Part shown: positions 1 through 64,000 of the stretch, one piece after another
How the letters are laid out: each line of letters begins with the position of its first letter
Numbering within the stretch: the stretch's first letter is position 1
Assembly: GCA_947501845.1 (NCBI GenBank)
Contig: CANMXP010000003.1
Coordinates: forward strand, 310,001-374,000
Source of the DNA: an uncultured Flavobacteriaceae bacterium
GTDB taxonomy: Bacteria > Bacteroidota > Bacteroidia > Flavobacteriales > Flavobacteriaceae
Length of the DNA: 64,000 bases
Reading direction: 5' to 3'
The notes under the pieces: generated by a model
Seen by the model: the letters and a program-made list of their open reading frames with translations, nothing else
Told to the model about the DNA's origin: nothing
Database searches by the model: none
Made by a program: the position numbers and the translations under genes

Positions 1-479
1 ATTTTTGGTACTTCTTTTTTATCTAAAGGAATGGGTAAATCACCTTCTACCATATGAAAGGTTCCTTTGGTAGTCCTTTTGTCATGTAACGGGTTATTTA
101 AAATACCTTGCTTAAGTCTTTTAGAAGTCACTAAATCACTTTTAAAAGCATTACCATTTGGCGGTAAACTTACCTCTCTAGCTTGTCCTTTTTTTGATAA
201 AATGAGTGTGTTGTTTGGTAGAATGTAAGACTTGTTAAAAGGAACATCCTTTAAATAATCATTAATGAAATTTTGTATTCTGGAGTCAGCAGGTGATTGA
301 TGATTGGCCAGAAGCCTTGATTTTTCTCGAATGCTCTTTATTAATCCGTTGGTTAATGCTTCAAACTTAGGATCGCAAAATGTTTCTTTGCTGCCTGCTT
401 CATCTTTAAAGGTTGGTTGTCCAATAGATGCTAGCTTTAAGTTGATAGATTGAACAATGTCTTTTCTTAATTTTTCCAT
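1..479 (-). CDS. N-terminal part of an unrecognised protein, runs off the left edge
   Basis: An open frame begins at the ATG whose complement is at 477-479 and stays open to the window edge, giving 159 residues without a stop. The protein starts MEKLRKDIVQSINLKLASIG and later contains NNPLHDKRTTKGTFHMVEG and LPIPLDKKEVPK. No signal peptide or membrane segment is visible, so it is probably cytoplasmic. I do not recognise the family with confidence. The segment looks like the start of a long, well-conserved enzyme, and a pyrophosphate-dependent PEP carboxykinase-like family is a guess I cannot test. A possible -7 element TAACTTTG lies on the minus strand at 533-526, with no well-spaced -33 element. 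Confidence 0.6.
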   Translation of the reverse strand, partial: MEKLRKDIVQSINLKLASIGQPTFKDEAGSKETFCDPKFEALTNGLIKSIREKSRLLANHQSPADSRIQNFINDYLKDVPFNKSYILPNNTLILSKKGQAREVSLPPNGNAFKSDLVTSKRLKQGILNNPLHDKRTTKGTFHMVEGDLPIPLDKKEVPK

Positions 480-638
480 AGGTTCTAACTTTGCTGACTA
501 TTTTATAGTTCATTATTATTCATAACAAAGTTAGATTTAGGATATCTTAAAAAAGCTGTCAAAAGTCATGTTGCCCACATATTTTTACTAAAACGATGTA
601 GTAAAATCAGTGAGTTTTATAAGGGAGAAAAAAGGATT

Positions 639-1817
639 TTACTTAAAAGCATTCAATCCCGTAATATCTAAACCTGTAATAAGTAAGTGAATATCATGCG
701 TGCCTTCGTAAGTAATAACACTTTCTAGGTTCATAGCGTGGCGCATAATACTGTATTCTCCTGTAATGCCCATGCCTCCCAGTATTTGTCTGGCTTCTCG
801 TGCAATGTTAATAGCCATATCTACATTATTGCGTTTTGCCATAGATATTTGTGCCGAGGTGGCTTTACCATCGTTGCGTAAAACACCAAGTCGCCAGGTT
901 AAAAGTTGTGCTTTAGTGATTTCGGTAATCATTTCGGCCAATTTTTTTTGTTGTAATTGAAACTGGCCAATAGGTTTTCCAAATTGCATACGTTCTTTAC
1001 TATACTGAAGTGCCGTATCGTAACAATCCATGGCAGCTCCAATAGCCCCCCAGGCAATCCCATATCTCGCAGAGTCTAAGCAACCAAGAGGCGCGCCTAA
1101 ACCAGATTTATTGGGTAATAAATTTTCTTTTGGTACTTTGACATTATCAAAAATAAGCTCGCCAGTTGCCGAAGCACGTAACGACCATTTGTTATGGGTT
1201 TCTGGAGTAGTAAAACCTTCCATGCCGCGCTCAACAATTAAACCGTATATACGCCCTTCTTCATTTTTTGCCCAAACCACTGCCACTTGGGCAAATGGCG
1301 CATTACTAATCCACATTTTGGCACCATTTAAAAGGTAATGGTCGCCCATATCTTTAAAGTTTGTAACCATGCCTCCTGGGTTACTTCCATGGTCGGGCTC
1401 TGTTAAACCAAAGCAGCCAATCCATTCGCCACTGGCTAATTTTGGTAAATATTTTTGACGTTGTTCTTCGTTGCCATATTTCCAGATAGGGTACATAACC
1501 AAAGAAGACTGTACCGAAGCTGTGCTTCTAACCCCAGAGTCTCCACGTTCTATTTCCTGCATAATCAAACCATAAGAAATCTGATCTAATCCAGCACCAC
1601 CATATTCCATAGGGATATAAGGACCAAAAGCTCCTATTTCTGCCAACCCACTAATAATCTGTGTTGGGAACTCAGCCTTTTGCGCATAGTCTTCAATAAT
1701 TGGGGAGACTTCACGTTTTACCCATTCGCGGGCAGCATCACGTACTAATTTATGTTCGTCTGTTAGTAACTCATCAAGGTTATAATAATCTGGAGCTTCG
1801 AATAAGTCTGGTCGCAT
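639..1817 (-). CDS. Acyl-CoA dehydrogenase, glutaryl-CoA dehydrogenase type
   Basis: This 392-residue flavoenzyme has the full acyl-CoA dehydrogenase layout: helical N-terminal domain, middle beta domain with CFGLTEPDHGSNPGG and WISNAPFA, and C-terminal domain with RMQFGKPIGQFQLQQ and QILGGMGITGEY. The catalytic base is Glu371 in the motif VITYEGTHDIH, the position used by glutaryl-CoA dehydrogenases. This suggests oxidative decarboxylation of glutaryl-CoA to crotonyl-CoA in lysine or tryptophan breakdown, in the cytoplasm with FAD. Length matches the family. It is a single gene and no other degradation genes lie next to it. A related short-chain acyl-CoA dehydrogenase cannot be excluded from sequence alone. 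Confidence 0.9.
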   Translation of the reverse strand: MRPDLFEAPDYYNLDELLTDEHKLVRDAAREWVKREVSPIIEDYAQKAEFPTQIISGLAEIGAFGPYIPMEYGGAGLDQISYGLIMQEIERGDSGVRSTASVQSSLVMYPIWKYGNEEQRQKYLPKLASGEWIGCFGLTEPDHGSNPGGMVTNFKDMGDHYLLNGAKMWISNAPFAQVAVVWAKNEEGRIYGLIVERGMEGFTTPETHNKWSLRASATGELIFDNVKVPKENLLPNKSGLGAPLGCLDSARYGIAWGAIGAAMDCYDTALQYSKERMQFGKPIGQFQLQQKKLAEMITEITKAQLLTWRLGVLRNDGKATSAQISMAKRNNVDMAINIAREARQILGGMGITGEYSIMRHAMNLESVITYEGTHDIHLLITGLDITGLNAFK

Positions 1818-1926
1818 AAAAACTAAGTTTAAGTATGTTTTAAAATAAAATTATTAATAAAAAAGCTGTTTTTTTATTAAATCAATATTTTAAAGACTCA
1901 AATTTAATTAATTCCTATCGATTCGA

Positions 1927-2691
1927 TTACATTTTTAGGTAAAAATCTTTAGTAAGATTTATATAATCTTCGGTGTACTGATGCCTTGATGTTTCAATAA
2001 TTAAATTATCAATTTGTTTATTACCTTTCTGTTCGTCAGATAATCCGATGCCGAAAGATAATTCGATTAAACTTCGTTTAATTTCAGAACTTGGTGTCCC
2101 TTTTACATGCAGTATTTTGTTTGGAATGAGCTTGAAGTTTGAGGCTAAACTAATTAATTTTTCTTCTTCTTTAAATGGAATGACCACTGAAAATATACCG
2201 TTTTCAGATAGTAATTTTGATACACTTTCAATTAAATGATCAAAAGGCATGACGTCATAAAACCGTGCTGTTTTTCGTGCATCAGACATTAATTTCTCTC
2301 CGTCTGGGGAAGAAGGAGAAGCCAGAGAAGGAGCGTAAAAAGGCGGGTTAGAAATAATAAGGTCGTATTTATCGTCTATTTCTTCAACAAATTCATCAAG
2401 CGCTGCATGGTAACAAAATAAGCGGTCCCCCCAAGGTGATTGTTCAAAATTATCAACACATTGCTCGTAAGCAAGATCATCGATTTCTACAGCATCAATA
2501 ATTTCTGCATGACATCGTTGTGCTAGCATAAGAGATAAAATACCTGTACCCGCTCCTATATCTAATACAGAAAAAAGATTATCTTTAACAGATGTCCAGG
2601 CACCAAGTAAAACGCTATCGGTACCAATTTTCATGGCGCATTGCTCTTGGTTTACGGAAAACTGTTTAAAAACAAAGGGTTTTTTAGGCAT
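1927..2691 (-). CDS. trmN6: tRNA1(Val) (adenine(37)-N6)-methyltransferase
   Basis: A class I SAM-dependent methyltransferase of 254 residues. The SAM-binding motif DIGAGTG is at residues 44-50 and the adenine N6-methyltransferase motif NPPF at 115-118. The opening FKQFSVNQEQCAMKIGTDSVLLGAW is typical of the YfiC/TrmN6 group, which methylates A37 of tRNA1-Val in the cytoplasm. It stands alone, with about 110 bases to the acyl-CoA dehydrogenase gene downstream. The start chosen is the first ATG of the frame and agrees with the usual length of the family. Confidence 0.88.
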   Translation of the reverse strand: MPKKPFVFKQFSVNQEQCAMKIGTDSVLLGAWTSVKDNLFSVLDIGAGTGILSLMLAQRCHAEIIDAVEIDDLAYEQCVDNFEQSPWGDRLFCYHAALDEFVEEIDDKYDLIISNPPFYAPSLASPSSPDGEKLMSDARKTARFYDVMPFDHLIESVSKLLSENGIFSVVIPFKEEEKLISLASNFKLIPNKILHVKGTPSSEIKRSLIELSFGIGLSDEQKGNKQIDNLIIETSRHQYTEDYINLTKDFYLKM

Positions 2692-2840
2692 GAAATTATA
2701 TTTGAAGTTTTAGGCAATAGTATAAAATAAAAAGATGTTATGAAGCAAAAATCATAAAAGTATATTAAAATTAATTCTAAAGATATCCGTTTATTTTATA
2801 ACTAACGTATATAAAATAAAGTGGCGCTTAATTAAATAAA

Positions 2841-3290
2841 ATGAAAAAAGAAAAGAAAATTTTAGTGAAATTGAATGACGTCTTTTTAATGAACAAAGTC
2901 GTTGAAAAAACCTATAAAAAAGCATGCGAAAAAGTTTCAGACATAAATATTAAAGCCTTTTTAAAAGAAAAAAGCTTAGAGCGAAATAATTTTGGTGAAA
3001 TGCTACAAAATGAAATTAGAAAGTTTGATACAGATGTTGAAGAGTCATTAATGTCAAGAAGACGAGATCAACTTTACATGAAAAGTTTCGGCAATTTATT
3101 GAAACTGGAGAATAATGGCGATTTGTTAAATGGCATTTATAAAATTGAGCTTTTATGCATAGAAAAATATAACGAATTGCTTCAAGAAATTAATCTGTCT
3201 TTGTCACTTTGCAGATTATTGATAAAACAACAGGATAATGTTCATTACGGATTGCGTTTAATAAATAAAGAATTAGCTGTTGTTGGCTAA
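2841..3290 (+). CDS. PA2169/DUF2383-like four-helix-bundle protein
   Basis: A 149-residue, strongly charged and helical protein without signal peptide. The pattern KTYKKACEKVSDINIKAFL, then KSLERNNFGEMLQNEIRKF, resembles the PA2169/DUF2383 family, whose members form a ferritin-like four-helix bundle of about 140-150 residues. The molecular function of that family is not established. It is diverged and lacks an obvious metal-binding E..H pattern, so I would not call it an oxidoreductase. It is a single gene, convergent with rimM and only 22 bases from its 3' end. Confidence 0.6.
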   Translation: MKKEKKILVKLNDVFLMNKVVEKTYKKACEKVSDINIKAFLKEKSLERNNFGEMLQNEIRKFDTDVEESLMSRRRDQLYMKSFGNLLKLENNGDLLNGIYKIELLCIEKYNELLQEINLSLSLCRLLIKQQDNVHYGLRLINKELAVVG

Positions 3291-3312
3291 TTTTTTAAAT
3301 ATCAAATCTTTA

Positions 3313-3837
3313 CTACAAGTATAAGTCAATCAAACCTTCTGGTGTTTCAACCAAAATAGTTTTAGTGCCCCTATCCACCTTTACTATAAACTCATCATTC
3401 ATTGGAATTAAGATTTCAATACCATTCCTGTCTATTTCAAAAAGCGATTGTGCAGTCGAATCGTTTATAGCTTTTATAGTGCCTACTTTTCCGTGATTTA
3501 CGTCTTCAATGGTAAAGCCAATAATTTCATGAAAATAGAACTTATTACCTTCTAGTTTAGGTAATAAATCAAGCGGTAAATACAGCTCACTTTTCATGAT
3601 GGCATCTGCATCTGCTTCTTCATCAACATCTTCAAATTTAATGCGTAATAATTCAGATTTATGAAGTTGTGAGTACTCGATAAAAAAAGGAACCAGGTTG
3701 TTTCTTAAGTTTAAAAAAATAGCATCCAAGCTTTCGTAAAGTTCTGGTTGGTCTGTGTCAAGTTTGGCCAAAACTTCACCTTTAAAACTGTATTTTTTTA
3801 CAATTTTACCTAAGTAAAAGCAATCTTCTTTTCGCAT
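3313..3837 (-). CDS. rimM: 16S rRNA processing protein RimM
   Basis: RimM helps maturation of the 30S subunit head by binding ribosomal protein S19. The protein has the N-terminal RimM beta-barrel (EDCFYLGKIVKKYSFKGEV, where the family usually has a G..GKxxGxRGEV pattern) and the C-terminal PRC-barrel half (FYFHEIIGFTIEDVNHGKVG). I start it at the ATG at 3837 (174 residues). An in-frame ATG at 3858 exists but overlaps a palindromic repeat at 3857-3876, and the 3837 start matches the usual N-terminus. It lies downstream of rpsP, the conserved neighbour, but a terminator and a repeat pair separate the two here. Confidence 0.9.
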   Translation of the reverse strand: MRKEDCFYLGKIVKKYSFKGEVLAKLDTDQPELYESLDAIFLNLRNNLVPFFIEYSQLHKSELLRIKFEDVDEEADADAIMKSELYLPLDLLPKLEGNKFYFHEIIGFTIEDVNHGKVGTIKAINDSTAQSLFEIDRNGIEILIPMNDEFIVKVDRGTKTILVETPEGLIDLYL

Positions 3838-3851
3838 GACAAATGATTTTT

Positions 3852-3930
3852 TTGTCATTCCTGTCTTCGCAGGAATCTTTATTAAAGTTTATCTCAAAAT
3901 TTATGAGATTCCCACGAAAGGGGGAATTGT
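3852..3930. repeat. REPIN-like inverted pair of palindromic repeats
   Basis: Two 20-bp imperfect palindromes, ATTCCTGTCTTCGCAGGAAT at 3857-3876 and ATTCCCACGAAAGGGGGAAT at 3908-3927, face each other with asymmetric flanks: TTGTC/ACAAT-type outside and CT/AG inside. The core matches the copies at 10249-10268, 41312-41331 and 41497-41516. The second copy here is the most degenerate. It sits between rpsP and rimM. Confidence 0.65.
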
Positions 3931-3957
3931 TTAATCAAATTTTTGCAAGTTTAATTA

Positions 3958-3992
3958 AATAAAAAACTCCGATAAGAATATCGGAGTTTAAA
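3958..3992 (-). terminator. Intrinsic terminator of rpsP
   Basis: The arms AAACTCCGAT (3964-3973) and ATCGGAGTTT (3980-3989) form a perfect 10-bp stem with a 6-base loop. Read on the minus strand the stem is followed by a T-rich run, 20-50 bases after the rpsP stop codon. It separates rpsP from rimM. Confidence 0.85.
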
Positions 3993-4011
3993 AGTATAAA
4001 AAATTATTTTT

Positions 4012-4530
4012 TTATTCTTCTTCTTTTGAAGCTTCTGCTTCAACAGCAGGCGTTTCTTCTTCAACAGCTTCCTCTTCAACAACAGGAGCAGCTGCAGCAA
4101 TACGAGCTTCATTAGCAGCTTTTTCAGCTTCAAGAGCTTTTGCTTTTGCTTCAGCTTCAGCTTTAGCCAAACTGTCAACTTTAGCACCAACTTTACTCTC
4201 CTTTTCTTCTACCCAAGCAGTAAACTTCGCTTCTGCTTGTTCTTCAGTTAAAGCACCTTTTCTAACACCACCTGCAAGGTGATTTTTTAGTAAAGCACCT
4301 TTGTGAGATAAAATAGCTTTGGCTGTATCAGTTGGTTGTGCACCATTCTGTAACCATTGCACCGCACCATCAATATTTAATTCTATGGTTGCTGGGTTTG
4401 TGTTTGGATTGTAAGCACCTAATTTTTCTAGGTATTTACCATCTCTTTTTGAACGTGCATCTGCTGCTACGATCCAGTAGTAAGGTTTTCCTTTTTTACC
4501 GTGTCTTTGTAATCTAATCTTTACTGGCAT
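4012..4530 (-). CDS. rpsP: 30S ribosomal protein S16 with long C-terminal extension
   Basis: Residues 1 to about 80 are a standard S16 (MPVKIRLQRHGKKGKPYYWI, then DARSKRDGKYLEKLGAYNP). The protein has 172 residues while bacterial S16 is usually about 80-90. The extra part includes AILSHKGALLKNHLAGGV and then a low-complexity tail rich in Ala, Glu and Lys (about residues 115-172), probably disordered or helical. Such tails are common in Bacteroidota S16. Part of the 30S subunit in the cytoplasm. A promoter and a hairpin leader lie upstream and a terminator lies downstream. Confidence 0.97.
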   Translation of the reverse strand: MPVKIRLQRHGKKGKPYYWIVAADARSKRDGKYLEKLGAYNPNTNPATIELNIDGAVQWLQNGAQPTDTAKAILSHKGALLKNHLAGGVRKGALTEEQAEAKFTAWVEEKESKVGAKVDSLAKAEAEAKAKALEAEKAANEARIAAAAPVVEEEAVEEETPAVEAEASKEEE

Positions 4531-4545
4531 AATAATTAATTATTT

Positions 4546-4560
4546 GAGGTTCTCGACCTC
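4546..4560 (-). promoter_or_regulatory. Hairpin in the rpsP 5' leader
   Basis: GAGGT (4546-4550) and ACCTC (4556-4560) form a 5-bp stem with a 5-base loop between the predicted transcription start and the rpsP start codon. It could be a ribosomal-protein leader element or simply mRNA stabilising structure. Confidence 0.35.
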
Positions 4561-4577
4561 GGTTATTAATGAGGGCG

Positions 4578-4606
4578 CAAAGATACTATATTTTTTTAAT
4601 TATCAA
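4578..4606 (-). promoter_or_regulatory. Promoter of rpsP
   Basis: On the minus strand TTG (4606-4604), an 18-base spacer and TATCTTTG (4585-4578) match the Bacteroidota -33/-7 consensus. The -7 element ends about 48 bases before the rpsP start. Confidence 0.7.
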
Positions 4607-4640
4607 TGTTTTATTTTGATTAGAAAAATGCCAAAATATC

Positions 4641-5702
4641 TTAAAATAACAAACAAACAGGAGCAGGTAAATCTGTGGAATGTAAAAAAGAAAGTTTTCC
4701 AGATTCTTTATCTATCTTGAATACGCTAATATTGTTGCTCTTTTTATTCGCAACTAAAAGGAATTTCCCTGTTGGGTCTAATGAAAAATTTCGCGGCCAA
4801 TCACCATGAACACTCATGTTTTGAATTCTATCTAAAGTGCCATTTTGAGTATCTCGCTTAAAAACAGCAATAGAGTTTTCTCCACGATTAGAACCATATA
4901 AAAAACGTCCGTCTTTAGATAAATGAATGTCGGCACACTTATTTTTGCCTTCATAATTTTCATCTAAAGTAGAATCGAAATCTATGTTTTTAAAACTGAA
5001 CTCTGTCTTTTTTATTGATGTGATAGAGCCACCATATTCATTAATAATGTATATAAACTGACCATCTTTGCTTAATTCAAAATGACGCGGGCCAGGATTA
5101 CCTTCCATTTTAATGAAGTAACGACGCCTAAAGTCACTTGAATCATCTCTTAGCCTATATTGATAAAATGTATTCCTTCCCAGATCGGCAACAAATAAGT
5201 CATCTTTAAAAAACTTAGCAGAATGCGCATGTGATTTTTCATTTCCTGAATTATGATTAAAAATTTGATAGGCTTCTTTTAGGCTGCCGTCTTCATTAAT
5301 TGGATAAATAGATACGGTGCCTCCAGTGTAATTAGAAACAACAGCCTTATCACCACTTTTATTTACAGAAATATGGCAAGGTCCTTTACCATAACTACTA
5401 ACTCGCGTTAAAAGAGATAAAGAACCATCTTTATTTATTTTATATGACGATGCAAATCCGTCTTCACTTTGATTCACAGAATATAAATACTGCTTATTTG
5501 GAGAGTATGCCAAAAATGAAGGGTTATCTATGTTTATTGCAAGTTGTTTGTTGCTTAAGCTGCCGTTTTCTGTATTGAATTCTAATTGGTAAATACCCTC
5601 GCTATCGCCTTGAGTATATGTACCAACATATAAACGAATGTTTTGGGCTTGAGAGCTGAAAAGGATAAAAATGAAGGCGAGAAAGAATAATTTAATTTTC
5701 AT
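4641..5702 (-). CDS. Secreted lactonase-like seven-bladed beta-propeller protein
   Basis: A 353-residue protein with an N-terminal signal peptide (about residues 1-19, ending SSQA) followed by propeller repeats: LYVGTYTQGDSEGIYQLEFN, YLYSVNQSEDGFASSYKI, GPCHISVNKSGDKAVVSNYT, GPRHFELSKDGQFIYIINE, DIHLSKDGRFLYGSNRGENS, WPRNFSLDPTGKFLLVANK. This is the Pgl/YbhE lactonase family, whose cytoplasmic member hydrolyses 6-phosphogluconolactone. The signal peptide puts this one in the periplasm, so a free sugar lactone or cyclic ester is a more likely substrate. That would fit the oxidised-sugar chemistry at 41.5-63 kb but they are 36 kb apart. No operon partner. Confidence 0.8.
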   Translation of the reverse strand: MKIKLFFLAFIFILFSSQAQNIRLYVGTYTQGDSEGIYQLEFNTENGSLSNKQLAINIDNPSFLAYSPNKQYLYSVNQSEDGFASSYKINKDGSLSLLTRVSSYGKGPCHISVNKSGDKAVVSNYTGGTVSIYPINEDGSLKEAYQIFNHNSGNEKSHAHSAKFFKDDLFVADLGRNTFYQYRLRDDSSDFRRRYFIKMEGNPGPRHFELSKDGQFIYIINEYGGSITSIKKTEFSFKNIDFDSTLDENYEGKNKCADIHLSKDGRFLYGSNRGENSIAVFKRDTQNGTLDRIQNMSVHGDWPRNFSLDPTGKFLLVANKKSNNISVFKIDKESGKLSFLHSTDLPAPVCLLF

Positions 5703-5827
5703 ATAATTTATGGATTAAGAGTGCTTTCAAAAATAATACAATTAAAATTAAGTTTTTTGTTTAAAACTCTTCATAACTTCCCTTTAAAAAAGTATTATTT
5801 CTATGTACTTTTATAAGCTATTAATTT

Positions 5828-5855
5828 CTCTCCTTTGGGGAGGCTAAGAGGGGCT
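5828..5855. repeat. Dispersed intergenic repeat of the CTCC...GGGGAGG type
   Basis: The GC-rich stretch CTCTCCTTTGGGGAGG followed by CTAAGAGGGGC stands out from AT-rich surroundings and can fold on itself. Similar stretches are frequent between genes in Bacteroidota. It ends next to the dnaE start codon. Only one copy is seen in this window, so calling it a repeat relies on general knowledge. Confidence 0.35.
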
Positions 5856-5856
5856 T

Positions 5857-8800
5857 ATGTACTTAATTTTCGATACAGAAACTACTGGATTACCAAAACG
5901 ATGGGATGCACCTATTACCGATGTTGATAATTGGCCAAGGTGTATTCAAATTGCATGGCAACTACACGATGCTATGGGGAATTGTATCGATCATCAAGAC
6001 TATTTGGTCCAGCCAGAAGGGTTTAATATCCCTTATGATGCAGAGAAAATTCATGGGATTTCAACTGAATTGGCGCAAGAACAAGGAGTTCCTTTAGCAG
6101 AGGTTTTAGAAAAGTTTAATGAGGCTTTAAGTAAAACCAAATTTGTTGTTGGACAAAATGTAAAGTTCGATTTAAATATCATGGGTGCCGAATTTTTTCG
6201 TGGCGATGTGTCGAACCCATTACAGGAATTACCTGTTTTAGATACCTGTACAGAACATACAGCGAGTTTATGTCAGATTCCTGGTGGTCGAGGTGGTAAA
6301 TTTAAATTACCAACACTTACAGAATTACATGAATTTTTATTTAAGGTGCCTTTTGCTGAAGCTCATAATGCAACAGCCGACGTGGAGGCAACAACACGTT
6401 GCTTTTTTGAGCTTATTCGTTTAGGGGAATACACTAAAGAACAGCTTGATGTAGAACCTGATTATTTTCAGAATTTTAACGAAGCCAATCCAAAAGAAAT
6501 TGAGCTTATAAAGTTAAAGCACGTTAATCTTAAAGAAGAAAGTGCTAAAATTCGTGAACGTCTTGATAAGCTAAAGAAAGACACGATTTCTACTGAAGAT
6601 ATAGAGCAAAACATATCTGATTTAGCTGATGCTAGTTTTGTGCACCTTCATAACCATTCGCAATTCTCAGTTTTGCAATCAACTATGGGAGTTGCCGATA
6701 TTGTAGGAGCTGCGGCATCTCATAACATGCCTGCTGTGGCACTTACCGATCATGCGAATATGATGGGGGCTTTCCATTTTATAAATGCTGTTAACAAGCA
6801 AAATAGCGGTATAAAGGCAAGTATAGCAGAAGCAGAAGAAAGAGGAGAGACTTCAGAAAAACAATTAATAAAACCAATTGTAGGATGTGAGTTTTTTGTT
6901 TGTGAAAATCATCAAGACAAATCGAGAAAAGATAACGGGTATCAAGTTGTATTGATAGCTAAAAACAAAAATGGGTATCATAACCTAGCTAAGCTGTCCT
7001 CTCATGCTTTCGTTAATGGATTTTATTATGTGCCTAGAATAGATAAAAAACTTATACAAGAATATAAAGAAGATATTATAGTGCTTACAGGGAACCTATA
7101 TGGTGAAGTGCCGAGTAAAGTTCTTAACATTGGTGAAAAGCAAGCCGAAGAGGCGTTATTATGGTGGAAAAATGAGTTTGGAGACGATTTGTATGTAGAA
7201 CTGATGCGCCATAATCAAGAAGATGAAAATCGAGTTAATACAACCCTGATAGCATTAGCTAAAAAGCATGATGTGAAATTGGTGGCCACAAACAATACAT
7301 ATTACCAAAAGAAAGAAGATGCAAATGCACATGATATTTTATTATGTGTAAAAGATGGAGAAAAACAAGCGACTCCAATAGGCCGAGGAAGAGGTTACCG
7401 TTATGGGTTGCCCAATCAAGAATACTATTTTAAGTCTTCGGAAGAAATGAAACAATTGTTTCACGATCAACCTGAAGCCATTTTGAATATTAAAGAGGTC
7501 ATAGATAAGATTGAAGGGTTTCAATTAGCAAGAGATGTTCTTTTACCTGCTTTTGATATCCCCGATGAATTTAAGAATGATGAAGATTTAGTTGATGGGG
7601 GAAAACGTGGTGAAAACGCCTATTTAAGGCATTTGACATATGAAGGTGCTAAAAAACGTTATGGAGAAGAGTTGTCAGATGAGGTTGTAGAGCGTCTTGA
7701 TTTTGAGTTAAGCGTTATTGAAAATACAGGATATCCAGGGTACTTTTTAATTGTTGAAGATTTTATTCGTGAAGCCCGAAATATGGATGTGTCTGTAGGT
7801 CCAGGGCGTGGGTCTGCTGCTGGATCGGTAGCAGCTTATTGCTTATGGATTACCAATATTGATCCTATGAAATACGATTTGCTTTTTGAGCGTTTTTTAA
7901 ATCCAGATCGTATTAGTATGCCCGATATTGATATTGATTTTGATGATGAAGGAAGAAGTCGTGTCATGGATTATGTAATCGAAAAATATGGGAGTAATCA
8001 GGTGGCACAGATTATCACTTACGGAACCATGGCAGCAAAATCTTCCATTCGTGATACAGCTCGTGTTTTAGATTTACCCCTTTTTGATGCCGATAGAATT
8101 GCGAAGTTAATCCCAACCATGTCTAAGCTTAACAAGATTTTTGGCTTAGATGAAAAAGAATTGGGAAAAAAATTCCGTGCAGAAGATTTAGAAAAGGTAA
8201 ATCAACTCTTAAATATTTCTGAAGGATCAGATTTAGAGGCAGAAACAGTTAATACGGCAAGAGCTTTAGAAGGTTCGGTTAGAAATACAGGAATTCATGC
8301 CTGTGGTGTAATCATTACACCAGATGATATTACCAAGTTTGTCCCTGTATCTGTAGCTAAAGATTCCGATTTGTACGTCACCCAGTTTGATAACTCGGTT
8401 GTTGAGGATGCTGGTTTGCTAAAAATGGATTTCTTAGGATTAAAGACATTGACTTTAATTAAGGACACTGTTAAAATTGTAAAAGCAAAGCATGATATTT
8501 TGTTGGATCCAGAGACGTTTCCTTTAGATGATGAAAAGACATATGAACTCTTTCAACGTGGCGAAACGGTTGGTGTATTCCAATACGAATCTCCCGGTAT
8601 GCAAAAGCACCTTAGAGATCTAAAACCAACTGTTTTTGAGGATTTAATTGCCATGAATGCCTTGTACCGACCAGGGCCTATGGAATATATTCCAAGTTTT
8701 GTTAGAAGGAAGCATGGTGATGAAGATATTGAGTACGATTTACCAGCCATGGAGGAGTACTTGAAAGAAACATATGGAATTACAGTATACCAAGAGCAGG

Positions 8801-10245
8801 TGATGTTATTGTCTCAAAAATTGGCAGGATTTACAAAAGGTGAAGCCGATGTATTGCGTAAGGCAATGGGTAAAAAGCAAATTGCGGTACTAGATAAAAT
8901 GAAACCAAAGTTTGTGGAACAGGCGAGTGCTAACGGGCATGATGCTAAAGTACTGGAAAAAGTGTGGAAAGATTGGGAAGCTTTTGCAAGTTATGCCTTT
9001 AATAAATCCCACTCCACATGTTATGCCTGGATAGCTTACCAAACCGCCTATTTAAAAGCACATTATCCGGCAGAGTATATGGCAGCCGTACTATCCAACA
9101 ATATGAACGACATCAAACAGGTGACCTTCTTCATGGAAGAGTGTAAACGTATGAAATTAGATGTATTGGGGCCAGATGTTAATGAATCCTATTATAAGTT
9201 TTCTGTAAATCAAGATAATGCGGTACGTTTTGGTATGGGTGCTATAAAAGGTGTTGGTCATGGTGCCGTTATGACTATCGTAGATAATAGAAAAGAAGAA
9301 GGCCCCTATAAATCTATTTTCGATTTAGCCAAACGAATTGATTTAAGGGCCGCAAATAAAAAGGCTTTTGAAAACTTAGCTTTAGCTGGTGGTTTTGATT
9401 GTTTTGGAAACACGCACCGTGCGCAGTATTTCCATAAAGAAGGCGATGGGATTACCTTTTTAGAAAAAGCAGTTAAGTACGGGAATAAACATCAGGAAAA
9501 TGAAAACTCATCGCAAGTGAGTTTGTTTGGAGCAACTAGTGATGTGCAAATAGCAGAGCCGGAAGTGCCTCCATGTGAAGAGTGGGGTACTATGGAAAAA
9601 TTAGCCCAAGAGCGAGAAGTGGTAGGGGTTTATATTTCAGGTCATCCGTTAGATGATTTTAGAACTGAAATGAAAACGTTTTGTAACGGTACCATTGCCA
9701 TGTTTAATAACTTGGAGCCCTATGTAAACAGGGAAATTGTTTTTGGAGGTGTTGTTACCGATGTTCAGCATCGTGTAAGTAAGCAAGGAAAAGGATGGGG
9801 ACTCTTTACGGTTGAAGATTATACCGATAGTTTTGAGTTTAGGATTTTTGGTGAAGAATATTTAAAGTTCAGACATTTTTTAATGAAGAATAACTTTGTG
9901 TTTGTAAAATCATTTATCCGTGAGGGTTGGGTTAATAAAGATACTGGTAAAAAGAGTGATCCGCGATTACAGTTTAATAGTTTTCAATTACTCCATGATG
10001 TCATGGAAAACTATGCTAAAAAGTTGTCTATTCAGCTTAATATAAAAGATTTAAAAGAAGAGGGTATTTTGCGTTTAAAGGAGTTATTACAAATGCACCC
10101 AGGTAACCAAATGCTTAATTTTGTTGTTTATGATAACAAGGATCAAATAAAATTACATATGCCAAGTAGGCGACAAAAAATTAAAGTATCTCAAGAGTTA
10201 TTAAGCGAGCTAGAAAGTCAAGATGTATTGTTTAAATTAAACTGA
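5857..10245 (+). CDS. dnaE: DNA polymerase III alpha subunit with N-terminal proofreading exonuclease domain
   Basis: A 1462-residue replicative polymerase. Residues 1 to about 200 are a DnaQ-type 3'-5' exonuclease (LIFDTETTGLP, later HNATADVEATT) that in most bacteria is a separate epsilon subunit. A linker with coiled-coil character follows. The PHP domain starts near residue 261 (HLHNHSQFSVL). The polymerase core carries GPGRGSAAGS and the catalytic aspartates in PDIDIDFDDE (689-698), then the thumb and fingers (ALYRPGPMEYIP, SYAFNKSHSTCYAW), an HhH region (RIDLRAANKKAFENLALAG) and an OB domain near 1290 (IVFGGVVTDVQHRVSKQGKG). Cytoplasmic replisome. The start ATG is immediately preceded by a GC-rich repeat. 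Confidence 0.96.
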   Translation: MYLIFDTETTGLPKRWDAPITDVDNWPRCIQIAWQLHDAMGNCIDHQDYLVQPEGFNIPYDAEKIHGISTELAQEQGVPLAEVLEKFNEALSKTKFVVGQNVKFDLNIMGAEFFRGDVSNPLQELPVLDTCTEHTASLCQIPGGRGGKFKLPTLTELHEFLFKVPFAEAHNATADVEATTRCFFELIRLGEYTKEQLDVEPDYFQNFNEANPKEIELIKLKHVNLKEESAKIRERLDKLKKDTISTEDIEQNISDLADASFVHLHNHSQFSVLQSTMGVADIVGAAASHNMPAVALTDHANMMGAFHFINAVNKQNSGIKASIAEAEERGETSEKQLIKPIVGCEFFVCENHQDKSRKDNGYQVVLIAKNKNGYHNLAKLSSHAFVNGFYYVPRIDKKLIQEYKEDIIVLTGNLYGEVPSKVLNIGEKQAEEALLWWKNEFGDDLYVELMRHNQEDENRVNTTLIALAKKHDVKLVATNNTYYQKKEDANAHDILLCVKDGEKQATPIGRGRGYRYGLPNQEYYFKSSEEMKQLFHDQPEAILNIKEVIDKIEGFQLARDVLLPAFDIPDEFKNDEDLVDGGKRGENAYLRHLTYEGAKKRYGEELSDEVVERLDFELSVIENTGYPGYFLIVEDFIREARNMDVSVGPGRGSAAGSVAAYCLWITNIDPMKYDLLFERFLNPDRISMPDIDIDFDDEGRSRVMDYVIEKYGSNQVAQIITYGTMAAKSSIRDTARVLDLPLFDADRIAKLIPTMSKLNKIFGLDEKELGKKFRAEDLEKVNQLLNISEGSDLEAETVNTARALEGSVRNTGIHACGVIITPDDITKFVPVSVAKDSDLYVTQFDNSVVEDAGLLKMDFLGLKTLTLIKDTVKIVKAKHDILLDPETFPLDDEKTYELFQRGETVGVFQYESPGMQKHLRDLKPTVFEDLIAMNALYRPGPMEYIPSFVRRKHGDEDIEYDLPAMEEYLKETYGITVYQEQVMLLSQKLAGFTKGEADVLRKAMGKKQIAVLDKMKPKFVEQASANGHDAKVLEKVWKDWEAFASYAFNKSHSTCYAWIAYQTAYLKAHYPAEYMAAVLSNNMNDIKQVTFFMEECKRMKLDVLGPDVNESYYKFSVNQDNAVRFGMGAIKGVGHGAVMTIVDNRKEEGPYKSIFDLAKRIDLRAANKKAFENLALAGGFDCFGNTHRAQYFHKEGDGITFLEKAVKYGNKHQENENSSQVSLFGATSDVQIAEPEVPPCEEWGTMEKLAQEREVVGVYISGHPLDDFRTEMKTFCNGTIAMFNNLEPYVNREIVFGGVVTDVQHRVSKQGKGWGLFTVEDYTDSFEFRIFGEEYLKFRHFLMKNNFVFVKSFIREGWVNKDTGKKSDPRLQFNSFQLLHDVMENYAKKLSIQLNIKDLKEEGILRLKELLQMHPGNQMLNFVVYDNKDQIKLHMPSRRQKIKVSQELLSELESQDVLFKLN

Positions 10246-10248
10246 TAC

Positions 10249-10268
10249 ATTCCTGCGAAGGCAGGAAT
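10249..10268. repeat. Single REP-like palindrome
   Basis: ATTCCTGCGAAGGCAGGAAT, nearly a perfect palindrome with arms ATTCCTGC/GCAGGAAT, lies 3 bases after the dnaE stop codon. Same family as the copies at 3.9 and 41.3-41.5 kb. It can form a hairpin at the 3' end of the dnaE mRNA. Confidence 0.7.
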
Positions 10269-10277
10269 CTTATTATT

Positions 10278-10493
10278 ATGAAAAAAATAATATTATATCA
10301 TGTCATAGCTTTTTTAGTTTTAGAGATAATTTTCTTTTTCTCTTCTGGAGAATTAATAAAATTATTAGCACCCGAAATTCAAAATGTCATATTGTGGATT
10401 TATTTAAATGTTTTTGGAGTCATTTTTCTTTTTGTAGTGGTTCTTATTATATTTCTAATCAATAGAAGAAAGTTTAAAAAACGTTATTCTTAG
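10278..10493 (+). CDS. Small membrane protein with two predicted transmembrane helices
   Basis: Seventy-one residues. Two hydrophobic stretches (about residues 3-21, IILYHVIAFLVLEIIFF, and 38-62, VILWIYLNVFGVIFLFVVVL) are followed by a positive tail NRRKFKKRYS, which suggests two transmembrane helices with both ends inside. No known family recognised. It starts 33 bases after dnaE, with one palindromic repeat in between, and might be cotranscribed with it. The composition of a clean two-helix protein with a basic end argues for a real gene, but there is no other support. Confidence 0.5.
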   Translation: MKKIILYHVIAFLVLEIIFFFSSGELIKLLAPEIQNVILWIYLNVFGVIFLFVVVLIIFLINRRKFKKRYS

Positions 10494-10588
10494 CTTTTTA
10501 GTAGTAAAAGTGTAATAATAATCAATTTATATTTTGAGTTTTTAATAAACAGATAGCATGCTTAATATACTCGAAATACACAAAAAAT

Positions 10589-11038
10589 TTATTTTCCTCC
10601 CTCCAAAAAGTCTTTTAAGCTATTGGTGATAAATCGATCCCAAGTAGTAGAACATACGTCATAACATTCAATATTGGGAGTCAATCCTAATTGGTGAAAT
10701 TTAATTAAACACTTTTCGTTTTGTTCTTTTATTTCCCAATGCAATATATGGCCGATCCATTCTTTATTAAAATCGGGTTCACCATCAATACATTTCCAAA
10801 TGAGTTCTTGATTAGGAGTGTATTCAATAATTTTAAAAGTCCACCAATAACTATTTTCAAATTGAATGGTAAATTGACCTCCTGCTTTAAATGCTGAATT
10901 ACTTATTGCTCCCCACCATGAATGAAGCCCTTCGTTTAAAGCAAAAAACACTTCTTGGGCACTAGCGTTAACTTCTAATTGCTTTTGGTAGTTTATATCT
11001 TGATCTTGCGGATCTGTTAATTTAATAGTATTATCCAT
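10589..11038 (-). CDS. SRPBCC (AHSA1/START-like) domain protein
   Basis: A 149-residue protein of the SRPBCC ligand-binding fold. Family signs are the opening ASAQEVFFALNEGLHSWWG, the central FKAGGQFTIQFENSYWWTFK and IIEYTPNQELIWKC, and the ending TWDRFITNSLKDFLEGG. Members bind small hydrophobic ligands or act as stress factors, and no enzyme activity can be inferred. It is the last gene of a three-gene operon; its start overlaps the end of the ArsR gene by 8 bases. The divergence from the other SRPBCC protein of the operon suggests different ligands. Confidence 0.8.
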   Translation of the reverse strand: MDNTIKLTDPQDQDINYQKQLEVNASAQEVFFALNEGLHSWWGAISNSAFKAGGQFTIQFENSYWWTFKIIEYTPNQELIWKCIDGEPDFNKEWIGHILHWEIKEQNEKCLIKFHQLGLTPNIECYDVCSTTWDRFITNSLKDFLEGGK

Positions 11039-11360
11039 TTTTTGGTGTATTTAAATAGTTTTCCAAATCTTGCAACGAATTATCCCAGAACTGTGAATAA
11101 AATTGTATCCATTTATTGACCTCTTTTAAAGGTTTCGCATTCGCATTACAAAATCGTTCACGTCCGTTTGTGTTAATATAGACCAAGCCAGCTTCTTCTA
11201 ATGTTTTTATATGTTTTGTTACCCCTTGCCTACTAATATCAAATTGACTTGATATTTGCGTAATGGATAGTGCAGAGGTTGCAATAACCAAGGCGTGAAA
11301 AATATCACGCCTAGTAGGATCTGCAATAGCTTTAAATAGTTTGGTTATTTTATCCTGCAT
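11031..11360 (-). CDS. ArsR-family winged-helix repressor
   Basis: A 109-residue winged-helix regulator. The order is dimer helix and ADPTRRDIFHAL, recognition region ITQISSQFDISRQGVTKHIK, and wing (YINTNGRERFCNANAKPL), all typical of ArsR/SmtB proteins of the type that is paired with SRPBCC genes. No metal-binding ELCVCDL motif is present, so it probably does not sense metals. It overlaps the SRPBCC genes on both sides (11 and 8 bases), so the three are translated as a unit. Two palindromes in the operon promoter at 11808-11823 and 11850-11865 are the likely binding sites, giving autoregulation. Confidence 0.88.
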   Translation of the reverse strand: MQDKITKLFKAIADPTRRDIFHALVIATSALSITQISSQFDISRQGVTKHIKTLEEAGLVYINTNGRERFCNANAKPLKEVNKWIQFYSQFWDNSLQDLENYLNTPKNG

Positions 11361-11781
11361 TGACTAATTGTTTTAAATAATCTGTTAGTCCATTGATGCA
11401 AGCATCCCAGCCGCCATTAAAGCTTTCAAACATTTTTACGGCAGTCTCGCCTTCATAATTAGAAATACCAGAGTGTTCCAGATATAATTTAGTACCATCT
11501 TCAGTAGGCTCTAACTGCCAGGTTACGGTAGTTTCTACTTTCATTTCGGCAACTACCCATGTGTACACCAATTTGTAAGGGTTAGACTCTTTAACTTCTC
11601 CACTAATAACAGTACAGCCTTTTTCGTTGGGCTCAGAAGTAAAGGTGTATTTGTACCCATTTTCAGCTTTAAAATCTGCTTGAATAAACCAGGCAGAAAT
11701 TTCTTCAGCTTTAGAAATGGCATTCCATACCTTGTCTATAGAATGCTTAAAGATCTTTTCTTTTTTAATAACATCATTCAT
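11350..11781 (-). CDS. SRPBCC (AHSA1-like) domain protein
   Basis: First gene of the operon, 143 residues when started at the ATG at 11781 (MNDVIKKEKIFKHSIDKVWN). A longer frame begins at 11853, but it would place the operator and promoter inside the gene. Typical SRPBCC features are IDKVWNAISKAEEISAWF, YKLVYTWVVAEMKVETTVTW and the closing FESFNGGWDACINGLTDYL. Ligand and role are unknown. The stop region overlaps the ArsR start by 11 bases. Confidence 0.82.
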   Translation of the reverse strand: MNDVIKKEKIFKHSIDKVWNAISKAEEISAWFIQADFKAENGYKYTFTSEPNEKGCTVISGEVKESNPYKLVYTWVVAEMKVETTVTWQLEPTEDGTKLYLEHSGISNYEGETAVKMFESFNGGWDACINGLTDYLKQLVNAG

Positions 11782-11807
11782 AATATGTTCGATTTTTTGG
11801 TTAATAT

Positions 11808-11823
11808 GCAACTTAATGGTTGC
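11808..11823. promoter_or_regulatory. Operator 1 of the SRPBCC-ArsR operon (promoter-proximal)
   Basis: The palindrome GCAACTTAATGGTTGC has perfect 5-bp arms GCAAC/GTTGC. It lies just downstream of the -7 element, where a bound repressor would block initiation. Its centre is 42 bp from that of the second copy, about four helical turns. Confidence 0.6.
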
Positions 11824-11853
11824 TAAACTAGAATAAATATTTTTAATATGCAA
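11823..11853 (-). promoter_or_regulatory. Promoter of the SRPBCC-ArsR operon
   Basis: On the minus strand TTG lies inside the upstream palindrome and, 20 bases further, TAGTTTAG (11830-11823) resembles TAnnTTTG with one mismatch. The element sits between the two palindromic operators. Confidence 0.45.
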
Positions 11854-11865
11854 CTTTTTAGTTGC
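11850..11865. promoter_or_regulatory. Operator 2 of the SRPBCC-ArsR operon (upstream)
   Basis: GCAACTTTTTAGTTGC has perfect 6-bp arms GCAACT/AGTTGC and overlaps the -33 region. Same arm sequence as operator 1. Confidence 0.6.
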
Positions 11866-12042
11866 TTATTAAAGGCTGTTATCTGGTAAGTCATTGAAAA
11901 TATTAAGCTTATAAGGGTATGAATAAAGCGCTTTTTGTTAGACAAAATATAAAAGCAAGCACCATAACGCTTTGTTTTAGAAACATATAAAAAGATATAA
12001 TAGTGCTAAACAATGTTGATATAAAAAAAACAAATTGTTACA

Positions 12043-12076
12043 TTGTAAGCTTTAGGAAATATTTTGACTAATTTTG
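12043..12076 (+). promoter_or_regulatory. Promoter of trxA
   Basis: TAATTTTG at 12069-12076 fits TAnnTTTG exactly, with TTG at 12043-12045 and a 23-base spacer, slightly long. The -7 element ends 38 bases before the trxA start. Confidence 0.6.
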
Positions 12077-12114
12077 TGTAATAAAAATAAAATAAGAATT
12101 AAAACATAAATATT

Positions 12115-12432
12115 ATGGCATTAGAAATAACAGATGCAACGTTTGAAGAAACGGTATTAAAAAGTGATAAGCCAGTATTGGTTGACTTTTGGGCTGCTTG
12201 GTGCGGACCTTGTAGAATGGTTGGGCCAATTATTGAAGAAATTAGTGGTGAGTATGATGGTAAGGCTATTGTCGGTAAAGTTGATGTAGATGCAAATCAA
12301 GAATTTGCTGCAAAATATGGTGTGCGTAACATTCCTACTGTCTTGGTTTTTCAAAATGGTGAAGTTGTTGGTAGACAAGTTGGAGTAGCTCCAAAAAATG
12401 CATATACAGAAGCTATAGATTCACTTTTATAG
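12115..12432 (+). CDS. trxA: Thioredoxin
   Basis: A 105-residue thioredoxin with the redox-active site WCGPC at residues 29-33, the preceding VDFWAAW, and the conserved cis-proline segment RNIPTVLVF. No signal peptide, so it is the cytoplasmic disulfide reductant that serves ribonucleotide reductase, peroxiredoxins and other partners with thioredoxin reductase. Length equals the classical family. It has its own promoter and a strong terminator downstream, so it is a single-gene unit. Confidence 0.96.
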   Translation: MALEITDATFEETVLKSDKPVLVDFWAAWCGPCRMVGPIIEEISGEYDGKAIVGKVDVDANQEFAAKYGVRNIPTVLVFQNGEVVGRQVGVAPKNAYTEAIDSLL

Positions 12433-12453
12433 TTTATACACTAAAAGAAAATT

Positions 12454-12486
12454 AAAAAGGTTTGTCATAATGGCAAACCTTTTTTT
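12454..12486 (+). terminator. Intrinsic terminator of trxA
   Basis: AAAAAGGTTTG (12454-12464) pairs with CAAACCTTTTT (12474-12484) around a 9-base loop and runs into a T tract. Confidence 0.9.
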
Positions 12487-12512
12487 ATTTTAGATGCAAA
12501 TTAAAAATAGAT

Positions 12513-13055
12513 ATGAGTAAAGAAATAAAAGTACAGGATGTTATTGATGGTAAATTACTAGAAGAACGTAAAGTGTTTTTGTGGGGACAGGTCGATGATG
12601 ATTCTGCCAAGCATGTTATAGATCGTCTTATGTATTTAGATACATTAGAGACTAAAGATATCCACCTATATATTAATAGTCCAGGTGGTTATGTAACATC
12701 TGGTTTTGCTATATACGATTGTATAAAATCCTTAAAAAGTGATGTGTCCACAATTTGTACGGGATTTGCAGCTTCTATGGGCTCTTTAATATTATCTGCT
12801 GGCGAGAAAGGTAAGCGTTTTATACAACCACATGCACGTGTTATGATTCATCAACCAAGTGGTGGTGCGCGTGGCCAAGCAAGTGATATAGAAATTACAG
12901 CAAAAGAAATTATAATTACTAAAGAATTAAGTGCACAAATCTTGGCCGATAATTGTGGACAGACTTTCGATAAAATAATGAAGGACTTTAATCGCGACCA
13001 TTGGATGGGAGCTGATGAGTCTGTTGCTTATGGTATTGTTGATAGTGTAATTTAG
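12513..13055 (+). CDS. ClpP-family serine protease (second-type ClpP paralogue)
   Basis: A 180-residue ClpP-like peptidase with the catalytic triad Ser88 (GFAASMGSLIL), His113 (MIHQPSGG) and Asp162 (NRDHWM). The strand DIHLYINSPGGYV and the closing SVAYGIVDSVI are also conserved. It is shorter at the N-terminus than the house-keeping ClpP, lacking the longer propeptide, and is probably a paralogue that works with a Clp ATPase or alone. The clpX and tig genes that usually accompany the main clpP are not nearby. Cytoplasmic. Confidence 0.88.
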   Translation: MSKEIKVQDVIDGKLLEERKVFLWGQVDDDSAKHVIDRLMYLDTLETKDIHLYINSPGGYVTSGFAIYDCIKSLKSDVSTICTGFAASMGSLILSAGEKGKRFIQPHARVMIHQPSGGARGQASDIEITAKEIIITKELSAQILADNCGQTFDKIMKDFNRDHWMGADESVAYGIVDSVI

Positions 13056-13242
13056 AGCTATCAAGATAGCAACACGATAGGGTTAACTTAGAGCGAATAA
13101 TTATACAGGTTATATTTAGTTGCAATATTGAATCTTAGTATTTTATCATTACGACAGGGTTAGGAACAAGCGACGAAAAACCTCAAATGTGGTGAGGCCA
13201 TCATGATAAACTTCTCTTTGTGTTTTCAAACAAAAAGTATTT

Positions 13243-14172
13243 ATGAATTTACAGCATGAATTAAATAAAGTCAGTGGGTTTAAAAACTTAGAGCTACTTG
13301 CAAAGCAAGTGGTAGAAGGTTTTATTGCTGGGATGCATAAGAGCCCGTTTCATGGGTTTTCTGCTGAATTTGCTGAACATAAAATATATAATCAGGGAGA
13401 AAGCACGCGTCATATAGATTGGAAACTATTTGCTAAAACAGATAAACTATACACCAAACGTTATGATGATGAAACTAACTTACGTTGTCATATTATTATT
13501 GATAACAGTAGTTCTATGCACTACCCTAAAATGGATGCGTTTTCCATAGACCGTTTAAATAAAATAGGCTTTTCGGCTTTAGCTTCTGCCTCTTTAATGC
13601 ATATATTAAAAAAGCAGCGAGATGCTGTTGGTTTGAGTATTTATAGTGACGATTACGACTATTATGCACCCGAAAAGGGTAGTAAGCGCCATCATCAAAT
13701 GCTGTTAAACCATTTGAGTGATGCCGTAATTTCTAAGCCCCTAAATAAGGAAACAGAAACGTATAAATATCTACACGAAATAGCAGAGAAAATTCATAGA
13801 CGTTCTATGATATTTTTGTTTACCGATATGTTTCAAACATCAGAAGATGATGTAAAACTGTTTGAAGCTTTACGGCATTTAAAATACAACAAACATGAAG
13901 TCATTTTGTTTCACGTATTTGATAAAGAGAAAGAATTGACTTTTGATTTTGATAATAAGCCCAAACGCTTTATTGATGTTGAAACGGGCGAGTATATTAA
14001 TTTATATGCAGATACTATAAAAGATAATTATAAAAAAGCTGTGAGCCACTATTTTGAGGCTTTACGTTTAAAATGTGCGCAATACAAAATTAAATACGTT
14101 GAGGCTGATATTAATAAGGACTTTAATAACATCCTCACAACGTACATGATAGAGCGTCAAAAGTTTGTGTAG
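13243..14172 (+). CDS. DUF58 domain protein
   Basis: A 309-residue protein with the DUF58 signature GESTRHIDWKLFAKTDKLYTKRY followed by a von Willebrand A-like fold with the metal-site motif DNSSSM (near residue 88) and later FLFTDMFQ. DUF58 proteins are usually cotranscribed with a MoxR-type AAA ATPase and batA/batB-like genes. None of those is adjacent here. The function is not established; the family is linked to assembly or maturation of protein complexes at the membrane. The 187 bases upstream hold small hairpins (for example CCTC/GAGG near 13190) but no clear promoter. Confidence 0.85.
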   Translation: MNLQHELNKVSGFKNLELLAKQVVEGFIAGMHKSPFHGFSAEFAEHKIYNQGESTRHIDWKLFAKTDKLYTKRYDDETNLRCHIIIDNSSSMHYPKMDAFSIDRLNKIGFSALASASLMHILKKQRDAVGLSIYSDDYDYYAPEKGSKRHHQMLLNHLSDAVISKPLNKETETYKYLHEIAEKIHRRSMIFLFTDMFQTSEDDVKLFEALRHLKYNKHEVILFHVFDKEKELTFDFDNKPKRFIDVETGEYINLYADTIKDNYKKAVSHYFEALRLKCAQYKIKYVEADINKDFNNILTTYMIERQKFV

Positions 14173-14272
14173 ATTCTTGTTTTTTAAAGAAAGATAATTT
14201 CAATTGAAACTTTAAGTTAGAGTCTTAAAAAACTCTTTTTTAAAATAAAATTCAAAAAACTTAAAAAAACAT

Positions 14273-14302
14273 TTGAGATATAAAAAAAGGCGTGTATATT
14301 TG
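14273..14302 (+). promoter_or_regulatory. Promoter of tRNA-Asp
   Basis: TTG at 14273-14275, 19 bases, then TATATTTG at 14295-14302 fit the Bacteroidota consensus exactly, 19 bases before the tRNA. Confidence 0.85.
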
Positions 14303-14320
14303 CAACCGCAATAAAGCAAC

Positions 14321-14394
14321 GGTCTGGTAGTTCAGTTGGTTAGAATGTCGCCCTGTCACGGCGAAGGTCGCGGGTTCGAGTCCCGTCCAGACCG
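14321..14394 (+). tRNA. tRNA-Asp (GTC)
   Basis: A 74-base cloverleaf: acceptor GGTCTGG pairs with CCAGACC, the anticodon loop reads CTGTCAC with anticodon GTC, and the T arm is CGGGTTCGAGTCCCG. The discriminator base is G. The 3' CCA is not encoded. A consensus promoter precedes and a terminator follows. Confidence 0.97.
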
Positions 14395-14410
14395 CGAAAA
14401 TTGCAAAAAG

Positions 14411-14438
14411 AAAGCTCTGAGAAATTAGGGCTTTTTTT
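14411..14438 (+). terminator. Terminator after tRNA-Asp
   Basis: AAAGCTCT (14411-14418) pairs with AGGGCTTT (14427-14434), with one G-T pair, and is followed by a T run. Confidence 0.8.
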
Positions 14439-14463
14439 GGCAATTAAAAGAAGTTGTGTTGTT

Positions 14464-14518
14464 CACGCCATAGGCGTGATGTAGTGATACCAGATTTATT
14501 TGGTATTCCAATGAAAGG
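14464..14518. repeat. Two tandem hairpins between tRNA-Asp and a convergent gene
   Basis: CACGCC-ATA-GGCGTG at 14464-14478 is a perfect 6-bp stem, and ATACCA/TGGTAT form another stem around 14488-14506. They lie after the tRNA terminator and may end transcription from the opposite strand. Confidence 0.4.
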
Positions 14519-14604
14519 CTTTCCTTTTTTCTGTGAAGAAAATAGGGATGCTTTTTTGTTTTAAAAGGATAGAAAGTTTTAGTTTAACAAAAGAACACCT
14601 CATT

Positions 14605-14970
14605 TTAGTTTGAAGGAACCAGTTTAATGGTAGAAATATCTATTGGAATAATTCCTGTCAAATCCATCCACTCATAACCTTCTGCACTTATACCGCCAGA
14701 TATAACATCCCAATTATTCCTCCAGCAAAAGCAAATTAATCCACCGTCTGTGGAGCCTCCGCTAATTAAGTTGCCAAATCCATTACCCCATGTTAAGATA
14801 ACAGAAGCATACGTTATAGGGTCTCCCGTATTGTTATCAACAATAGTCCAGCAAATGTGATTATAATTAGAGTTTATGCAATCAGAATTAGAATCACTGT
14901 TCTCATTGTTCTGAGAGTTAGAACAGCAAAAGACTAATAAAAGATTAACTATAAAGAACAGTTTTTTCAT
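14605..14970 (-). CDS. Small lipoprotein with a carboxypeptidase-regulatory-like fold
   Basis: A 121-residue protein with a lipoprotein signal (LLLVFC, lipidation expected at the first Cys after the hydrophobic stretch). A Ser/Asn-rich spacer follows, then a domain reading WTIVDNNTGDPITYASVIL, later GSTDGGLICFCW and ending IIPIDISTIKLVPSN. That pattern (modification of a value, then a state after a turn) resembles the CarboxypepD_reg/Cna-B-like beta-sandwich. Role unknown. Its ATG overlaps the stop codon of the decayed gene upstream (ATGA), which suggests the two were once translationally coupled. Confidence 0.6.
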   Translation of the reverse strand: MKKLFFIVNLLLVFCCSNSQNNENSDSNSDCINSNYNHICWTIVDNNTGDPITYASVILTWGNGFGNLISGGSTDGGLICFCWRNNWDVISGGISAEGYEWMDLTGIIPIDISTIKLVPSN

Positions 14971-15606
14971 AAAGGTCTAATTAATGGTATAAAGATAAGG
15001 CTATTAGCTATAAGCCAAATTACATATTTATTATAAAAGAGACCATTTAATTTAGCATTATGAGATTCAAGATTTTCACTTGTATCAAGACTGGTGTATT
15101 CATTGAAATATCCCATATAGGGAGAAGATGTAGTAATTAATCTTATTCCTGGTTCAATTTCTGTATGCTCCTTAATAAATTCAATATTAGCATTCCAAAA
15201 TCGCCCTGTTTGGTTAAAATGATAGTCTTTGTAATTCCCCCCCCAAAAGTATTGCATTTTTTTATCTAAAGAATCTGGTTATGGTTAAATCTGTGCCCAA
15301 AATATTAAAAGGAATATTTGCTCCCAAAAATAAATCAAACGGAAAATAAATTTTAATATCAGGGTTAACTTTTAGAAGGTAATCAAAACCATTAATATGG
15401 TCAAAATGTGAAAGAGATGCCACAGCAAAGTCAATTTGTGACAAGTCTATGTTCATTGCGTTTACATTATTTTTAAAAATGTCCGCATTAGTTCCTCCTT
15501 CAAACAATATAGTTTTGCCCTTGTATTTTTGAGAACATCCTAAAAAGGTTGTTATAATACCGATTAACAGGGCTTTATTTGTAATGTATTTAGAATAATG
15601 ACACAT
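14967..15606 (-). pseudogene. Frameshifted, truncated metallo-beta-lactamase-fold lipoprotein
   Basis: Two overlapping frames make one broken protein. The first (15606-15262) has a lipoprotein-like start (ITTFLGC) and the metallo-beta-lactamase pattern ILFEGGTNADIFKNNV, then SLSHFDHINGFDYLL, in which the first His of HxHxDH is replaced. It stops at 15262. The second frame (15257 down to 14967) continues as GRFWNANIEFIKEHTEIEPG and GIRLITTSSPYMG. The frame change must fall between 15265 and 15278, because both frames have stop codons outside that interval. The C-terminal part with the usual late His motif is missing. Related intact proteins hydrolyse phosphodiesters or lactones. I judge it non-functional. 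Confidence 0.75.
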
Positions 15607-15833
15607 GTAGCATATTGTCTTTTGACTCTAAGATAGCAAAAAGCAAGCAATTGCAGTTGCTTGATAGATTTTAAGTCATTGAAATACAGTATTTAAATCG
15701 TGGTTAGGCGTTGTTATTAGGATTGAAAATTAAATGGAATAATAAGCTCGCCCTCTGGTAGTTTAAATAATGTGACTTTTTATTATATCTGGTGTCTTAT
15801 TATTAAACTTACATTATAAAACCCTATTTTAAG

Positions 15834-16163
15834 ATGGCAAAATTTGAAATTTACAAAGACAAAAGAGGCGAATTTAGATTTAGATTAAAAGCTGGCAATG
15901 GTCAATCCATCCTAGCTAGTGAAGGTTATGCTGCAAAATCTGGCTGTACCAATGGCATTGAATCTGTAAAGAAAAACTCGACAGACGATGCTAGATACGA
16001 ACGCTTAGAATCTAAAGGAGGAAGTCCTTATTTTAATTTAAAAGCTACAAACGGACAGGTTATAGGAACCAGTGAAATGTATTCATCTACCAGTGCTATG
16101 GAGAATGGGATAGCTTCAGTAAAGAAAAATGCGTCAGAAGCTAGTATAGACGATTTATCATAG
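15834..16163 (+). CDS. YegP-family protein (DUF1508 tandem repeat)
   Basis: A 109-residue protein made of two copies of the DUF1508 unit: FEIYKDKRGEFRFRLKAGNG with SEGYAAKSGCTNGIESVKKN, then YFNLKATNGQVIGTSEMYSS with SAMENGIASVKKN. Each unit is a small beta-beta-beta-alpha fold. The family is widespread and its function is not known. No signal peptide. It is a single gene ending in a strong terminator. The 226 bases upstream contain an inverted repeat CAAGCAA/TTGCTTG at 15644-15663 and no clear promoter. Confidence 0.9.
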   Translation: MAKFEIYKDKRGEFRFRLKAGNGQSILASEGYAAKSGCTNGIESVKKNSTDDARYERLESKGGSPYFNLKATNGQVIGTSEMYSSTSAMENGIASVKKNASEASIDDLS

Positions 16164-16188
16164 ATATTTATTCATAATTAGATTGTTT

Positions 16189-16216
16189 AGGCTGCAAGAA
16201 ATTGCAGCTTTTTTTT
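16189..16216 (+). terminator. Terminator of the YegP gene
   Basis: GCTGCAA (16191-16197), a GAAA loop and TTGCAGC (16202-16208) form a perfect stem followed by eight T. Confidence 0.92.
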
Positions 16217-16410
16217 GCTTCAAAAACAATGTTTATTGTGTAAAATTAAAACTGAAAGAAAATTTTCGATTAAAGTTATTTGCTAATACTTCAAGGTTTT
16301 AAATTATAATAGTAATTAGGTGATTGTAAATAACTTATTATTTTGTATGAATTTTTTTATTAAATTTAAAGTGTAGAAATAATGGTAATTTAAATTATTA
16401 AAATTTGATT

Positions 16411-17031
16411 ATGAAAAAAGTTATCCTATTTACAATGGTTTTAGTTTCAACATTTGTCGATGCTCAAAATAAGGATTCGAAGTTTGTTTATGGTGGAGAG
16501 GGGTTAAGTCCTAGGAGTTTTACTGAGGAGATAAAGGGGATGGATAGAAACGAGTTGCTATTAAAAGCAAAAGCATGGCTAGATGAAAAATATAAAGACT
16601 CAAATGATGTCATTATTAAAGAAGAGGTCAATGGTAAAACGGTAAATTCTGATGATGCTTACGATGAAGATGAAACTGATGAAACGGGAAAAGCTAAGAA
16701 AAGTGAAAAAATTCGTTTTAGTGGTTTTACAGATAATGCCATTTGTTTTGGTAAAGGAGCTAATTACAGTTGCGAAGGCTTAGAATATATTATTGAACTA
16801 AGATTTAGAGATGGTGATTATAGATTTAAGCCTATAAAGCTGACTTATAGAGCTGCTTCAAGTAAAAAAAGTCAAAAAATAGGTTTAAAAAAGCATAAAT
16901 TTTATTCCAATGACGGGAAAATAAAAGATGGCTATGAAAAAGTATCATCACAAATAGAAGCCTTGCTTAATAATTTAAATAAAAGCCTTTTGAATTACTT
17001 AACTAATAAAGAGCAGGAAGACGAGTGGTAG
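16411..17031 (+). CDS. Secreted protein of unknown function, possibly DUF4468-like
   Basis: Started at the ATG at 16411, giving 206 residues with a signal peptide (KKVILFTMVLVSTFVDAQ). The frame extends two codons further up to a TTG, which I do not use. The mature part has an acidic insert (DDAYDEDETDETG) and then ICFGKGANYSCEGLEYIIEL and FRDGDYRFKPIKLTYR. That arrangement resembles the DUF4468 (TBP-like fold) proteins of Bacteroidota, whose role is unknown. It lies on the same strand as the TonB cluster but 375 bases separate it from the next gene, so it may be its own unit. Confidence 0.65.
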   Translation: MKKVILFTMVLVSTFVDAQNKDSKFVYGGEGLSPRSFTEEIKGMDRNELLLKAKAWLDEKYKDSNDVIIKEEVNGKTVNSDDAYDEDETDETGKAKKSEKIRFSGFTDNAICFGKGANYSCEGLEYIIELRFRDGDYRFKPIKLTYRAASSKKSQKIGLKKHKFYSNDGKIKDGYEKVSSQIEALLNNLNKSLLNYLTNKEQEDEW

Positions 17032-17406
17032 TTTAGCTTCTTGATAATTCATTCTTGTAAATATATAAAAGCTTCATATATATAACACTGCGTTTTTTAT
17101 GATAAATTAGCTAAGGGAAATTAAGACTTTAAGCTATATATAATAAAGGCACGTTTAAAAGTTTCATTAATTCAAAATCATATGTTTTTGAAATTTCTGA
17201 AGCTATTCTTCACTAACCTTATTTTTTGTAAATAATTTAAGCAACCTTTTGCAAGGTTTTGCATCTAGATGAAAAGGTGATTGAAGAACATTTTAGAATT
17301 ATGAAAATGAATTTTTCATCTCTTTCATCAAAAGGATTAAGATTGAATTATTATTGAAGCAAAAAATAATAAGGACCTTGATTTGTTGCATTACATTTAC
17401 ATAACT
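17032..17406. other. 375-base stretch without a recognisable gene
   Basis: Very AT-rich. The only structures seen are a short hairpin AACCTT/AAGGTT near 17243-17258 and a stretch resembling a weak promoter. No frame of useful length. It may hold the control region of the TonB/DUF4249 operon. Confidence 0.5.
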
Positions 17407-18132
17407 ATGAAATATTTTGCCTACCTGTTACTTATTTGTCCTGTTTTCAGTAACCCAGTATTTTCTCAATCTGATTTTGCAAAAAAGGAATATTTTGAAG
17501 TCTATGATTCAGTCGATTTAAATCAAAATAATAATATTTTTAATGGTTTAGAATATACCGATAAATACATTAGTCTGTCTGTCGAGAATCATAAGTTTTA
17601 TGGGGCGTTTGATTATAATGAAGGTTTTATTAAATACAATGGACAGCCTTATTTTGATGTGAAAATGAAATATGATTTATTAAACGATTTAATAATTATT
17701 GAGTATGTCAATAAAAAGGTAAGTCAGTTAAGTTTGAACTCTAGTATGGTTGAACAATTTCGTCTGAATGGTGGTGAGTTTTTTAATATTCCTGAAAATG
17801 AAGTGATTAAACCGTTTTATAAAAATGGATTTTTTAAACTTTGTTATCAAGACAATAATTTTTCATTTTATTTAAAACGAATTAAAGACAAAGTAAAAAA
17901 GATTTATAATAAGAAGGTACGTTATGTTTTTAAAGAGCATGAATACTACGTGTTATTCTATAAGGACCGTTGTTTTAAAATAGACAAGATTAAAGATGTT
18001 TTATCTGCAATACCAGAATACGATAATGAAGTGAGAACGTTTTACAAATCTAATAAGAGACTTTATAATAATAATTTTTATGAATTTATGAAAAAGCTTT
18101 TAAACAATTTAAATAAGGATAGTTTTAATTAA
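17407..18132 (+). CDS. Secreted protein of unknown function upstream of a TonB receptor
   Basis: Started at the ATG at 17407 (MKYFAYLLLICPVFSNPVFS), 241 residues; the frame runs eight codons further upstream from a TTG. A signal peptide of about 23 residues is clear. The mature protein is rich in Tyr, Asn and Lys and mostly beta (YISLSVENHKFYGAFDYNEG), with a basic C-terminal half. No domain recognised. It precedes the TonB receptor by 21 bases on the same strand, so the two are probably one operon and it may work at the outer membrane with the receptor. Confidence 0.65.
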   Translation: MKYFAYLLLICPVFSNPVFSQSDFAKKEYFEVYDSVDLNQNNNIFNGLEYTDKYISLSVENHKFYGAFDYNEGFIKYNGQPYFDVKMKYDLLNDLIIIEYVNKKVSQLSLNSSMVEQFRLNGGEFFNIPENEVIKPFYKNGFFKLCYQDNNFSFYLKRIKDKVKKIYNKKVRYVFKEHEYYVLFYKDRCFKIDKIKDVLSAIPEYDNEVRTFYKSNKRLYNNNFYEFMKKLLNNLNKDSFN

Positions 18133-18153
18133 GCTGACTAATAAATTTAAAGA

Positions 18154-20916
18154 ATGAAGAAAATATTAGTTGCGGTATCATTATTCTTATTTACTCAAAT
18201 TATTGTTTGCCAAAATAATAAAAGAGTAACAATTGATTTTAATAGTATTAGTAGGATAGAAGCTTTAATTAAATTAGAGAGCAGTATAAAGTACCAGTTT
18301 TATTTTCAGGAAGATTGGTTTGATGATACTTTAATTTCAGGTTCATTCAAAAATATTGGTATTGAAAACATCATAAATAAGATTTTAGAAGGAACTTCAA
18401 TTAATTATTTAGTCCTTAAAGACAGAATAATATTAACAAATAATGTCGCTATATCTAACGAATTGCCGAAAAATTTCTTTAAAGATTCAACCCAAACCGT
18501 TGAAGAACTCACCAACAATAAATATATAGCACCTGTTCTACAAAAAGAATTTGTTGTTGCTAAAAAACGTGCTAAAAAGAGTTTGGTAACAATAGGGAAA
18601 GAAAACAAGAATTCATCTCAAAAATATTTTGAGATTTCTGGATATATAAAAGATTCAAAATCTGGGAAACCTATTGATAATCTAGTTATTTATATAAAAG
18701 ACAAAAATATTAATACTGTTACCAATAAACTAGGCTATTTTTTTTTAAAAGTCCCAGCTGGATACAACATTGTTGAAACTTCTTCTTTGTCCTATGGAAA
18801 AAACGAAAAAGAAGTTATAGTATATGGTAATGGAACATTAAATTTTTCTCTGGAAGAGCAGTTGGAGCAATTAGAAGAGGTTTTAATTGAATCTGATAAG
18901 GATGATAATATTAGAAAAGCTGTAGTAGGGATTACTAAAATTAACGTTGAGGGGATAAAAACCATTCCTCTTGTTCTAGGAGAAAGAGATGTTTTAAAAG
19001 TTGCAACAACCATGCCTGGAATAACAACTGCTGGAGAGGGAGCTTTAGGGTATAGTGTTAGAGGCGGTAAAGTAGATCAAAATTTAATACTTTTTGATGG
19101 AGCTGCGATATATAATCCATCTCATTTTTTTGGGGTATTTTCTGCAATTAATCCGTTTGCAACTGGAAGTGTAGATATCTATAAGGGAAGTATTCCAGCA
19201 GAATATGGAGGAAGATTGTCTTCTGTAATAGATATTTCAACAAAAGAAGCGAACATGGAGAAATTTTCAGGAGAAGGAAATATAGGGCCAGTAACAGGAA
19301 ATCTTTTGGTTGAAACTCCAATTGTTAAAGATAAAATGTCTGTCTTGGCAGGAGGAAGAGCTACATATTCAGATTGGGTACTTAAAGCTATCTCTGAAGA
19401 ATCTATAAAAAATAGTAAGGCCAATTTTTATGATGCCGTTGTTAAATACAATTATAAAATAAATGAAAAAAATAATTTACAAGCAACTGCTTATTACAGT
19501 AACGATGAGTTTAGTATAACCTCAGATTCGATTTATAACTATAGCAACCGGATAGCATCCATTAAATGGGATCATAAGTTTGATGATAAAAATAGACTGA
19601 TTACCCAATTAGCTACAAGTCAGTATAAGTTTAATATTATTTATGATGGAATATTTAATAGGGATTTTGATTTTGGATATAGTATAAACGAGACACAACT
19701 TAAGTTAATTGCAAAATATTTATATAGCAAAAAACATAAATTTAGTTATGGACTAAGCAGTAAACTGTACAGTGTAAAACCAGGAGATATAATACCTCTA
19801 GGAAGCGAATCTATAATAGAAAGGAAAAGTGTAGATAAAGAGAGAGGTTTAGAATCGGCTTTATTTATATCAGATTTGTTTGAGGTGAATGACAAATTGT
19901 TGTTGGATATCGGTTTCAGGTATTCATTTTATGCAGCTTTAGGAGAAAGTACTCAAAATGTTTACGATCCTACAGCACCCAAAAGTACAGAGTCTATTAT
20001 TGAAACTAATTTCTATAAAAAAAATGAGGTTGTAAAAACTTATGGAGGGCCAGAGGTGCGATTTTCGGCTAGATACTTTTTAACACCTAATATTTCAATA
20101 AAAGGCGGGTATAATAAAACCATTCAATATTCTCACTTGCTTTCAACCAATACAACAGCATCTCCCGTAGACTCATGGAAGCTATCAGATTTAAATATTG
20201 AACCTCAGAGAGCTGAACAATTTTCGTTAGGGTTGTACAAGAATTTTGATGACGATATGCATGAAGTTAGTATTGAAGGGTATTACAAAAAAATGAAGAA
20301 CCTTTTAGATTTCAAAATAGGTGCAGAGTTACTGTTAAATCAGAATATTGAGACAGAACTATTGCAAGGTGAAGGAAAAGCATACGGAGTGGAGGTACTG
20401 CTTAAAAAGAAAAAAGGAAGGTTAAATGGGTGGTTAGGATATTCTTATTCAAGGTCTTTTGTTAAGCTAGATAGTGAGTTTTTAACGAACCAAGTAAACC
20501 AAGGGAGCTATTTTGCAGCTAACCAAGACCGTCCCCATGATATAGACCTAGTGTCAAATTATAAACTTACAAAACGTTATAGTTTTTCGTTAAATTTTAA
20601 TTATCAATCAGGAAGACCAATAACGTATCCTGTTGGAAAGTATGTTTATAATGGAAAAGAGCAGGTATTGTACAGTGATAGAAATAAGTTTAGAATACCT
20701 GATTATTATCGATTAGATCTGGGGGTTAATATTGAGGGCAATCACAAAAACGTAAAATTAGCTCACAGTTTTTGGAATATATCGGTTTATAATGTTTTGG
20801 GAAGGAATAATCCATATTCAGTGTTTTTCGTAAATGAAAATGGTCAGATAAAAGCGTATAAATCATCTATTTTTTCAATCCCAATCCCTACTATAACGTA
20901 TAATTTTAAATTTTAA
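18154..20916 (+). CDS. TonB-dependent receptor with N-terminal STN and carboxypeptidase-like domains
   Basis: A 920-residue outer-membrane protein. In order: signal peptide (about 1-20), a secretin/TonB short N-terminal (STN) domain about 25-80 (KRVTIDFNSISRIEALIKLE), a CarboxypepD_reg-like domain about 157-235 (GYIKDSKSGKPIDNLVIYIK), the plug about 265-365 (MPGITTAGEGALGYSVRGG and GSIPAEYGGRLSSVIDIST), and a long beta-barrel ending YNFKF with the aromatic last residue expected for barrel assembly. The STN domain often means the receptor signals through an anti-sigma factor, but no FecR/ECF pair is adjacent. Substrate unknown. One base separates it from the DUF4249 gene. Confidence 0.92.
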   Translation: MKKILVAVSLFLFTQIIVCQNNKRVTIDFNSISRIEALIKLESSIKYQFYFQEDWFDDTLISGSFKNIGIENIINKILEGTSINYLVLKDRIILTNNVAISNELPKNFFKDSTQTVEELTNNKYIAPVLQKEFVVAKKRAKKSLVTIGKENKNSSQKYFEISGYIKDSKSGKPIDNLVIYIKDKNINTVTNKLGYFFLKVPAGYNIVETSSLSYGKNEKEVIVYGNGTLNFSLEEQLEQLEEVLIESDKDDNIRKAVVGITKINVEGIKTIPLVLGERDVLKVATTMPGITTAGEGALGYSVRGGKVDQNLILFDGAAIYNPSHFFGVFSAINPFATGSVDIYKGSIPAEYGGRLSSVIDISTKEANMEKFSGEGNIGPVTGNLLVETPIVKDKMSVLAGGRATYSDWVLKAISEESIKNSKANFYDAVVKYNYKINEKNNLQATAYYSNDEFSITSDSIYNYSNRIASIKWDHKFDDKNRLITQLATSQYKFNIIYDGIFNRDFDFGYSINETQLKLIAKYLYSKKHKFSYGLSSKLYSVKPGDIIPLGSESIIERKSVDKERGLESALFISDLFEVNDKLLLDIGFRYSFYAALGESTQNVYDPTAPKSTESIIETNFYKKNEVVKTYGGPEVRFSARYFLTPNISIKGGYNKTIQYSHLLSTNTTASPVDSWKLSDLNIEPQRAEQFSLGLYKNFDDDMHEVSIEGYYKKMKNLLDFKIGAELLLNQNIETELLQGEGKAYGVEVLLKKKKGRLNGWLGYSYSRSFVKLDSEFLTNQVNQGSYFAANQDRPHDIDLVSNYKLTKRYSFSLNFNYQSGRPITYPVGKYVYNGKEQVLYSDRNKFRIPDYYRLDLGVNIEGNHKNVKLAHSFWNISVYNVLGRNNPYSVFFVNENGQIKAYKSSIFSIPIPTITYNFKF

Positions 20917-20917
20917 A

Positions 20918-22090
20918 ATGAGATTAAATAAACGATGTTCTAATGTCTTGTTTCTGGTTTTACTAGGTGTTTTTAGTTGTACAGAACCATTTACTTTGGT
21001 TACAGAATCTTTTGAAGATGTCATCGTAATTGAAGCAACAATTACAGATGAATTTAAGCGTCAGGAAATAAGAGTTTCACGAACATTTTTATTGGAAAGT
21101 GATACACAGGTCTTTGAGCAAAATGCTAGTGTTAGAATAGAAACTAATACTGGTGAAGTATATAATTTTTCAGAAACCTTAAATGGGGTTTATGTTTCTG
21201 ATATAGCCTTTGAAGCAAGAGAAAATGTGTTGTACAAATTATTAATATCTACTTCAGATGGTAGGGAATATGCTTCTAATGAGGAATTGTTACCTCCTAA
21301 AGCCGAAATAGAAAATCTTTACGGAGAATTAGTTAACCTAAATGGAGAAATAGGTATTCAAGTACTGGTTGATAGTAATGAAGACTTAGGAGGTGCCAAT
21401 TTTTTCAGATACGAATATGAAGAAACATATAAGATTGTTGCGCCTCATTTTAGTTTTTTTGATGCCTTGTACATAGGTGAAGATATAGTTTTAGTTCCAA
21501 GAGATCCCAGCAAACAAACTTGCTATTCAACTAATTATTCAGCTAACATAATATTAACCAGTGTAAGTAAATTGGCTGAAAATAGAGTTTCTAGATTTCC
21601 TATTCGATTTATTTCAGCCAATAGTGCGATTGTAAGAGAACGCTATAGTATTTTGGTAAAACAATATGTGCAATCTGTAAATGCTAATACATTCTATAAA
21701 ATACTAAAAGAATTAAATTCTGATGAGGAAGGTGTATTTATAGATAATCAACCAGGGTTTATTCAAGGGAATATTTTTTCAAAGCAAAGCCAAAATGAAA
21801 AAGTCTTTGGCTTTTTTGATGTGTCTTCGGTTAGTTCTAAAAGGGTATATTTTGACTATTCTAATTTTGATATGAATCTACCTCCCTATTTCTTTGACTG
21901 CGATTTTTTAGAGTTAGATTCAGCAATGGAAGAACCTGTTAACGAACGGTTGATCTTGATTGGTTCATTTAGAGATGGCTATAAATATGTTTCGGGGTCT
22001 GATGGAGGTGTATTTACAATTGTAAATCAGGAATGTGGAGATTGCACAACATTTTCGTCTAACATAAAGCCTGTATTTTGGATAGATTAA
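20918..22090 (+). CDS. DUF4249 lipoprotein
   Basis: A 390-residue protein with a lipoprotein signal (VLFLVLLGVFSC, lipidated Cys near residue 21). The first mature part (FEDVIVIEATITDEFKRQ, later RVSRTFLLE and NASVRIETNTGEVYNF) is characteristic of DUF4249, a family encoded next to TonB receptors in Bacteroidota. It has beta-sandwich-like N-terminal repeats and several Cys near the C-terminus (CGDC). It is presumed to sit on the outer membrane and help the receptor. Biochemical function unknown. It overlaps the next gene by 13 bases. Confidence 0.87.
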   Translation: MRLNKRCSNVLFLVLLGVFSCTEPFTLVTESFEDVIVIEATITDEFKRQEIRVSRTFLLESDTQVFEQNASVRIETNTGEVYNFSETLNGVYVSDIAFEARENVLYKLLISTSDGREYASNEELLPPKAEIENLYGELVNLNGEIGIQVLVDSNEDLGGANFFRYEYEETYKIVAPHFSFFDALYIGEDIVLVPRDPSKQTCYSTNYSANIILTSVSKLAENRVSRFPIRFISANSAIVRERYSILVKQYVQSVNANTFYKILKELNSDEEGVFIDNQPGFIQGNIFSKQSQNEKVFGFFDVSSVSSKRVYFDYSNFDMNLPPYFFDCDFLELDSAMEEPVNERLILIGSFRDGYKYVSGSDGGVFTIVNQECGDCTTFSSNIKPVFWID

Positions 22091-23838
22091 CTAAAACGAT
22101 AAAAACCATTGGTATTATAGTTTTGTACTTATTTTTTAATAAGGCATTTGGTCAATTAAACACCAGGAGTTATAATATTTTGACAAATACAATTCCTAAA
22201 GAAAAAGTATTTCTCTCTACAAATACAAATGTGTTTTTAGCAGGTGAAACATTATACTATAAAATTTATTGTTTATTAAAGGAGCAAAATAAACTAAGTC
22301 ATATTAGTAAAATGGCTTATGTAGCCCTTGTAGGGAAAAACAATAATGTTTTATTTGAACACAAATTGAAATTAGTTAATGGTACCGTTTATAGTGATTT
22401 TTTTATACCTGCATCAACTAAAACAGGACATTATAAGTTAATAGCGTATACGAAATGGGCACTCAATAATTTACAAGATTCCTTTTTTGAAAAAGAACTT
22501 TACATAATTAATCCATATATATTAAATGAAGAAGAGCGTGGTGGCGAATTAAAACGAACAAATAAAATTAGAATAGGAGTAAAAGACACAGATACTTTAA
22601 TTCAAGAAGATAGTTATAAGCGTTTTAGTATCCGTACCGATTCAAATGTATACAAAAGACGATCAAAAGTTTTATTAGAAATTAAAAGCTTACTTGAAAA
22701 TCAAAATTATGGAAATTATTCTGTCTCAGTAAGAAAGATAGATTCTATTGGGGTTTTGAATACTGAAAACAATTTTATTAATACTAAAGAAAGTAATGAT
22801 AATAAATTGAAGAGGCTTCCCGAAATTAGAGGAGAAATCGTTTCAGGACAAATAAAATCTACTAAGCCAGGAACAACAGTTTCAAATAAAATAGTGGCTT
22901 TAACAATTCCAGGAAAGGATTATGTTTATAAAAATGTCGTTACTAATAAATTTGGTGAATTTCATTTTAATCTTTATGAATTATATGATAAGGATAAAAT
23001 CATTGTTCAAATTATAGATAAGGATAGGGAAGATTATGAAATTGATTTGAATCTGGAATTTATGAAACCAGATGTGCTAAATTTTAACGATGTTGTTTTA
23101 GAAAAAAATATTGGTGATTGGTTATTGGAGAAAAGTATTCAAAATCAAATAGAAAGTGCCTACTATTATTCTAAGACAGATAGTGTTGTTGCCCCAAAGT
23201 TGAATAAGGTATTTTATGGGTTACCAAGTGTTGGGTATTTATTAGATGATTATAAAAGATTTCCAACTTTGAAAGAAACTTTTGTAGAGGTTATAGAAGA
23301 AGCTGCTCTTAGGGGGCATGGTGAACAACAACATAGATTTGTTGTTTACGATTATGAAGAAGCTAGGAGTAATGCGTTTAGTAAATTGAAGCCTTTGGTG
23401 CTTTTTGATGGCATTCAAATTCAAAATAATTTAGATGTAATAGATTATGAGACAAGTAAAATTAAAAGAATAAATGTGGTACGAGGAATTTATTTCAATG
23501 GACCAAGTATATTCAATGGTATAATTGATGTGAAAACCAAAAAAGGGAATTTCGAAATACAAGATAAAACCTATTTAAAATATTTTAATTTTCGTGTACC
23601 TCAAAGTAATAAGACGTATTTTAATCCTAAATATGAAAATAAGAACAAAAAAACAGATAGAATTCCAGACTATAGAAGTCAGTTGCTTTGGATACCAAAC
23701 ATTACAATGAATTCTAATTTAGAAGCGATAAATTTCTATACATCTGATGTGGAAGGAACTTTCGAGATATTCTTAGAAGGGTACAGTACCAATGGGGACT
23801 ATATCGAACTAAGAAAATATATAGAAGTTAAAAATTAA
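22078..23838 (+). CDS. Secreted MG2/macroglobulin-like protein, TonB/DUF4249 partner
   Basis: A 586-residue protein with a signal segment (TIGIIVLYLFFNKAFGQ) and an MG2-like beta domain (VFLSTNTNVFLAGETLYYKI, then TKTGHYKLIAYTKWALNN). The central part has a carboxypeptidase-like segment (IRGEIVSGQIKSTKPGTTVS). The C-terminal half looks like the plug-like or anchor region seen in similar proteins. Such proteins follow TonB receptor and DUF4249 genes. The only in-frame start I see is a TTG at 22078, inside the end of the DUF4249 gene, which points to coupled translation. The 3' end overlaps the convergent kinase gene by 4 bases. Confidence 0.75.
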   Translation: MDRLTKTIKTIGIIVLYLFFNKAFGQLNTRSYNILTNTIPKEKVFLSTNTNVFLAGETLYYKIYCLLKEQNKLSHISKMAYVALVGKNNNVLFEHKLKLVNGTVYSDFFIPASTKTGHYKLIAYTKWALNNLQDSFFEKELYIINPYILNEEERGGELKRTNKIRIGVKDTDTLIQEDSYKRFSIRTDSNVYKRRSKVLLEIKSLLENQNYGNYSVSVRKIDSIGVLNTENNFINTKESNDNKLKRLPEIRGEIVSGQIKSTKPGTTVSNKIVALTIPGKDYVYKNVVTNKFGEFHFNLYELYDKDKIIVQIIDKDREDYEIDLNLEFMKPDVLNFNDVVLEKNIGDWLLEKSIQNQIESAYYYSKTDSVVAPKLNKVFYGLPSVGYLLDDYKRFPTLKETFVEVIEEAALRGHGEQQHRFVVYDYEEARSNAFSKLKPLVLFDGIQIQNNLDVIDYETSKIKRINVVRGIYFNGPSIFNGIIDVKTKKGNFEIQDKTYLKYFNFRVPQSNKTYFNPKYENKNKKTDRIPDYRSQLLWIPNITMNSNLEAINFYTSDVEGTFEIFLEGYSTNGDYIELRKYIEVKN

Positions 23839-24449
23839 AACAATCCATTTATTTCTGCATCAATAGTATTAATAACATTACCTAAGTCCTCTGGGTTATC
23901 CACAAAATTTAAATGGTCAACGTCGATAATTAATAACTTTCCTTTATCATACCCATGAATCCAGGCTTCGTAGCGCTCGTTCAATCGACTTAAGTAATCA
24001 ATGCTTATTGAATTTTCGTAATCACGACCACGCTTGTGTATTTGAGATACCAAATTAGGAATAGAGCTACGTAAATAAATTAACACATCAGGACCTTTAA
24101 CTAAAGATTCCATTAAATCGAAAAGAGATCTGTAGTTTTCATAATCACGATTTGTCATTAGGCCCATAGCATGTAAGTTTGGTGCAAAAATATGGGCATC
24201 TTCATAAATGGTTCTGTCTTGTATAATGTCTTTACCACTTTGACGAATCTGTAATACCTGACGAAATCTACTATTTAAAAAATACACCTGTAAATTGAAA
24301 CTCCAACGCTCCATTTGATTATAAAAATCATCTAAATAAGGGTTGTCAACAACATCTTCCAGCTGTGCCTCCCATTTATAGTGTTTTGCTAATAGTTTAG
24401 TAAGAGTGGTCTTTCCGGCACCAATATTTCCAGCAATAGCAATATGCAT
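23835..24449 (-). CDS. Deoxynucleoside kinase
   Basis: A 204-residue kinase that phosphorylates deoxynucleosides to the monophosphate for salvage, in the cytoplasm. The P-loop GNIGAGKTT is at residues 7-15, the substrate acid pair in WEAQLEDVVDNPYLDDFY, the DRT/ERS-type motif in QDRTIYEDAHIFA, and the lid with arginines in HKRGRDYENSI. Specificity (dA/dG or dC/dT) cannot be read. The gene is transcribed with, and 5 bases from, a secreted protein gene upstream. It ends convergently with the MG2-like gene. Confidence 0.92.
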   Translation of the reverse strand: MHIAIAGNIGAGKTTLTKLLAKHYKWEAQLEDVVDNPYLDDFYNQMERWSFNLQVYFLNSRFRQVLQIRQSGKDIIQDRTIYEDAHIFAPNLHAMGLMTNRDYENYRSLFDLMESLVKGPDVLIYLRSSIPNLVSQIHKRGRDYENSISIDYLSRLNERYEAWIHGYDKGKLLIIDVDHLNFVDNPEDLGNVINTIDAEINGLF

Positions 24450-24454
24450 AATTT

Positions 24455-25237
24455 TTAGTCGAGTTTTATTTTGTATTCATGTAGGATTTCGTTTGCGTAA
24501 ATATACAAGGTTTCATTGGTTACAAAAAAATCATTTATCAATAAATTTGGTATTGATATTGGAATAGTAATTTCGCTATCCTTTTTTAAATAAACCAATG
24601 AATTTTTCTTTTTTAAAATGATATCTCCATTACTTTCAGTTAGTTCTGTAAATTCGTGATTTTTTATTTTTTTAACCAGACTACCAAAATAATTGTAAAT
24701 ATATAAATGGTTTTTAGTAAGTAAATAACAAAAGTTGTAATTGCTTTTTAAATCTAAAATGTCACTTTGAATAGGCACTGTTTGTGCACGCGTGGTTTGC
24801 GTTTTATAATCAAAAAGTTCTAGTTTCCGATTGTCTTGATTAAAAACCCATATAGTATTATCATGCCCAGTGGAAACATGAGATACATTTTTGTATTCTG
24901 TAAGCACATTAAAATCTATTCTAAATATCTCTGCCAATCGGTTATCAAGAATTATAACACTATTAAAGTCTTTGTAAAATAGGTTAGTTTTTAAAGGGTT
25001 AAAAGCATTGGCAGTTGTTATATTGCCAAGTTGTAAATTATTATACGTAATAATGGTTTGATTGGGATCTTTTTTATTAAAAACATTGTTGTTTATAAAG
25101 TAAATGATGCCAAAATGATCAACAGCAGTCAACCGATCCGTTTTAAAATCTGTCTTTTTTATAATTGAAGTTTCAATAGCCTTTTGTGCACATATTGAAT
25201 AAGATAGAAGTAAAAAGAGATAGGTTATATATTTCAT
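24455..25237 (-). CDS. Secreted beta-propeller-like protein of unknown function
   Basis: A 260-residue protein with an N-terminal signal (YITYLFLLLSYSICAQ). The mature part alternates short beta stretches, with repeated patterns such as DRLTAVDHFGIIYFINN, VIILDNRLAEIFRIDF and TIWVFNQDNRKLELFDYKT, that fit propeller blades. Exported, role unknown. It is upstream of the deoxynucleoside kinase gene on the same strand with 5 bases between them, so it is probably cotranscribed, although the link between the two products is unclear. A minus-strand TAGATTTG at 25299-25292 may be the -7 element. Confidence 0.7.
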   Translation of the reverse strand: MKYITYLFLLLSYSICAQKAIETSIIKKTDFKTDRLTAVDHFGIIYFINNNVFNKKDPNQTIITYNNLQLGNITTANAFNPLKTNLFYKDFNSVIILDNRLAEIFRIDFNVLTEYKNVSHVSTGHDNTIWVFNQDNRKLELFDYKTQTTRAQTVPIQSDILDLKSNYNFCYLLTKNHLYIYNYFGSLVKKIKNHEFTELTESNGDIILKKKNSLVYLKKDSEITIPISIPNLLINDFFVTNETLYIYANEILHEYKIKLD

Positions 25238-25526
25238 ACCGACTTGAAAAATACAAAAACCTTACCACTTTTCGGCAAATTAATTTGTAACCAAATCTAA
25301 AGATGCATTACGCCTTTATTGAAATATGAATCGGTTGTCGAAAAAGGAATACAAAAAAGAGAATAATACAGATCAAATGGACGTCGTGATAATGGTGAAA
25401 GAATACAAATTAGAATTGGTGTACGGTTTTAAGAGTTATTTAACATTTTAGGCATTAAACCAAAAGAGTAAGTTTTAGTCAAATTAAAACATTGTTTTAA
25501 CAAGCTAACCTAAATATTCTATTTCA

Positions 25527-26387
25527 ATGAAACCAAATTCCATAAGATTTACAGCTATTTTTTTGCTTTTTATTCCCTTCATATCATTTGCTCAAAAAGA
25601 TTTTCAAGGAAAAGCATACTATCAAGCCAAGACAACTTTAGATATGAGTAGGTTTGAAGGAAGACAAATGAGTGAAGAGCAGAAAAGGCGTATTACAGAA
25701 CGCATGAAAAGCATGTTTGAAAAAACATATATTCTAACATTTAACCAAATAGAATCTATTTATAAAGAAGAGGAAAAGCTTGAAGCTCCAGGAACTGGGG
25801 GTGGACGTTGGAGAAGCATGATGAGTAGTTTTACGGCTGGCGATCAATATAAAAATGTTAAAGAGAAAACATTCTTGCAGGATCAAGAGTTTTTTGGGAA
25901 ACAATTTTTAATCAAAGACTCATTACCACAATTAAAATGGGTTATGGGTAGTGAAACCAAGCAAATAGGAGCATATACCTGCTTTAAAGCCACTGCTTTA
26001 AAAACCAAGACCGATTTTGATTTCAATAGATTTAGAAGACCACCAGAAAGAAAAGAAAATAAAGAAAAAAAAGCTACCAATACAGAAGAAGAAAAGCCTG
26101 ATCAAGTTGAAGTTGTGGTATGGTATACGCCTCAAATACCAGTAAATCAAGGGCCAGGAGAGTATTGGGGGCTTCCAGGTTTAATTTTAGAAGTAAATGA
26201 AGGAAGAACAACCATTTTATGTTCTAAAATTGTTATGAACCCAGAAGAGAAAAGTCCTATTAAAGCACCATCAAAAGGAAAGGAAGTATCAAAAGAAACA
26301 TACTATACCATTGTGAAAAAGAAAACCGAAGAAATGCGAGAGAATTTTAGAAGAGGTGGTGGCAGACCAGGAGGTAGAAGAAGGTAA
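25527..26387 (+). CDS. GLPGLI family secreted protein
   Basis: A 286-residue protein with a signal peptide (FTAIFLLFIPFISFAQ) and the family name motif in YWGLPGLILEVNEG. Other features are VVWYTPQIPVNQGPGEYWG and a C-terminal Arg/Gly-rich tail RRGGGRPGGRRR. GLPGLI proteins are restricted mostly to Bacteroidota and are regularly paired with a TonB-dependent or outer-membrane barrel protein, as here: the next gene starts 72 bases downstream. Function unknown, likely periplasmic. The 289 bases upstream contain only a doubtful 41-codon frame (25326-25451). Confidence 0.88.
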   Translation: MKPNSIRFTAIFLLFIPFISFAQKDFQGKAYYQAKTTLDMSRFEGRQMSEEQKRRITERMKSMFEKTYILTFNQIESIYKEEEKLEAPGTGGGRWRSMMSSFTAGDQYKNVKEKTFLQDQEFFGKQFLIKDSLPQLKWVMGSETKQIGAYTCFKATALKTKTDFDFNRFRRPPERKENKEKKATNTEEEKPDQVEVVVWYTPQIPVNQGPGEYWGLPGLILEVNEGRTTILCSKIVMNPEEKSPIKAPSKGKEVSKETYYTIVKKKTEEMRENFRRGGGRPGGRRR

Positions 26388-26458
26388 TTTACTTGAACAA
26401 AAAATCAATTAAAAAATCTTTAATGAAACAATCATGGCCAAAAAATAATTATTATCAC

Positions 26459-29170
26459 ATGAAATTTAAAATAACCATGTTGCTTTTGCTGCTAACCAGT
26501 TCGCTTGTTGCTCAAATCAAGTTAGAAGGTGTTGTGAAAGATAGTATAGGAACTCCTTTAGAATTAGCAAATGTCGTAGCGGTAAATCAAGAAACAAAAG
26601 CTTTGGATTCTTATGGAATTACAAACGACAAAGGGCGGTATAAACTTAATTTAAAAAAGAATACAACATATAAAATTCAGGTGAGTTATGTAGGAACTAA
26701 AACCAGTGAGGAATTTTTACAGACCAAAGAGGCTACCATCGTTAAAAATTTTGTGTTAGAGTATGATAATGCTTTAGATGAGGTAGAACTAGTTTACGAA
26801 ATGCCAGTAACAATAAAAGGGGATACTATTATTTATAATGCAGATTCTTTTAATCGAGGTACAGAAAGGAAGTTGGAAGACGTACTCGAAAACTTGCCAG
26901 GTGTAGAAATTAATGATGATGGAGAGGTGGAAGTTGAGGGTAAAGTGGTTTCGAAGGTTATGGTTGAAGGCAAAGACTTTTTTGATGGCGATTCTAAATT
27001 GGCAACAAAAAATATTCCTTCCAATGCCGTAGATAAGGTAGAAGTGCTTAAGAATTATGCTGAGGTTGGTCAGTTAAGTGGAGTAACTAATAACCAGGAT
27101 AATATTGCCTTGAACATTAAATTAAAAGAAGGGAAAAAGAATTTTTGGTTTGGTAACATAACTGCTGGAGGTGGTGCCTCAAATAAAAACGAACTGTATT
27201 TATTTCAACCAAAACTGTTTTATTATAGTCCAGAGTATAGTGTCAATGTTATTGCCGATTTAAACAACTTAGGAGAAATAGCCTTTACCAGACGCGATTA
27301 TTTCAATTTTACTGGCGGGTTTAGAAACCCGAGTCGACAAAGTGGTACCAATATTAATTTAGGAAGTAATAACCTTGGGTTTTTAACAGTACAGAATAAC
27401 AGAGCAAAAGATATAAATACTAAATTTGGAGCGGCAAACTTTAGTTGGTCTCCTAGTAAAGCTTTAGATTTAAGTGGTTTTGCTATTTTCTCCAACAGTA
27501 AAACAGAATTACAAGAAAGTAGAAATGTACAATATACAAATCCAGATTTAGGTATTCCAGATGAAAATACAGAAAGTAATACCATTCAGCGCAGTGATTT
27601 GGGCATGCTAAAACTGTCTGCCAAGTATAAACCTAATGCCAATAACCAATTAGACTACGATATTTTGGGTCGCGTATCAAAAGAGTCACAAGACCAAGGT
27701 TTTTTCTCATCGGTTATTGGAAATATTGACCAGTTAGAAAAATCGAGTCCTTATAGTATTAATCAGAATTTAAATTATTACTACACACTGGATGATGCTA
27801 ATATTTTTGCATTAGAAGTTCAGCATTTGCTACAGGATGAAGATCCTTTTTATAATGCTATTTTAGATGATAAAGCTAATTATGATGATACAGCAAATAA
27901 TTTAGGGTTAGATGGTGCCCAGATTGATTATAATATAGCGCAAGATAAGCGCGTAAAATCGAACCAGATAGATGCTAAACTGGATTATTGGAATATCTTA
28001 AACAATAAAAGTGATATTAATTTTACATTGGGAACTATATTGAGCAGTCAGCAATTCGACTCTAATATTTTTCAATTCTTAAATGATGGTTCTCAATTTG
28101 ATTCAAAGCCAATAATTAACAATGGCATAGATGCAAATGCTATTACATATAATTTTAGCGACATATACTTAGGGGTACATTATAGATTGAAGTCTGGTAT
28201 TTTTACATTCACACCAGGTTTCTCAGCACATGCGTATAGCGCAAAAAATAAGCAGTTTGGTGTTGAGGCAACGGATAATTTTTTCAGGTTGTTGCCAGAT
28301 TTTAATATGAGGATACAATTAAAAAAGAGTGAACAAATTATTTTAAACTATAAAATGCAAACCCAATTTACAGATGTATCAAAATTTGCAAGAGGCCTCG
28401 TGCTTAATAATTATAATGCTTTGTTTTCTGGTAATCCAGATTTAGAAAGTGCTTTATCGCATAATTTAAACCTGTCTTATTTTAGTTTTAATATGTTTAA
28501 TTATACAAATGTATTTGCTAATATTAATTATAATAAAAGCATTGATAATATAAGAAACACATCTGTTTTTGAACAAGGGAGTGTGATACGGGTTAGTTCT
28601 CCGTTTAATTCTCCTTTTGCAGATGAAAGCTTGAGTGTAAATGGAAGATTTGAACGTACTTTTGGAAAGCTAAAAGCAAATATGAGAGGTAATTTCAACT
28701 ATTCGAAATTTAACCAATTTGTGCAAAATGTACAGTCTGTAAATGAAAGTTTTTCTCAAACATACCGTATAGGGTTGCGGACTAATTTTAGAACTGCGCC
28801 TAACATTGATCTTAGATATCGTTATAGGATTCAAGATAATAATCAAGGGGCTAATACCACTAAATTCTTTACTAAAACGCCTTCGGTCGAGGTGGATGCA
28901 CTGATATTAAAATCGTTTACATTTAGAACAGATTATTCATATAACAACTTTAGTGATGCTTCTGGCACAATAAATAGTTATGAGTTTTTAAATGCGTCTT
29001 TGTCTTATAGAAAAAATAAAGATGCTAAGCTGGAATATGAAATAAAGGCAACGAACTTGTTTGATACGAAGTCGCAAAACAATAGCAGTACAACCAATAT
29101 ATCTGTAAGTGCTACAGAATATTACATTCAACCATTGTTTTTATCGTTTAGGTTGTGTTATGAGTTGTAA
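26459..29170 (+). CDS. Outer-membrane beta-barrel protein (TonB-receptor-like, GLPGLI partner)
   Basis: Started at the ATG at 26459, 903 residues, with a signal peptide MKFKITMLLLLLTSSLVAQ. The frame is open for 22 more codons upstream from a TTG, which I reject. A carboxypeptidase-like domain (IKLEGVVKDSIGTPLELANV) is followed by a plug-like region (RKLEDVLENLPGVEINDDG, then GKVVSKVMVEGKDFFDG) and a barrel with aromatic-rich strands. It ends in LFLSFRLCYEL rather than a terminal aromatic residue. TonB-receptor-like but without a classical TonB box that I can see. Probably imports or presents a substrate together with the GLPGLI protein. Confidence 0.88.
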   Translation: MKFKITMLLLLLTSSLVAQIKLEGVVKDSIGTPLELANVVAVNQETKALDSYGITNDKGRYKLNLKKNTTYKIQVSYVGTKTSEEFLQTKEATIVKNFVLEYDNALDEVELVYEMPVTIKGDTIIYNADSFNRGTERKLEDVLENLPGVEINDDGEVEVEGKVVSKVMVEGKDFFDGDSKLATKNIPSNAVDKVEVLKNYAEVGQLSGVTNNQDNIALNIKLKEGKKNFWFGNITAGGGASNKNELYLFQPKLFYYSPEYSVNVIADLNNLGEIAFTRRDYFNFTGGFRNPSRQSGTNINLGSNNLGFLTVQNNRAKDINTKFGAANFSWSPSKALDLSGFAIFSNSKTELQESRNVQYTNPDLGIPDENTESNTIQRSDLGMLKLSAKYKPNANNQLDYDILGRVSKESQDQGFFSSVIGNIDQLEKSSPYSINQNLNYYYTLDDANIFALEVQHLLQDEDPFYNAILDDKANYDDTANNLGLDGAQIDYNIAQDKRVKSNQIDAKLDYWNILNNKSDINFTLGTILSSQQFDSNIFQFLNDGSQFDSKPIINNGIDANAITYNFSDIYLGVHYRLKSGIFTFTPGFSAHAYSAKNKQFGVEATDNFFRLLPDFNMRIQLKKSEQIILNYKMQTQFTDVSKFARGLVLNNYNALFSGNPDLESALSHNLNLSYFSFNMFNYTNVFANINYNKSIDNIRNTSVFEQGSVIRVSSPFNSPFADESLSVNGRFERTFGKLKANMRGNFNYSKFNQFVQNVQSVNESFSQTYRIGLRTNFRTAPNIDLRYRYRIQDNNQGANTTKFFTKTPSVEVDALILKSFTFRTDYSYNNFSDASGTINSYEFLNASLSYRKNKDAKLEYEIKATNLFDTKSQNNSSTTNISVSATEYYIQPLFLSFRLCYEL

Positions 29171-29189
29171 AAAAATATGGCATTTTTAT

Positions 29190-29219
29190 TTGTAGAATTC
29201 AAGAACAGTAATATATTTG
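29190..29219 (+). promoter_or_regulatory. Promoter of tRNA-Tyr
   Basis: TTG at 29190-29192, a 19-base spacer and TATATTTG at 29212-29219: identical -7 element and spacing to the tRNA-Asp promoter. Confidence 0.85.
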
Positions 29220-29230
29220 CGCTCAGTTTT

Positions 29231-29312
<82 letters not shown>

Positions 29313-29321
29313 CTTAACTCG

Positions 29322-29353
29322 AAAAGTTTGCATTTTTATGCAAACTTTTTTTG
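29322..29353 (+). terminator. Terminator after tRNA-Tyr
   Basis: AAAAGTTTGCAT (29322-29333) and ATGCAAACTTTT (29338-29349) form a perfect 12-bp stem with a TTTT loop and a T run. Confidence 0.93.
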
Positions 29354-29565
29354 TTTTTATAAATGGGAAGAAGGATATTCAACTCTATTCTTAATATAAG
29401 GCTCTGTTTTTATTTTATGGGTTTTCTATTTTCAAAATACAGCTTGTGGGAAAAACATAATTGACCCAATACTCTTATTTTTATTTAATAATCTCGATAA
29501 TTCAGATTAAAATATTAAATTCACCATCCATTTTTTAATACTTAACATATTAATCCCAAATCAAT

Positions 29566-32418
29566 ATGCTTTTAAAGACCTACTTAGAATATACCGATGA
29601 AAAGTCCTCTAAATTTTGGACGATTGAAGTTGATGGAAACAATTATACAGTTACTTACGGAAAACTAAATACCAAGGGGCAACAAATAACAAAAAATGCT
29701 GATTCAAACGAAAAAGCTCTCAAAGATGCCAAAAAGTTAATCAATTCAAAAGTAAAGAAAGGTTATGTTGTCGTATCTTCAGAGGAACAAGCTGAAGAAG
29801 AAAAAGGGTGGTTTGAAAATTTAGAAACCACGGTTTATAGCATTTATAAAAATGAAATTCTACGTTATAAAGAAAAAGACTATCGCTCGATTCGCCTTAC
29901 CAGAAGAGGAGATTATGATCGATATGCTTTGGGATTAGAAACTAAAGAGAATGGTGATTATTGGGAAGGTATAGGAGCAGCTTACGATTACGAATATGAG
30001 CCGTTTGAATCTTTTTGCTGGGAAGCATTTGGCGAAAAAGGCATAAAAAACAATTGGCCTTCAGAAGACCATTATTTTGATTTAGATGCTTTTTTAACCT
30101 CGATCATTCTAGGGAAGGTGTATTTAAAACTTCAAAAAACACCAGAATTAGAAGGTTATTTAAAAAATATCAACACGGTTAATATAGACTTCGACGATAT
30201 GCATAAGCTGCCATTTGCTGAATATTTTCCAGATGAAGTTACGCGTACAGCCTTTGTGAAAAAAGTTGCTGCACAAGAAGAAAATCAACAATTAATATTC
30301 GATTTATGGGCGGATAAAGTAGATGGCGTTGGAATCGATTTTTTAACACAATTACAAATTCCATTGCCCCAAAAAAAAGCAGACTCAACACTTGAGCAGT
30401 TTAAATCTGTTTTAGAGACTTCCAATGATTTATGGGAAGAAGACAAAACCAAAAAGGCAGTTAAATTATTAGAACCTGCCCTGTACGCTTTTGTCGCAAA
30501 AAATAATGCCAGTCAAAAAAGCTTAATAGATGAGGCTAGTGGTGCCCTAGCGAGTTATTTTAAAGAACTTAAACAAATTCCTGAAGCTGTAAAAGCTTAT
30601 CAAATAGGAATAGCTCACCTTTCTAATGGTTACACGGCCCTGAATTTATTATCGCTTCTTAAAAAATCTGCTTTTGATAATGAACTGATGTTTTCTACAG
30701 CAGAAACCTTGGTGAAAAAGGGGCAATTTAATAACAAGGAATACAGGTTTTATGCTTATTATTATTTTGGATATGCCTGTGTCGTTACAGAAAGAGAAGA
30801 GGAAGCAAAAAAAACTTTCCAAACGGTTAAAGCTTCTGTTGATTCGCTAAAAGATTTAAATAAGCTAGAGGAGATTATAAAAGACCTATCGGCACTTGTA
30901 GAGTCTAAGGCCCAGGGGATTGAAATAGCAAAGAACATCCTTCCTCTTTTTAAAGGTGATATACAAGAAACAGACGAAAAACAGGCAGGTAAACTTATAG
31001 AATGGTGGGTTTCTGTACCTTCTAATGTAAAGCGTACAGCTATGAAATATGCTAAAGTGAAAGGTGATGCCGACCAATTAGCACCTTCTGCTTTATTACG
31101 GGTTGCGCGTATGGATTTTCTTCCTTTAATGGAACATGAGTTAGAGGATATCTCTTTTTTAGCAGGCTTTACTCATTTAGAAACGCTTTATATTAATAGA
31201 AATCAGATAGTCGATATAAGTGTCCTCTCCAGGTGTTTCTCTCTTAAAGAATTACACCTTTCTAATAACCCAATTACTTCAATTGCTTCTTTGAAAAACC
31301 TTTACAGACTTGAAAAATTAGAAGCAGGTAGGTGTGAAATAGACAATATTTCTATGTTGAGTAATTTGAAAAGACTAGAGGTATTAGAGTTAAATGATAA
31401 TAAAATTTCTGATATTGAGTCACTTAATGGTTTACATACACTTAAGGAATTAAAGCTATCCGATAACACTATTTCTGATGTTTCTGTAATTGGCACATGT
31501 ACGGGCCTAAGAGAATTAGACTTGGAAGACAACCCGATAGAGAAAGGTATGGAAGACATTATAAAGCTACCTGTTTTACAGGAAATTAAACTGGACTACA
31601 ACCTAAATGAAGCGTATTTATCAGATTTTCCTTATTTGATGAGAGATTGGGGGCATTGGGAAGAATATGCTTCGGATGAAGAAAAGAAGGAATTAAAGAA
31701 TTGGTTAAAGGATGTTAAAGCACATCCAAAATTCAAGGACATATGGTGGGAAGGAGAAGAACCCGATGTTGAAGAATTGGCCGAGTTCGTTTATACAGAA
31801 GATCATATTAGTCTTAAAAACAAAAAAATTGGTGATTTATCTCTATTACATATTTTTAAAAGGTGTCATTATTTAAATGTTGAAAAGACTAAAATTTCAA
31901 GTTTGGAAGGCATTGAAAACCTATCTTTGTTAGAGTATCTTATAGTAAGTAATAACGATATTTACAATACTTCTATAGTTGAAAATTTCGGGTATCTAAA
32001 AACTTTAAGAGCTTCGAATTGTAAACTAAATAATATGTATGAATTAGAAAATTGCCGTAATCTAAAAAACCTACATATCAGTGATAATAACTTAAAAAAT
32101 TTATTTCCTTTAGATAAATTAGAGAACCTTGTTAATTTTAGTGCTTCTAAAAATAAATTAAGAGATATCAAGCCTTTAGCGAATCATAAAAAATTGTCGC
32201 AAGTCACTATTGAAAATAATGAAGAGGCATTAGATCTTTCCCCGCTGGTATCATGTAGAGAACTTAGTATTATTAAATGTTCTAGTCCAAGAGGTGTAAC
32301 AGGTTTAGCTGCACTTGCTAAGCTTCCTTTACTAAGAGAAGTAAATACTAATGGGACGGCCAGTAAAGTTCAAATAGATATGTTAAGAGCAAAGAATCCA
32401 TATTTATTAATTAGTTAA
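29566..32418 (+). CDS. WGR-domain protein with leucine-rich repeats
   Basis: A 950-residue cytoplasmic-looking protein with an unusual architecture. Residues 1 to about 72 are a WGR domain (SSKFWTIEVDGNNYTVTYGK). About 80-240 is an uncharacterised domain (ILRYKEKDYRSIRLTRRGDY, FESFCWEAFGEKGIKNNW). About 285-480 is helical and TPR-like (AVKAYQIGIAHLSNGYTALN). Leucine-rich repeats of the SDS22/internalin type fill about 525-665 (LETLYINRNQIVDISVL, LKELHLSNNPITSI) and, after a Trp-rich interruption (IWWEGEEPDVEELAEF), about 745-905. WGR domains bind nucleic acid or poly(ADP-ribose)-type ligands elsewhere, and LRRs bind proteins. No signal peptide. Function unknown. Confidence 0.8.
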   Translation: MLLKTYLEYTDEKSSKFWTIEVDGNNYTVTYGKLNTKGQQITKNADSNEKALKDAKKLINSKVKKGYVVVSSEEQAEEEKGWFENLETTVYSIYKNEILRYKEKDYRSIRLTRRGDYDRYALGLETKENGDYWEGIGAAYDYEYEPFESFCWEAFGEKGIKNNWPSEDHYFDLDAFLTSIILGKVYLKLQKTPELEGYLKNINTVNIDFDDMHKLPFAEYFPDEVTRTAFVKKVAAQEENQQLIFDLWADKVDGVGIDFLTQLQIPLPQKKADSTLEQFKSVLETSNDLWEEDKTKKAVKLLEPALYAFVAKNNASQKSLIDEASGALASYFKELKQIPEAVKAYQIGIAHLSNGYTALNLLSLLKKSAFDNELMFSTAETLVKKGQFNNKEYRFYAYYYFGYACVVTEREEEAKKTFQTVKASVDSLKDLNKLEEIIKDLSALVESKAQGIEIAKNILPLFKGDIQETDEKQAGKLIEWWVSVPSNVKRTAMKYAKVKGDADQLAPSALLRVARMDFLPLMEHELEDISFLAGFTHLETLYINRNQIVDISVLSRCFSLKELHLSNNPITSIASLKNLYRLEKLEAGRCEIDNISMLSNLKRLEVLELNDNKISDIESLNGLHTLKELKLSDNTISDVSVIGTCTGLRELDLEDNPIEKGMEDIIKLPVLQEIKLDYNLNEAYLSDFPYLMRDWGHWEEYASDEEKKELKNWLKDVKAHPKFKDIWWEGEEPDVEELAEFVYTEDHISLKNKKIGDLSLLHIFKRCHYLNVEKTKISSLEGIENLSLLEYLIVSNNDIYNTSIVENFGYLKTLRASNCKLNNMYELENCRNLKNLHISDNNLKNLFPLDKLENLVNFSASKNKLRDIKPLANHKKLSQVTIENNEEALDLSPLVSCRELSIIKCSSPRGVTGLAALAKLPLLREVNTNGTASKVQIDMLRAKNPYLLIS

Positions 32419-32436
32419 GTAGGAATTCTATAAACA

Positions 32437-32515
32437 TAAAAGAGGCTGTCTAAAAAAACATAGTAAATTACTTTGCACGTAACTCTTGTTATGTTTTTTT
32501 AGACAGCCTCTTTTA
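32437..32515. terminator. Bidirectional terminator between the WGR-LRR gene and metK
   Basis: A 26-bp perfect inverted repeat (32437-32462 and 32490-32515, core AGAGGCTGTCTAAAAAAACA) with a 27-base loop. Both strands have A/T runs at the right place, so it can end transcription of the two convergent genes. Confidence 0.8.
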
Positions 32516-32536
32516 AAATCTTATGAAAAGCCAGGA

Positions 32537-33790
32537 TTACAATCCAAATACTTCTTTTACCTTATCAACATAATCCAATTTTTCCCAAGTGAATAATTCT
32601 ACATCTAAAGTTGTAGCTTCTCCATTAGGTTGTGTGAATGTTTTGGTAACCGTTTCGTTATTACGTCCCATATGTCCATAAGCAGCAGTTTCGCTATACA
32701 TAGGAGAACGTAGTTTTAGACGTTCTTCAATGGCAAATGGACGCATGTCAAAAATCTCAGAAACTTTTTCAGCAATTTCACCATCCGTCATATTAAAAGA
32801 ACAGGTGCCATAAGTATCAATAAAAATACCCATAGGCTCTACCACACCAATAGCGTAACTTACTTGCACTAAAACTTCGTCGGCAACACCTGCTGCAACC
32901 AAGTTTTTTGCAATGTGACGTGTTGCATAAGCAGCACTTCTGTCTACCTTACTAGGATCCTTTCCAGAAAAAGCACCACCACCATGAGCGCCTTTACCAC
33001 CGTAAGTATCCACAATAATTTTTCTTCCAGTTAACCCAGTATCTCCATGAGGTCCTCCTATAACAAATTTTCCTGTTGGGTTTATGTGATATTTAATGTC
33101 GTCATTAAACAAAACCTGAATTTGCTCAGGGAGTTTGGCAACAACACGTGGGATTAAAATGTCGACAATATCTTTTCTGATTTTTGCAAGCATAGTGTCA
33201 TCATCTCCAAAATCATCATGCTGCGTAGATACTACAATAGCATCAATACGTTGCGGAATATTATCATCACTATACTCAATGGTTACCTGACTTTTAGAAT
33301 CAGGACGTAAATAAGTAATGTCTTTATTTTCTCTTCTTAATTCAGCAAGTTCTATCAAGATTCTATGTGATAGATCTAAAGCCAAAGGCATAAAGTTTTC
33401 AGTTTCATTAGTGGCATAGCCAAACATCATACCTTGGTCACCTGCACCTTGTTGTTCTTTGCTCGCTCTATCTACACCTCTGTTAATATCGTCCGATTGT
33501 TCATGAATGGCAGAAACCACACCGCAAGAATTACCATCAAACATATATTCACCTTTAGTATAACCAATTTTGTTTATGGTTTCTCTGGCAATTTTTTGTA
33601 CGTCTAAATATGTTTTAGATTTTACTTCGCCAGCAAGAACAACTTGCCCTGTAGTGACTAAGGTCTCGCAAGCTACTTTTGAGTCTGTATCAAAAGCTAA
33701 AAAATTATCAATTAAAGCATCGCTAATTTGATCTGCTACTTTGTCTGGATGTCCTTCGGAAACACTTTCCGAAGTAAATAAATAAGCCAT
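32537..33790 (-). CDS. metK: S-adenosylmethionine synthetase
   Basis: A 417-residue enzyme that makes SAM from methionine and ATP in the cytoplasm. It begins [20 protein letters not shown] (His in GHPDK), has [12 protein letters not shown] (methionine-loop region), the P-loop-like [20 protein letters not shown] and [19 protein letters not shown]. All are conserved and the length is normal for the family, slightly extended. It is a single gene. A SAM-II-like riboswitch precedes it in the leader (33840-33987), so feedback control by SAM is expected. A strong bidirectional terminator follows. Confidence 0.98.
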
Positions 33791-33839
33791 AAATTGTATT
33801 TTATATTTAGGATTTGACGATAGCGTCGAAGGAAGTTTA

Positions 33840-33987
33840 CACTGCCTTTAGCATTTTTTAATTCTGAATTTGTTTCAGAATCTTTCGACTCTAAACCTTT
33901 TCAAAAAGATGCTGAAACACACTTCACATAGCTCAGTGTAAGATCTCAGCATAAAGAGGTTGCAATCAGTCAAATCTTTCCTCTGTT
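33840..33987 (-). promoter_or_regulatory. SAM-II-like riboswitch with a long internal insertion, in the metK leader
   Basis: Read on the minus strand, P1 is AGAGG (33984-33980) with CCTCT (33959-33955). The 20-base loop contains GATTTGACTGATTGCAA, which closely follows the SAM-II core (GAUUUAAC...AUUGCAA). The 3' part ATGCTAAAGGCAGTG (33854-33840) matches the SAM-II AUG(U)AGCUAAA segment. ACTG in the loop can pair with CAGT to close the pseudoknot. Between these parts an insertion of about 100 bases folds into two more hairpins (ATGCTGA/TCAGCAT and ATTCTGAA/TTCAGAAT). The metK start is 50 bases downstream, so control at translation or termination is possible. Confidence 0.75.
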
Positions 33988-33998
33988 ATTTGTGGTGG

Positions 33999-34006
33999 CA
34001 AAAGTA
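33999..34006 (-). promoter_or_regulatory. -7 element of the metK promoter
   Basis: The minus strand reads TACTTTTG, an exact TAnnTTTG, placing the transcription start a few bases before P1 of the riboswitch. No TTG at the expected -33 distance. Confidence 0.5.
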
Positions 34007-34056
34007 AAAAAAATAAAAGGAAATGAGGATTTGTTTTTATTTTTAAAATAAATAAA

Positions 34057-34087
34057 TTGGTTATTAAGTTTTAATTGTGAATATTTG
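34057..34087 (+). promoter_or_regulatory. Promoter of the ilv leader and operon
   Basis: TTG (34057-34059), 20 bases, then AATATTTG (34080-34087), one mismatch from TAnnTTTG. The transcript would start about 4 bases before the leader-peptide ATG. Confidence 0.5.
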
Positions 34088-34097
34088 CGGGAACAAA

Positions 34098-34160
34098 ATG
34101 AAAAAACAAATATTAAATATCGTTTCTATTATTGTCATTGTGATTATCTCACAACAATAG
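34098..34160 (+). CDS. ilv operon leader peptide (attenuator)
   Basis: A 20-codon frame, MKKQILNIVSIIVIVIISQQ, then TAG. Seven Ile, three Val and one Leu make up more than half of it, and they are concentrated in codons 5-17. It lies 301 bases before ilvD and ends 26 bases before an intrinsic terminator. This is the usual arrangement of an amino-acid-sensing transcription attenuator: slow translation of Ile/Val codons when charged tRNA is scarce would prevent terminator formation. GGAAG at 34160-34164, overlapping the stop codon, can pair with CTTCC of the terminator stem (34193-34197), giving an antiterminator. Confidence 0.88.
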   Translation: MKKQILNIVSIIVIVIISQQ

Positions 34161-34186
34161 GAAGCGTTATATAAAATTATAAATTT

Positions 34187-34216
34187 AAAAGCCTTCCTTA
34201 ATCGGAAGGCTTTTTT
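34187..34216 (+). terminator. Attenuator terminator before ilvD
   Basis: AAAAGCCTTCC (34187-34197) and GGAAGGCTTTT (34204-34214) form an 11-bp stem with a 6-base loop, followed by more T. It lies between the leader peptide and ilvD. The 245 bases between it and ilvD show no further gene or obvious signal. Confidence 0.9.
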
Positions 34217-34461
34217 ATTACACATTTTTTAAATTTTGAACATCATAAAAATAGCGGTTTAAATATTTGTTTTACAGTTGTTTATGTCATTTTGGATGAT
34301 TGTGGATTTAACCATAAAAACTAAAGAATAATATAAATAAAAACCTAATAAATTAATTTCGAATATTATTTTGATTTGGTTATAGGATTTTTAAAAGAAT
34401 TCTTAAATCGTTAAAATATTAAATTAAAAAAAGATAAAACGTAAAATTATCTGTAACAAAG

Positions 34462-36141
34462 ATGAAGGAACTTAACAAATTCAGTAAAACAGTAACTCAA
34501 GACTCAACACAACCAGCAGCACAAGCCATGCTATACGCCATTGGTTTTTCTGATGAAGACTTTTTTAAACCCTTAATAGGTATTGCTAGTACAGGTTATG
34601 AAGGTAACCCTTGTAATATGCATCTAAACGATTTAGCCAAATTAGCAAAAGAAGGTACTAAGAATGAAGATCTGATCGGATTAATTTTTAATACAATTGG
34701 GGTTAGTGATGGTATTTCTATGGGTACTCCTGGTATGCGTTACTCGTTGCCTTCAAGAGATATTATTGCGGACTCTATGGAAACAGTAGTGCAGGGGATG
34801 AGTTATGATGGTTTAATTACTGTTGTAGGCTGTGATAAAAATATGCCAGGTGCTTTAATGGCAATGATTCGTTTAAACAGGCCTTCAATTTTAATTTTTG
34901 GTGGAACTACAGATTCTGGTTGCCATAATGGAAAAAAATTAGACATCGTGTCTTCTTTTGAGGCTTGGGGAAGTAAAGTAGCTGGGACTATGGAAGAAGA
35001 TGAGTATAGAAGTGTGATAAAAAAGTCAATTCCAGGTCAGGGAGCATGTGGAGGTATGTATACAGCTAATACCATGGCTTCTGCAATAGAAACTTTAGGA
35101 ATGGCATTGCCTTATAATTCGTCTAACCCAGCAAGTAGTGATCTTAAAAAACAGGAGTCTATAAAGGCTGGTGAAGCGATGCGTTTATTGTTAGAAAAAG
35201 ACATTAAGCCTTCAGATATTATTACAAGAAAATCTTTAGAAAACGCTATTAGAGTTGTTACTATTTTAGGAGGATCTACGAATGCTGTATTGCATTTCTT
35301 GGCTATAGCAAGAGCTGCTCAAATAGATTTTACACTTAAAGACTTCCAAGCAATTAGTGATAGTACACCATATATTGCCGATTTAAAACCTAGTGGTAAA
35401 TATCTAATGGAAGATCTTCATGCTGTAGGAGGTGTTCCAGCAGTATTGAAATATTTATTGAAAAAAGGATTGTTACATGGTGATTGTTTAACGGTTACAG
35501 GAAAAACTTTAGCTGAAAATTTATTAGATGTTAAAGATTTGGAAGAAGGGCAAGACATTATCAAAACTATAGAAGCCCCAATAAAAGCTACAGGGCATTT
35601 ACGTATGCTATATGGAAATTTGGCAGAAGATGGAAGTGTGGCTAAAATTACAGGTAAGGAAGGCTTAAACTTTGTAGGAAAAGCTAAGGTTTTTGATAGT
35701 GAATATGATGCTAATGATGGTATTCGTGATGGGAAAGTGGAAAAAGGAGATGTTGTCGTCATTCGTTATGAAGGACCAAAAGGAGGTCCTGGAATGCCAG
35801 AAATGTTAAAGCCGACAGCAGCTATTATGGGTGCAGGGTTAGGTAAAGAGGTCGCATTAATTACAGATGGACGCTTTTCTGGTGGAACACATGGTTTTGT
35901 TGTAGGGCATATTACACCAGAAGCCCAAGACGGTGGAACCATTGCTTTGGTAAAAGATGGTGATATGATTACCATTGATGCTGAAACTAATACGATTTCT
36001 TTAGAAGTTTCAGAAGAAGAATTACAACAAAGAAAACAAAATTGGACAGCACCTAAATTAAAATTTGATAGAGGTGTTCTTTATAAATATGCAAGATCAG
36101 TATCATCTGCATCTAAAGGATGTGTTACTGATGAATTTTAA
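34462..36141 (+). CDS. ilvD: Dihydroxy-acid dehydratase
   Basis: A 559-residue Fe-S enzyme that dehydrates dihydroxy acids to 2-keto acids in isoleucine, valine and leucine synthesis. Cluster-ligand motifs are present: EGNPCNMH (Cys), [10 protein letters not shown] and [14 protein letters not shown]. Also [20 protein letters not shown] near the C-terminus. Length is typical. First structural gene of the ilvD-ilvB-ilvN-ilvC-ilvA operon, 11 bases before ilvB. Preceded by a leader-peptide attenuator. Confidence 0.97.
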
Positions 36142-36152
36142 TTTTTTTCGAT

Positions 36153-37889
36153 ATGAAAGAAACACAAACAATGGAAACAAGTAAAACCGATACTGCCCAA
36201 ACAGAGCGCATTTGTGGTAGCGAAGCTATTATAAAATGTTTAATAGCTGAAGGTGTTGACATCCTTTACGGGTATCCAGGAGGAGCCATTATGCCCGTTT
36301 ATGACGAGTTATATAAATACAGGGATGAGATTCATCATGTATTAACACGTCATGAACAGGGAGCAGCACATGCAGCTCAAGGGTTTGCAAGAATTTCAGG
36401 AAGAGTTGGTGTTGCTATGGCAACTTCAGGGCCTGGAGCTACTAACCTTATTACAGGAATAGCAGATGCTCAGATTGATTCTACGCCACTAGTATGTATT
36501 ACAGGGCAAGTACCATCTCATTTATTAGGTACTGATGCTTTTCAAGAAACAGATATTATTGGTATTTCTACACCCGTTACTAAATGGAATCATCAGGTAA
36601 CAAAGGCTTCAGAAATTCCTGAAGTTATAGCAAAAGCATTTTATATAGCTAGAACTGGCCGCCCTGGACCAGTATTAATTGATATTACAAAAGATGCTCA
36701 GTTTGAGGAACTTGATTTTAAATATGAAAAATGTACAGGTGTAAGAAGTTATATTCCAACACCAACTACTAATTTAGAATCAGTGAAGGCTGCTGCCGAT
36801 TTGATTAATGCTGCAAAAAAACCAATGATAGTTTGGGGGCAAGGTGTTATTTTAGGAGAAGCAGAAGCAGAGTTAAAAGCGGTTATTGAAAAAGCAGGTA
36901 TCCCTGCTGCTTGGACTATTATGGGAGCTTCGGCTATACCAACATCACACCCCTTAAATATAGGGATGGTTGGGATGCATGGTAATTATGCACCAAATAG
37001 ATTAACTAACGAGTGTGATGTGCTTATTGCCATTGGGATGCGTTTTGATGACCGTGTTACAGGAGACTTAAATACCTATGCTAAACAAGCTAAAGTAATT
37101 CATTTTGAAATTGATCCAGCTGAGGTCAATAAAAATGTACATGCAGATGTTGCCGTTTTAGGTAATTCTAAAGATAGCTTATCTCAATTGTTGCCATTGT
37201 TAAATGAAAATACACATTCTGAATGGTTACAGGAGTTTAAAGATTTATACGCTATCGAATTTGAGAAAGTAATTAAAAGTGATCTTCATCCAACCAAAGA
37301 AGGGTTAACTATGGGGGAAGTATTAAAAGAAATAAATATACAAAGCAAGGGAGATGCAGCTATTGTATCGGATGTTGGACAACATCAAATGATCGCCTGC
37401 CGTTATTCTGAGTTTAATAAGACCAAGAGTAATATTACTTCAGGCGGCTTAGGTACTATGGGATTTGCACTTCCAGCAGCTATTGGTGCTAAAATGGCGG
37501 CACCAGAACGAGAAGTGGTAGCAATAATTGGTGATGGAGGTTACCAAATGAACATTCAGGAATTAGGAACTATATTTCAACAAAAAGTACCAGTAAAAAT
37601 TGTGGTACTGAATAATGAGTTTTTAGGAATGGTGCGCCAATGGCAACAGTTGTTTTTCGATAAGCGTTATGCCTCAACAGAAATGACAAATCCAGATTTT
37701 GTTACAATAGCAAAAGGATACCATATAGAAGGAAAACGTGTTGTTAAAAGAGAAGAGTTAGCCGATGCCATTAAAGAAATGATAGCATCTAAAGACTCTT
37801 ACTTCTTAGAGGTTTGCGTAGAAAAAGAAGACAATGTATTTCCTATGATTCCTGCGGGAGCATCGGTTTCAGATATTAGATTAAGTTAA
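36153..37889 (+). CDS. ilvB: Acetolactate synthase large (catalytic) subunit
   Basis: A 578-residue thiamine-diphosphate enzyme that condenses two pyruvates to acetolactate or pyruvate plus 2-ketobutyrate. Seen: YGYPGGAIMPVYDELY, the catalytic Glu in LTRHEQGAAHAAQGFAR, TSGPGATNLITGIADA, and the ThDP motif IGDGGYQMNIQELGTI with NNEFLGMVRQWQQLF. The N-terminus has about 20 extra residues (METSKTDTAQTERICGSEAI) before the conserved part, and a second Met at residue 7 is possible. It requires IlvN, encoded 106 bases downstream. Confidence 0.96.
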   Translation: MKETQTMETSKTDTAQTERICGSEAIIKCLIAEGVDILYGYPGGAIMPVYDELYKYRDEIHHVLTRHEQGAAHAAQGFARISGRVGVAMATSGPGATNLITGIADAQIDSTPLVCITGQVPSHLLGTDAFQETDIIGISTPVTKWNHQVTKASEIPEVIAKAFYIARTGRPGPVLIDITKDAQFEELDFKYEKCTGVRSYIPTPTTNLESVKAAADLINAAKKPMIVWGQGVILGEAEAELKAVIEKAGIPAAWTIMGASAIPTSHPLNIGMVGMHGNYAPNRLTNECDVLIAIGMRFDDRVTGDLNTYAKQAKVIHFEIDPAEVNKNVHADVAVLGNSKDSLSQLLPLLNENTHSEWLQEFKDLYAIEFEKVIKSDLHPTKEGLTMGEVLKEINIQSKGDAAIVSDVGQHQMIACRYSEFNKTKSNITSGGLGTMGFALPAAIGAKMAAPEREVVAIIGDGGYQMNIQELGTIFQQKVPVKIVVLNNEFLGMVRQWQQLFFDKRYASTEMTNPDFVTIAKGYHIEGKRVVKREELADAIKEMIASKDSYFLEVCVEKEDNVFPMIPAGASVSDIRLS

Positions 37890-37995
37890 TAAAGCATATA
37901 TAGAACAAAGAACAAAGATGGTTCATAGAAAATACTTTTTACAAATAAGTTAATGGTCTTTTCTCTTTCATCTTTCTTCTATTATCTTTTGTAAA

Positions 37996-38529
37996 ATGAA
38001 CGAAGAAATAAAATCATTTACGATTTCGATTTATACCGAGAATAATATTGGGTTATTAAATCGTATATCTGCAATTTTTCAACGCAGACATATAAATATT
38101 GAAAGTTTAACAACATCGCAGTCAGAAATTGAAGGCGTAAACAGGTTTGTCATTGTTGTTAATATTACTGAATCTCAAGCTAAGAAGATTATAGGGCAAT
38201 TTCAAAAACAAATTGAAGTTATTCGTGCCTATTATCATACAGATGAAGAAACTATTTATCAGGAATCAGGCATGTTTAAAATAAAATCTGATTTATTATT
38301 TGATGAGCCTCAGATTCAGAATATAATTAAAGAAAGCAATGCTAGAATAGTTACTGTAAACAAAGAATTCTTTGTTTTAGAAAAGTCTGGTAGAAGAAAT
38401 GAAATAGAATCACTTCGTAGAGATTTAAATATTTTTGGGATCATGCAATTTGTGAGATCTGGACGTATTTCAGTAACTAAAGAAGAAATGAAAATCACAG
38501 AAATGCTTTTAGCATTTAATAACCAATAA
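37996..38529 (+). CDS. ilvN: Acetolactate synthase small (regulatory) subunit
   Basis: A 177-residue regulatory subunit with an N-terminal ACT domain ([20 protein letters not shown] and [15 protein letters not shown]). A second half ([36 protein letters not shown]) resembles the C-terminal domain of IlvH/IlvN. It binds valine and confers feedback inhibition on IlvB. The 106-base gap to ilvB is long for this operon, but no terminator is seen in it. Confidence 0.95.
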
Positions 38530-38546
38530 CAACAATAAAAATTAAA

Positions 38547-40022
38547 ATGGGAAATTATTTTAACACACTTTCATTAAGAGATAAACTAGATCAATTATCA
38601 AAGTGTAGATTTATGGATGCTTCAGAGTTTTCAGATGGAGTAAACGCTTTAAAAGGTAAAAAAATAGTCATTGTAGGATGTGGGGCCCAAGGCCTTAATC
38701 AGGGTTTAAATATGAGAGATTCTGGATTAGATATTTCTTATGCTTTACGTGATGCTGCTATCTCTGAAAAACGTGCCTCTTTTGTTAATGCAACAGATAA
38801 CGGGTTTACAGTTGGTACTTATCAAGAGTTAATACCATCTGCAGATTTAGTGTTAAACTTAACTCCAGATAAACAGCATACAAATGTTGTAAATGCAGTC
38901 ATGCCTTTAATGAAGCAAGGTGCTACCTTGTCATATTCTCACGGTTTTAATATTGTTGAAGAGGGTATGCAAATTCGTAAAGACCTTACGGTTATTATGG
39001 TTGCTCCAAAATGTCCAGGATCTGAAGTAAGAGAGGAATATAAGCGTGGTTTTGGTGTACCAACACTTATTGCTGTTCATCCAGAAAATGATCCAGAAGG
39101 AAAGGGTTGGGCACAAGCAAAAGCTTATGCAGCAGGAACTGGAGGAGATAGAGCAGGTGTTTTAGCATCATCTTTTGTTGCTGAGGTAAAAAGTGATTTA
39201 ATGGGAGAGCAAACCATTCTTTGTGGATTGTTACAAACTGGTTCTATCCTTTGTTTTGATAAAATGGTTGAAAAAGATATCGATGCAGGTTATGCTTCTA
39301 AACTTATTCAATACGGATGGGAAACCGTTACAGAAGGTCTTAAATATGGGGGTATCACCAATATGATGGATCGTTTATCGAACCCAGCAAAAATTAAGGC
39401 TTTTGAATTGTCGGAAGAATTAAAAGATATCATGCGTCCATTATTTCAAAAACATATGGATGATATTATGCTTGGAAACTTTTCTAAAGGCATGATGGAA
39501 GACTGGGCTAACGATGATAAAAATTTACTAGGTTGGAGAGCTGCAACAGGCGAAACAGCTTTTGAAAAAACACCAGCAGGAGATGTTGAAATCTCTGAGC
39601 AAGAGTTTTATGATAATGGTGTATTAATGGTTGCTATGGTAAGAGCAGGTGTAGAGTTAGCGTTTGAAGCTATGACAGATTCAGGAATTATAGATGCTTC
39701 TGCTTATTATGAGTCTTTACACGAAACACCACTAATTGCAAATACGATTGCAAGAAGAAAGTTATATGAAATGAATAGTGTTATATCTGATACTGCTGAG
39801 TACGGATGTTATTTATTCGATCATGCTTGTAAGCCTTTATTAGCAGATTTCATGAAGACTATTGATACTGATGTTATAGGAAAAGCTTATGCTAAAGATA
39901 ATGGTACTGGTGTTGATAATGCTAAATTAATTGAAGTAAATAAAGCTTTAAGAGCACATCCAGTTGAAAAAGTTGGTGAGTTTTTAAGAGCATCTATGAC
40001 GGCTATGAAGCCTATAGTTTAA
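38547..40022 (+). CDS. ilvC: Ketol-acid reductoisomerase, class II (long form)
   Basis: A 491-residue enzyme converting acetolactate or acetohydroxybutyrate to dihydroxy acids with NADPH. The N-terminal Rossmann motif is [13 protein letters not shown], followed by SYALRDA, where the Arg contacts the NADP phosphate. [18 protein letters not shown] and the duplicated C-terminal knotted domain make it the long class II form, as in E. coli, not the 330-residue class I. Next gene ilvA starts 13 bases downstream. Confidence 0.97.
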
Positions 40023-40034
40023 AACAAAATTAAT

Positions 40035-41300
40035 ATGAATCAGGAAAACGCCACATATTTTCCTAGTATTAATAATATTAAAGTAGCTGCCGATACTATT
40101 AAAAAAGTATCGGCAGTTACGCCTTTAGGCCCTAACTTAAGATACTCAAAGCAATTTGATGCTAATGTTTTATTAAAACGTGAAGACTTACAACAAGTGC
40201 GTTCATATAAAATTAGAGGTGCTTATAATAAAATAAGTTCATTAACTTCTGAGGGATCTAAAAAAGGTGTGGTTTGCGCCAGTGCAGGAAACCATGCGCA
40301 GGGTGTCGCTTTATCTTGTAAATTATTAGAGATTGAAGGTGTTATTTACATGCCAGCTCCTACACCAAATCAAAAGATAGAGCAGGTCAAAATGTTTGGA
40401 GGTGATTTTATAGATATCAAACTTATAGGAGATACGTTTGATGACGCCTATCATGCAGCTATGTCAGAATGTGAGCAGTTGCAAAAAATATTTATCCATC
40501 CTTTTAATGATAAAAAAGTTATAGAAGGGCAGGCAACTATTGGTCTAGAAATTCTGCAACAATCTACGGAGCCCATCGATTATGTTTTTATTCCCGTAGG
40601 CGGCGGCGGATTAGCAGCAGGTTTATCGACTGTTTTTAAGCAGTTATCGCCTCATACTAAAATTATTGGTGTAGAACCAGAAGGCGCGCCTTCTATGTCT
40701 ATTTCAATTAAAAATAATAGAAATACGACTTTAGAACAAATTGAAAAATTTATTGATGGGGCAGCAGTAAAACGTGTAGGTGACTTAACGTTTTCTATTT
40801 GTAAGGAGCATTTGAATGATATGATAACGGTTCCAGAAGGGAAGGTATGCGAGACTATTTTAGAACTTTATAATAGGGATGCCATAGTTGTAGAGCCAGC
40901 TGGAGCTCTAAGCATTTCTGCTTTAGATTTTTATGCAGAAGAGATAAAAGGAAAAAATGTGGTATGCGTTGTTAGCGGAAGTAACAATGATATTACAAGA
41001 ACGTCTGAAATTAAAGAACGCGCCTTGTTGTTTGCTAAATTAAAACACTATTTTATTGTGAAATTTCCGCAACGTGCAGGTGCTTTAAAAGAGTTTGTGG
41101 TAGATATTTTGGGCGAGAATGATGATATCACCTATTTTCAATATGCTAAAAAAACAAATCGTGAAAATGGATCTGCCGTGGTTGGTATCCAATTAAAATC
41201 TGTTACCGATTTAGAGCCTCTTATAACTAAAATGAAGCTTCGTAATTTTTATGGCGATTACCTAAATGATAAACCCGATTTGTTTCAGTTTTTGGTGTAA
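40035..41300 (+). CDS. ilvA: Threonine ammonia-lyase (biosynthetic type)
   Basis: A 421-residue PLP enzyme that turns threonine into 2-ketobutyrate for isoleucine synthesis. PLP binds Lys59 in VRSYKIRGAYNK; SAGNHAQG and PVGGGGLAAGLST form the phosphate-binding and substrate loops. The C-terminal region (about 330-421, HYFIVKFPQRAGALKEF) is a single ACT-like regulatory domain for feedback by isoleucine. Last gene of the operon; a palindromic repeat pair follows directly. Confidence 0.95.
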   Translation: MNQENATYFPSINNIKVAADTIKKVSAVTPLGPNLRYSKQFDANVLLKREDLQQVRSYKIRGAYNKISSLTSEGSKKGVVCASAGNHAQGVALSCKLLEIEGVIYMPAPTPNQKIEQVKMFGGDFIDIKLIGDTFDDAYHAAMSECEQLQKIFIHPFNDKKVIEGQATIGLEILQQSTEPIDYVFIPVGGGGLAAGLSTVFKQLSPHTKIIGVEPEGAPSMSISIKNNRNTTLEQIEKFIDGAAVKRVGDLTFSICKEHLNDMITVPEGKVCETILELYNRDAIVVEPAGALSISALDFYAEEIKGKNVVCVVSGSNNDITRTSEIKERALLFAKLKHYFIVKFPQRAGALKEFVVDILGENDDITYFQYAKKTNRENGSAVVGIQLKSVTDLEPLITKMKLRNFYGDYLNDKPDLFQFLV

Positions 41301-41306
41301 TTCATC

Positions 41307-41522
41307 TTGTCATTCCTGCGAATGCAGGAATCTACTGGAATGTTAGAAGTATTAAATTTATACTTGTTTTTCTAGACGTAATTCAAAATCGGTTACTACT
41401 TTGATATAGAATATTCTACAGGTTTTATTGATTAAAATATTACGAAAACGAAAACGTTAATGAATTGTTTGTTTTATGTATATTATAAACTAGTAGATTC
41501 CTGCGAAAGCAGGAATGACAAA
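41307..41522. repeat. REPIN-like element: two REP palindromes in inverted orientation
   Basis: Left copy ATTCCTGCGAATGCAGGAAT (41312-41331) and right copy ATTCCTGCGAAAGCAGGAAT (41497-41516) are mirror images including flanks: TTGTC on the outside and CTACT inside, giving about 30-base terminal inverted repeats around about 155 AT-rich bases. It lies between ilvA and a convergent oxidoreductase gene. No transposase of the REP-associated type is in the window. Confidence 0.75.
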
Positions 41523-41542
41523 AGTTAATTAATAATAAACAA

Positions 41543-42724
41543 TTAACCTTTCCAATACCTAATATCTTCATTATACATAGCATCTAACGACAGTTGAACA
41601 GCTCTCGCGGTATTGGCACCAGTAAAAACATTTGAAATAGGTTGTTTGTTTTCTAAAATAGAATCTCTAAAGTCTATTAATGCTTGTTTACTAGGGTCTA
41701 TATGAGATACTTTAATAGGGTAGCCCTTGCCTTGTAAGTGGCTATTTATAGTTGCTCCTGAAACACCATCAACATCTGCTATTTCTTTTTTGAATCCTTT
41801 TTCATAATATATCCAGGCCTTGGTGTAATCTAATAAAATGGTGCCTTTGCTTCCATGTATTTTTATTTGATAATTACCTAAAGCATTACTAGTTAAACAG
41901 GTGAATTTTGCTTTTACACCACTTGGGTATTCGTATAATAAATGAATGTTATCAAAGGTTTCCCTACCGTCTTTCCAATAATCAACACCACCAGTTCCCA
42001 TGATCTTTTTAGGATTCTCTCCTAAAACCCAGTGTACAAAATCAATTTGATGCGAGCAAAGCTCGGCAACCAGTCCTCCAGAATATTCTCTATACATACG
42101 CCAGTTGATGGCCCGTTCTAAAGAAGTGTCAGGGACAGGCCTTCTCCAGTTTCCATTTCTATTCCATTGACATTCAAAAGAAGTTATTTGTCCAATCTCA
42201 CCATTTTTCAACATATCGATCACATGTTTGTAGAGTCTGGAACTATGATATTGATGACCCGTTTGAAAAATTGTTTTCGAGTTTGAAGCTTTTTCGACAA
42301 GATTATTAATGCTAGCAAGCCCTTTTGCCATCGTTTTTTCACAATAGATATGCTTGCCAGCATCTAAAGCATCTATAGCTATGGCTGAATGTGTACTAAA
42401 TGGTGTTGCTATTAATACAGCATCAACATCTTTATTGTCTAATAGTTTTTTATAATTTTTATAAGCTTCAACTTTATTTGAAACTTTAGAAACTCCTTTT
42501 TCTAATCGGAAGGGTAAAATATCACAGACAGCAGATACATGTACCCCATCAATTTTGTTTAGTACAGGAATAAGTCCACCGCCTCTATCCCCCGTACCAA
42601 TAACTCCAATATTGATCATATCATTAGAGCCGAATTTTTTAGTGACAGCTCCTAAGGTAGCGGTTCCAGCAATAATTCCTGCTGATGCCATGCTGCTTTT
42701 TGTAATAAACTCTCTTCTTTTCAT
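41543..42724 (-). CDS. Gfo/Idh/MocA oxidoreductase with Tat-like signal
   Basis: A 393-residue NAD(P)-dependent sugar oxidoreductase. The N-terminus MKRREFITKSSMASAGIIAG has a twin-arginine motif (KRREF) and hydrophobic stretch, so it is probably exported folded with its cofactor, as in glucose-fructose oxidoreductase. Rossmann motif GVIGTGDRGGG, catalytic Lys in IYCEKTMAKG (EKT instead of the usual EKP), and AELCSHQIDFVHWVLG in the substrate domain. It is the last of three minus-strand genes (DUF1080 double-domain, Gfo, Gfo). Likely oxidises or reduces a sugar at C3 in the pathway described for the region; substrate unproven. Confidence 0.87.
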   Translation of the reverse strand: MKRREFITKSSMASAGIIAGTATLGAVTKKFGSNDMINIGVIGTGDRGGGLIPVLNKIDGVHVSAVCDILPFRLEKGVSKVSNKVEAYKNYKKLLDNKDVDAVLIATPFSTHSAIAIDALDAGKHIYCEKTMAKGLASINNLVEKASNSKTIFQTGHQYHSSRLYKHVIDMLKNGEIGQITSFECQWNRNGNWRRPVPDTSLERAINWRMYREYSGGLVAELCSHQIDFVHWVLGENPKKIMGTGGVDYWKDGRETFDNIHLLYEYPSGVKAKFTCLTSNALGNYQIKIHGSKGTILLDYTKAWIYYEKGFKKEIADVDGVSGATINSHLQGKGYPIKVSHIDPSKQALIDFRDSILENKQPISNVFTGANTARAVQLSLDAMYNEDIRYWKG

Positions 42725-42763
42725 TAGTTGTAATTTTGAATAACTGCTATTCCTTAAGTTATT

Positions 42764-44110
42764 TTATACTGGTTTTATTTCCCAACCTGGTTCATACTTT
42801 CTAGACCATAACTTCATGGCGTCACGATCGTAAATTCTACCAGTATCTTCATCTATATCAAAAGATTTATTAATTCTTGAACTAATATTGGCATAATGTG
42901 TTAGCATTTGACTAATAACCCCTTGCTCTATTGGCGAAGTTAACGATTCTTTTCCTCTTATAGCTTGAAAAAAGTTTACAGCATGTCTTGTGGAAAGACT
43001 TCCGCCACCACCAAGTGCGACACCATCTTCGTCTCCTTTCAAGATGTTGCTTTTTATCACTTTACCTTTCAGGTCGTACAATTTATAACCTGTTCTATCT
43101 ATAAATACCATACCTTTAGAACCATAAATTAAGGTGCCTCTTCCAGCGCCATATTTATTATAGCCATTTCTACTTTGTCCATCCCATTGAATGGTTGTGT
43201 TATTAGAAAATTTGAACGTAGCCAGCATAGTGTCATACATCTCCCATCCATCATTTTTATGTTGAAACTTTCCTGAATATACATCGACATGCTCAGGGTA
43301 TTTAACATTTAAAGCCCAACGGGCAATATCTAATTCGTGAGTCGCATTATTGCCTGTTTCTGCTGTCCCATAATCCCATCCATACCAATGCCAGTTGTAA
43401 TTCCAGGTATCGTGCATATAGGCTTTTCTTGGAGCTGGTCCCTGAAAAAGTTCCCAATCTAATCCTTCTGGCGGAGCTGCTTTTACAGGAATAGGTACTT
43501 TACCTCTAGAATTAGTATAAAATGCAACGGCTTTATAAACATCTCCAATAATACCATTATGGATGTCTTTAATAATTTCAGTAGACTCTAATGAGGATCG
43601 TTGCTGGTTCCCCATTTGTATTAATTTATTATATTTTTTTTGATAAGCAACAAGTAACTCGCCTTCTCTTGGGTTATGGCTACATGGCTTTTCTAGATAT
43701 ACATGCTTGTTAGCTTGCACGGCCATACATGCACCTGGCGCATGCCAATGGTCTGGTGTTGCCATAAAAACAGCATCTACTTTTTTGTCATCTAAAATAA
43801 CTCTAATATCATTTTCTAATTTTGGAGTATGGTCAATCAATTTTGAAAAAGAATTGGCTGCTTTTTCTCGTTGACTTTTCATAACATCGCATAAATACAT
43901 GAGTTCAATGTTATTTTTTTTATCAGAAATAGCGCCCTTAAATCCTCCTAGGCGTCTTCCTAAACCTTGAACAGCTATATGAATTCTATCATTAGCCCCT
44001 ATGATTCGTGAATAACTTTTAGCCGAAACATTTGTTACACTGCCTGTGAGTGTAACGCCAAGAGCTCCTGCTGATGCTTTTTTTAAAAAATCTCTTCTAT
44101 TCGAACTCAT
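42764..44110 (-). CDS. Gfo/Idh/MocA oxidoreductase with Tat-like signal
   Basis: A 448-residue member of the same family, with N-terminal twin-arginine motif SSNRRDFLKKASAGALGV. Rossmann pattern AVQGLGRRLGG, then MATPDHWHAPGACMA and the catalytic Lys in VYLEKPCSHNPREG. The C-terminal domain includes YDYGTAETGNNATHELDIAR-like sequence (WDYGTAETGNNATHELD). It is longer than the 393-residue paralogue downstream (39-base gap) and only distantly similar, closer to the 455-residue protein at 61798-63165. Putative periplasmic sugar dehydrogenase. Confidence 0.86.
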   Translation of the reverse strand: MSSNRRDFLKKASAGALGVTLTGSVTNVSAKSYSRIIGANDRIHIAVQGLGRRLGGFKGAISDKKNNIELMYLCDVMKSQREKAANSFSKLIDHTPKLENDIRVILDDKKVDAVFMATPDHWHAPGACMAVQANKHVYLEKPCSHNPREGELLVAYQKKYNKLIQMGNQQRSSLESTEIIKDIHNGIIGDVYKAVAFYTNSRGKVPIPVKAAPPEGLDWELFQGPAPRKAYMHDTWNYNWHWYGWDYGTAETGNNATHELDIARWALNVKYPEHVDVYSGKFQHKNDGWEMYDTMLATFKFSNNTTIQWDGQSRNGYNKYGAGRGTLIYGSKGMVFIDRTGYKLYDLKGKVIKSNILKGDEDGVALGGGGSLSTRHAVNFFQAIRGKESLTSPIEQGVISQMLTHYANISSRINKSFDIDEDTGRIYDRDAMKLWSRKYEPGWEIKPV

Positions 44111-44122
44111 TTATTATATTTT

Positions 44123-45526
44123 TTAATTAAATTCTCTAACTTTTATGCTTCTGTAGTGTACGGTATCTCCATGATCTTGAAGTAAGATATGTCCGCTAGC
44201 CCATTGTCCAAATTTTGGCCATTTTTTATATTTACTATAAGCTACAAGTGCTCTAAACATTTGCGAAGACCTATCATATTCTATTACTTTTTCATTGTTT
44301 AACCAATGCTCTACATGTGCCCCTTTAACAACAATTCTTGCCTTGTTCCAAGCGCCTATACCTTTAAATTGTTTGCTTCTTCCTTTTGTAGATAGGTTTT
44401 CAGCTGTAATTAAATCGTAAAGAGAACCTATCGTCCTATTACCATTAACACCAGCTTTTGCATCAGGGTGATTTTTATCGTCTAAAACTTGAAATTCGCA
44501 TCCTATGGCAGATCCAGCCCCTTTATTAAGTTCAGCATCTACAAAATATTTAATACCACTATTAGCTCCTTTTGTGATTTTGAAATCTAGTTCTAATTCG
44601 AAACTACTAAAAACTTTTTCGGTAACAATGTCTCCAGGACCAGTTGATTCAGCACCATCAGTGGCTAAAATAGTTAACTCACCATTTTCAATGTTCCAAC
44701 CAGATTGTGGGAAATGATCCAGCTTAACACCTCGCCACCCTTTAGATGTTTTTCCGTCCCAAAGCAAACGCCATCCATTATTTACTTCATTTTCTGTAAG
44801 CTTATTAATTAAATAACTCATCTCTTTTGCATCAGGGTCTAAAACCCAACGTTCTTTTTCTAAGTTATTTGTTTTAATTCTAATATTTCTCCATTTAATA
44901 TGTTTACCAGCATTCTTTTCATTATAAATACTGTGGACTTGTAATGCTATAAAACCTGATGATGTTAAATCATCAACTAAATTTGAGCATTGTATTCCGT
45001 TTATCCATGTTCTAATAGTAGAACCAATAGCTTCAACTCTGCACGTATTCCATACGCCATTTTTAAAAGCCTTACTGCCTTTTGGATTCAAAGATAGCGG
45101 GTATATCCAACCTCTTCTTCCTTCGTCATATACACCACCACTAAAAGCGCGAGCTGATGGATCTAGTTCAAATTGATAACCATGAACTTTACCTTTTTTA
45201 TAAGACTTAGAGCTGTTAGACCTAAATTGAACACCTGAATTGGTTGTGGGGTCTAAAAGAACTTCAAATTCTAGAATAAAATCACTGTAATTCTTTTCAG
45301 TACACAAAAAACTATTTGGTGTTTTATATTTTGTAGTGCCAATAATTTCACCATTTACTACTTTATAAGAAGCAGTTCCATTTAATTGTTTCCAACCAGT
45401 TAAGTTCTTTCCGTTAAAAAGGGATATCCACCCGTCTTGTGATACTTGCGAATTGGCACTAATGCCTACAAGACTCATTAAAAGAAAACTAGAAAAAAAA
45501 AGTAGTTTTGATTGTATTGGTTTCAT
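44123..45526 (-). CDS. Double DUF1080 (3-keto-disaccharide hydrolase) protein, secreted
   Basis: Started at the ATG at 45526 (MKPIQSKLLFFSSFLLMSLV), 467 residues with a signal peptide. The frame continues to 45556, but a palindromic operator lies at 45543-45554. Two DUF1080 domains in tandem: about 25-225 (GWISLFNGKNLTGWKQLNG, NSGVQFRSNSSKSYKKG) and about 255-465 (GWRLLWDGKTSKGWRGVK, NSGIKYFVDAELNKGAGS). The fold is a concanavalin-like beta sandwich. DUF1080 proteins cleave 3-keto-glycosides. The two domains differ and may have separate substrates or one may only bind. First gene of a three-gene minus-strand operon. Confidence 0.87.
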   Translation of the reverse strand: MKPIQSKLLFFSSFLLMSLVGISANSQVSQDGWISLFNGKNLTGWKQLNGTASYKVVNGEIIGTTKYKTPNSFLCTEKNYSDFILEFEVLLDPTTNSGVQFRSNSSKSYKKGKVHGYQFELDPSARAFSGGVYDEGRRGWIYPLSLNPKGSKAFKNGVWNTCRVEAIGSTIRTWINGIQCSNLVDDLTSSGFIALQVHSIYNEKNAGKHIKWRNIRIKTNNLEKERWVLDPDAKEMSYLINKLTENEVNNGWRLLWDGKTSKGWRGVKLDHFPQSGWNIENGELTILATDGAESTGPGDIVTEKVFSSFELELDFKITKGANSGIKYFVDAELNKGAGSAIGCEFQVLDDKNHPDAKAGVNGNRTIGSLYDLITAENLSTKGRSKQFKGIGAWNKARIVVKGAHVEHWLNNEKVIEYDRSSQMFRALVAYSKYKKWPKFGQWASGHILLQDHGDTVHYRSIKVREFN

Positions 45527-45542
45527 GTGTTTTTTATTTTTC

Positions 45543-45554
45543 GTGTACGTACAC
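45543..45554. promoter_or_regulatory. Palindromic operator at the start of the DUF1080/Gfo operon
   Basis: GTGTACGTACAC is a perfect 12-bp palindrome. It covers the predicted transcription start and touches the -7 element of the minus-strand promoter, the position of a repressor site. It lies 17 bases upstream of the start codon. The regulator is not identified in the window. Confidence 0.6.
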
Positions 45555-45586
45555 AAAAATACAAATATTTATAATAAAAATACAAA
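45554..45586 (-). promoter_or_regulatory. Promoter of the DUF1080/Gfo operon
   Basis: Minus strand: TTTG (45586-45583), 21 bases, then TATTTTTG (45561-45554), an exact TAnnTTTG. Confidence 0.65.
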
Positions 45587-45635
45587 TATTGAGCTATATT
45601 AGAGTTGTTGGCCAATAATTAAAAAAATTACTAGC

Positions 45636-45649
45636 CGAAAACGATTTCG
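45636..45649. promoter_or_regulatory. Possible LacI-type operator
   Basis: CGAAAACGATTTCG has arms GAAA/TTTC around a central CG, the shape of LacI-family operators. It lies between the DUF1080 operon and gapN and might control either. No LacI gene is in the window. Confidence 0.35.
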
Positions 45650-45783
45650 TCCTAGTTATTTTTTTCTCATGTTATTATTTTGCTAAGAATATCATATTTA
45701 TTCTAATAAACCTCTTTCTTTTAAAAGTTTATATTGATATTAAGAATATATTAGCTTTAGTCATAATTAATAAATCCAAGCAA

Positions 45784-47376
45784 ATGAGTACTACTTTTTT
45801 AGAAATTCCAGAAGCTTACAAAATAAAATCGCTATTGCATCAAAAAACCTACTTAGTTTCAGGAGAACTGAAACAATGGAAAGGTAATATGGCAGAAGTT
45901 TATTCAACTATTTCCTCAACCAAAGATTATAAACCAACCTTATTAGGAACGATTCCTCAGCTTACAGAAAAGGAAGCTTTAGAGGCGTTAAATTCAGCAT
46001 CAGAGGCATATGATAAAGGACAGGGTTTGTGGCCAACCATGAAGGTGGTAGATAGGATTGCTTGCATGGAAAAGTTTGTAAAACAAATGAAAACCAATAG
46101 AGAGGCTATTGTAAAACTTTTGATGTGGGAAATAGGGAAAAATCTTCCAGACTCTGAAAAAGAGTTTGATAGAACCATCGATTATATATATGATACAATT
46201 GAAGCTTATAAACAAATAGATAGAGACTCAGCGAAATTTGAAAAGAATGAAGGGGTGTATGCACACATACGTAGAGGGCCACTAGGTGTTGTTTTGTGTT
46301 TAGGACCTTATAATTATCCGTTAAATGAAACATTTACATTGCTCATTCCTGCGTTAATTATGGGTAATCCTGTAATTTTTAAACCAGCGAAACTAGGTGT
46401 ATTATTAATTTCACCGTTATTGGAAGCTTTTCAAAACAGTTTCCCAAAGGGTGTAGTAAATGTTATTTATGGTCGTGGTCGGGTATTGGCAACACCTATC
46501 ATGCAATCGGGCAAGATTGACGTATTAGCATTAATTGGTAATAGTAAATCTGCAAACGCTATTCAAAACAATCATCCAAAAAAGAATAGATTACGTTTGG
46601 TATTAGGCTTAGAAGCCAAAAACCCCGCAATTGTTTTACCTGATGCCGACTTAGATTTAGCCGTAAACGAATGTATTGCAGGTACATTGTCTTTTAATGG
46701 GCAACGTTGTACAGCTTTAAAAGTATTATATGTGCATGAATCTGTTGTAGATGATTTTAATAAACGATATGCAGCTAAAGTAGACGCGCTTAAGTTTGGG
46801 AACCCATGGGATTCTGATGTTAAATTAACACCACTTCCAGAAGTGAATAAACCCCCATATATTAAAGAGTTAATAGATGATGCGCTTGAAAAAGGAGCAA
46901 AAATATTAAATGATAAAGGCGGGAAAATTAGTAAGAATTTTATATTTCCAGCGGTCTTATATCCTGTTGATAAAAACATGCGAATATTTAATGAGGAACA
47001 ATTTGGCCCATTAATACCTATTGTTCCATTTACAGATATTGAAGAGCCATTAGACGATATGGCCGCCTCTAATTATGGACAACAGGTAAGTTTGTTTGGT
47101 AAAGATATCAATACATTATCACCATTAATAGATACATTGGTAAACTTGGTATGTCGCGTTAATTTAAATAGCTCTTGTCAAAGAGGACCAGATGTTTATC
47201 CATTTACAGGAAGAAAAGATTCTGCATTTAGTACTTTGAGTGTACATGACGCACTACGCTCTTTTTCAATAAGAACTTTTGTAGCATCAAAAGATAACGA
47301 TTATAATAATGCCATTTTAAAAGAGTTGTTAGAGAAAAAAACATCCAATTTTATAAGCACCGATTATATTTTATAA
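45784..47376 (+). CDS. gapN: NADP-dependent glyceraldehyde-3-phosphate dehydrogenase, non-phosphorylating (GapN-like)
   Basis: A 530-residue aldehyde dehydrogenase. Catalytic Cys309 in [10 protein letters not shown], general base Glu277 in [11 protein letters not shown], cofactor-loop [11 protein letters not shown] and KPAK. The length and the motif spacing fit the GapN branch, which oxidises glyceraldehyde 3-phosphate to 3-phosphoglycerate with NADP, bypassing ATP formation and making NADPH. A different aldehyde substrate cannot be excluded. It sits in the middle of the sugar-oxidation locus but in the opposite direction to its neighbours, and its link to that locus is unproven. Confidence 0.82.
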
Positions 47377-47422
47377 ACGGCATTTTATTATTTTTATGGC
47401 TCACAAAACAACATTTTTAGGT

Positions 47423-47932
47423 ATGAAGACATTTAAGTATTTGGTATTATCCTTTTTTTTAGTTTTACTAGTAGCCTGTGGTGGTAAGGAAGAAAAAAAG
47501 AAGGAAGGTTTTAGTTATGAAAAAAAGGAGGAAACTTCTAAGAGTACAGAGGCAAAAAACTCTAATGAAATTGTTATTTCTGGTGATGATTTAATGAAGT
47601 TTGATAAAACCGAAATTAAAGTAAAAGCAGGACAAAAAGTAAAAGTAACATTAAGACATAAAGGGAAATTAGATGTTAATGTTATGGGACATAATTTTGT
47701 GCTTCTTAAACAAGGTGTTGATGTAGCTGGGTTTGCAGCTAAGGCGGCTGTGGCTAAAGAGAATGAATACATACCAGAAAAGACAGAAGACGTTATAGCT
47801 TATACATCTTTAATTGGAGGTGGGCAAACGACATCTGTAGAGTTTGAAGCCCCTGCTGTTGGAACATACGATTTCTTATGTAGCTTTCCAGGACATTATG
47901 GTATGATGAAAGGGAAGTTTATAGTAGAATAA
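47423..47932 (+). CDS. Azurin, lipoprotein form
   Basis: Started at the ATG at 47423, 169 residues. A lipoprotein signal ends LLVACGG, then a Lys/Glu-rich spacer, then the blue-copper domain: copper ligands are the His in VMGHNFVLL and Cys, His and Met in FLCSFPGHYGMMKG, as in azurin. It is anchored in a membrane facing the periplasm and shuttles electrons. It follows gapN by 46 bases. I infer that it could accept electrons from periplasmic dehydrogenases; that it serves the GMC dehydrogenases of the locus is only a hypothesis. Electron acceptor partners are not visible. Confidence 0.9.
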   Translation: MKTFKYLVLSFFLVLLVACGGKEEKKKEGFSYEKKEETSKSTEAKNSNEIVISGDDLMKFDKTEIKVKAGQKVKVTLRHKGKLDVNVMGHNFVLLKQGVDVAGFAAKAAVAKENEYIPEKTEDVIAYTSLIGGGQTTSVEFEAPAVGTYDFLCSFPGHYGMMKGKFIVE

Positions 47933-47978
47933 TATTATATAAATAAAAAGCAGATTGCAATTTGCTTAATTTTATTAT

Positions 47979-48018
47979 AACGATCCTGTATGTGTAATAT
48001 CGCATGCAGGATTGTTTT
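47979..48018 (+). terminator. Terminator of the gapN-azurin unit
   Basis: CGATCCTGTATGTG (47981-47994) pairs with CGCATGCAGGATTG (48001-48014) over 14 positions including wobble pairs, with a TAATAT loop and a short T run. Confidence 0.75.
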
Positions 48019-48077
48019 ATAATAAACCCGACTTAACCTATAAACTAATATCCGCAAATTACCTCCAAATTAACTAT

Positions 48078-48620
48078 ATGAAAAATATAAATTTCATTAT
48101 TGTACTCTTTGTTATTCCTTTAATTGGGGCATCCCAAGGCTCAGATGAATTAATTCTAAAAATTAGAGCAGAATTCCAGCGTATCAACTCAAGTAAATAC
48201 TTAGAAAAAATTGAATTGTTCAATGATGATTTCATGGACTATAGAACCGACGGAGGAGGGCAGCTCACAGGTTTTTTTGAAAAAGAGCAATTAGTAAAAA
48301 TTACAGAATGGATAGGTCTTTCTCAGGGTACTTTAATAACCGATTATTACTTAAAGGATGGACATTTATTTTTTGCCTATGAACAAGAATATAAATTTAA
48401 AAATGTTGTTGATGAATCTGGCGAATGGATTGGTTTTAATACATCGGAAGAGGAAATTATATTTGAAGGGAGATACTATTTTAATAATCACGTACTCACT
48501 AAGAAGCTAATTAAAGGAGAGCAAATGTTCAAACAAAGTTTTGATCAGGCTGAGTTTTTAGAACATGCTAATTTAATTTATCAAGTATTACTGAAAAGAA
48601 AGTTGCCCAAGAAAGAATAA
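48078..48620 (+). CDS. Secreted protein of unknown function
   Basis: Started at the ATG at 48078, 180 residues; the frame is open further up to 48012 but that overlaps the terminator. Signal peptide KNINFIIVLFVIPLIGASQ. The mature part has alpha/beta stretches (LILKIRAEFQRINSSKYLEK, DYRTDGGGQLTGFFEKEQ, GHLFFAYEQEYKFKN) reminiscent of small secreted NTF2-like or DUF-type proteins of Bacteroidota, but I recognise no family. It is convergent with the TIM-barrel gene and 18 bases from its 3' end. Confidence 0.6.
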   Translation: MKNINFIIVLFVIPLIGASQGSDELILKIRAEFQRINSSKYLEKIELFNDDFMDYRTDGGGQLTGFFEKEQLVKITEWIGLSQGTLITDYYLKDGHLFFAYEQEYKFKNVVDESGEWIGFNTSEEEIIFEGRYYFNNHVLTKKLIKGEQMFKQSFDQAEFLEHANLIYQVLLKRKLPKKE

Positions 48621-48638
48621 AAATAATTGTGTGTCTAT

Positions 48639-49556
48639 TTAGAAGCTGGAACTTTCTAAATAAGCATTTATAATCTTTTTTTCACCTTCTTTCCCATCTA
48701 AAGAATTTCCGTGCTCCATGCCCAAAATGCCATTGTATCCTTTAGAGTGAATATGTTTAAACACATTTTTGTAATTTATTTCTCCTGTTGTTGGTTCTTT
48801 GCGTCCTGGGTTATCACCAATTTGAAAATAAGCAATTTCATCCCAACAAGCATCAATATTTGGTATTAGGTTGCCCTCTTGTATCTGTTGATGATAAATG
48901 TCGAATAATATTTTACAGGATGGCGAGTTGACCGCTTTACAAATTTGAAAAGCCTGAGGCGACTCTGATAAAAATAACCCAGGATGGTCCCGAAAATTTA
49001 GAGGCTCTAATACCATGCTTATTTGATGGGGTTCTAGAATGCCTGAGGCTTGCTTTAGAGTTTCTATAACATGCTCGGTTTGGTAATCCATATGTTGCTT
49101 TAAATCTACATGGCCAGGTACCACGGTTATCCATTTGGCATTCACACGTTTTGCAACTTCAACCGATTGTTTTATCTCATTTAAGAATTCATGACGTTTA
49201 TCAATAGCTCCACTTGCTAAATTAGGCGCTTTCCAGTAAATTTTATGAGCAACAAATACCCCCATGGTTATATTTCTATCAACCATGGTTTTAGCCATTT
49301 TTTTTTGAATTTCAACAGGACGATTTTTCATGTTGTTGTCCTCAAAAGCAGTAAAACCTTGATCTGCCATAAAGTTTAATTGATCAATAGGGTTATTGCC
49401 AGCATGATGTTTAAACATGCCTATATGTGGTGCAAAATTTAATTTGAAAGTATTTTTATTAGAGTTTAATGCATTCATGGCATTTATACTCGAAAGCCCC
49501 ATACCTATTAATGAAGCAGCAGCCGTACCTTTTTTTATAAATGATCTTCTTTTCAT
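48639..49556 (-). CDS. Secreted TIM-barrel sugar isomerase/epimerase-like protein (hydroxypyruvate isomerase type)
   Basis: Started at the ATG at 49556 (MKRRSFIKKGTAAASLIGMG), 305 residues with a twin-arginine-like signal; a longer frame starts at 49577. The xylose-isomerase-like barrel has FVAHKIYWKAPN, WITVVPGHVDLKQHM, a metal-ligand Glu in MVLEPLNFRDHPG, ILFDIYHQQIQEGN and EIAYFQIGDNPGRKEPTTGE, with a final Glu in ILGMEHGNSLDG. This resembles hydroxypyruvate isomerase. In related loci TIM-barrel proteins hydrate or isomerise keto-sugar intermediates. It is the last gene of the long minus-strand operon that starts at 55072. Confidence 0.82.
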   Translation of the reverse strand: MKRRSFIKKGTAAASLIGMGLSSINAMNALNSNKNTFKLNFAPHIGMFKHHAGNNPIDQLNFMADQGFTAFEDNNMKNRPVEIQKKMAKTMVDRNITMGVFVAHKIYWKAPNLASGAIDKRHEFLNEIKQSVEVAKRVNAKWITVVPGHVDLKQHMDYQTEHVIETLKQASGILEPHQISMVLEPLNFRDHPGLFLSESPQAFQICKAVNSPSCKILFDIYHQQIQEGNLIPNIDACWDEIAYFQIGDNPGRKEPTTGEINYKNVFKHIHSKGYNGILGMEHGNSLDGKEGEKKIINAYLESSSF

Positions 49557-49587
49557 CTTAATAGATTGTTCATCCAATGTGCCACTG

Positions 49588-50397
49588 TTATTCTAACTCT
49601 AAAATTTCAATGGTTTTAAATTCTATAGGATGACTTTCACTTTGTAAAGAAATGTATCCCTTTTTTAGGGGTATACCTTCTTTACTTTTCCAAAATTCTT
49701 CATTAAAATCAACCGATCCACCTATCTGTGGTTTTGTATAAGTGAATACAACCTCGTCGTTAATTATATGCTTAATAATGGAGTCGTTTCTAACCTCAAT
49801 TTCAAGTTTAACCCATTGGTCTCCATGATATGTTTTTGAAGATGATTGAAAACAGTGATCGGTTGCAATTTTATTATCTATAACAACATGCGTACCAGGA
49901 GTGCATAAATTAGCGGTAGGACGCTCTCCAGTTCCTAACCCTCCTAAAAGCTGTACTTCAATTGATACAGGGAAATTTTGGTCTAACCCAATATTTTTAG
50001 GGTCTTCGCAATGTATCATCACGCCACTATTTGCGGTTGCCCACGATTCACCATCGCTTAATTGTTTCCCTGTGAAGCGATATTGCAGTCGTAATTTATA
50101 ATTAGAAAACGCCTTGTTGTAGTAAATGTGGCCAAATGTGGAATTAAATGTATCGTTATAAGCATCATAATTGACTTTAAGGCAATTATCCTCTACGATA
50201 AAAGTATTTTTGTAATTATCGCCAGCTGGATGACCTTTGATTTTAACAGTCCAATCATTTAAATCTTTACCATTAAATAAAGAAACCCATTTCTCTGTTT
50301 CTTTACTTGTTTCAACCTTTTTTGTTTCAGGTTTTTCTTTGCAACTTATTGTGAGTATGGCCAATATGCTGCAAAACAATTGTAAATAATACCTCAT
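49588..50397 (-). CDS. DUF1080 lipoprotein (3-keto-disaccharide hydrolase-like)
   Basis: A 269-residue lipoprotein (signal LFCSILAILTISC, lipidated Cys near 19). One DUF1080 domain: WVSLFNGKDLNDWTVKIKG, NSGVMIHCEDPKNIG, FPVSIEVQLLGGLGTGERP, PGTHVVIDNKIATDHC, and the end ESHPIEFKTIEILELE. Function by family: cleavage of 3-oxidised glycosides, periplasmic or outer-membrane. It lies 13 bases downstream of the GMC/subunit-3 pair and 31 bases upstream of the TIM-barrel gene, so oxidation and cleavage steps are coded in one transcript. Confidence 0.85.
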   Translation of the reverse strand: MRYYLQLFCSILAILTISCKEKPETKKVETSKETEKWVSLFNGKDLNDWTVKIKGHPAGDNYKNTFIVEDNCLKVNYDAYNDTFNSTFGHIYYNKAFSNYKLRLQYRFTGKQLSDGESWATANSGVMIHCEDPKNIGLDQNFPVSIEVQLLGGLGTGERPTANLCTPGTHVVIDNKIATDHCFQSSSKTYHGDQWVKLEIEVRNDSIIKHIINDEVVFTYTKPQIGGSVDFNEEFWKSKEGIPLKKGYISLQSESHPIEFKTIEILELE

Positions 50398-50410
50398 GTT
50401 TTATATAGTT

Positions 50411-51016
50411 TTATAAAGACCATGCTTTACCGTTAGTTAATTCTTCTACCGGAGCGCACCCTATTTGAGTGCCAGGAATAGGGTCGTATGCTAAGACATG
50501 TTCTCCAATTTGTTCGCTGTTTTTATAAGCCCAGACAGCCATGTTTCTTAATCCTGAAAGCGCATTGTAAATAATAACATCTATATTGTTTTTATCGCTT
50601 TCATTTTCATAAATAGCTCTTTGCTCTTTCGAAGCCTTTAAATACTTAACTAGCAAAGTATCGTAATCTTTATGTTCCAATTTAGAAACGCCTTCTTCAG
50701 GAATATTAAGAGCTTCTATTATGGCGTTGATTCCTTTTTTGAATTTATGCTGTTTTTTCTCATTATAAACTTTATAAGCATATAAATCTATAAATTCAGG
50801 AACATTTACATCAAGAGCTCCAGGAGTTGCTTCTGTTTTTGGAAGTATAATGTCTATTAAGTTTTTTACAATAATACCCTGATCTATGGATAGGAATATA
50901 GGCGTCCATAATTTCACTTCTGTTTTACAGCTTTGAAGTAAACTCATAACACTGGGAGTTGCTATGGTATAACCTAGTGTTAGTCCTAACCCTTTTAGTA
51001 CATCTCTTCTATTCAT
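50411..51016 (-). CDS. Gluconate 2-dehydrogenase subunit 3 family protein (partner of GMC dehydrogenase B)
   Basis: A 201-residue protein. It starts MNRRDVLKGLGLTLGYTIAT with a twin-arginine motif, then a lipobox-like SLLQSC. The C-terminal part ends DPIPGTQIGCAPVEELTNGK. This is the subunit that, in gluconate and fructose dehydrogenases and in the Caulobacter LacA/LacC pair, carries the Tat signal and exports the flavoprotein subunit along with itself. The GMC gene upstream has no signal of its own. Six-base gap to that gene. Confidence 0.87.
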   Translation of the reverse strand: MNRRDVLKGLGLTLGYTIATPSVMSLLQSCKTEVKLWTPIFLSIDQGIIVKNLIDIILPKTEATPGALDVNVPEFIDLYAYKVYNEKKQHKFKKGINAIIEALNIPEEGVSKLEHKDYDTLLVKYLKASKEQRAIYENESDKNNIDVIIYNALSGLRNMAVWAYKNSEQIGEHVLAYDPIPGTQIGCAPVEELTNGKAWSL

Positions 51017-51022
51017 TTTTTA

Positions 51023-52705
51023 CTAGCTTTTAAATTGTTTTGCTGCATGATTAGCAGCTCTGGCTGTTAAAGCCATATAGGTAAGCGATGGATTTTGACA
51101 CCCAGATGAGGTCATGCAAGCGCCATCGGTTACATATACATTAGGTACTGTGTGTATTTGATTGTACTTGTTTAAGATAGACGTTTTGGGGTCTCTACCC
51201 ATTCGGGCTGTTCCCATTTCGTGAATTCCAATTCCAGGCGCTGCTAAATGGTTTCGTGTGGTTATATCTTTAAAACCAGCCTTTTCTAACATGTTTACAG
51301 CTTGCTGAATCATGTCTTCCCGCATTTTAAGTTCATTTTCTTTCCATTCAGCATCAAATGTAATAGTAGGTAAGCCCCACTCATCCAGCTTTTCGTAATC
51401 AAGGGTCATTTTATTGTCATGATATGGCAAGCATTCGCCAAAACCACCAAGCCCCATACGCCATGCGCCAGGTTCTAGCATTTTTTCTTTGAATTCTGCT
51501 CCGTACGCTAACTCTGCAACATGTTCGGAAATACCACTTCTACCTGCTCCACCTTGATAACCATAACCTCTTAAGAATTCTTTTTTATGAGTTTTACTAT
51601 CTCCTAAATTCCTAAATCTTGGAATATAAATACCATTTGGTCGCCTTCCTTTATAATATTTATCATTGAACCCATTAAATATTCCAGAAGCACCAGCACC
51701 TAAATGATGATCCATAATGTTATGCCCCAATTCTCCTGAATCATTACCTAGCCCATTTGGGAATCTATCTGATTTAGATTGCAATAATATAGATGTTGAT
51801 GCCATAGATGAAGCACAGCAAAAAATAATACTTGCATTGAAAATAAATGTTTCTTTGGTTTCGGTATCTATAACTTTTACACCAGTAGCCTTTTTTAAAG
51901 ACTCGTCGTATATAATTTCATGAACAATAGAATTAGGTCTAAGTGTCATGTTCCCGGTGAGTTCTGCAGCAGGTAATGTAGAGGAGTTACTACTAAAATA
52001 AGCGCCAAAAGGGCAGCCTCTCATGCATCTAGCTCTAAATTGGCATTTGCTTCTTCCATTGTAATTTTTGGTTCCTGTAATATTTGCAGATCTTCCGATA
52101 GTAAGTAATCGATCATCGAAATTTTCTGAAAGGCTATTTTTTAAATGTTTTTCTACGCAATTAAGTTCCATTGGAGGTGTGAAAATACCATCAGGAAGTT
52201 GTGGGAGGCCTAGTTTTTCTCCGTTTACACCAATATACGATTCTACATAATCATACCAAGGAGAAATGTCCTTATAACGAATAGGCCAATCAACACCATG
52301 TCCATCTTTTTTATTGGCTTCAAAATCTAAGTCGCTTAGGCGATAACTTTGCCTACCCCATGTAATGGAGCGACCGCCAACATGGTAGCCACGCATCCAA
52401 TCGAAGCGTTTTGTTTCATTATAAGGGTGCTTTAAATCATTAACAAACCAATGTTTGGTTGCTGCTTTTGTTGTATAGCGCGTTCTGCTTTGTTTTAATT
52501 GTTGCGCCTTGTCTTTAACGGACACACTGCCTTTTAATTCGAAATCCCAGGGATCCATATGCATGGTTGGGTAATCTTCAATGTGCTTAACCATGGGCCC
52601 CCTCTCTAAAACCAATGTTTTTAATCCGTTTTCACAAAGTTCTTTGGCGGCCCATCCGCCCGAAATACCAGTACCAATTACAATGGCGTCATAAGAATCT
52701 CTCAT
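51023..52705 (-). CDS. GMC-family flavoprotein sugar dehydrogenase B
   Basis: A 560-residue FAD enzyme. Dinucleotide fold GTGISGG at 11-17, GYHVGGRSITWGRQSYR, a Cys-rich stretch CQFRARCMRGCPFGAYFSSN, GLGNDSGELGHNIMDHH, and the C-terminal active-site His495 in HEMGTARMG and Asn538 in CQNPSLT. The family oxidises a secondary alcohol of a sugar, and relatives in Caulobacter and other bacteria make 3-keto-disaccharides. It has no signal peptide and should be exported with its subunit-3 partner. It is clearly a paralogue of the 575-residue protein encoded at 53345-55072. Confidence 0.88.
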   Translation of the reverse strand: MRDSYDAIVIGTGISGGWAAKELCENGLKTLVLERGPMVKHIEDYPTMHMDPWDFELKGSVSVKDKAQQLKQSRTRYTTKAATKHWFVNDLKHPYNETKRFDWMRGYHVGGRSITWGRQSYRLSDLDFEANKKDGHGVDWPIRYKDISPWYDYVESYIGVNGEKLGLPQLPDGIFTPPMELNCVEKHLKNSLSENFDDRLLTIGRSANITGTKNYNGRSKCQFRARCMRGCPFGAYFSSNSSTLPAAELTGNMTLRPNSIVHEIIYDESLKKATGVKVIDTETKETFIFNASIIFCCASSMASTSILLQSKSDRFPNGLGNDSGELGHNIMDHHLGAGASGIFNGFNDKYYKGRRPNGIYIPRFRNLGDSKTHKKEFLRGYGYQGGAGRSGISEHVAELAYGAEFKEKMLEPGAWRMGLGGFGECLPYHDNKMTLDYEKLDEWGLPTITFDAEWKENELKMREDMIQQAVNMLEKAGFKDITTRNHLAAPGIGIHEMGTARMGRDPKTSILNKYNQIHTVPNVYVTDGACMTSSGCQNPSLTYMALTARAANHAAKQFKS

Positions 52706-52722
52706 TTATTATGTTTAAAAGT

Positions 52723-53340
52723 TTATAAAGACCAGGCACGACCTCCCGTAGCTTCATTGACAGAAATACATGCTTGGTAACTACCAGGAATAGGGTCGTA
52801 TGCTAAGACATTTTCGCCTACCTCTTCAGAAGTAAAATAACCGAACAATGTATAATATTTGACTGATAACAAAAACTTGTATAAAGCATAGTTTTCTATT
52901 TTATCTTCTTTGATTTTTTCTAAAGGCAATCTCTGCTCTTTCAATATATACTCTGAGTCTTCTTTTGAAATATTAAAATAGGACGATAATGATTTTTCAA
53001 AATCTTCTTTTTTTCCTTCTAAAATAGGGATATTAAATTTTTTGGTAAAAATAGCAGCTCCTTTTTTAAAGAGTTCTTGATTCTCTTTTTTCTCTATGTC
53101 ATGATACATTAAATCCAAAAATTGAGGAATATTAACATCTAAAGCTCCAGGGGTGTCTGTTGTTGGCAAAATAACATCTGCTAAATGCGTTACCATATGT
53201 TTTTCTTCAGAGGATAAAAATATAGGCTTCCATGTTTCAGCTTCAGCAGTACAAGAAGCAAGCATATTAAATATGGTTGGAGCAGCTACTGTATAGCCTA
53301 AACTCATGGTTAAGTTTTTTAAAGCGGATCTTCTATTCAT
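52723..53340 (-). CDS. Gluconate 2-dehydrogenase subunit 3 family protein (partner of GMC dehydrogenase A)
   Basis: Started at the ATG at 53340 (MNRRSALKNLTMSLGYTVAA), 205 residues. The frame continues upstream to 53382 inside the GMC gene. It has the Tat-like motif, a lipobox NMLASC, and the same ending pattern DPIPGSYQACISVNEATGGR as the other small subunit. Probable export partner and membrane anchor of the GMC dehydrogenase encoded 4 bases upstream. It has diverged from its paralogue in the middle region. Confidence 0.86.
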   Translation of the reverse strand: MNRRSALKNLTMSLGYTVAAPTIFNMLASCTAEAETWKPIFLSSEEKHMVTHLADVILPTTDTPGALDVNIPQFLDLMYHDIEKKENQELFKKGAAIFTKKFNIPILEGKKEDFEKSLSSYFNISKEDSEYILKEQRLPLEKIKEDKIENYALYKFLLSVKYYTLFGYFTSEEVGENVLAYDPIPGSYQACISVNEATGGRAWSL

Positions 53341-53344
53341 AACC

Positions 53345-55072
53345 TTAGCTTGTTTTTGTTTTTTTAAATTCAGCAGCAGCATGATTAGCTGCTCTTGCAG
53401 TTAATGCCATATAAGTTAATGAAGGGTTTTGACAAGCAGACGATGTCATACAAGCTCCATCGGTAACATAAACATTTGGTACAGCATGAATTTGATTGTA
53501 TTTGTTTAAAATAGATGTTTTAGGGTTGTGTCCCATTCTTGCCGTACCCATTTCATGAATACAGGCTCCTGGAACAGCTTTTCCTAAAAATCCTCGTACA
53601 TTTTTATAGCCAGCTGCTTTTAACATAGCCACAGCTTGGTCCTTCATATCTTCGCGCATTTTAAGTTCATTTTCTTTAACTTCGGCATCCATGTCTAAAG
53701 TTGGTAATCCCCATTCGTCGAGGATATCATAATTTAAAGATACTTTATTTTCATGATAAGGTAAGCACTCACCAAAACCAGACATTCCTATACGCCACGG
53801 GCCTGGTTTTAAGAGCTCGTCTTTTAGTTCTTTTCCAAAACTTAGTTCTGAAACTGCACGTTGCCAGCCCGTTCTGCTAGCTCCACCTTGATAACCATAA
53901 CCTCTAATAAATTCTTTTTGCTTGGTTTTGTCATCATCAATATTCCTAAACCTAGGGATGTAAAAACCGTTAGGTTTTCTGCCTTTGTAGTATTGGTCAT
54001 CAAACCCTTCAATTTCAGCCGATGCTCCTACAGCATAGTGGTGATCCATGAGGTTGTGTCCAAGTTCGCCGCTATCATTGCCCAATCCGTTAGGGAACCT
54101 TTTAGATTTTGATTGCAATAAAATAGATGTAGATCCTAATGCCGATGCGCAGCTAAATATAATTGATGCTTTAAAAAACAGTTTTTCTTTAGTTTCAGCA
54201 TCAATAACCTTAACACCAGAGGCTAAACCAGTAGCTTCATCATAAACAATTTCATAGGCAATAGAGTTAGGGCGTAAATGCATGTTCCCAGTTCGTTCTG
54301 CGGCTGGTAATGTTGAAGAGTTACTGCTAAAATAACCTCCAAAAGGGCAACCTCTAATACACCTATTTCTATATTGGCAATTAGACCTGCCTTCATGTGT
54401 TGTATTTCCTGTTAAATGTGCCACTCTGCCAGGGGTTAATACACGGCCATCATCGAATTTGTTATTTACGGTTTTTTGTAAATCTTTTTCAGCACAATTT
54501 AATTCCATAGGTTCGGAAAGTTTCCCGTCAGGTAGTTGAGGAAGCCCTAAGTTTTGACCAGAAACACCAATGAATTCTTCCACCTTATCGTACCAAGGCG
54601 CAATATCTTTATAACGAATAGGCCAATCAACACCATGCCCATCTTTTTTATTGGCTTCAAAATCCATATCGCTCCAGCGGTAACTATGTTTTCCCCACAT
54701 AATGGAACGGCCTCCAACATGATAACCTCGTATCCATAAGTATTCTTTTACTTCATTATAGGGATGTTTTATGTCATCTACAAACCAATGTTTGGATTCA
54801 GGTTTTGTAATTGAACCTCCCCATAATCTACTTTGAACTTTTTGATTTTCTTGTTCTTTTTCAGATTCTTTGCCCCGATGCTGTGAGTCCCAAGGGTCCA
54901 TATGCATAGTAGGGTAATCTTCGATATGCTTTACCATGCGACCTCTGTCAAGAACTAGTGTTTTTAATCCGTTCTCACAAAGCTCTTTAGCTGCCCAGCC
55001 TCCACTAATTCCAGTGCCTATAACTATGGCGTCATAGGTAGTAGCGTATTCTTTAATGATATCTTCAGTCAT
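53345..55072 (-). CDS. GMC-family flavoprotein sugar dehydrogenase A
   Basis: A 575-residue paralogue of the GMC protein at 51023-52705. It has GTGISGG, GYHVGGRSIMWGKHSYRW, the Cys motif CQYRNRCIRGCPFGGYFSSN, and active-site His506 (HEMGTARMG) and Asn549 (CQNPSLT). N-terminus MTEDIIKEYATTYDAIVIG. Same predicted role: FAD-dependent oxidation of a sugar hydroxyl in the periplasm. First gene of the minus-strand operon, transcribed divergently from the AraC-type regulator with 151 bases between start codons. Similarity to the second copy is strong through the whole length. Confidence 0.88.
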   Translation of the reverse strand: MTEDIIKEYATTYDAIVIGTGISGGWAAKELCENGLKTLVLDRGRMVKHIEDYPTMHMDPWDSQHRGKESEKEQENQKVQSRLWGGSITKPESKHWFVDDIKHPYNEVKEYLWIRGYHVGGRSIMWGKHSYRWSDMDFEANKKDGHGVDWPIRYKDIAPWYDKVEEFIGVSGQNLGLPQLPDGKLSEPMELNCAEKDLQKTVNNKFDDGRVLTPGRVAHLTGNTTHEGRSNCQYRNRCIRGCPFGGYFSSNSSTLPAAERTGNMHLRPNSIAYEIVYDEATGLASGVKVIDAETKEKLFFKASIIFSCASALGSTSILLQSKSKRFPNGLGNDSGELGHNLMDHHYAVGASAEIEGFDDQYYKGRKPNGFYIPRFRNIDDDKTKQKEFIRGYGYQGGASRTGWQRAVSELSFGKELKDELLKPGPWRIGMSGFGECLPYHENKVSLNYDILDEWGLPTLDMDAEVKENELKMREDMKDQAVAMLKAAGYKNVRGFLGKAVPGACIHEMGTARMGHNPKTSILNKYNQIHAVPNVYVTDGACMTSSACQNPSLTYMALTARAANHAAAEFKKTKTS

Positions 55073-55223
55073 TATAGTTATTGTATATGAATGTTTTTTG
55101 TTGAATCGTTAGGAATTTGTAATTTGATAATCTTTGCTATTAAAAATAGAGAAAAACGTGATTTAATTCCTAATAATTGGAAAATTAGTTAATTTGCACG
55201 ATAATAGTGTTTAAATTATTTCA

Positions 55224-56261
55224 ATGAAAGCAAACATACAAGAAATCGAACCTTATGAATATGAAGCGGATGGTGTTGTTTATCATGCGGACACTTGTTT
55301 GCCATTAATTGATGCTTATAATCGTAATAAATTAAAATTTAAAGCACTTGCAAGACATACCTATCCAGGAGATAGGTTGGACGAAAACACGCTTGGACTC
55401 AATAGTATTGGGTATTGGGATGCTAACGAACCACAGGATTGGGGGTTGGATTGGCACCGAAATGAAGGAATAGAGTTTCATTTTTTAGAATCGGGTTCGA
55501 TGCCATACGCTCAAGAAAACAAAGAAGTTTTGTTAACTCCAAATCATTTAACAATTACGCGACCTTGGGAGGCTCATAAAGTAGGGAATCCATTTATAGG
55601 TATGGGGAAATTCTATTGGGTTATTATAGATTTGGGTGTTCGCAGGCCGCATCAAGATTGGGTTTGGCCAGATTGGATTACTTTAACGCCTTCAGATTTA
55701 ACAAGGCTTACCACTATTTTAAGGCAAAACGAAAAATCTATTTGGAAAACAGACCAGCGCATTCGAGATTGCTTCATGAGAATAAATAAAGCGGTAAACA
55801 CAGACGAGAAAGGTAATAATGCATCTAAAATAAGGTTGCTTGTTAACTATTTGTTGATTCTATTGCTTGATTTATTGAATACAGATGATATTGTTTTAAA
55901 TGAATCACTTACAGATAGTTCTAGGAGTGTAAAATTCTTCTTGAAAGAACTTGAAAAGAACCTTTCTGAGAATTGGACTATTGAGTTGATGGCACAGTCT
56001 GCCGGTGTAGGTTTGACACGATTTACGCACCATTGTAAACGGTTAACTAATTTAACCCCCATGCGCTATTTGACTATGAAACGCTTGGAAATGTCTAAAG
56101 AGGTGCTTCGGGAAAATCAAAACTTAACGATTGCAGAAGTGGCTTATATGTGCGGCTTTACCACAGGGCAGTATTTTGCTACGGTTTTTAAGAAACATGA
56201 AAAATGCTCACCTAATGAATATCGATTAAAATATACAGCCGATAGCTTACAGCCAGCCTAA
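55224..56261 (+). CDS. AraC-family transcriptional regulator
   Basis: A 345-residue regulator. The N-terminal half (about 1-200) is a cupin-like sensor, with RNEGIEFHFLESGSMPYAQE and LTITRPWEAHKVG. The C-terminal AraC/XylS DNA-binding domain covers about 245-340: MAQSAGVGLTRFTHHCKRLT, then YLTMKRLEMSKEVLRENQ, IAEVAYMCGFTTGQYFATVF and KCSPNEYR. It stands between the divergent GMC operon and the plus-strand TIM/MFS/Gfo genes, so it is the likely regulator of both, probably sensing an intermediate of the pathway. The 151-base upstream region holds an imperfect dyad TTCC/GGAA at about 55165-55187. Confidence 0.9.
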   Translation: MKANIQEIEPYEYEADGVVYHADTCLPLIDAYNRNKLKFKALARHTYPGDRLDENTLGLNSIGYWDANEPQDWGLDWHRNEGIEFHFLESGSMPYAQENKEVLLTPNHLTITRPWEAHKVGNPFIGMGKFYWVIIDLGVRRPHQDWVWPDWITLTPSDLTRLTTILRQNEKSIWKTDQRIRDCFMRINKAVNTDEKGNNASKIRLLVNYLLILLLDLLNTDDIVLNESLTDSSRSVKFFLKELEKNLSENWTIELMAQSAGVGLTRFTHHCKRLTNLTPMRYLTMKRLEMSKEVLRENQNLTIAEVAYMCGFTTGQYFATVFKKHEKCSPNEYRLKYTADSLQPA

Positions 56262-56395
56262 ATTTGTGCAAAAAACAGATCTGGAAGTGTTTAAATTCTT
56301 TCACTGAATAAAAATACACAGTATTTTAAATTCAAATACATATTTTCACATATTCATCTTAATTGGTAAGGTGCTTTTAATTAATAAACATTTTT

Positions 56396-57352
56396 ATGAA
56401 ACGAAGAGATTTTGTTGTGAAAACAGCTTCAGCAAGTGCTGCATTGTCAATAATGGGTTTGTACGGATGCAAAAATTCCGAGAAAAAAGAAGAACCGTCT
56501 AATCAAGTTTCTAAAGAGTCCCCCTTGTTTTTTAAGATGTCCTTAGCCCAGTGGTCATTGCACCGTACCTTGTTTGCCAATAAAATGGACAATTTGGATT
56601 TTGCTGCGAAATCTAGAAGCTTTGGTTTGGAAGGTTTAGAATATGTAAATGGGTTTTTTAAAGATAAGGCTAAAGAGATGTCTTATCTAAAAGAAATGAA
56701 ACTAAGAGCCGATACTGAAGGGCAGCAAAATGTTTTAATTATGATTGATGGGGAAGGGATGCTTGCCAATGCAGATAATAATGAAAGACTTAAAGCTATT
56801 GAAAATCATTACAAATGGGTTGAGGCAGCTCATTTTTTAGGCTGTCATGCCATTCGAGTTAATTTGGCAGGTGGTGTAGATAAAAGTGAGGCCGTAAAAG
56901 CAAGTATTGATTCTTTAAATAAGCTTTCTGAATTTGCTAAAGGATCTGATATTAATGTGTTGGTTGAGAATCACGGTGGCTTTTCTTCAGATGGGAAGTG
57001 GATGACCGATGTGTTTTCTCAAATAGAAAATGAAAATTGTGGGACCCTACCAGATTTTGGAAATTTCTGTATAGAAAAGGACAAAGATGGTGGATGTATT
57101 GAGGCATATGATAAATATCAAGGTATTAAAGAGCTGTTGCCTTATGCTAAAGCGGTAAGTGCAAAATCCTATAATTTTAATGAACAAGGAGAGGATACCG
57201 TTATAGATTATCTTAAGATGATGGAAATGGTTAAAAAATCGGGTTATACAGGATTTGTTGGTATTGAATATGAAGGCAATATACTGCCTGAAGAAAAAGG
57301 CATTGAATTAACTAGGGATTTGCTGGTACGTGTTGGTAAACAACTTGCTTAA
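56396..57352 (+). CDS. Exported TIM-barrel sugar isomerase/epimerase-like lipoprotein
   Basis: A 318-residue protein. The start MKRRDFVVKTASASAALSIM has a twin-arginine motif, and MGLYGC is a lipobox, so it is probably a Tat-exported lipoprotein. The xylose-isomerase-like barrel includes LAQWSLHRTLFANKMDNLDF, GCHAIRVNLAGGVDKSEA, a metal-ligand Glu in VLVENHGGFSSDG, DFGNFCIEKDKDGG, and a C-terminal Glu in GFVGIEYEGNILPEE. No phosphate site is expected outside the cell, so the substrate should be a free (keto-)sugar. The MFS gene begins 25 bases after its stop. Confidence 0.83.
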   Translation: MKRRDFVVKTASASAALSIMGLYGCKNSEKKEEPSNQVSKESPLFFKMSLAQWSLHRTLFANKMDNLDFAAKSRSFGLEGLEYVNGFFKDKAKEMSYLKEMKLRADTEGQQNVLIMIDGEGMLANADNNERLKAIENHYKWVEAAHFLGCHAIRVNLAGGVDKSEAVKASIDSLNKLSEFAKGSDINVLVENHGGFSSDGKWMTDVFSQIENENCGTLPDFGNFCIEKDKDGGCIEAYDKYQGIKELLPYAKAVSAKSYNFNEQGEDTVIDYLKMMEMVKKSGYTGFVGIEYEGNILPEEKGIELTRDLLVRVGKQLA

Positions 57353-57376
57353 AAAACTAATTTAACTAAATATATA

Positions 57377-58585
57377 ATGGAACAGATTAATAAAAATAGG
57401 TTGTTTTTAGCATCTTGTATTTCTTTAATTGTGACTGCTATGACCTTTGCTATTAGAGCAGGTATCTTGGGGCAGTTGGGAACAGATTTTGCATTAACAG
57501 ATACGCAGCTTGGATGGGTAAATAGTATGGCGTTTTTAGGTTTTCCTATGGCTACAATTTTTGGAGGACTGGTTTATAACTCGCTGGGTGCGAGAAAATT
57601 AATGATCATTGCTTTTTTATCTCATTTATTGGGAATACTGCTTACCATTTTTGCAGGTGGTTTCTGGACACTTTTAATTTCAACCTTTTTTATAGGGTTT
57701 GCCAATGGTTCTGTAGAAGCAGCCTGCAATCCTTTAATTGCGGATATGTATACTACAAACCGAACAACTATGCTGAATAAGTTCCATGTTTGGTTTCCTG
57801 GAGGTATCGTGATTGGGGCTTTGGTGTCTAAGTTTATGACAGACTTTGGGATGAGTTGGCAATTGCAAATAGCTAGTATGTTAATTCCAACGTTACTTTA
57901 TGGGTTTTTATTTTTTGGACAAAAGTTTCCGAAAAACGAAAATATTGTTTCCGATACAAAAATGAACATAAAAAGTTTGCTCTCTCCATTATTCATTTTT
58001 ATGGTGATTTGTATGACGTTAACAGCGACAACCGAATTAGGAACACAGCAATGGATTGAAAAAATTCTAGGAAATACAGGGGCTAGTCCGATGTTAATTT
58101 TAGCTATGGTTACAGGGTTAATGGCTGTTGGTCGTTATTTTGCTGGTCCAATAATTCATAAACTGAATCCACCAGGAGTATTATTAATATCTGCTATTAT
58201 AGCTGCTGTAGCTATATATCTTATGAGTTCGGCAACAGGAGGAATGGTATATGTTTCTGCAATATTATTTGCAATAGGTGTATGCTATTTTTGGCCAACT
58301 ATGATTGGTTTTGTTAGTGAATATATACCGAAAACAGGCGCATTAGGAATGTCATTAATTGGTGGAGCAGGTATGTTTGCAACCAGTATTTGGCAACCCG
58401 TAATTGGTTCCTGGTTAGATAATGCAAAATTGAAGGCTATTGATTCTGGAGTTTCTGTAGAACAAGCAGAGTTAATTGCTGGACAAGAAACATTGAGCAA
58501 TATTGCTATTTTTCCAATGGTATTAGTCCTGTTATTTGGGATTCTATATACACAACGAAAAAAGTTAGAAGCAAAAAGAGTTTAA
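57377..58585 (+). CDS. MFS transporter, sugar-permease type
   Basis: A 402-residue membrane protein with about 12 hydrophobic segments. Motif-like features are SMAFLGFPMATIFGGLVYNS, GARKLMIIAFLSHLLGILL and GFANGSVEAACNPLIADMY, and a long central loop near residue 190 (FPKNENIVSDTKMN). It resembles fucose/hexose:H+ symporters (FHS) of Bacteroidota. It lies between TIM-barrel and Gfo genes, so it probably brings the cleaved product, for example a 3-keto-hexose, into the cytoplasm. It ends 8 bases before the next gene. Confidence 0.85.
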   Translation: MEQINKNRLFLASCISLIVTAMTFAIRAGILGQLGTDFALTDTQLGWVNSMAFLGFPMATIFGGLVYNSLGARKLMIIAFLSHLLGILLTIFAGGFWTLLISTFFIGFANGSVEAACNPLIADMYTTNRTTMLNKFHVWFPGGIVIGALVSKFMTDFGMSWQLQIASMLIPTLLYGFLFFGQKFPKNENIVSDTKMNIKSLLSPLFIFMVICMTLTATTELGTQQWIEKILGNTGASPMLILAMVTGLMAVGRYFAGPIIHKLNPPGVLLISAIIAAVAIYLMSSATGGMVYVSAILFAIGVCYFWPTMIGFVSEYIPKTGALGMSLIGGAGMFATSIWQPVIGSWLDNAKLKAIDSGVSVEQAELIAGQETLSNIAIFPMVLVLLFGILYTQRKKLEAKRV

Positions 58586-58593
58586 ATTAAAAT

Positions 58594-59739
58594 ATGGCAA
58601 GAAAATTAAGAATGGGAATGATTGGTGGAGGCACTGGATCATTCATAGGGGATGTACACAGAAGAGCAGCCTCGATTGATGGCATGATAGATTTGGTATG
58701 TGGTGCTTTTAGTAGTAGTGCAGAAAAATCGATAGCATCAGGGAAAGATTTATTTCTTTCTGAAGATAGATGTTATGGGAGTTATGAGGAAATGATTTTA
58801 AAAGAAAAAGAACTTCCCGAAGATATACGAATGGATTTTGTGGCCATTGTAACACCAAACCATATGCATTTTCCGCCAGCAAAAATGGCTTTAGAGAATG
58901 GATTTCATGTGGTTTGCGATAAACCAATGACTCTAACATTAGATGAGGCAATTGCCTTAGAAAAAATAGTTGACGAAAGCGGAAAATTATTCGCGCTTAC
59001 ACATAATTATACAGGACATCCTTTAGTGAAACAAGCCAAAGCGATGGTTGCTAACGGTGATTTAGGGAATATTAGAAAAATACAAGTCCAATACTTACAA
59101 GGTTGGCTGTCTACGGCAGTTGAACAAACAGGACAAAAACAAGCCTCTTGGCGAGTAGACCCAAAACGTTCAGGAATTGGAGGTGCTTTAGGTGATATTG
59201 GAACGCATGCTGAAAACTTGGTAGAATATATTACAGGCTTAAAAATTGATGAATTAGCTGCCGATTTAGGCAAGTTCGGAGCAGGTAGAGTTTTAGATGA
59301 TGATGGTAATTTATTGCTTCGTATGGAAAATGATGCTAAAGGAACCATGTCTATTTCTCAAATTGCTTTAGGAGAAGAGAATAATTTAGCGATTAAAGTA
59401 TATGGTGAAAAAGGGAGTTTAGAATGGCATCAGGAAAATCCAAATCAGTTAATAACACGTTGGCTTGAAAACCCTGTTACGGTTTTTACACCAAACGGAA
59501 ACAATTTATATCCAGAGGCATTAAATGTATCCAGAATTCCTGCGGGTCATCCAGAAGGTTACTTGGAGGCTTTTGCTACGATATACAAAAATTTCGCAAC
59601 GCATTTAATGGCTGTTTTAAATGGAAAAACTATTGATAAACCAGATTATCCTACAGCTAAAGATGGTGTTCGAGGCATAAAGTTTATTTATGCCGCTGTT
59701 GAGAGTGATAAAAACAATTCAACTTGGACAAAAATTTAA
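58594..59739 (+). CDS. Cytoplasmic Gfo/Idh/MocA oxidoreductase
   Basis: A 381-residue family member without a signal peptide (MARKLRMGMIGGGTGSFIGD). The Rossmann motif is GMIGGGTGS, and the catalytic Lys lies in VVCDKPMTLTLDE (DKP variant). Substrate-domain features are GGALGDIGTHAENLVEYIT. Because it is cytoplasmic and follows the permease gene by 8 bases, the simplest role is reduction of an imported 3-keto-sugar to the common hexose. The other three Gfo proteins of the locus carry export signals. Confidence 0.87.
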   Translation: MARKLRMGMIGGGTGSFIGDVHRRAASIDGMIDLVCGAFSSSAEKSIASGKDLFLSEDRCYGSYEEMILKEKELPEDIRMDFVAIVTPNHMHFPPAKMALENGFHVVCDKPMTLTLDEAIALEKIVDESGKLFALTHNYTGHPLVKQAKAMVANGDLGNIRKIQVQYLQGWLSTAVEQTGQKQASWRVDPKRSGIGGALGDIGTHAENLVEYITGLKIDELAADLGKFGAGRVLDDDGNLLLRMENDAKGTMSISQIALGEENNLAIKVYGEKGSLEWHQENPNQLITRWLENPVTVFTPNGNNLYPEALNVSRIPAGHPEGYLEAFATIYKNFATHLMAVLNGKTIDKPDYPTAKDGVRGIKFIYAAVESDKNNSTWTKI

Positions 59740-59835
59740 AAATAGGTCTTAAGGACAAATTATATAGAATATGAGTTCTCAGTTTCTCCCAGTAGGGTGG
59801 GCGGTTAAGTAGAGCTCTAAGTTAAGAGTAGTATT

Positions 59836-60888
59836 ATGAAAACAATAAAAGGACCTGCAGTTTTTTTGGCACAATTTGCAGGAAGTGAAGCCCCGTTTAA
59901 CTCTTTGGATGGGATGTGTAAATGGGCAGCAGATTTAGGATATAAAGGCATTCAAATTCCAACATGGGAATCTAGTTTAATAGATATAGAAAAAGCAGCA
60001 GAAAGTCAGACGTATTGTGATGATTTAAAAGGGAAAGTGGCGTCTTATGGATTAGAAATCACAGAATTATCTACACACTTGCAAGGACAATTGGTAGCTG
60101 TTAACCCAGCTTACGATACGATGTTTGATGGTTTTGCACCCGAACATGTTAGAAATAATCCAAAAGCTAGAACAGAATGGGCGATAGATTTTGTGAAAAA
60201 ATCTGGAACTGCCAGTGGAAGATTAGGTTTAAAGGCTCACGCTACTTTTTCTGGAGCTTTAATGTGGCATACCATGTATCCGTGGCCACAACGACCTAAA
60301 GGACTAGTAGAAATGGGTTTTAAAGAATTAGCAAACCGTTGGGTTCCTATATTGAATCATTTTGACGAACATGGTGTTGATGTATGTTATGAAATTCATC
60401 CTGGGGAAGATCTTCATGATGGAATCACATTTGAACGTTTTTTAGAAGCAACAAATAATCACAAGAGAGCTAATATACTTTATGACCCTAGTCACTATGT
60501 ACTTCAACAGTTAGATTATTTAACTTTTATAGATCATTACCATGAGCGTATTAAAGCTTTTCATGTTAAAGATGCAGAATTTAATCCAACAGGAAAACAA
60601 GGTGTTTATGGTGGATATGCCGATTGGAAAGATAGAGCAGGGCGTTTTAGATCATTAGGAGATGGTCAGGTAGATTTTAAAGCGATTTTTTCAAAATTAA
60701 CGAAGTATGAATGCGATTTCTGGGCTGTTATGGAATGGGAATGTTGTATAAAATCTTCTGAGCAAGGAGCGAGAGAAGGTGCGCCCTTTATTCAAAAACA
60801 TATTATTGAAGCTGCTGAAAAAGGATTTGATGATTTTGCTGGTGGTGATGTTGATGAAGTGCAATTAAAGAAAATACTTGGGCTATAG
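59836..60888 (+). CDS. Cytoplasmic TIM-barrel sugar isomerase/epimerase-like enzyme
   Basis: A 350-residue xylose-isomerase-like barrel with no signal (MKTIKGPAVFLAQFAGSEAP). Probable metal ligands: Glu in DVCYEIHPGEDLHDG, Asp in NILYDPSHYVLQQL, His in IKAFHVKDAEFNP, and Glu in VMEWECCIKSS. These are the positions expected in the dicarboxylate/His centre of this superfamily. Encoded 96 bases downstream of the cytoplasmic Gfo gene and before a DUF1080 lipoprotein. It may isomerise the imported keto-sugar or its reduced form. The 96-base gap contains an odd GC-richer stretch (about 59785-59820). Confidence 0.85.
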   Translation: MKTIKGPAVFLAQFAGSEAPFNSLDGMCKWAADLGYKGIQIPTWESSLIDIEKAAESQTYCDDLKGKVASYGLEITELSTHLQGQLVAVNPAYDTMFDGFAPEHVRNNPKARTEWAIDFVKKSGTASGRLGLKAHATFSGALMWHTMYPWPQRPKGLVEMGFKELANRWVPILNHFDEHGVDVCYEIHPGEDLHDGITFERFLEATNNHKRANILYDPSHYVLQQLDYLTFIDHYHERIKAFHVKDAEFNPTGKQGVYGGYADWKDRAGRFRSLGDGQVDFKAIFSKLTKYECDFWAVMEWECCIKSSEQGAREGAPFIQKHIIEAAEKGFDDFAGGDVDEVQLKKILGL

Positions 60889-60979
60889 ATAGCACAGTGA
60901 TTTTTATTAATGTAACAGTTCTTAATTGTAAGACTGCTTGCAGTTGGAGTTTTTAAAATAAAACTTAAAATTATAAATT

Positions 60980-61786
60980 TTGAATATCAGAGAAACAACT
61001 TTGATTGTGTTAGCGACTTGTCTGTTTGCCTGTACTAATAATAAAGGTAAAGTAGCCGAGGAGCCTATCGAGACAAAACCAAAAGTAGAACTTAAGGAAC
61101 CTACAGATCCTAAAGAAACTGAACTTTACAAACCAGTACCTCCAACAGTCAACCCTACAGGGCAACACGGCGTTCCAAGTGATGCTATCGTGTTGTTTAA
61201 TGGTGAAAACTTAGATAATTGGGTGCATACAAAAGATGGTAGTCCAGTACAATGGGTTTTAAATGATGATGGCTCCATGACAGTTAAGGATAAGTCTGGA
61301 GATATTCAAACAAAACAAAAATTCGATTGTATACAGTTACATATAGAATGGCGATCTTCATCAGAAAAAAGAGCGAGTGGTCAGAATAGAAGTAATAGCG
61401 GTGTTTTTCTTCAAGAACGCTATGAAGTGCAAGTTTTAGATAATAATGATAACGATACGTATGTTAACGGTCAGGTAGGGTCTATTTATAAACAGTCAAT
61501 TCCTTTAGCAAAAGCATCGGTGCCGACTGGAGAATGGAATGTTTATGATATTATTTATCATGCTCCAGAATTCAATTCGGAAGGTGATAAAACAAAATCA
61601 GCAACCATTACAATATTGCATAATGGTATTTTAATTCAAGACCATTATGAAATAAAAGGTACGACACCATATATTGGTTGGCCTAAAAATAATCCACACG
61701 GTAAGGCTGCATTAAAGTTACAGGATCATGGTGATAATAGTGGTGTAAGTTACCGAAATATTTGGGTTCGTGAATTAAAAAATTAA
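60980..61786 (+). CDS. DUF1080 lipoprotein, TTG start
   Basis: A 268-residue lipoprotein starting at a TTG (60980). No ATG is available before the lipobox LATCLFAC (lipidated Cys at 18). A Pro/Thr/Glu-rich spacer of about 40 residues precedes the DUF1080 domain: VLFNGENLDNWVHTKDG, QLHIEWRSSSEKRAS, NSGVFLQERYEVQVLDN, NPHGKAALKLQDHGDNSG. The fold and the conserved QDHGD resemble other 3-keto-disaccharide hydrolases. Outer-membrane or periplasmic. It ends 11 bases before the last Gfo gene. Confidence 0.85.
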   Translation: MNIRETTLIVLATCLFACTNNKGKVAEEPIETKPKVELKEPTDPKETELYKPVPPTVNPTGQHGVPSDAIVLFNGENLDNWVHTKDGSPVQWVLNDDGSMTVKDKSGDIQTKQKFDCIQLHIEWRSSSEKRASGQNRSNSGVFLQERYEVQVLDNNDNDTYVNGQVGSIYKQSIPLAKASVPTGEWNVYDIIYHAPEFNSEGDKTKSATITILHNGILIQDHYEIKGTTPYIGWPKNNPHGKAALKLQDHGDNSGVSYRNIWVRELKN

Positions 61787-61797
61787 ACACTTAAGTT

Positions 61798-63165
61798 ATG
61801 TCAAATTTATCAAGACGGTCTTTTTTGAAATCCGCATCAGTGGCTTCAGCTGGAGTATTAATAATACCTAGTTTATTAAGCTTTTCACCTAATAGCAAAT
61901 TAAATATAGCTGTTATTGGTGTTGGGCATAGAGCGGGATATAATATGAGGCAAGTAGCAAAAGGAAACAATATTGTGGCTTTATGCGATGTTGATGATAA
62001 TTTTTTGCAAAAGGCAGCTAAGTCATTTCCCAATGCTAAGACATTTAAAGATTTTAGGGTCATGTTGGATAAGGTGGCCAATGAAATTGATGCAGTGGTT
62101 ATCTCGACTCCAGATCATACGCATTTTCCAGCAACAATGGCAGCTATGCAATTGGGTAAACATGTATTCGTAGAAAAACCATTGGCACATAATATATGGG
62201 AACTACGTACTTTAAAAAAAGCTGCTAAGTACTATAAAATCGTATCTCAAATGGGGAACCAGGGGCACACAACTCATGGTATTCGCTTAGTAAAAGAATG
62301 GTATGATACTGGTGTTTTAGGAGATGTTAAAGAAGTTCATGCATGGCGTGGTGTAAATACATTTAGACCAGGCTATTATTTTACCAAGCCAGCTAGTTTT
62401 CCTCCTCCTAAAAATTCTACTCCAAATAATTTAGATTGGGACTTATGGCAGGGACCAGTAACGGAAAGACCCTTTAATAAAGCCTATGCTCCAAAATCTT
62501 GGCGTGGTTTTTATGATTACGGAAGTGGTCAGTTAGGTGATTGGGCTTGTCATACTATGGATGCGCCTTATTGGGCATTAAATTTGGGGCAACCCACCAA
62601 AGTAAAAGGAGAAATACCTGAAGGCAGTTTTAATGATCGAAATTTTATGCCGGATTCTTCTACGGTTACTTATAAATTTCCTAAACGGGGGACGAAACCC
62701 TCTGTAACTTTAAAATGGCACGAAGGTTTTAGTGCTCCCAATATTAAAATAAGACCAGAATGGGGTGCTAGTAAGTTGCCTGCAAATGGCGGTATGATTA
62801 TGATTGGAAGCAAAAATACACTTATTACAGGTGCCAGACCAGAGCAACCAAAATTGTTGGTTCCTGAAGAAGAATGGCAGACATTTTTAGCAAATGCGCC
62901 AGAGCAAACCATTCCTAGAATTGAAGAAAATAATCCACATAAAGAATGGATAGATGCTATAAAAAATGAAACATTGCCAGGGTCTAATTTTGATTATGCA
63001 GCAGATTTGACCGAAATGGCTCTTGTAGGTGTTATTGCACAGCGTTTTGGTGGTACTGTACGATATGATGCGAAAAAAATGAAGATAAAAAATCGTAAAG
63101 AATTAAATGCATACATTAAAGAACCAGTAAGAGATGGCTGGGCTTATGGGGAGAATCTTTGGTAA
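61798..63165 (+). CDS. Exported Gfo/Idh/MocA oxidoreductase, last gene of the operon
   Basis: A 455-residue protein with Tat-like N-terminus SNLSRRSFLKSASVASAGVL. Rossmann motif AVIGVGHRAGYNMRQ, STPDHTHFPATMA, catalytic Lys in VFVEKPLAHN, later MGNQGHTTHGIRLVKEW and YDYGSGQLGDWACHTMD. Close in length and motifs to the 448-residue protein at 42764-44110. It probably acts on a sugar in the periplasm with a bound cofactor. A 21-bp perfect terminator stem follows at 63222-63267. Confidence 0.88.
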   Translation: MSNLSRRSFLKSASVASAGVLIIPSLLSFSPNSKLNIAVIGVGHRAGYNMRQVAKGNNIVALCDVDDNFLQKAAKSFPNAKTFKDFRVMLDKVANEIDAVVISTPDHTHFPATMAAMQLGKHVFVEKPLAHNIWELRTLKKAAKYYKIVSQMGNQGHTTHGIRLVKEWYDTGVLGDVKEVHAWRGVNTFRPGYYFTKPASFPPPKNSTPNNLDWDLWQGPVTERPFNKAYAPKSWRGFYDYGSGQLGDWACHTMDAPYWALNLGQPTKVKGEIPEGSFNDRNFMPDSSTVTYKFPKRGTKPSVTLKWHEGFSAPNIKIRPEWGASKLPANGGMIMIGSKNTLITGARPEQPKLLVPEEEWQTFLANAPEQTIPRIEENNPHKEWIDAIKNETLPGSNFDYAADLTEMALVGVIAQRFGGTVRYDAKKMKIKNRKELNAYIKEPVRDGWAYGENLW

Positions 63166-63221
63166 AGGACATTATAGAAAACTTTGCGTTTCTTTAAGTT
63201 TACAATAAACGCTTCATAAAA

Positions 63222-63267
63222 AATAAAACAGGTATCACTCTAGATTTAGAGTGATACCTGTTTTATT
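63222..63267. terminator. Terminator after the sugar-oxidation operon
   Basis: A perfect 21-bp inverted repeat (63222-63242 and 63247-63267, core ACAGGTATCACTCTA) with a 4-base GATT loop and T-rich flank. It can work in both directions. Confidence 0.9.
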
Positions 63268-63420
63268 AGTTGACATTAGTCTTTTTGTACTTTCAAAAAG
63301 AAGTGTTAAAAACTGAATATTTAAAAACAAAACCATTGTTATTCTAGGAAATTAATAATTTTCAGTAAATAGTTGTTGTTTTCCTCTAGGTTTTTAAAAA
63401 TAAAGTTTTAGCTTTACAGC

Positions 63421-63489
63421 ATGAAAAATCTAAAAAATAAAATACGTTGCTCTGTTCCCAGTTTGCCCGCACGCCGTCGCTGCATATAG
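63421..63489 (+). CDS. Possible Arg-containing leader peptide (first of two)
   Basis: A 22-codon frame beginning ATGAAAAATC at 63421 and ending TAG at 63489. It has one Arg at position 9 and three consecutive Arg (CGC CGT CGC) at 18-20, just before the stop. Local GC is far higher than the surroundings. It could be a leader peptide for the arginine operon, but the opposite strand is also open over the same bases (63414-63554), so this call is weak. Confidence 0.3.
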   Translation: MKNLKNKIRCSVPSLPARRRCI

Positions 63490-63597
63490 TCTTTCTTGTC
63501 CGCAAACTCAAAACGTAATTTTAATTTTTTCATAGTGTCTAAAACATATTTCATAGTATTTCAAAATTCAGTTAATTTCTTAGTTAACACATATATT

Positions 63598-63627
63598 ATG
63601 CGCCGTATTTTTCCGCGTCGCCCGTAA
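63598..63627 (+). CDS. Probable arginine-operon leader peptide
   Basis: A nine-codon frame, MRRIFPRRP, then TAA. Four of nine codons are Arg (CGC and CGT), which is unusual in this AT-rich genome. It lies 84 bases before the acetyltransferase gene. An arginine-rich leader would make the ribosome stall when Arg-tRNA is short, as in other amino-acid attenuators. The following RNA can fold (CGCCC/GGGTG around the stop; GAACT/AGTTC at about 63646-63665). I see no clear T-run terminator. Confidence 0.55.
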   Translation: MRRIFPRRP

Positions 63628-63711
63628 GGGTGTACTTCTATTTTTGAACTAGGTGAGTCCAGTTCAGCAATCAAAAAAGGTTAAAGTTCAAATTAAAATA
63701 GATCCAAATAA

Positions 63712-64000
63712 ATGGAGATTGTAATTGCTAATAAATCACATACTAAATACGCAGAAATTATCTGCGAAACCATTGCAGAGTCAGCAAAAGTTAGAGGTAC
63801 TGGTATAGCTAAGCGTACACCAGAGTATGTTTCGACTAAAATGGAAAATGGAAATGCTGTTATTGCTTTAGATGGTGATGTATTTGCTGGTTTTTGTTAT
63901 ATAGAACTTTGGGGGCATGGCAAGTTTGTTGCTAATTCAGGTTTAATTGTACATCCAAATTATAGAGGCAAAGGCTTGGCTAAAAAGATAAAGCATAAAG
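63712..64000 (+). CDS. GNAT-family N-acetyltransferase, partial at the right edge
   Basis: The first 96 residues of a GNAT fold protein: MEIVIANKSHTKYAEIICET, then GNAVIALDGDVFAGFCYIEL, VANSGLIVHPNYRGKGLAKK with the acetyl-CoA P-loop HPNYRGKGLA. In Bacteroidota a protein like this often leads the arginine biosynthesis cluster before argG, where it may act as an amino-acid N-acyltransferase. The Arg-rich leader upstream supports an arginine role. The C-terminus is outside the window. Confidence 0.82.
   Translation, partial: MEIVIANKSHTKYAEIICETIAESAKVRGTGIAKRTPEYVSTKMENGNAVIALDGDVFAGFCYIELWGHGKFVANSGLIVHPNYRGKGLAKKIKHK

Follow-up and report, generated by a model that had tools for sequence, protein, structure and literature searches.

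A gene cluster for probable non-hydrolytic breakdown of a glycoside in an uncultured Flavobacteriaceae bacterium

Gene content and clustering of the locus

The window, that is, the whole 64,000-nucleotide stretch analysed here (contig CANMXP010000003.1 of assembly GCA_947501845.1), contains a 21.6-kb locus of 19 genes, which begins at position 41543 and not at 41526, as a sequence-only reading had placed it. We scanned these genes against Pfam at an E-value of 0.001, leaving out the antisense ORFs 46572-46979 and 59007-59348. The scan returned four Gfo/Idh/MocA oxidoreductases, three PF06439 (DUF1080) proteins with four domains between them, three PF01261 barrels, two GMC proteins, two PF13618 (subunit 3) proteins, one AraC-family regulator and one MFS permease. 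All these counts agree with the sequence-only reading, which had nevertheless overlooked an aldehyde dehydrogenase, an azurin and an ORF (48012..48620, plus strand) that matches nothing in Pfam or NCBIfam at E 0.001. It had also reported the absence of SusC/SusD, classical glycoside hydrolases and cytochrome c, and Pfam agrees, with zero matches to any of them among the 19 genes at E 0.001; the SusC/SusD pair expected of a polysaccharide utilisation locus is therefore missing.

To judge the clustering, we assumed a uniform spread of each family over the 5.37-Mb genome. Four of the ten genomic places with PF06439 (nine of the ten above cut-off) lie inside the locus against 0.04 expected, as do both PF13618 places (0.008 expected), three of the four above-cut-off PF01261 matches (0.016 expected; seven matches overall) and 4/12 PF01408 places (0.05 expected). 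Given these counts, the clustering is far in excess of chance.

For comparison we used related loci, the 80 best out of 585 as selected with GMCb, and labelled their genes by best BLAST match. GfoA (41543..42724, minus strand) and GfoB (42764..44110, minus strand), both Gfo/Idh/MocA oxidoreductases by Pfam with a twin-arginine motif, form an accessory module, orthologs above 60% identity being found in two and three of these 80 loci, respectively. The AraC-family regulator (55224..56261, plus strand; Pfam), divergent from GMCa and with a cupin-like part under the Pfam cut-off, occurs in 18 of the 80 and may regulate the cluster. GfoD (61798..63165, plus strand), another twin-arginine Gfo oxidoreductase, is related to the BT2158 glycoside 3-dehydrogenase: it is the best BT2158-like protein of the locus and scores 241 bits against PDB 8tdf, while its 372.8 bits against NF058561 fall far under the cut-off of 750, so that it does not qualify as a member. 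TIM1 (48639..49577, minus strand; Pfam) is a twin-arginine xylose-isomerase-like barrel resembling hydroxypyruvate isomerase, as judged from NCBIfam (below cut-off) and PDB matches.

Predicted oxidation, cleavage and reduction

Pfam assigns GMCb (51023..52705, minus strand) and GMCa (53345..55072, minus strand) to the GMC family, and both are predicted FAD glycoside 3-dehydrogenases, 71% identical to each other. GMCb has no signal peptide and carries a Cx5Cx3C motif at residue 221; fructose dehydrogenase aligns with it over the full length, with three Cys and the catalytic His and Asn at matching positions. The PF13618 proteins S3b (50411..51016, minus strand) and S3a (52723..53382, minus strand) are twin-arginine lipoproteins. 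A LacABC-type dehydrogenase is thus represented by a GMC subunit with the catalytic and cluster residues and, from Pfam and the N-termini, by a small subunit with a twin-arginine motif. LacB of LacABC is a cytochrome, and no cytochrome c gene accompanies the two pairs among the 19 genes scanned. Family and residues fit oxidation at C3, which we infer for both pairs.

TIM3 (59836..60888, plus strand), a single-copy gene in this genome, matches the crystallised 2-hydroxy-3-keto-glucal hydratase (PDB 8ro4) over its full length with 568 bits and 237/350 identical residues (68%). Its assignment as a cytoplasmic hydratase is strong, and a candidate for the hydration step of an oxidation-elimination-hydration-reduction pathway can be named from sequence alone. 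The neighbouring GfoC (58594..59739, plus strand; 407 bits against PDB 3v5n) is a Gfo oxidoreductase in which we looked for an N-terminal export signal and found none; it is probably a cytoplasmic 3-keto-glucose reductase. GfoC adjoins TIM3 in plasmid cassettes as well, and it is 52-54% identical to the Gfo proteins of plasmid regions L134, L135 and L138; beyond the nearest relatives, many proteins labelled GfoC-like are just 38-42% identical to it. The sugar intermediate is probably carried by the MFS permease (57377..58585, plus strand; Pfam). A permease of another, nucleoside-symporter type occurs in 45 of the best 80 of 585 loci, as judged from a scan of one of these permeases.

Could the cluster instead degrade a cyclitol or other polyol by an inositol-type pathway, the alternative that the sequence-only reading had itself named as a refutation? 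TIM3 does match IolE weakly and the Gfo proteins IolG weakly, but every iol match is far under the model cut-off (60 of 290 bits for TIM3 with IolE; at most 102.5 of 355 with IolG), and the hydratase, at 568 bits, is a far better match to TIM3 than IolE at 40. We know of no role for DUF1080 proteins in inositol pathways. An inositol pathway is rejected on the model and IolE scores, and we regard polyol degradation as highly improbable.

The cleavage step probably falls to the DUF1080 proteins. DUFb (49588..50397, minus strand; Pfam) is a lipoprotein and, judging by its structural model, a probable 3-keto-glycoside eliminase/hydratase. A fold search with this model returned 9fbe, 8v31 and 8tda at ranks 1-4 and 8rr2 at rank 6, all titled as 3-keto-glycoside eliminase/hydratase or 3-keto-2-hydroxy-glucal hydratase; each title is borne by one of the two nearest structures. 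The similarity of DUFb to characterised DUF1080 structures amounts to only 18-20% identity and TM scores of 0.50-0.56. DUFc (60980..61786, plus strand; DUF1080 by Pfam), a lipoprotein by eye and also a probable eliminase/hydratase, shares 45-50% identity with its DUF1080 counterparts in the three plasmid regions L136-L138. The third protein, DUF2x (44123..45556, minus strand), has two PF06439 domains by Pfam and export judged by eye; it scores 568 bits against PDB 4jqt (titled BT3469), and its listed start codon is TTG, with an ATG 10 codons further in.

The 68% identity of TIM3 with a crystallised hydratase and the titles borne by the neighbours of the DUFb model make beta-elimination, with subsequent hydration of 2-hydroxy-3-keto-glucal, the most likely mode of cleavage, rather than plain hydrolysis. 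According to a different and rather unlikely scenario, the DUF1080 proteins hydrolyse the 3-keto-glycoside directly, and TIM3 just rescues glucal formed in a side reaction. Pfam does name the family 3-keto-disaccharide hydrolase, and a 3'-ketolactose hydrolase was proposed for Caulobacter in the part of Price et al. consulted (PMC9007349). However, more recent family structures bear eliminase/hydratase titles, one of them containing bound 2-hydroxy-3-keto-glucal according to its PDB title, and TIM3, in those of the best 80 of 585 loci that have it, is conserved at 74-98% identity.

Two other barrels were considered for the elimination. TIM2 (56396..57352, plus strand; Pfam), a twin-arginine lipoprotein, has invariant E191-N-H193, D220 and E291 in its alignment, and its model matches the fold of 4ovx first and then that of DgpB-C. 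The usual metal-ligand His of such barrels is apparently missing from TIM2 and its relatives, with Ser255 invariant in 23/23, and an eliminase role for TIM2 is therefore doubtful. An OGE-type eliminase barrel was rejected: a 252-aa barrel with an HNH motif, which neighbours the hydratase of a Rhizobium plasmid, had no BLAST match among the genes of the window at E 1e-4. This barrel stood in for AtOGE in the comparison, being taken as an OGE ortholog by its size, place and HNH motif.

Overall, the locus is very probably a catabolic cluster that breaks down a glycoside without hydrolases, by oxidation, beta-elimination, hydration and reduction. Such an interpretation draws on features read from the DNA: gene families, N-terminal export signals, the TIM3 assignment, the catalytic and cluster residues of the GMC proteins and the conservation of the set. 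The earlier scheme of C3 oxidation, cleavage and reduction fits the same families and the TIM3 and DUFb matches. N-terminal signals assign the oxidation and cleavage proteins to the periplasm and the hydration and reduction proteins to the cytoplasm, with the MFS permease between. In the periplasm, GMCa and GMCb, co-exported with S3a and S3b, would oxidise the sugar at its C3 hydroxyl and hand the electrons, via a cysteine cluster of 3Fe-4S type, to a carrier in the periplasm, either azurin or a cytochrome c encoded elsewhere. The 3-keto group would then enable the DUF1080 lipoproteins, perhaps together with TIM2, to release the aglycone in a beta-elimination that yields 2-hydroxy-3-keto-glucal or, once hydrated, 3-keto-glucose. 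After uptake of this product by the MFS permease, TIM3 would hydrate the glucal to 3-keto-glucose, and GfoC would reduce the latter to glucose. GfoD, and possibly GfoA and GfoB, may oxidise further glycosides in the periplasm.

Azurin and the electron acceptor

The azurin lipoprotein (47396..47932, plus strand) belongs to TIGR02695 (108.5 bits, cut-off 105.1) and is the only plastocyanin/azurin-family match of the genome, at a single PF00127 place. It follows the aldehyde dehydrogenase (45784..47376, plus strand; Pfam), which is perhaps an ancestral neighbour and not a pathway gene; the order ilv-ALDH-azurin is present in several relatives. We tentatively propose that, in this branch of the Flavobacteriaceae, the flavin 3-dehydrogenase may pass electrons to lipid-anchored azurin, which would replace the cytochrome c of LacABC. 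On balance, it is somewhat probable that azurin is merely an inherited neighbour serving general respiration, and that the electrons are taken up by quinone or an unlinked cytochrome c, the pathway being otherwise unchanged.

In eight of the 16 family genomes with both genes, our own included, no more than 3 kb separates azurin from subunit 3, against 0.05 expected at random, and azurin adjoins GMC or DUF1080 genes in at least three different neighbourhoods, which speaks against mere inheritance. This linkage could also reflect inherited gene order, and in one relative (G036) the ilv-azurin order is retained in a stretch without a GMC gene. Wherever the azurin and subunit 3 genes are at most 10 kb apart, which is the case in 10 genomes, they converge; therefore, they do not form one operon, and azurin is ruled out as an operon partner of GMC. 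Among 149 genomes sampled from the class, five have both a stand-alone azurin (at least 90 bits) and subunit 3, and the two are linked in our genome alone; they are unlinked in G124, a member of the same family, and in G099, G169 and G204, which belong to two other families.

Among the best 80 of 585 loci, 21 have azurin, 10 a small cytochrome c, none both and 49 neither, the last figure favouring an unlinked acceptor. The zero overlap (P 0.04) is uncorrected for relatedness, and we do not take it as proof of mutual exclusion; the cytochrome count excludes a 746-aa CxxCH ORF in L013, where azurin is also present, and unrelated- or spurious-looking CxxCH ORFs. Some other cassettes, namely those of nine Aquimarina loci and of the Hymenobacter and Xanthomonas plasmids, include a cytochrome c gene, one hint that azurin may take its place here. 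Another hint comes from a protein resembling a beta-propeller and encoded next to DUF1080 genes: in one relative its C-terminus is a cytochrome c, while three others have an azurin-like domain in it. Our genome encodes a 46% identical homologue of the GMC-adjacent cytochrome c of Aquimarina, a possible unlinked acceptor, but it is encoded on another contig, as part of a nitrous-oxide-reductase cluster. In favour of azurin as acceptor, a lipoprotein tether is common to azurin and a cytochrome c of this genome. Azurin is an acceptor of a PQQ alcohol dehydrogenase in the consulted part of a review (PMC8348568); our literature search, with most subscription papers outside its reach, turned up no GMC sugar dehydrogenase for which azurin is reported as the acceptor.

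Recurrence of the core and known systems

The core recurs among related loci: in the best 80 of 585, subunit 3 is present in 80, TIM2 in 78, a GfoC-like gene in 74, any DUF1080 gene in 73 and TIM3 (above 70% identity) in 65. Hymenobacter and Xanthomonas sacchari plasmids carry the core too, and Croceicoccus has it minus DUF1080. In five of the six plasmid regions examined (Proteobacteria, Hymenobacter), the TIM3 hydratase is 63-70% identical.

The Bacteroides BT2156-BT2159-type glycan pathway, reportedly described in Nature in 2024, is said to combine a DUF1080 eliminase/hydratase with a Gfo glycoside 3-dehydrogenase. Our locus has probable counterparts of both, judging by the title of 8tda and by GfoD and NCBIfam names, whereas its main oxidant would be a GMC flavoenzyme. 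GlycDH of Agrobacterium tumefaciens is a GMC flavoenzyme too. The A. tumefaciens GlycDH/AtOGE/AtHYD/Gfo operon, an experimental precedent for the oxidation-elimination-hydration-reduction logic, shares with our locus a dehydrogenase with a twin-arginine partner, a glucal hydratase and a Gfo oxidoreductase; in contrast, as far as the excerpted source goes (PMC10628242), the flavobacterial locus has DUF1080 proteins in place of the OGE-like barrel, exports oxidation and cleavage and has two GMC pairs. The LacABC lactose system of Caulobacter and Pedobacter likewise joins a LacABC-type dehydrogenase with DUF1080, while our cluster has azurin instead of a cytochrome c gene. Within the sections of PMC9007349 consulted, mutant fitness effects are given for Caulobacter (genes of LacABC and DUF1080) and for Pedobacter (a LacABC-type dehydrogenase), and none of the Pedobacter DUF1080 genes has a lactose phenotype, which counts against our preferred interpretation. 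The levoglucosan pathway LgdA-B1-B2-C is a second experimental precedent with the same four-step logic; it starts with levoglucosan dehydrogenase, and the consulted portion of PMC7676230 names neither GMC nor DUF1080 among its four genes. GfoC scores 122 bits against the levoglucosan dehydrogenase model (cut-off 650).

Recurrence of the core within the Flavobacteriaceae and on proteobacterial and Hymenobacter plasmids makes the locus a further instance of a pathway type already known from other bacteria. Its unusual detail is that the gene for a copper protein stands where some relatives carry a cytochrome gene; if azurin were indeed the acceptor, copper would here take the place of haem in a chain that oxidises sugars, a concrete example of such a replacement. 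Judging by the core cassette, and most of all by the hydratase, glycoside breakdown without hydrolysis appears to be widespread and easy to recognise by this enzyme.

Gene content and organization of the locus

The locus at 41543–63165 comprises 19 genes in the ORF listing, a set that excludes two antisense ORFs of more than 100 aa, left unscanned. Pfam and NCBIfam bore out the gene list of the sequence-only reading (Gfo/Idh/MocA oxidoreductases, DUF1080 proteins, xylose-isomerase-like barrels, GMC/subunit 3 pairs, an AraC regulator and an MFS permease), and they added an aldehyde dehydrogenase, an azurin and one ORF without a family (48012–48620). With these libraries, none of the 19 genes matched SusC/SusD, a classical glycoside hydrolase or a cytochrome c. 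By coordinate, the minus-strand group GfoA-GfoB-DUF2x comes first, followed by the aldehyde dehydrogenase, the azurin and the family-less ORF on the plus strand. Next come TIM1-DUFb-S3b-GMCb-S3a-GMCa on the minus strand, with GMCa transcribed first, and finally, on the plus strand, AraC and then TIM2-MFS-GfoC-TIM3-DUFc-GfoD. Both main units are transcribed outward from the 151 bp that separate GMCa and AraC.

Lying within positions 310001–374000 of contig C3, the locus makes up 0.4% of the 5.37 Mb genome. It nevertheless holds four of the ten DUF1080 places of the genome (nine of the ten over the cut-off), both subunit 3 genes, three of the four above-cut-off xylose-isomerase-like barrels and four of the 12 Gfo places. 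Such clustering of gene families is more than chance. Elsewhere in the window, 29566–32418 encodes a protein of 950 aa that has leucine-rich repeats as well as a WGR domain.

A predicted route through 3-keto intermediates

TIM3 (59836–60888) aligned over its full length with PDB 8ro4, a 2-hydroxy-3-keto-glucal hydratase that we take to be the Agrobacterium enzyme AtHYD (568 bits, 237 of 350 residues identical). Judged by sequence, this match is the decisive assignment in the locus; it supports and sharpens the earlier interpretation that a glycoside is oxidized at C3 and cleaved and the product reduced. TIM3 is also unusually conserved for a catabolic gene, with 63–70% identity between Bacteroidota and Proteobacteria copies.

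GMCb, one of the two FAD dehydrogenases, aligns through residues 4–554 with fructose dehydrogenase. A Cx5Cx3C motif lies at residue 221 in GMCb and 232 in GMCa; in the alignment, the GMCb cysteines coincide with those of fructose dehydrogenase, which presumably hold a 3Fe-4S cluster. His495 of GMCb aligns with the residue mutated in PDB 8k6j (H1147A) and Asn538, as read from the alignment, with the residue differing in PDB 8xcn; the neighbouring N1146 of fructose dehydrogenase is Ile in GMCb.

DUFb gave no strong matches in the sequence search, being too diverged. Its structure model (pLDDT 82.6) matched the DUF1080 structures 9fbe, 8v31 and 8tda (ranks 1–4) and 8rr2 (rank 6), with TM 0.50–0.56 and 18–19% identity, all titled as 3-keto-glycoside eliminase/hydratase or 3-keto-2-hydroxy-glucal hydratase; rank 5 was the uncharacterised 3u1x. 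For the TIM2 model (pLDDT 88.7), the first match was 4ovx, of unassigned function, followed by DgpB-C, a C-glycoside deglycosidase, at 20% identity. TIM2 residues E191, H193, D220 and E291 were invariant in 23 of 23 sequences, but a Ser stands at the expected position of one barrel metal ligand. TIM1 is hydroxypyruvate-isomerase-like, scoring under the cut-off of that model. The nearest PDB match of GfoC was 3v5n, whose function is unnamed, and GfoD is the locus protein closest to BT2158, the Bacteroides glycoside 3-dehydrogenase (373 bits against a cut-off of 750).

Export signals were read from N-termini by a script pattern and by eye. Twin-arginine motifs lie near the start of S3a, S3b, TIM1, TIM2, GfoA, GfoB and GfoD, and the script found a lipoprotein cysteine in S3a, S3b, TIM2, DUFb and the azurin. 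By eye, DUFc and DUF2x also look exported, and DUFc probably has a lipoprotein cysteine that escaped the script. We did not regard two further script flags, RR at residue 22 of GfoC and a Cys in MFS, as signals. An N-terminal signal is lacking in GMCa, GMCb, GfoC and TIM3; co-export of GMC proteins with subunit 3 is known for related enzymes, and GMCa and GMCb presumably travel in this way. Because the N-terminal signals split the proteins, oxidation and cleavage are predicted outside and hydration and reduction inside, with MFS carrying the product inward.

The A. tumefaciens operon described by Bitter et al. (2023, PMC10628242) encodes the flavoenzyme GlycDH, oxidizing C3; AtOGE, eliminating the aglycone to yield 2-hydroxy-3-keto-glucal; AtHYD, which preliminary evidence assigns to hydration of this product; and a Gfo protein reducing 3-keto-glucose. 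The levoglucosan pathway follows the same four steps (PMC7676230). Since the pathway itself was known before, as were LacABC-type dehydrogenases with DUF1080 in Bacteroidetes (PMC9007349), the cluster is a further example of a known pathway type.

Conservation in relatives and on plasmids

A GMCb scan confirmed at least 585 relatives, the best 80 of which were kept for locus comparison. Most bear Flavobacteriaceae names and two the label Cyclobacteriaceae; among those with a name, Flavivirga amylovorans is nearest (90%). Genes were scored by best BLAST label within ~10 kb, some loci ending at contig ends. Among these best 80 loci, S3 was found in 80, TIM2 in 78, GfoC-like genes (38–92% identity) in 74, any DUF1080 in 73 (DUFb in 31), TIM3 at >70% identity in 65, TIM1 at >50% in 21 and AraC in 18. 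At >60% identity, GfoB and DUF2x occurred in three loci and GfoA and GfoD in two, the low GfoD count arising partly because the compared flank ends near this gene.

The MFS gene (57377–58585) shares 47% identity with its counterpart in the nearest relative (L011), compared with 78–98% for the other shared genes. Identity was 87–90% in five other relatives and 64% on a Pseudoalteromonas plasmid. By these sequence comparisons, MFS is probably a replaced permease. A nucleoside-symporter-type permease (one member scanned) stands in its place in 45 of the best 80 relatives.

Of 352 plasmid records with a hydratase match, 301 showed 60–80% identity. Six plasmid regions were opened, with gene presence judged only within the stretch shown. 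The Hymenobacter plasmid carries GMC, S3, DUF1080, GfoC, TIM3, a nucleoside permease and cytochrome c, and that of Xanthomonas sacchari the same set, its Gfo only 28% identical to GfoC. GMC, S3 (by annotation), GfoC and TIM3, with no DUF1080 in the stretch, were found in Croceicoccus; TIM3, GfoC, MFS, DUF1080 and a distant GMC (30%) with S3 in Pseudoalteromonas. The Rhizobium stretch has TIM3, GfoC, another Gfo and a barrel like the β-eliminase OGE, with no GMC, and the Catenovulum stretch GMC, S3, DUF1080, a TIM1-like barrel and a PVC-type haem-binding protein, with no TIM3.

Azurin linkage and candidate electron carriers

No plastocyanin/azurin-family match other than the azurin (47396–47932) was found in the genome. 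With a threshold of at least 90 bits, set by us, for stand-alone azurins, 60 sampled family genomes yielded subunit 3 in 29, azurin in 24 and both in 16, our own included. The two genes lie within 3 kb in eight of these 16 (0.05 expected) and within 10 kb in ten (0.18 expected), one being an interrupted subunit 3 fragment. They are 39 kb apart in G006 and on separate contigs in five genomes (G004, G013, G030, G031, G052). All ten linked pairs are convergent and therefore do not form one operon.

Comparison of 15 azurin flanks, in which neighbours not belonging to the window's gene set were identified by eye, gave at least three distinct settings. In one, azurin adjoins ilv genes, together with GMC in G044, G017, G024, G034 and G049, together with DUF1080 in G051 and on its own in G036. 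In another, it adjoins a thioesterase- or EamA-like group, accompanied by GMC in G012 and G021 and by DUF1080 alone in G030. In G006, it precedes a propeller-like protein and a DUF1080-PA14 protein, the latter coming first; in G007, G013, G027 and G031, azurin has none of these neighbours. A 149-genome class sample contained both genes (azurin at ≥90 bits) in five genomes: linked in our own and unlinked in G124, of the same family, G099, G169 and G204. In one more genome, G201, a long ORF ~10 kb from subunit 3 contains a weak azurin-like domain (46.7 bits). Overall, the two genes are strongly linked within the family and unlinked in the three genomes seen outside it, and inherited gene order can account for part of this linkage.

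Among the best 80 of at least 585 relatives, 21 loci have an azurin, ten a small cytochrome c and 49 neither. The cytochrome immediately adjoins GMC on the same strand in nine Aquimarina loci; in L089, it lies on the other strand, with its start 2.8 kb from that of GMC. In G006, the propeller-like protein (locus L115, 10984–12954) ends in a cytochrome c domain just below the Pfam cut-off (21.0 against 21.3 bits), with CVACH present. Its counterparts at 42–44% identity in L123 (7587–9623), L028 (18415–20370) and L039 (18228–20258) end in an azurin-like domain, recognized by Pfam in L123 and by BLAST and ligand-spacing pattern in L028 and L039. Only these four came from 132 loci; all adjoin a DUF1080 protein, which Pfam identifies as DUF1080-PA14 in L115 and L123.

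A homologue of the Aquimarina cytochrome (46% identity) in our own genome adjoins a Sec-type nitrous-oxide reductase (TIGR04246, 933 bits). This cluster (L124, 7203–12071) consists of an Rrf2-like regulator (by eye), the cytochrome c, NosZ (TIGR04246) and a NosL-like protein (by eye). The locus azurin and this cytochrome (G000:C2:363743–364249; L124 7756–8256) have in common the tether CGGKEEKKK(E/Q)GFSYEKK. A DNA pattern for the tether core matched four places in the genome (two for the reversed-pattern control), and only the azurin and the cytochrome matches encode such lipoproteins. By eye, another tether, containing TIG, is common to the Aquimarina cytochromes and some azurins. The shared tethers are possibly a docking or exchange module, and the observations on both carriers hint that copper and haem proteins are interchangeable, with putative electron transfer from GMC to either.
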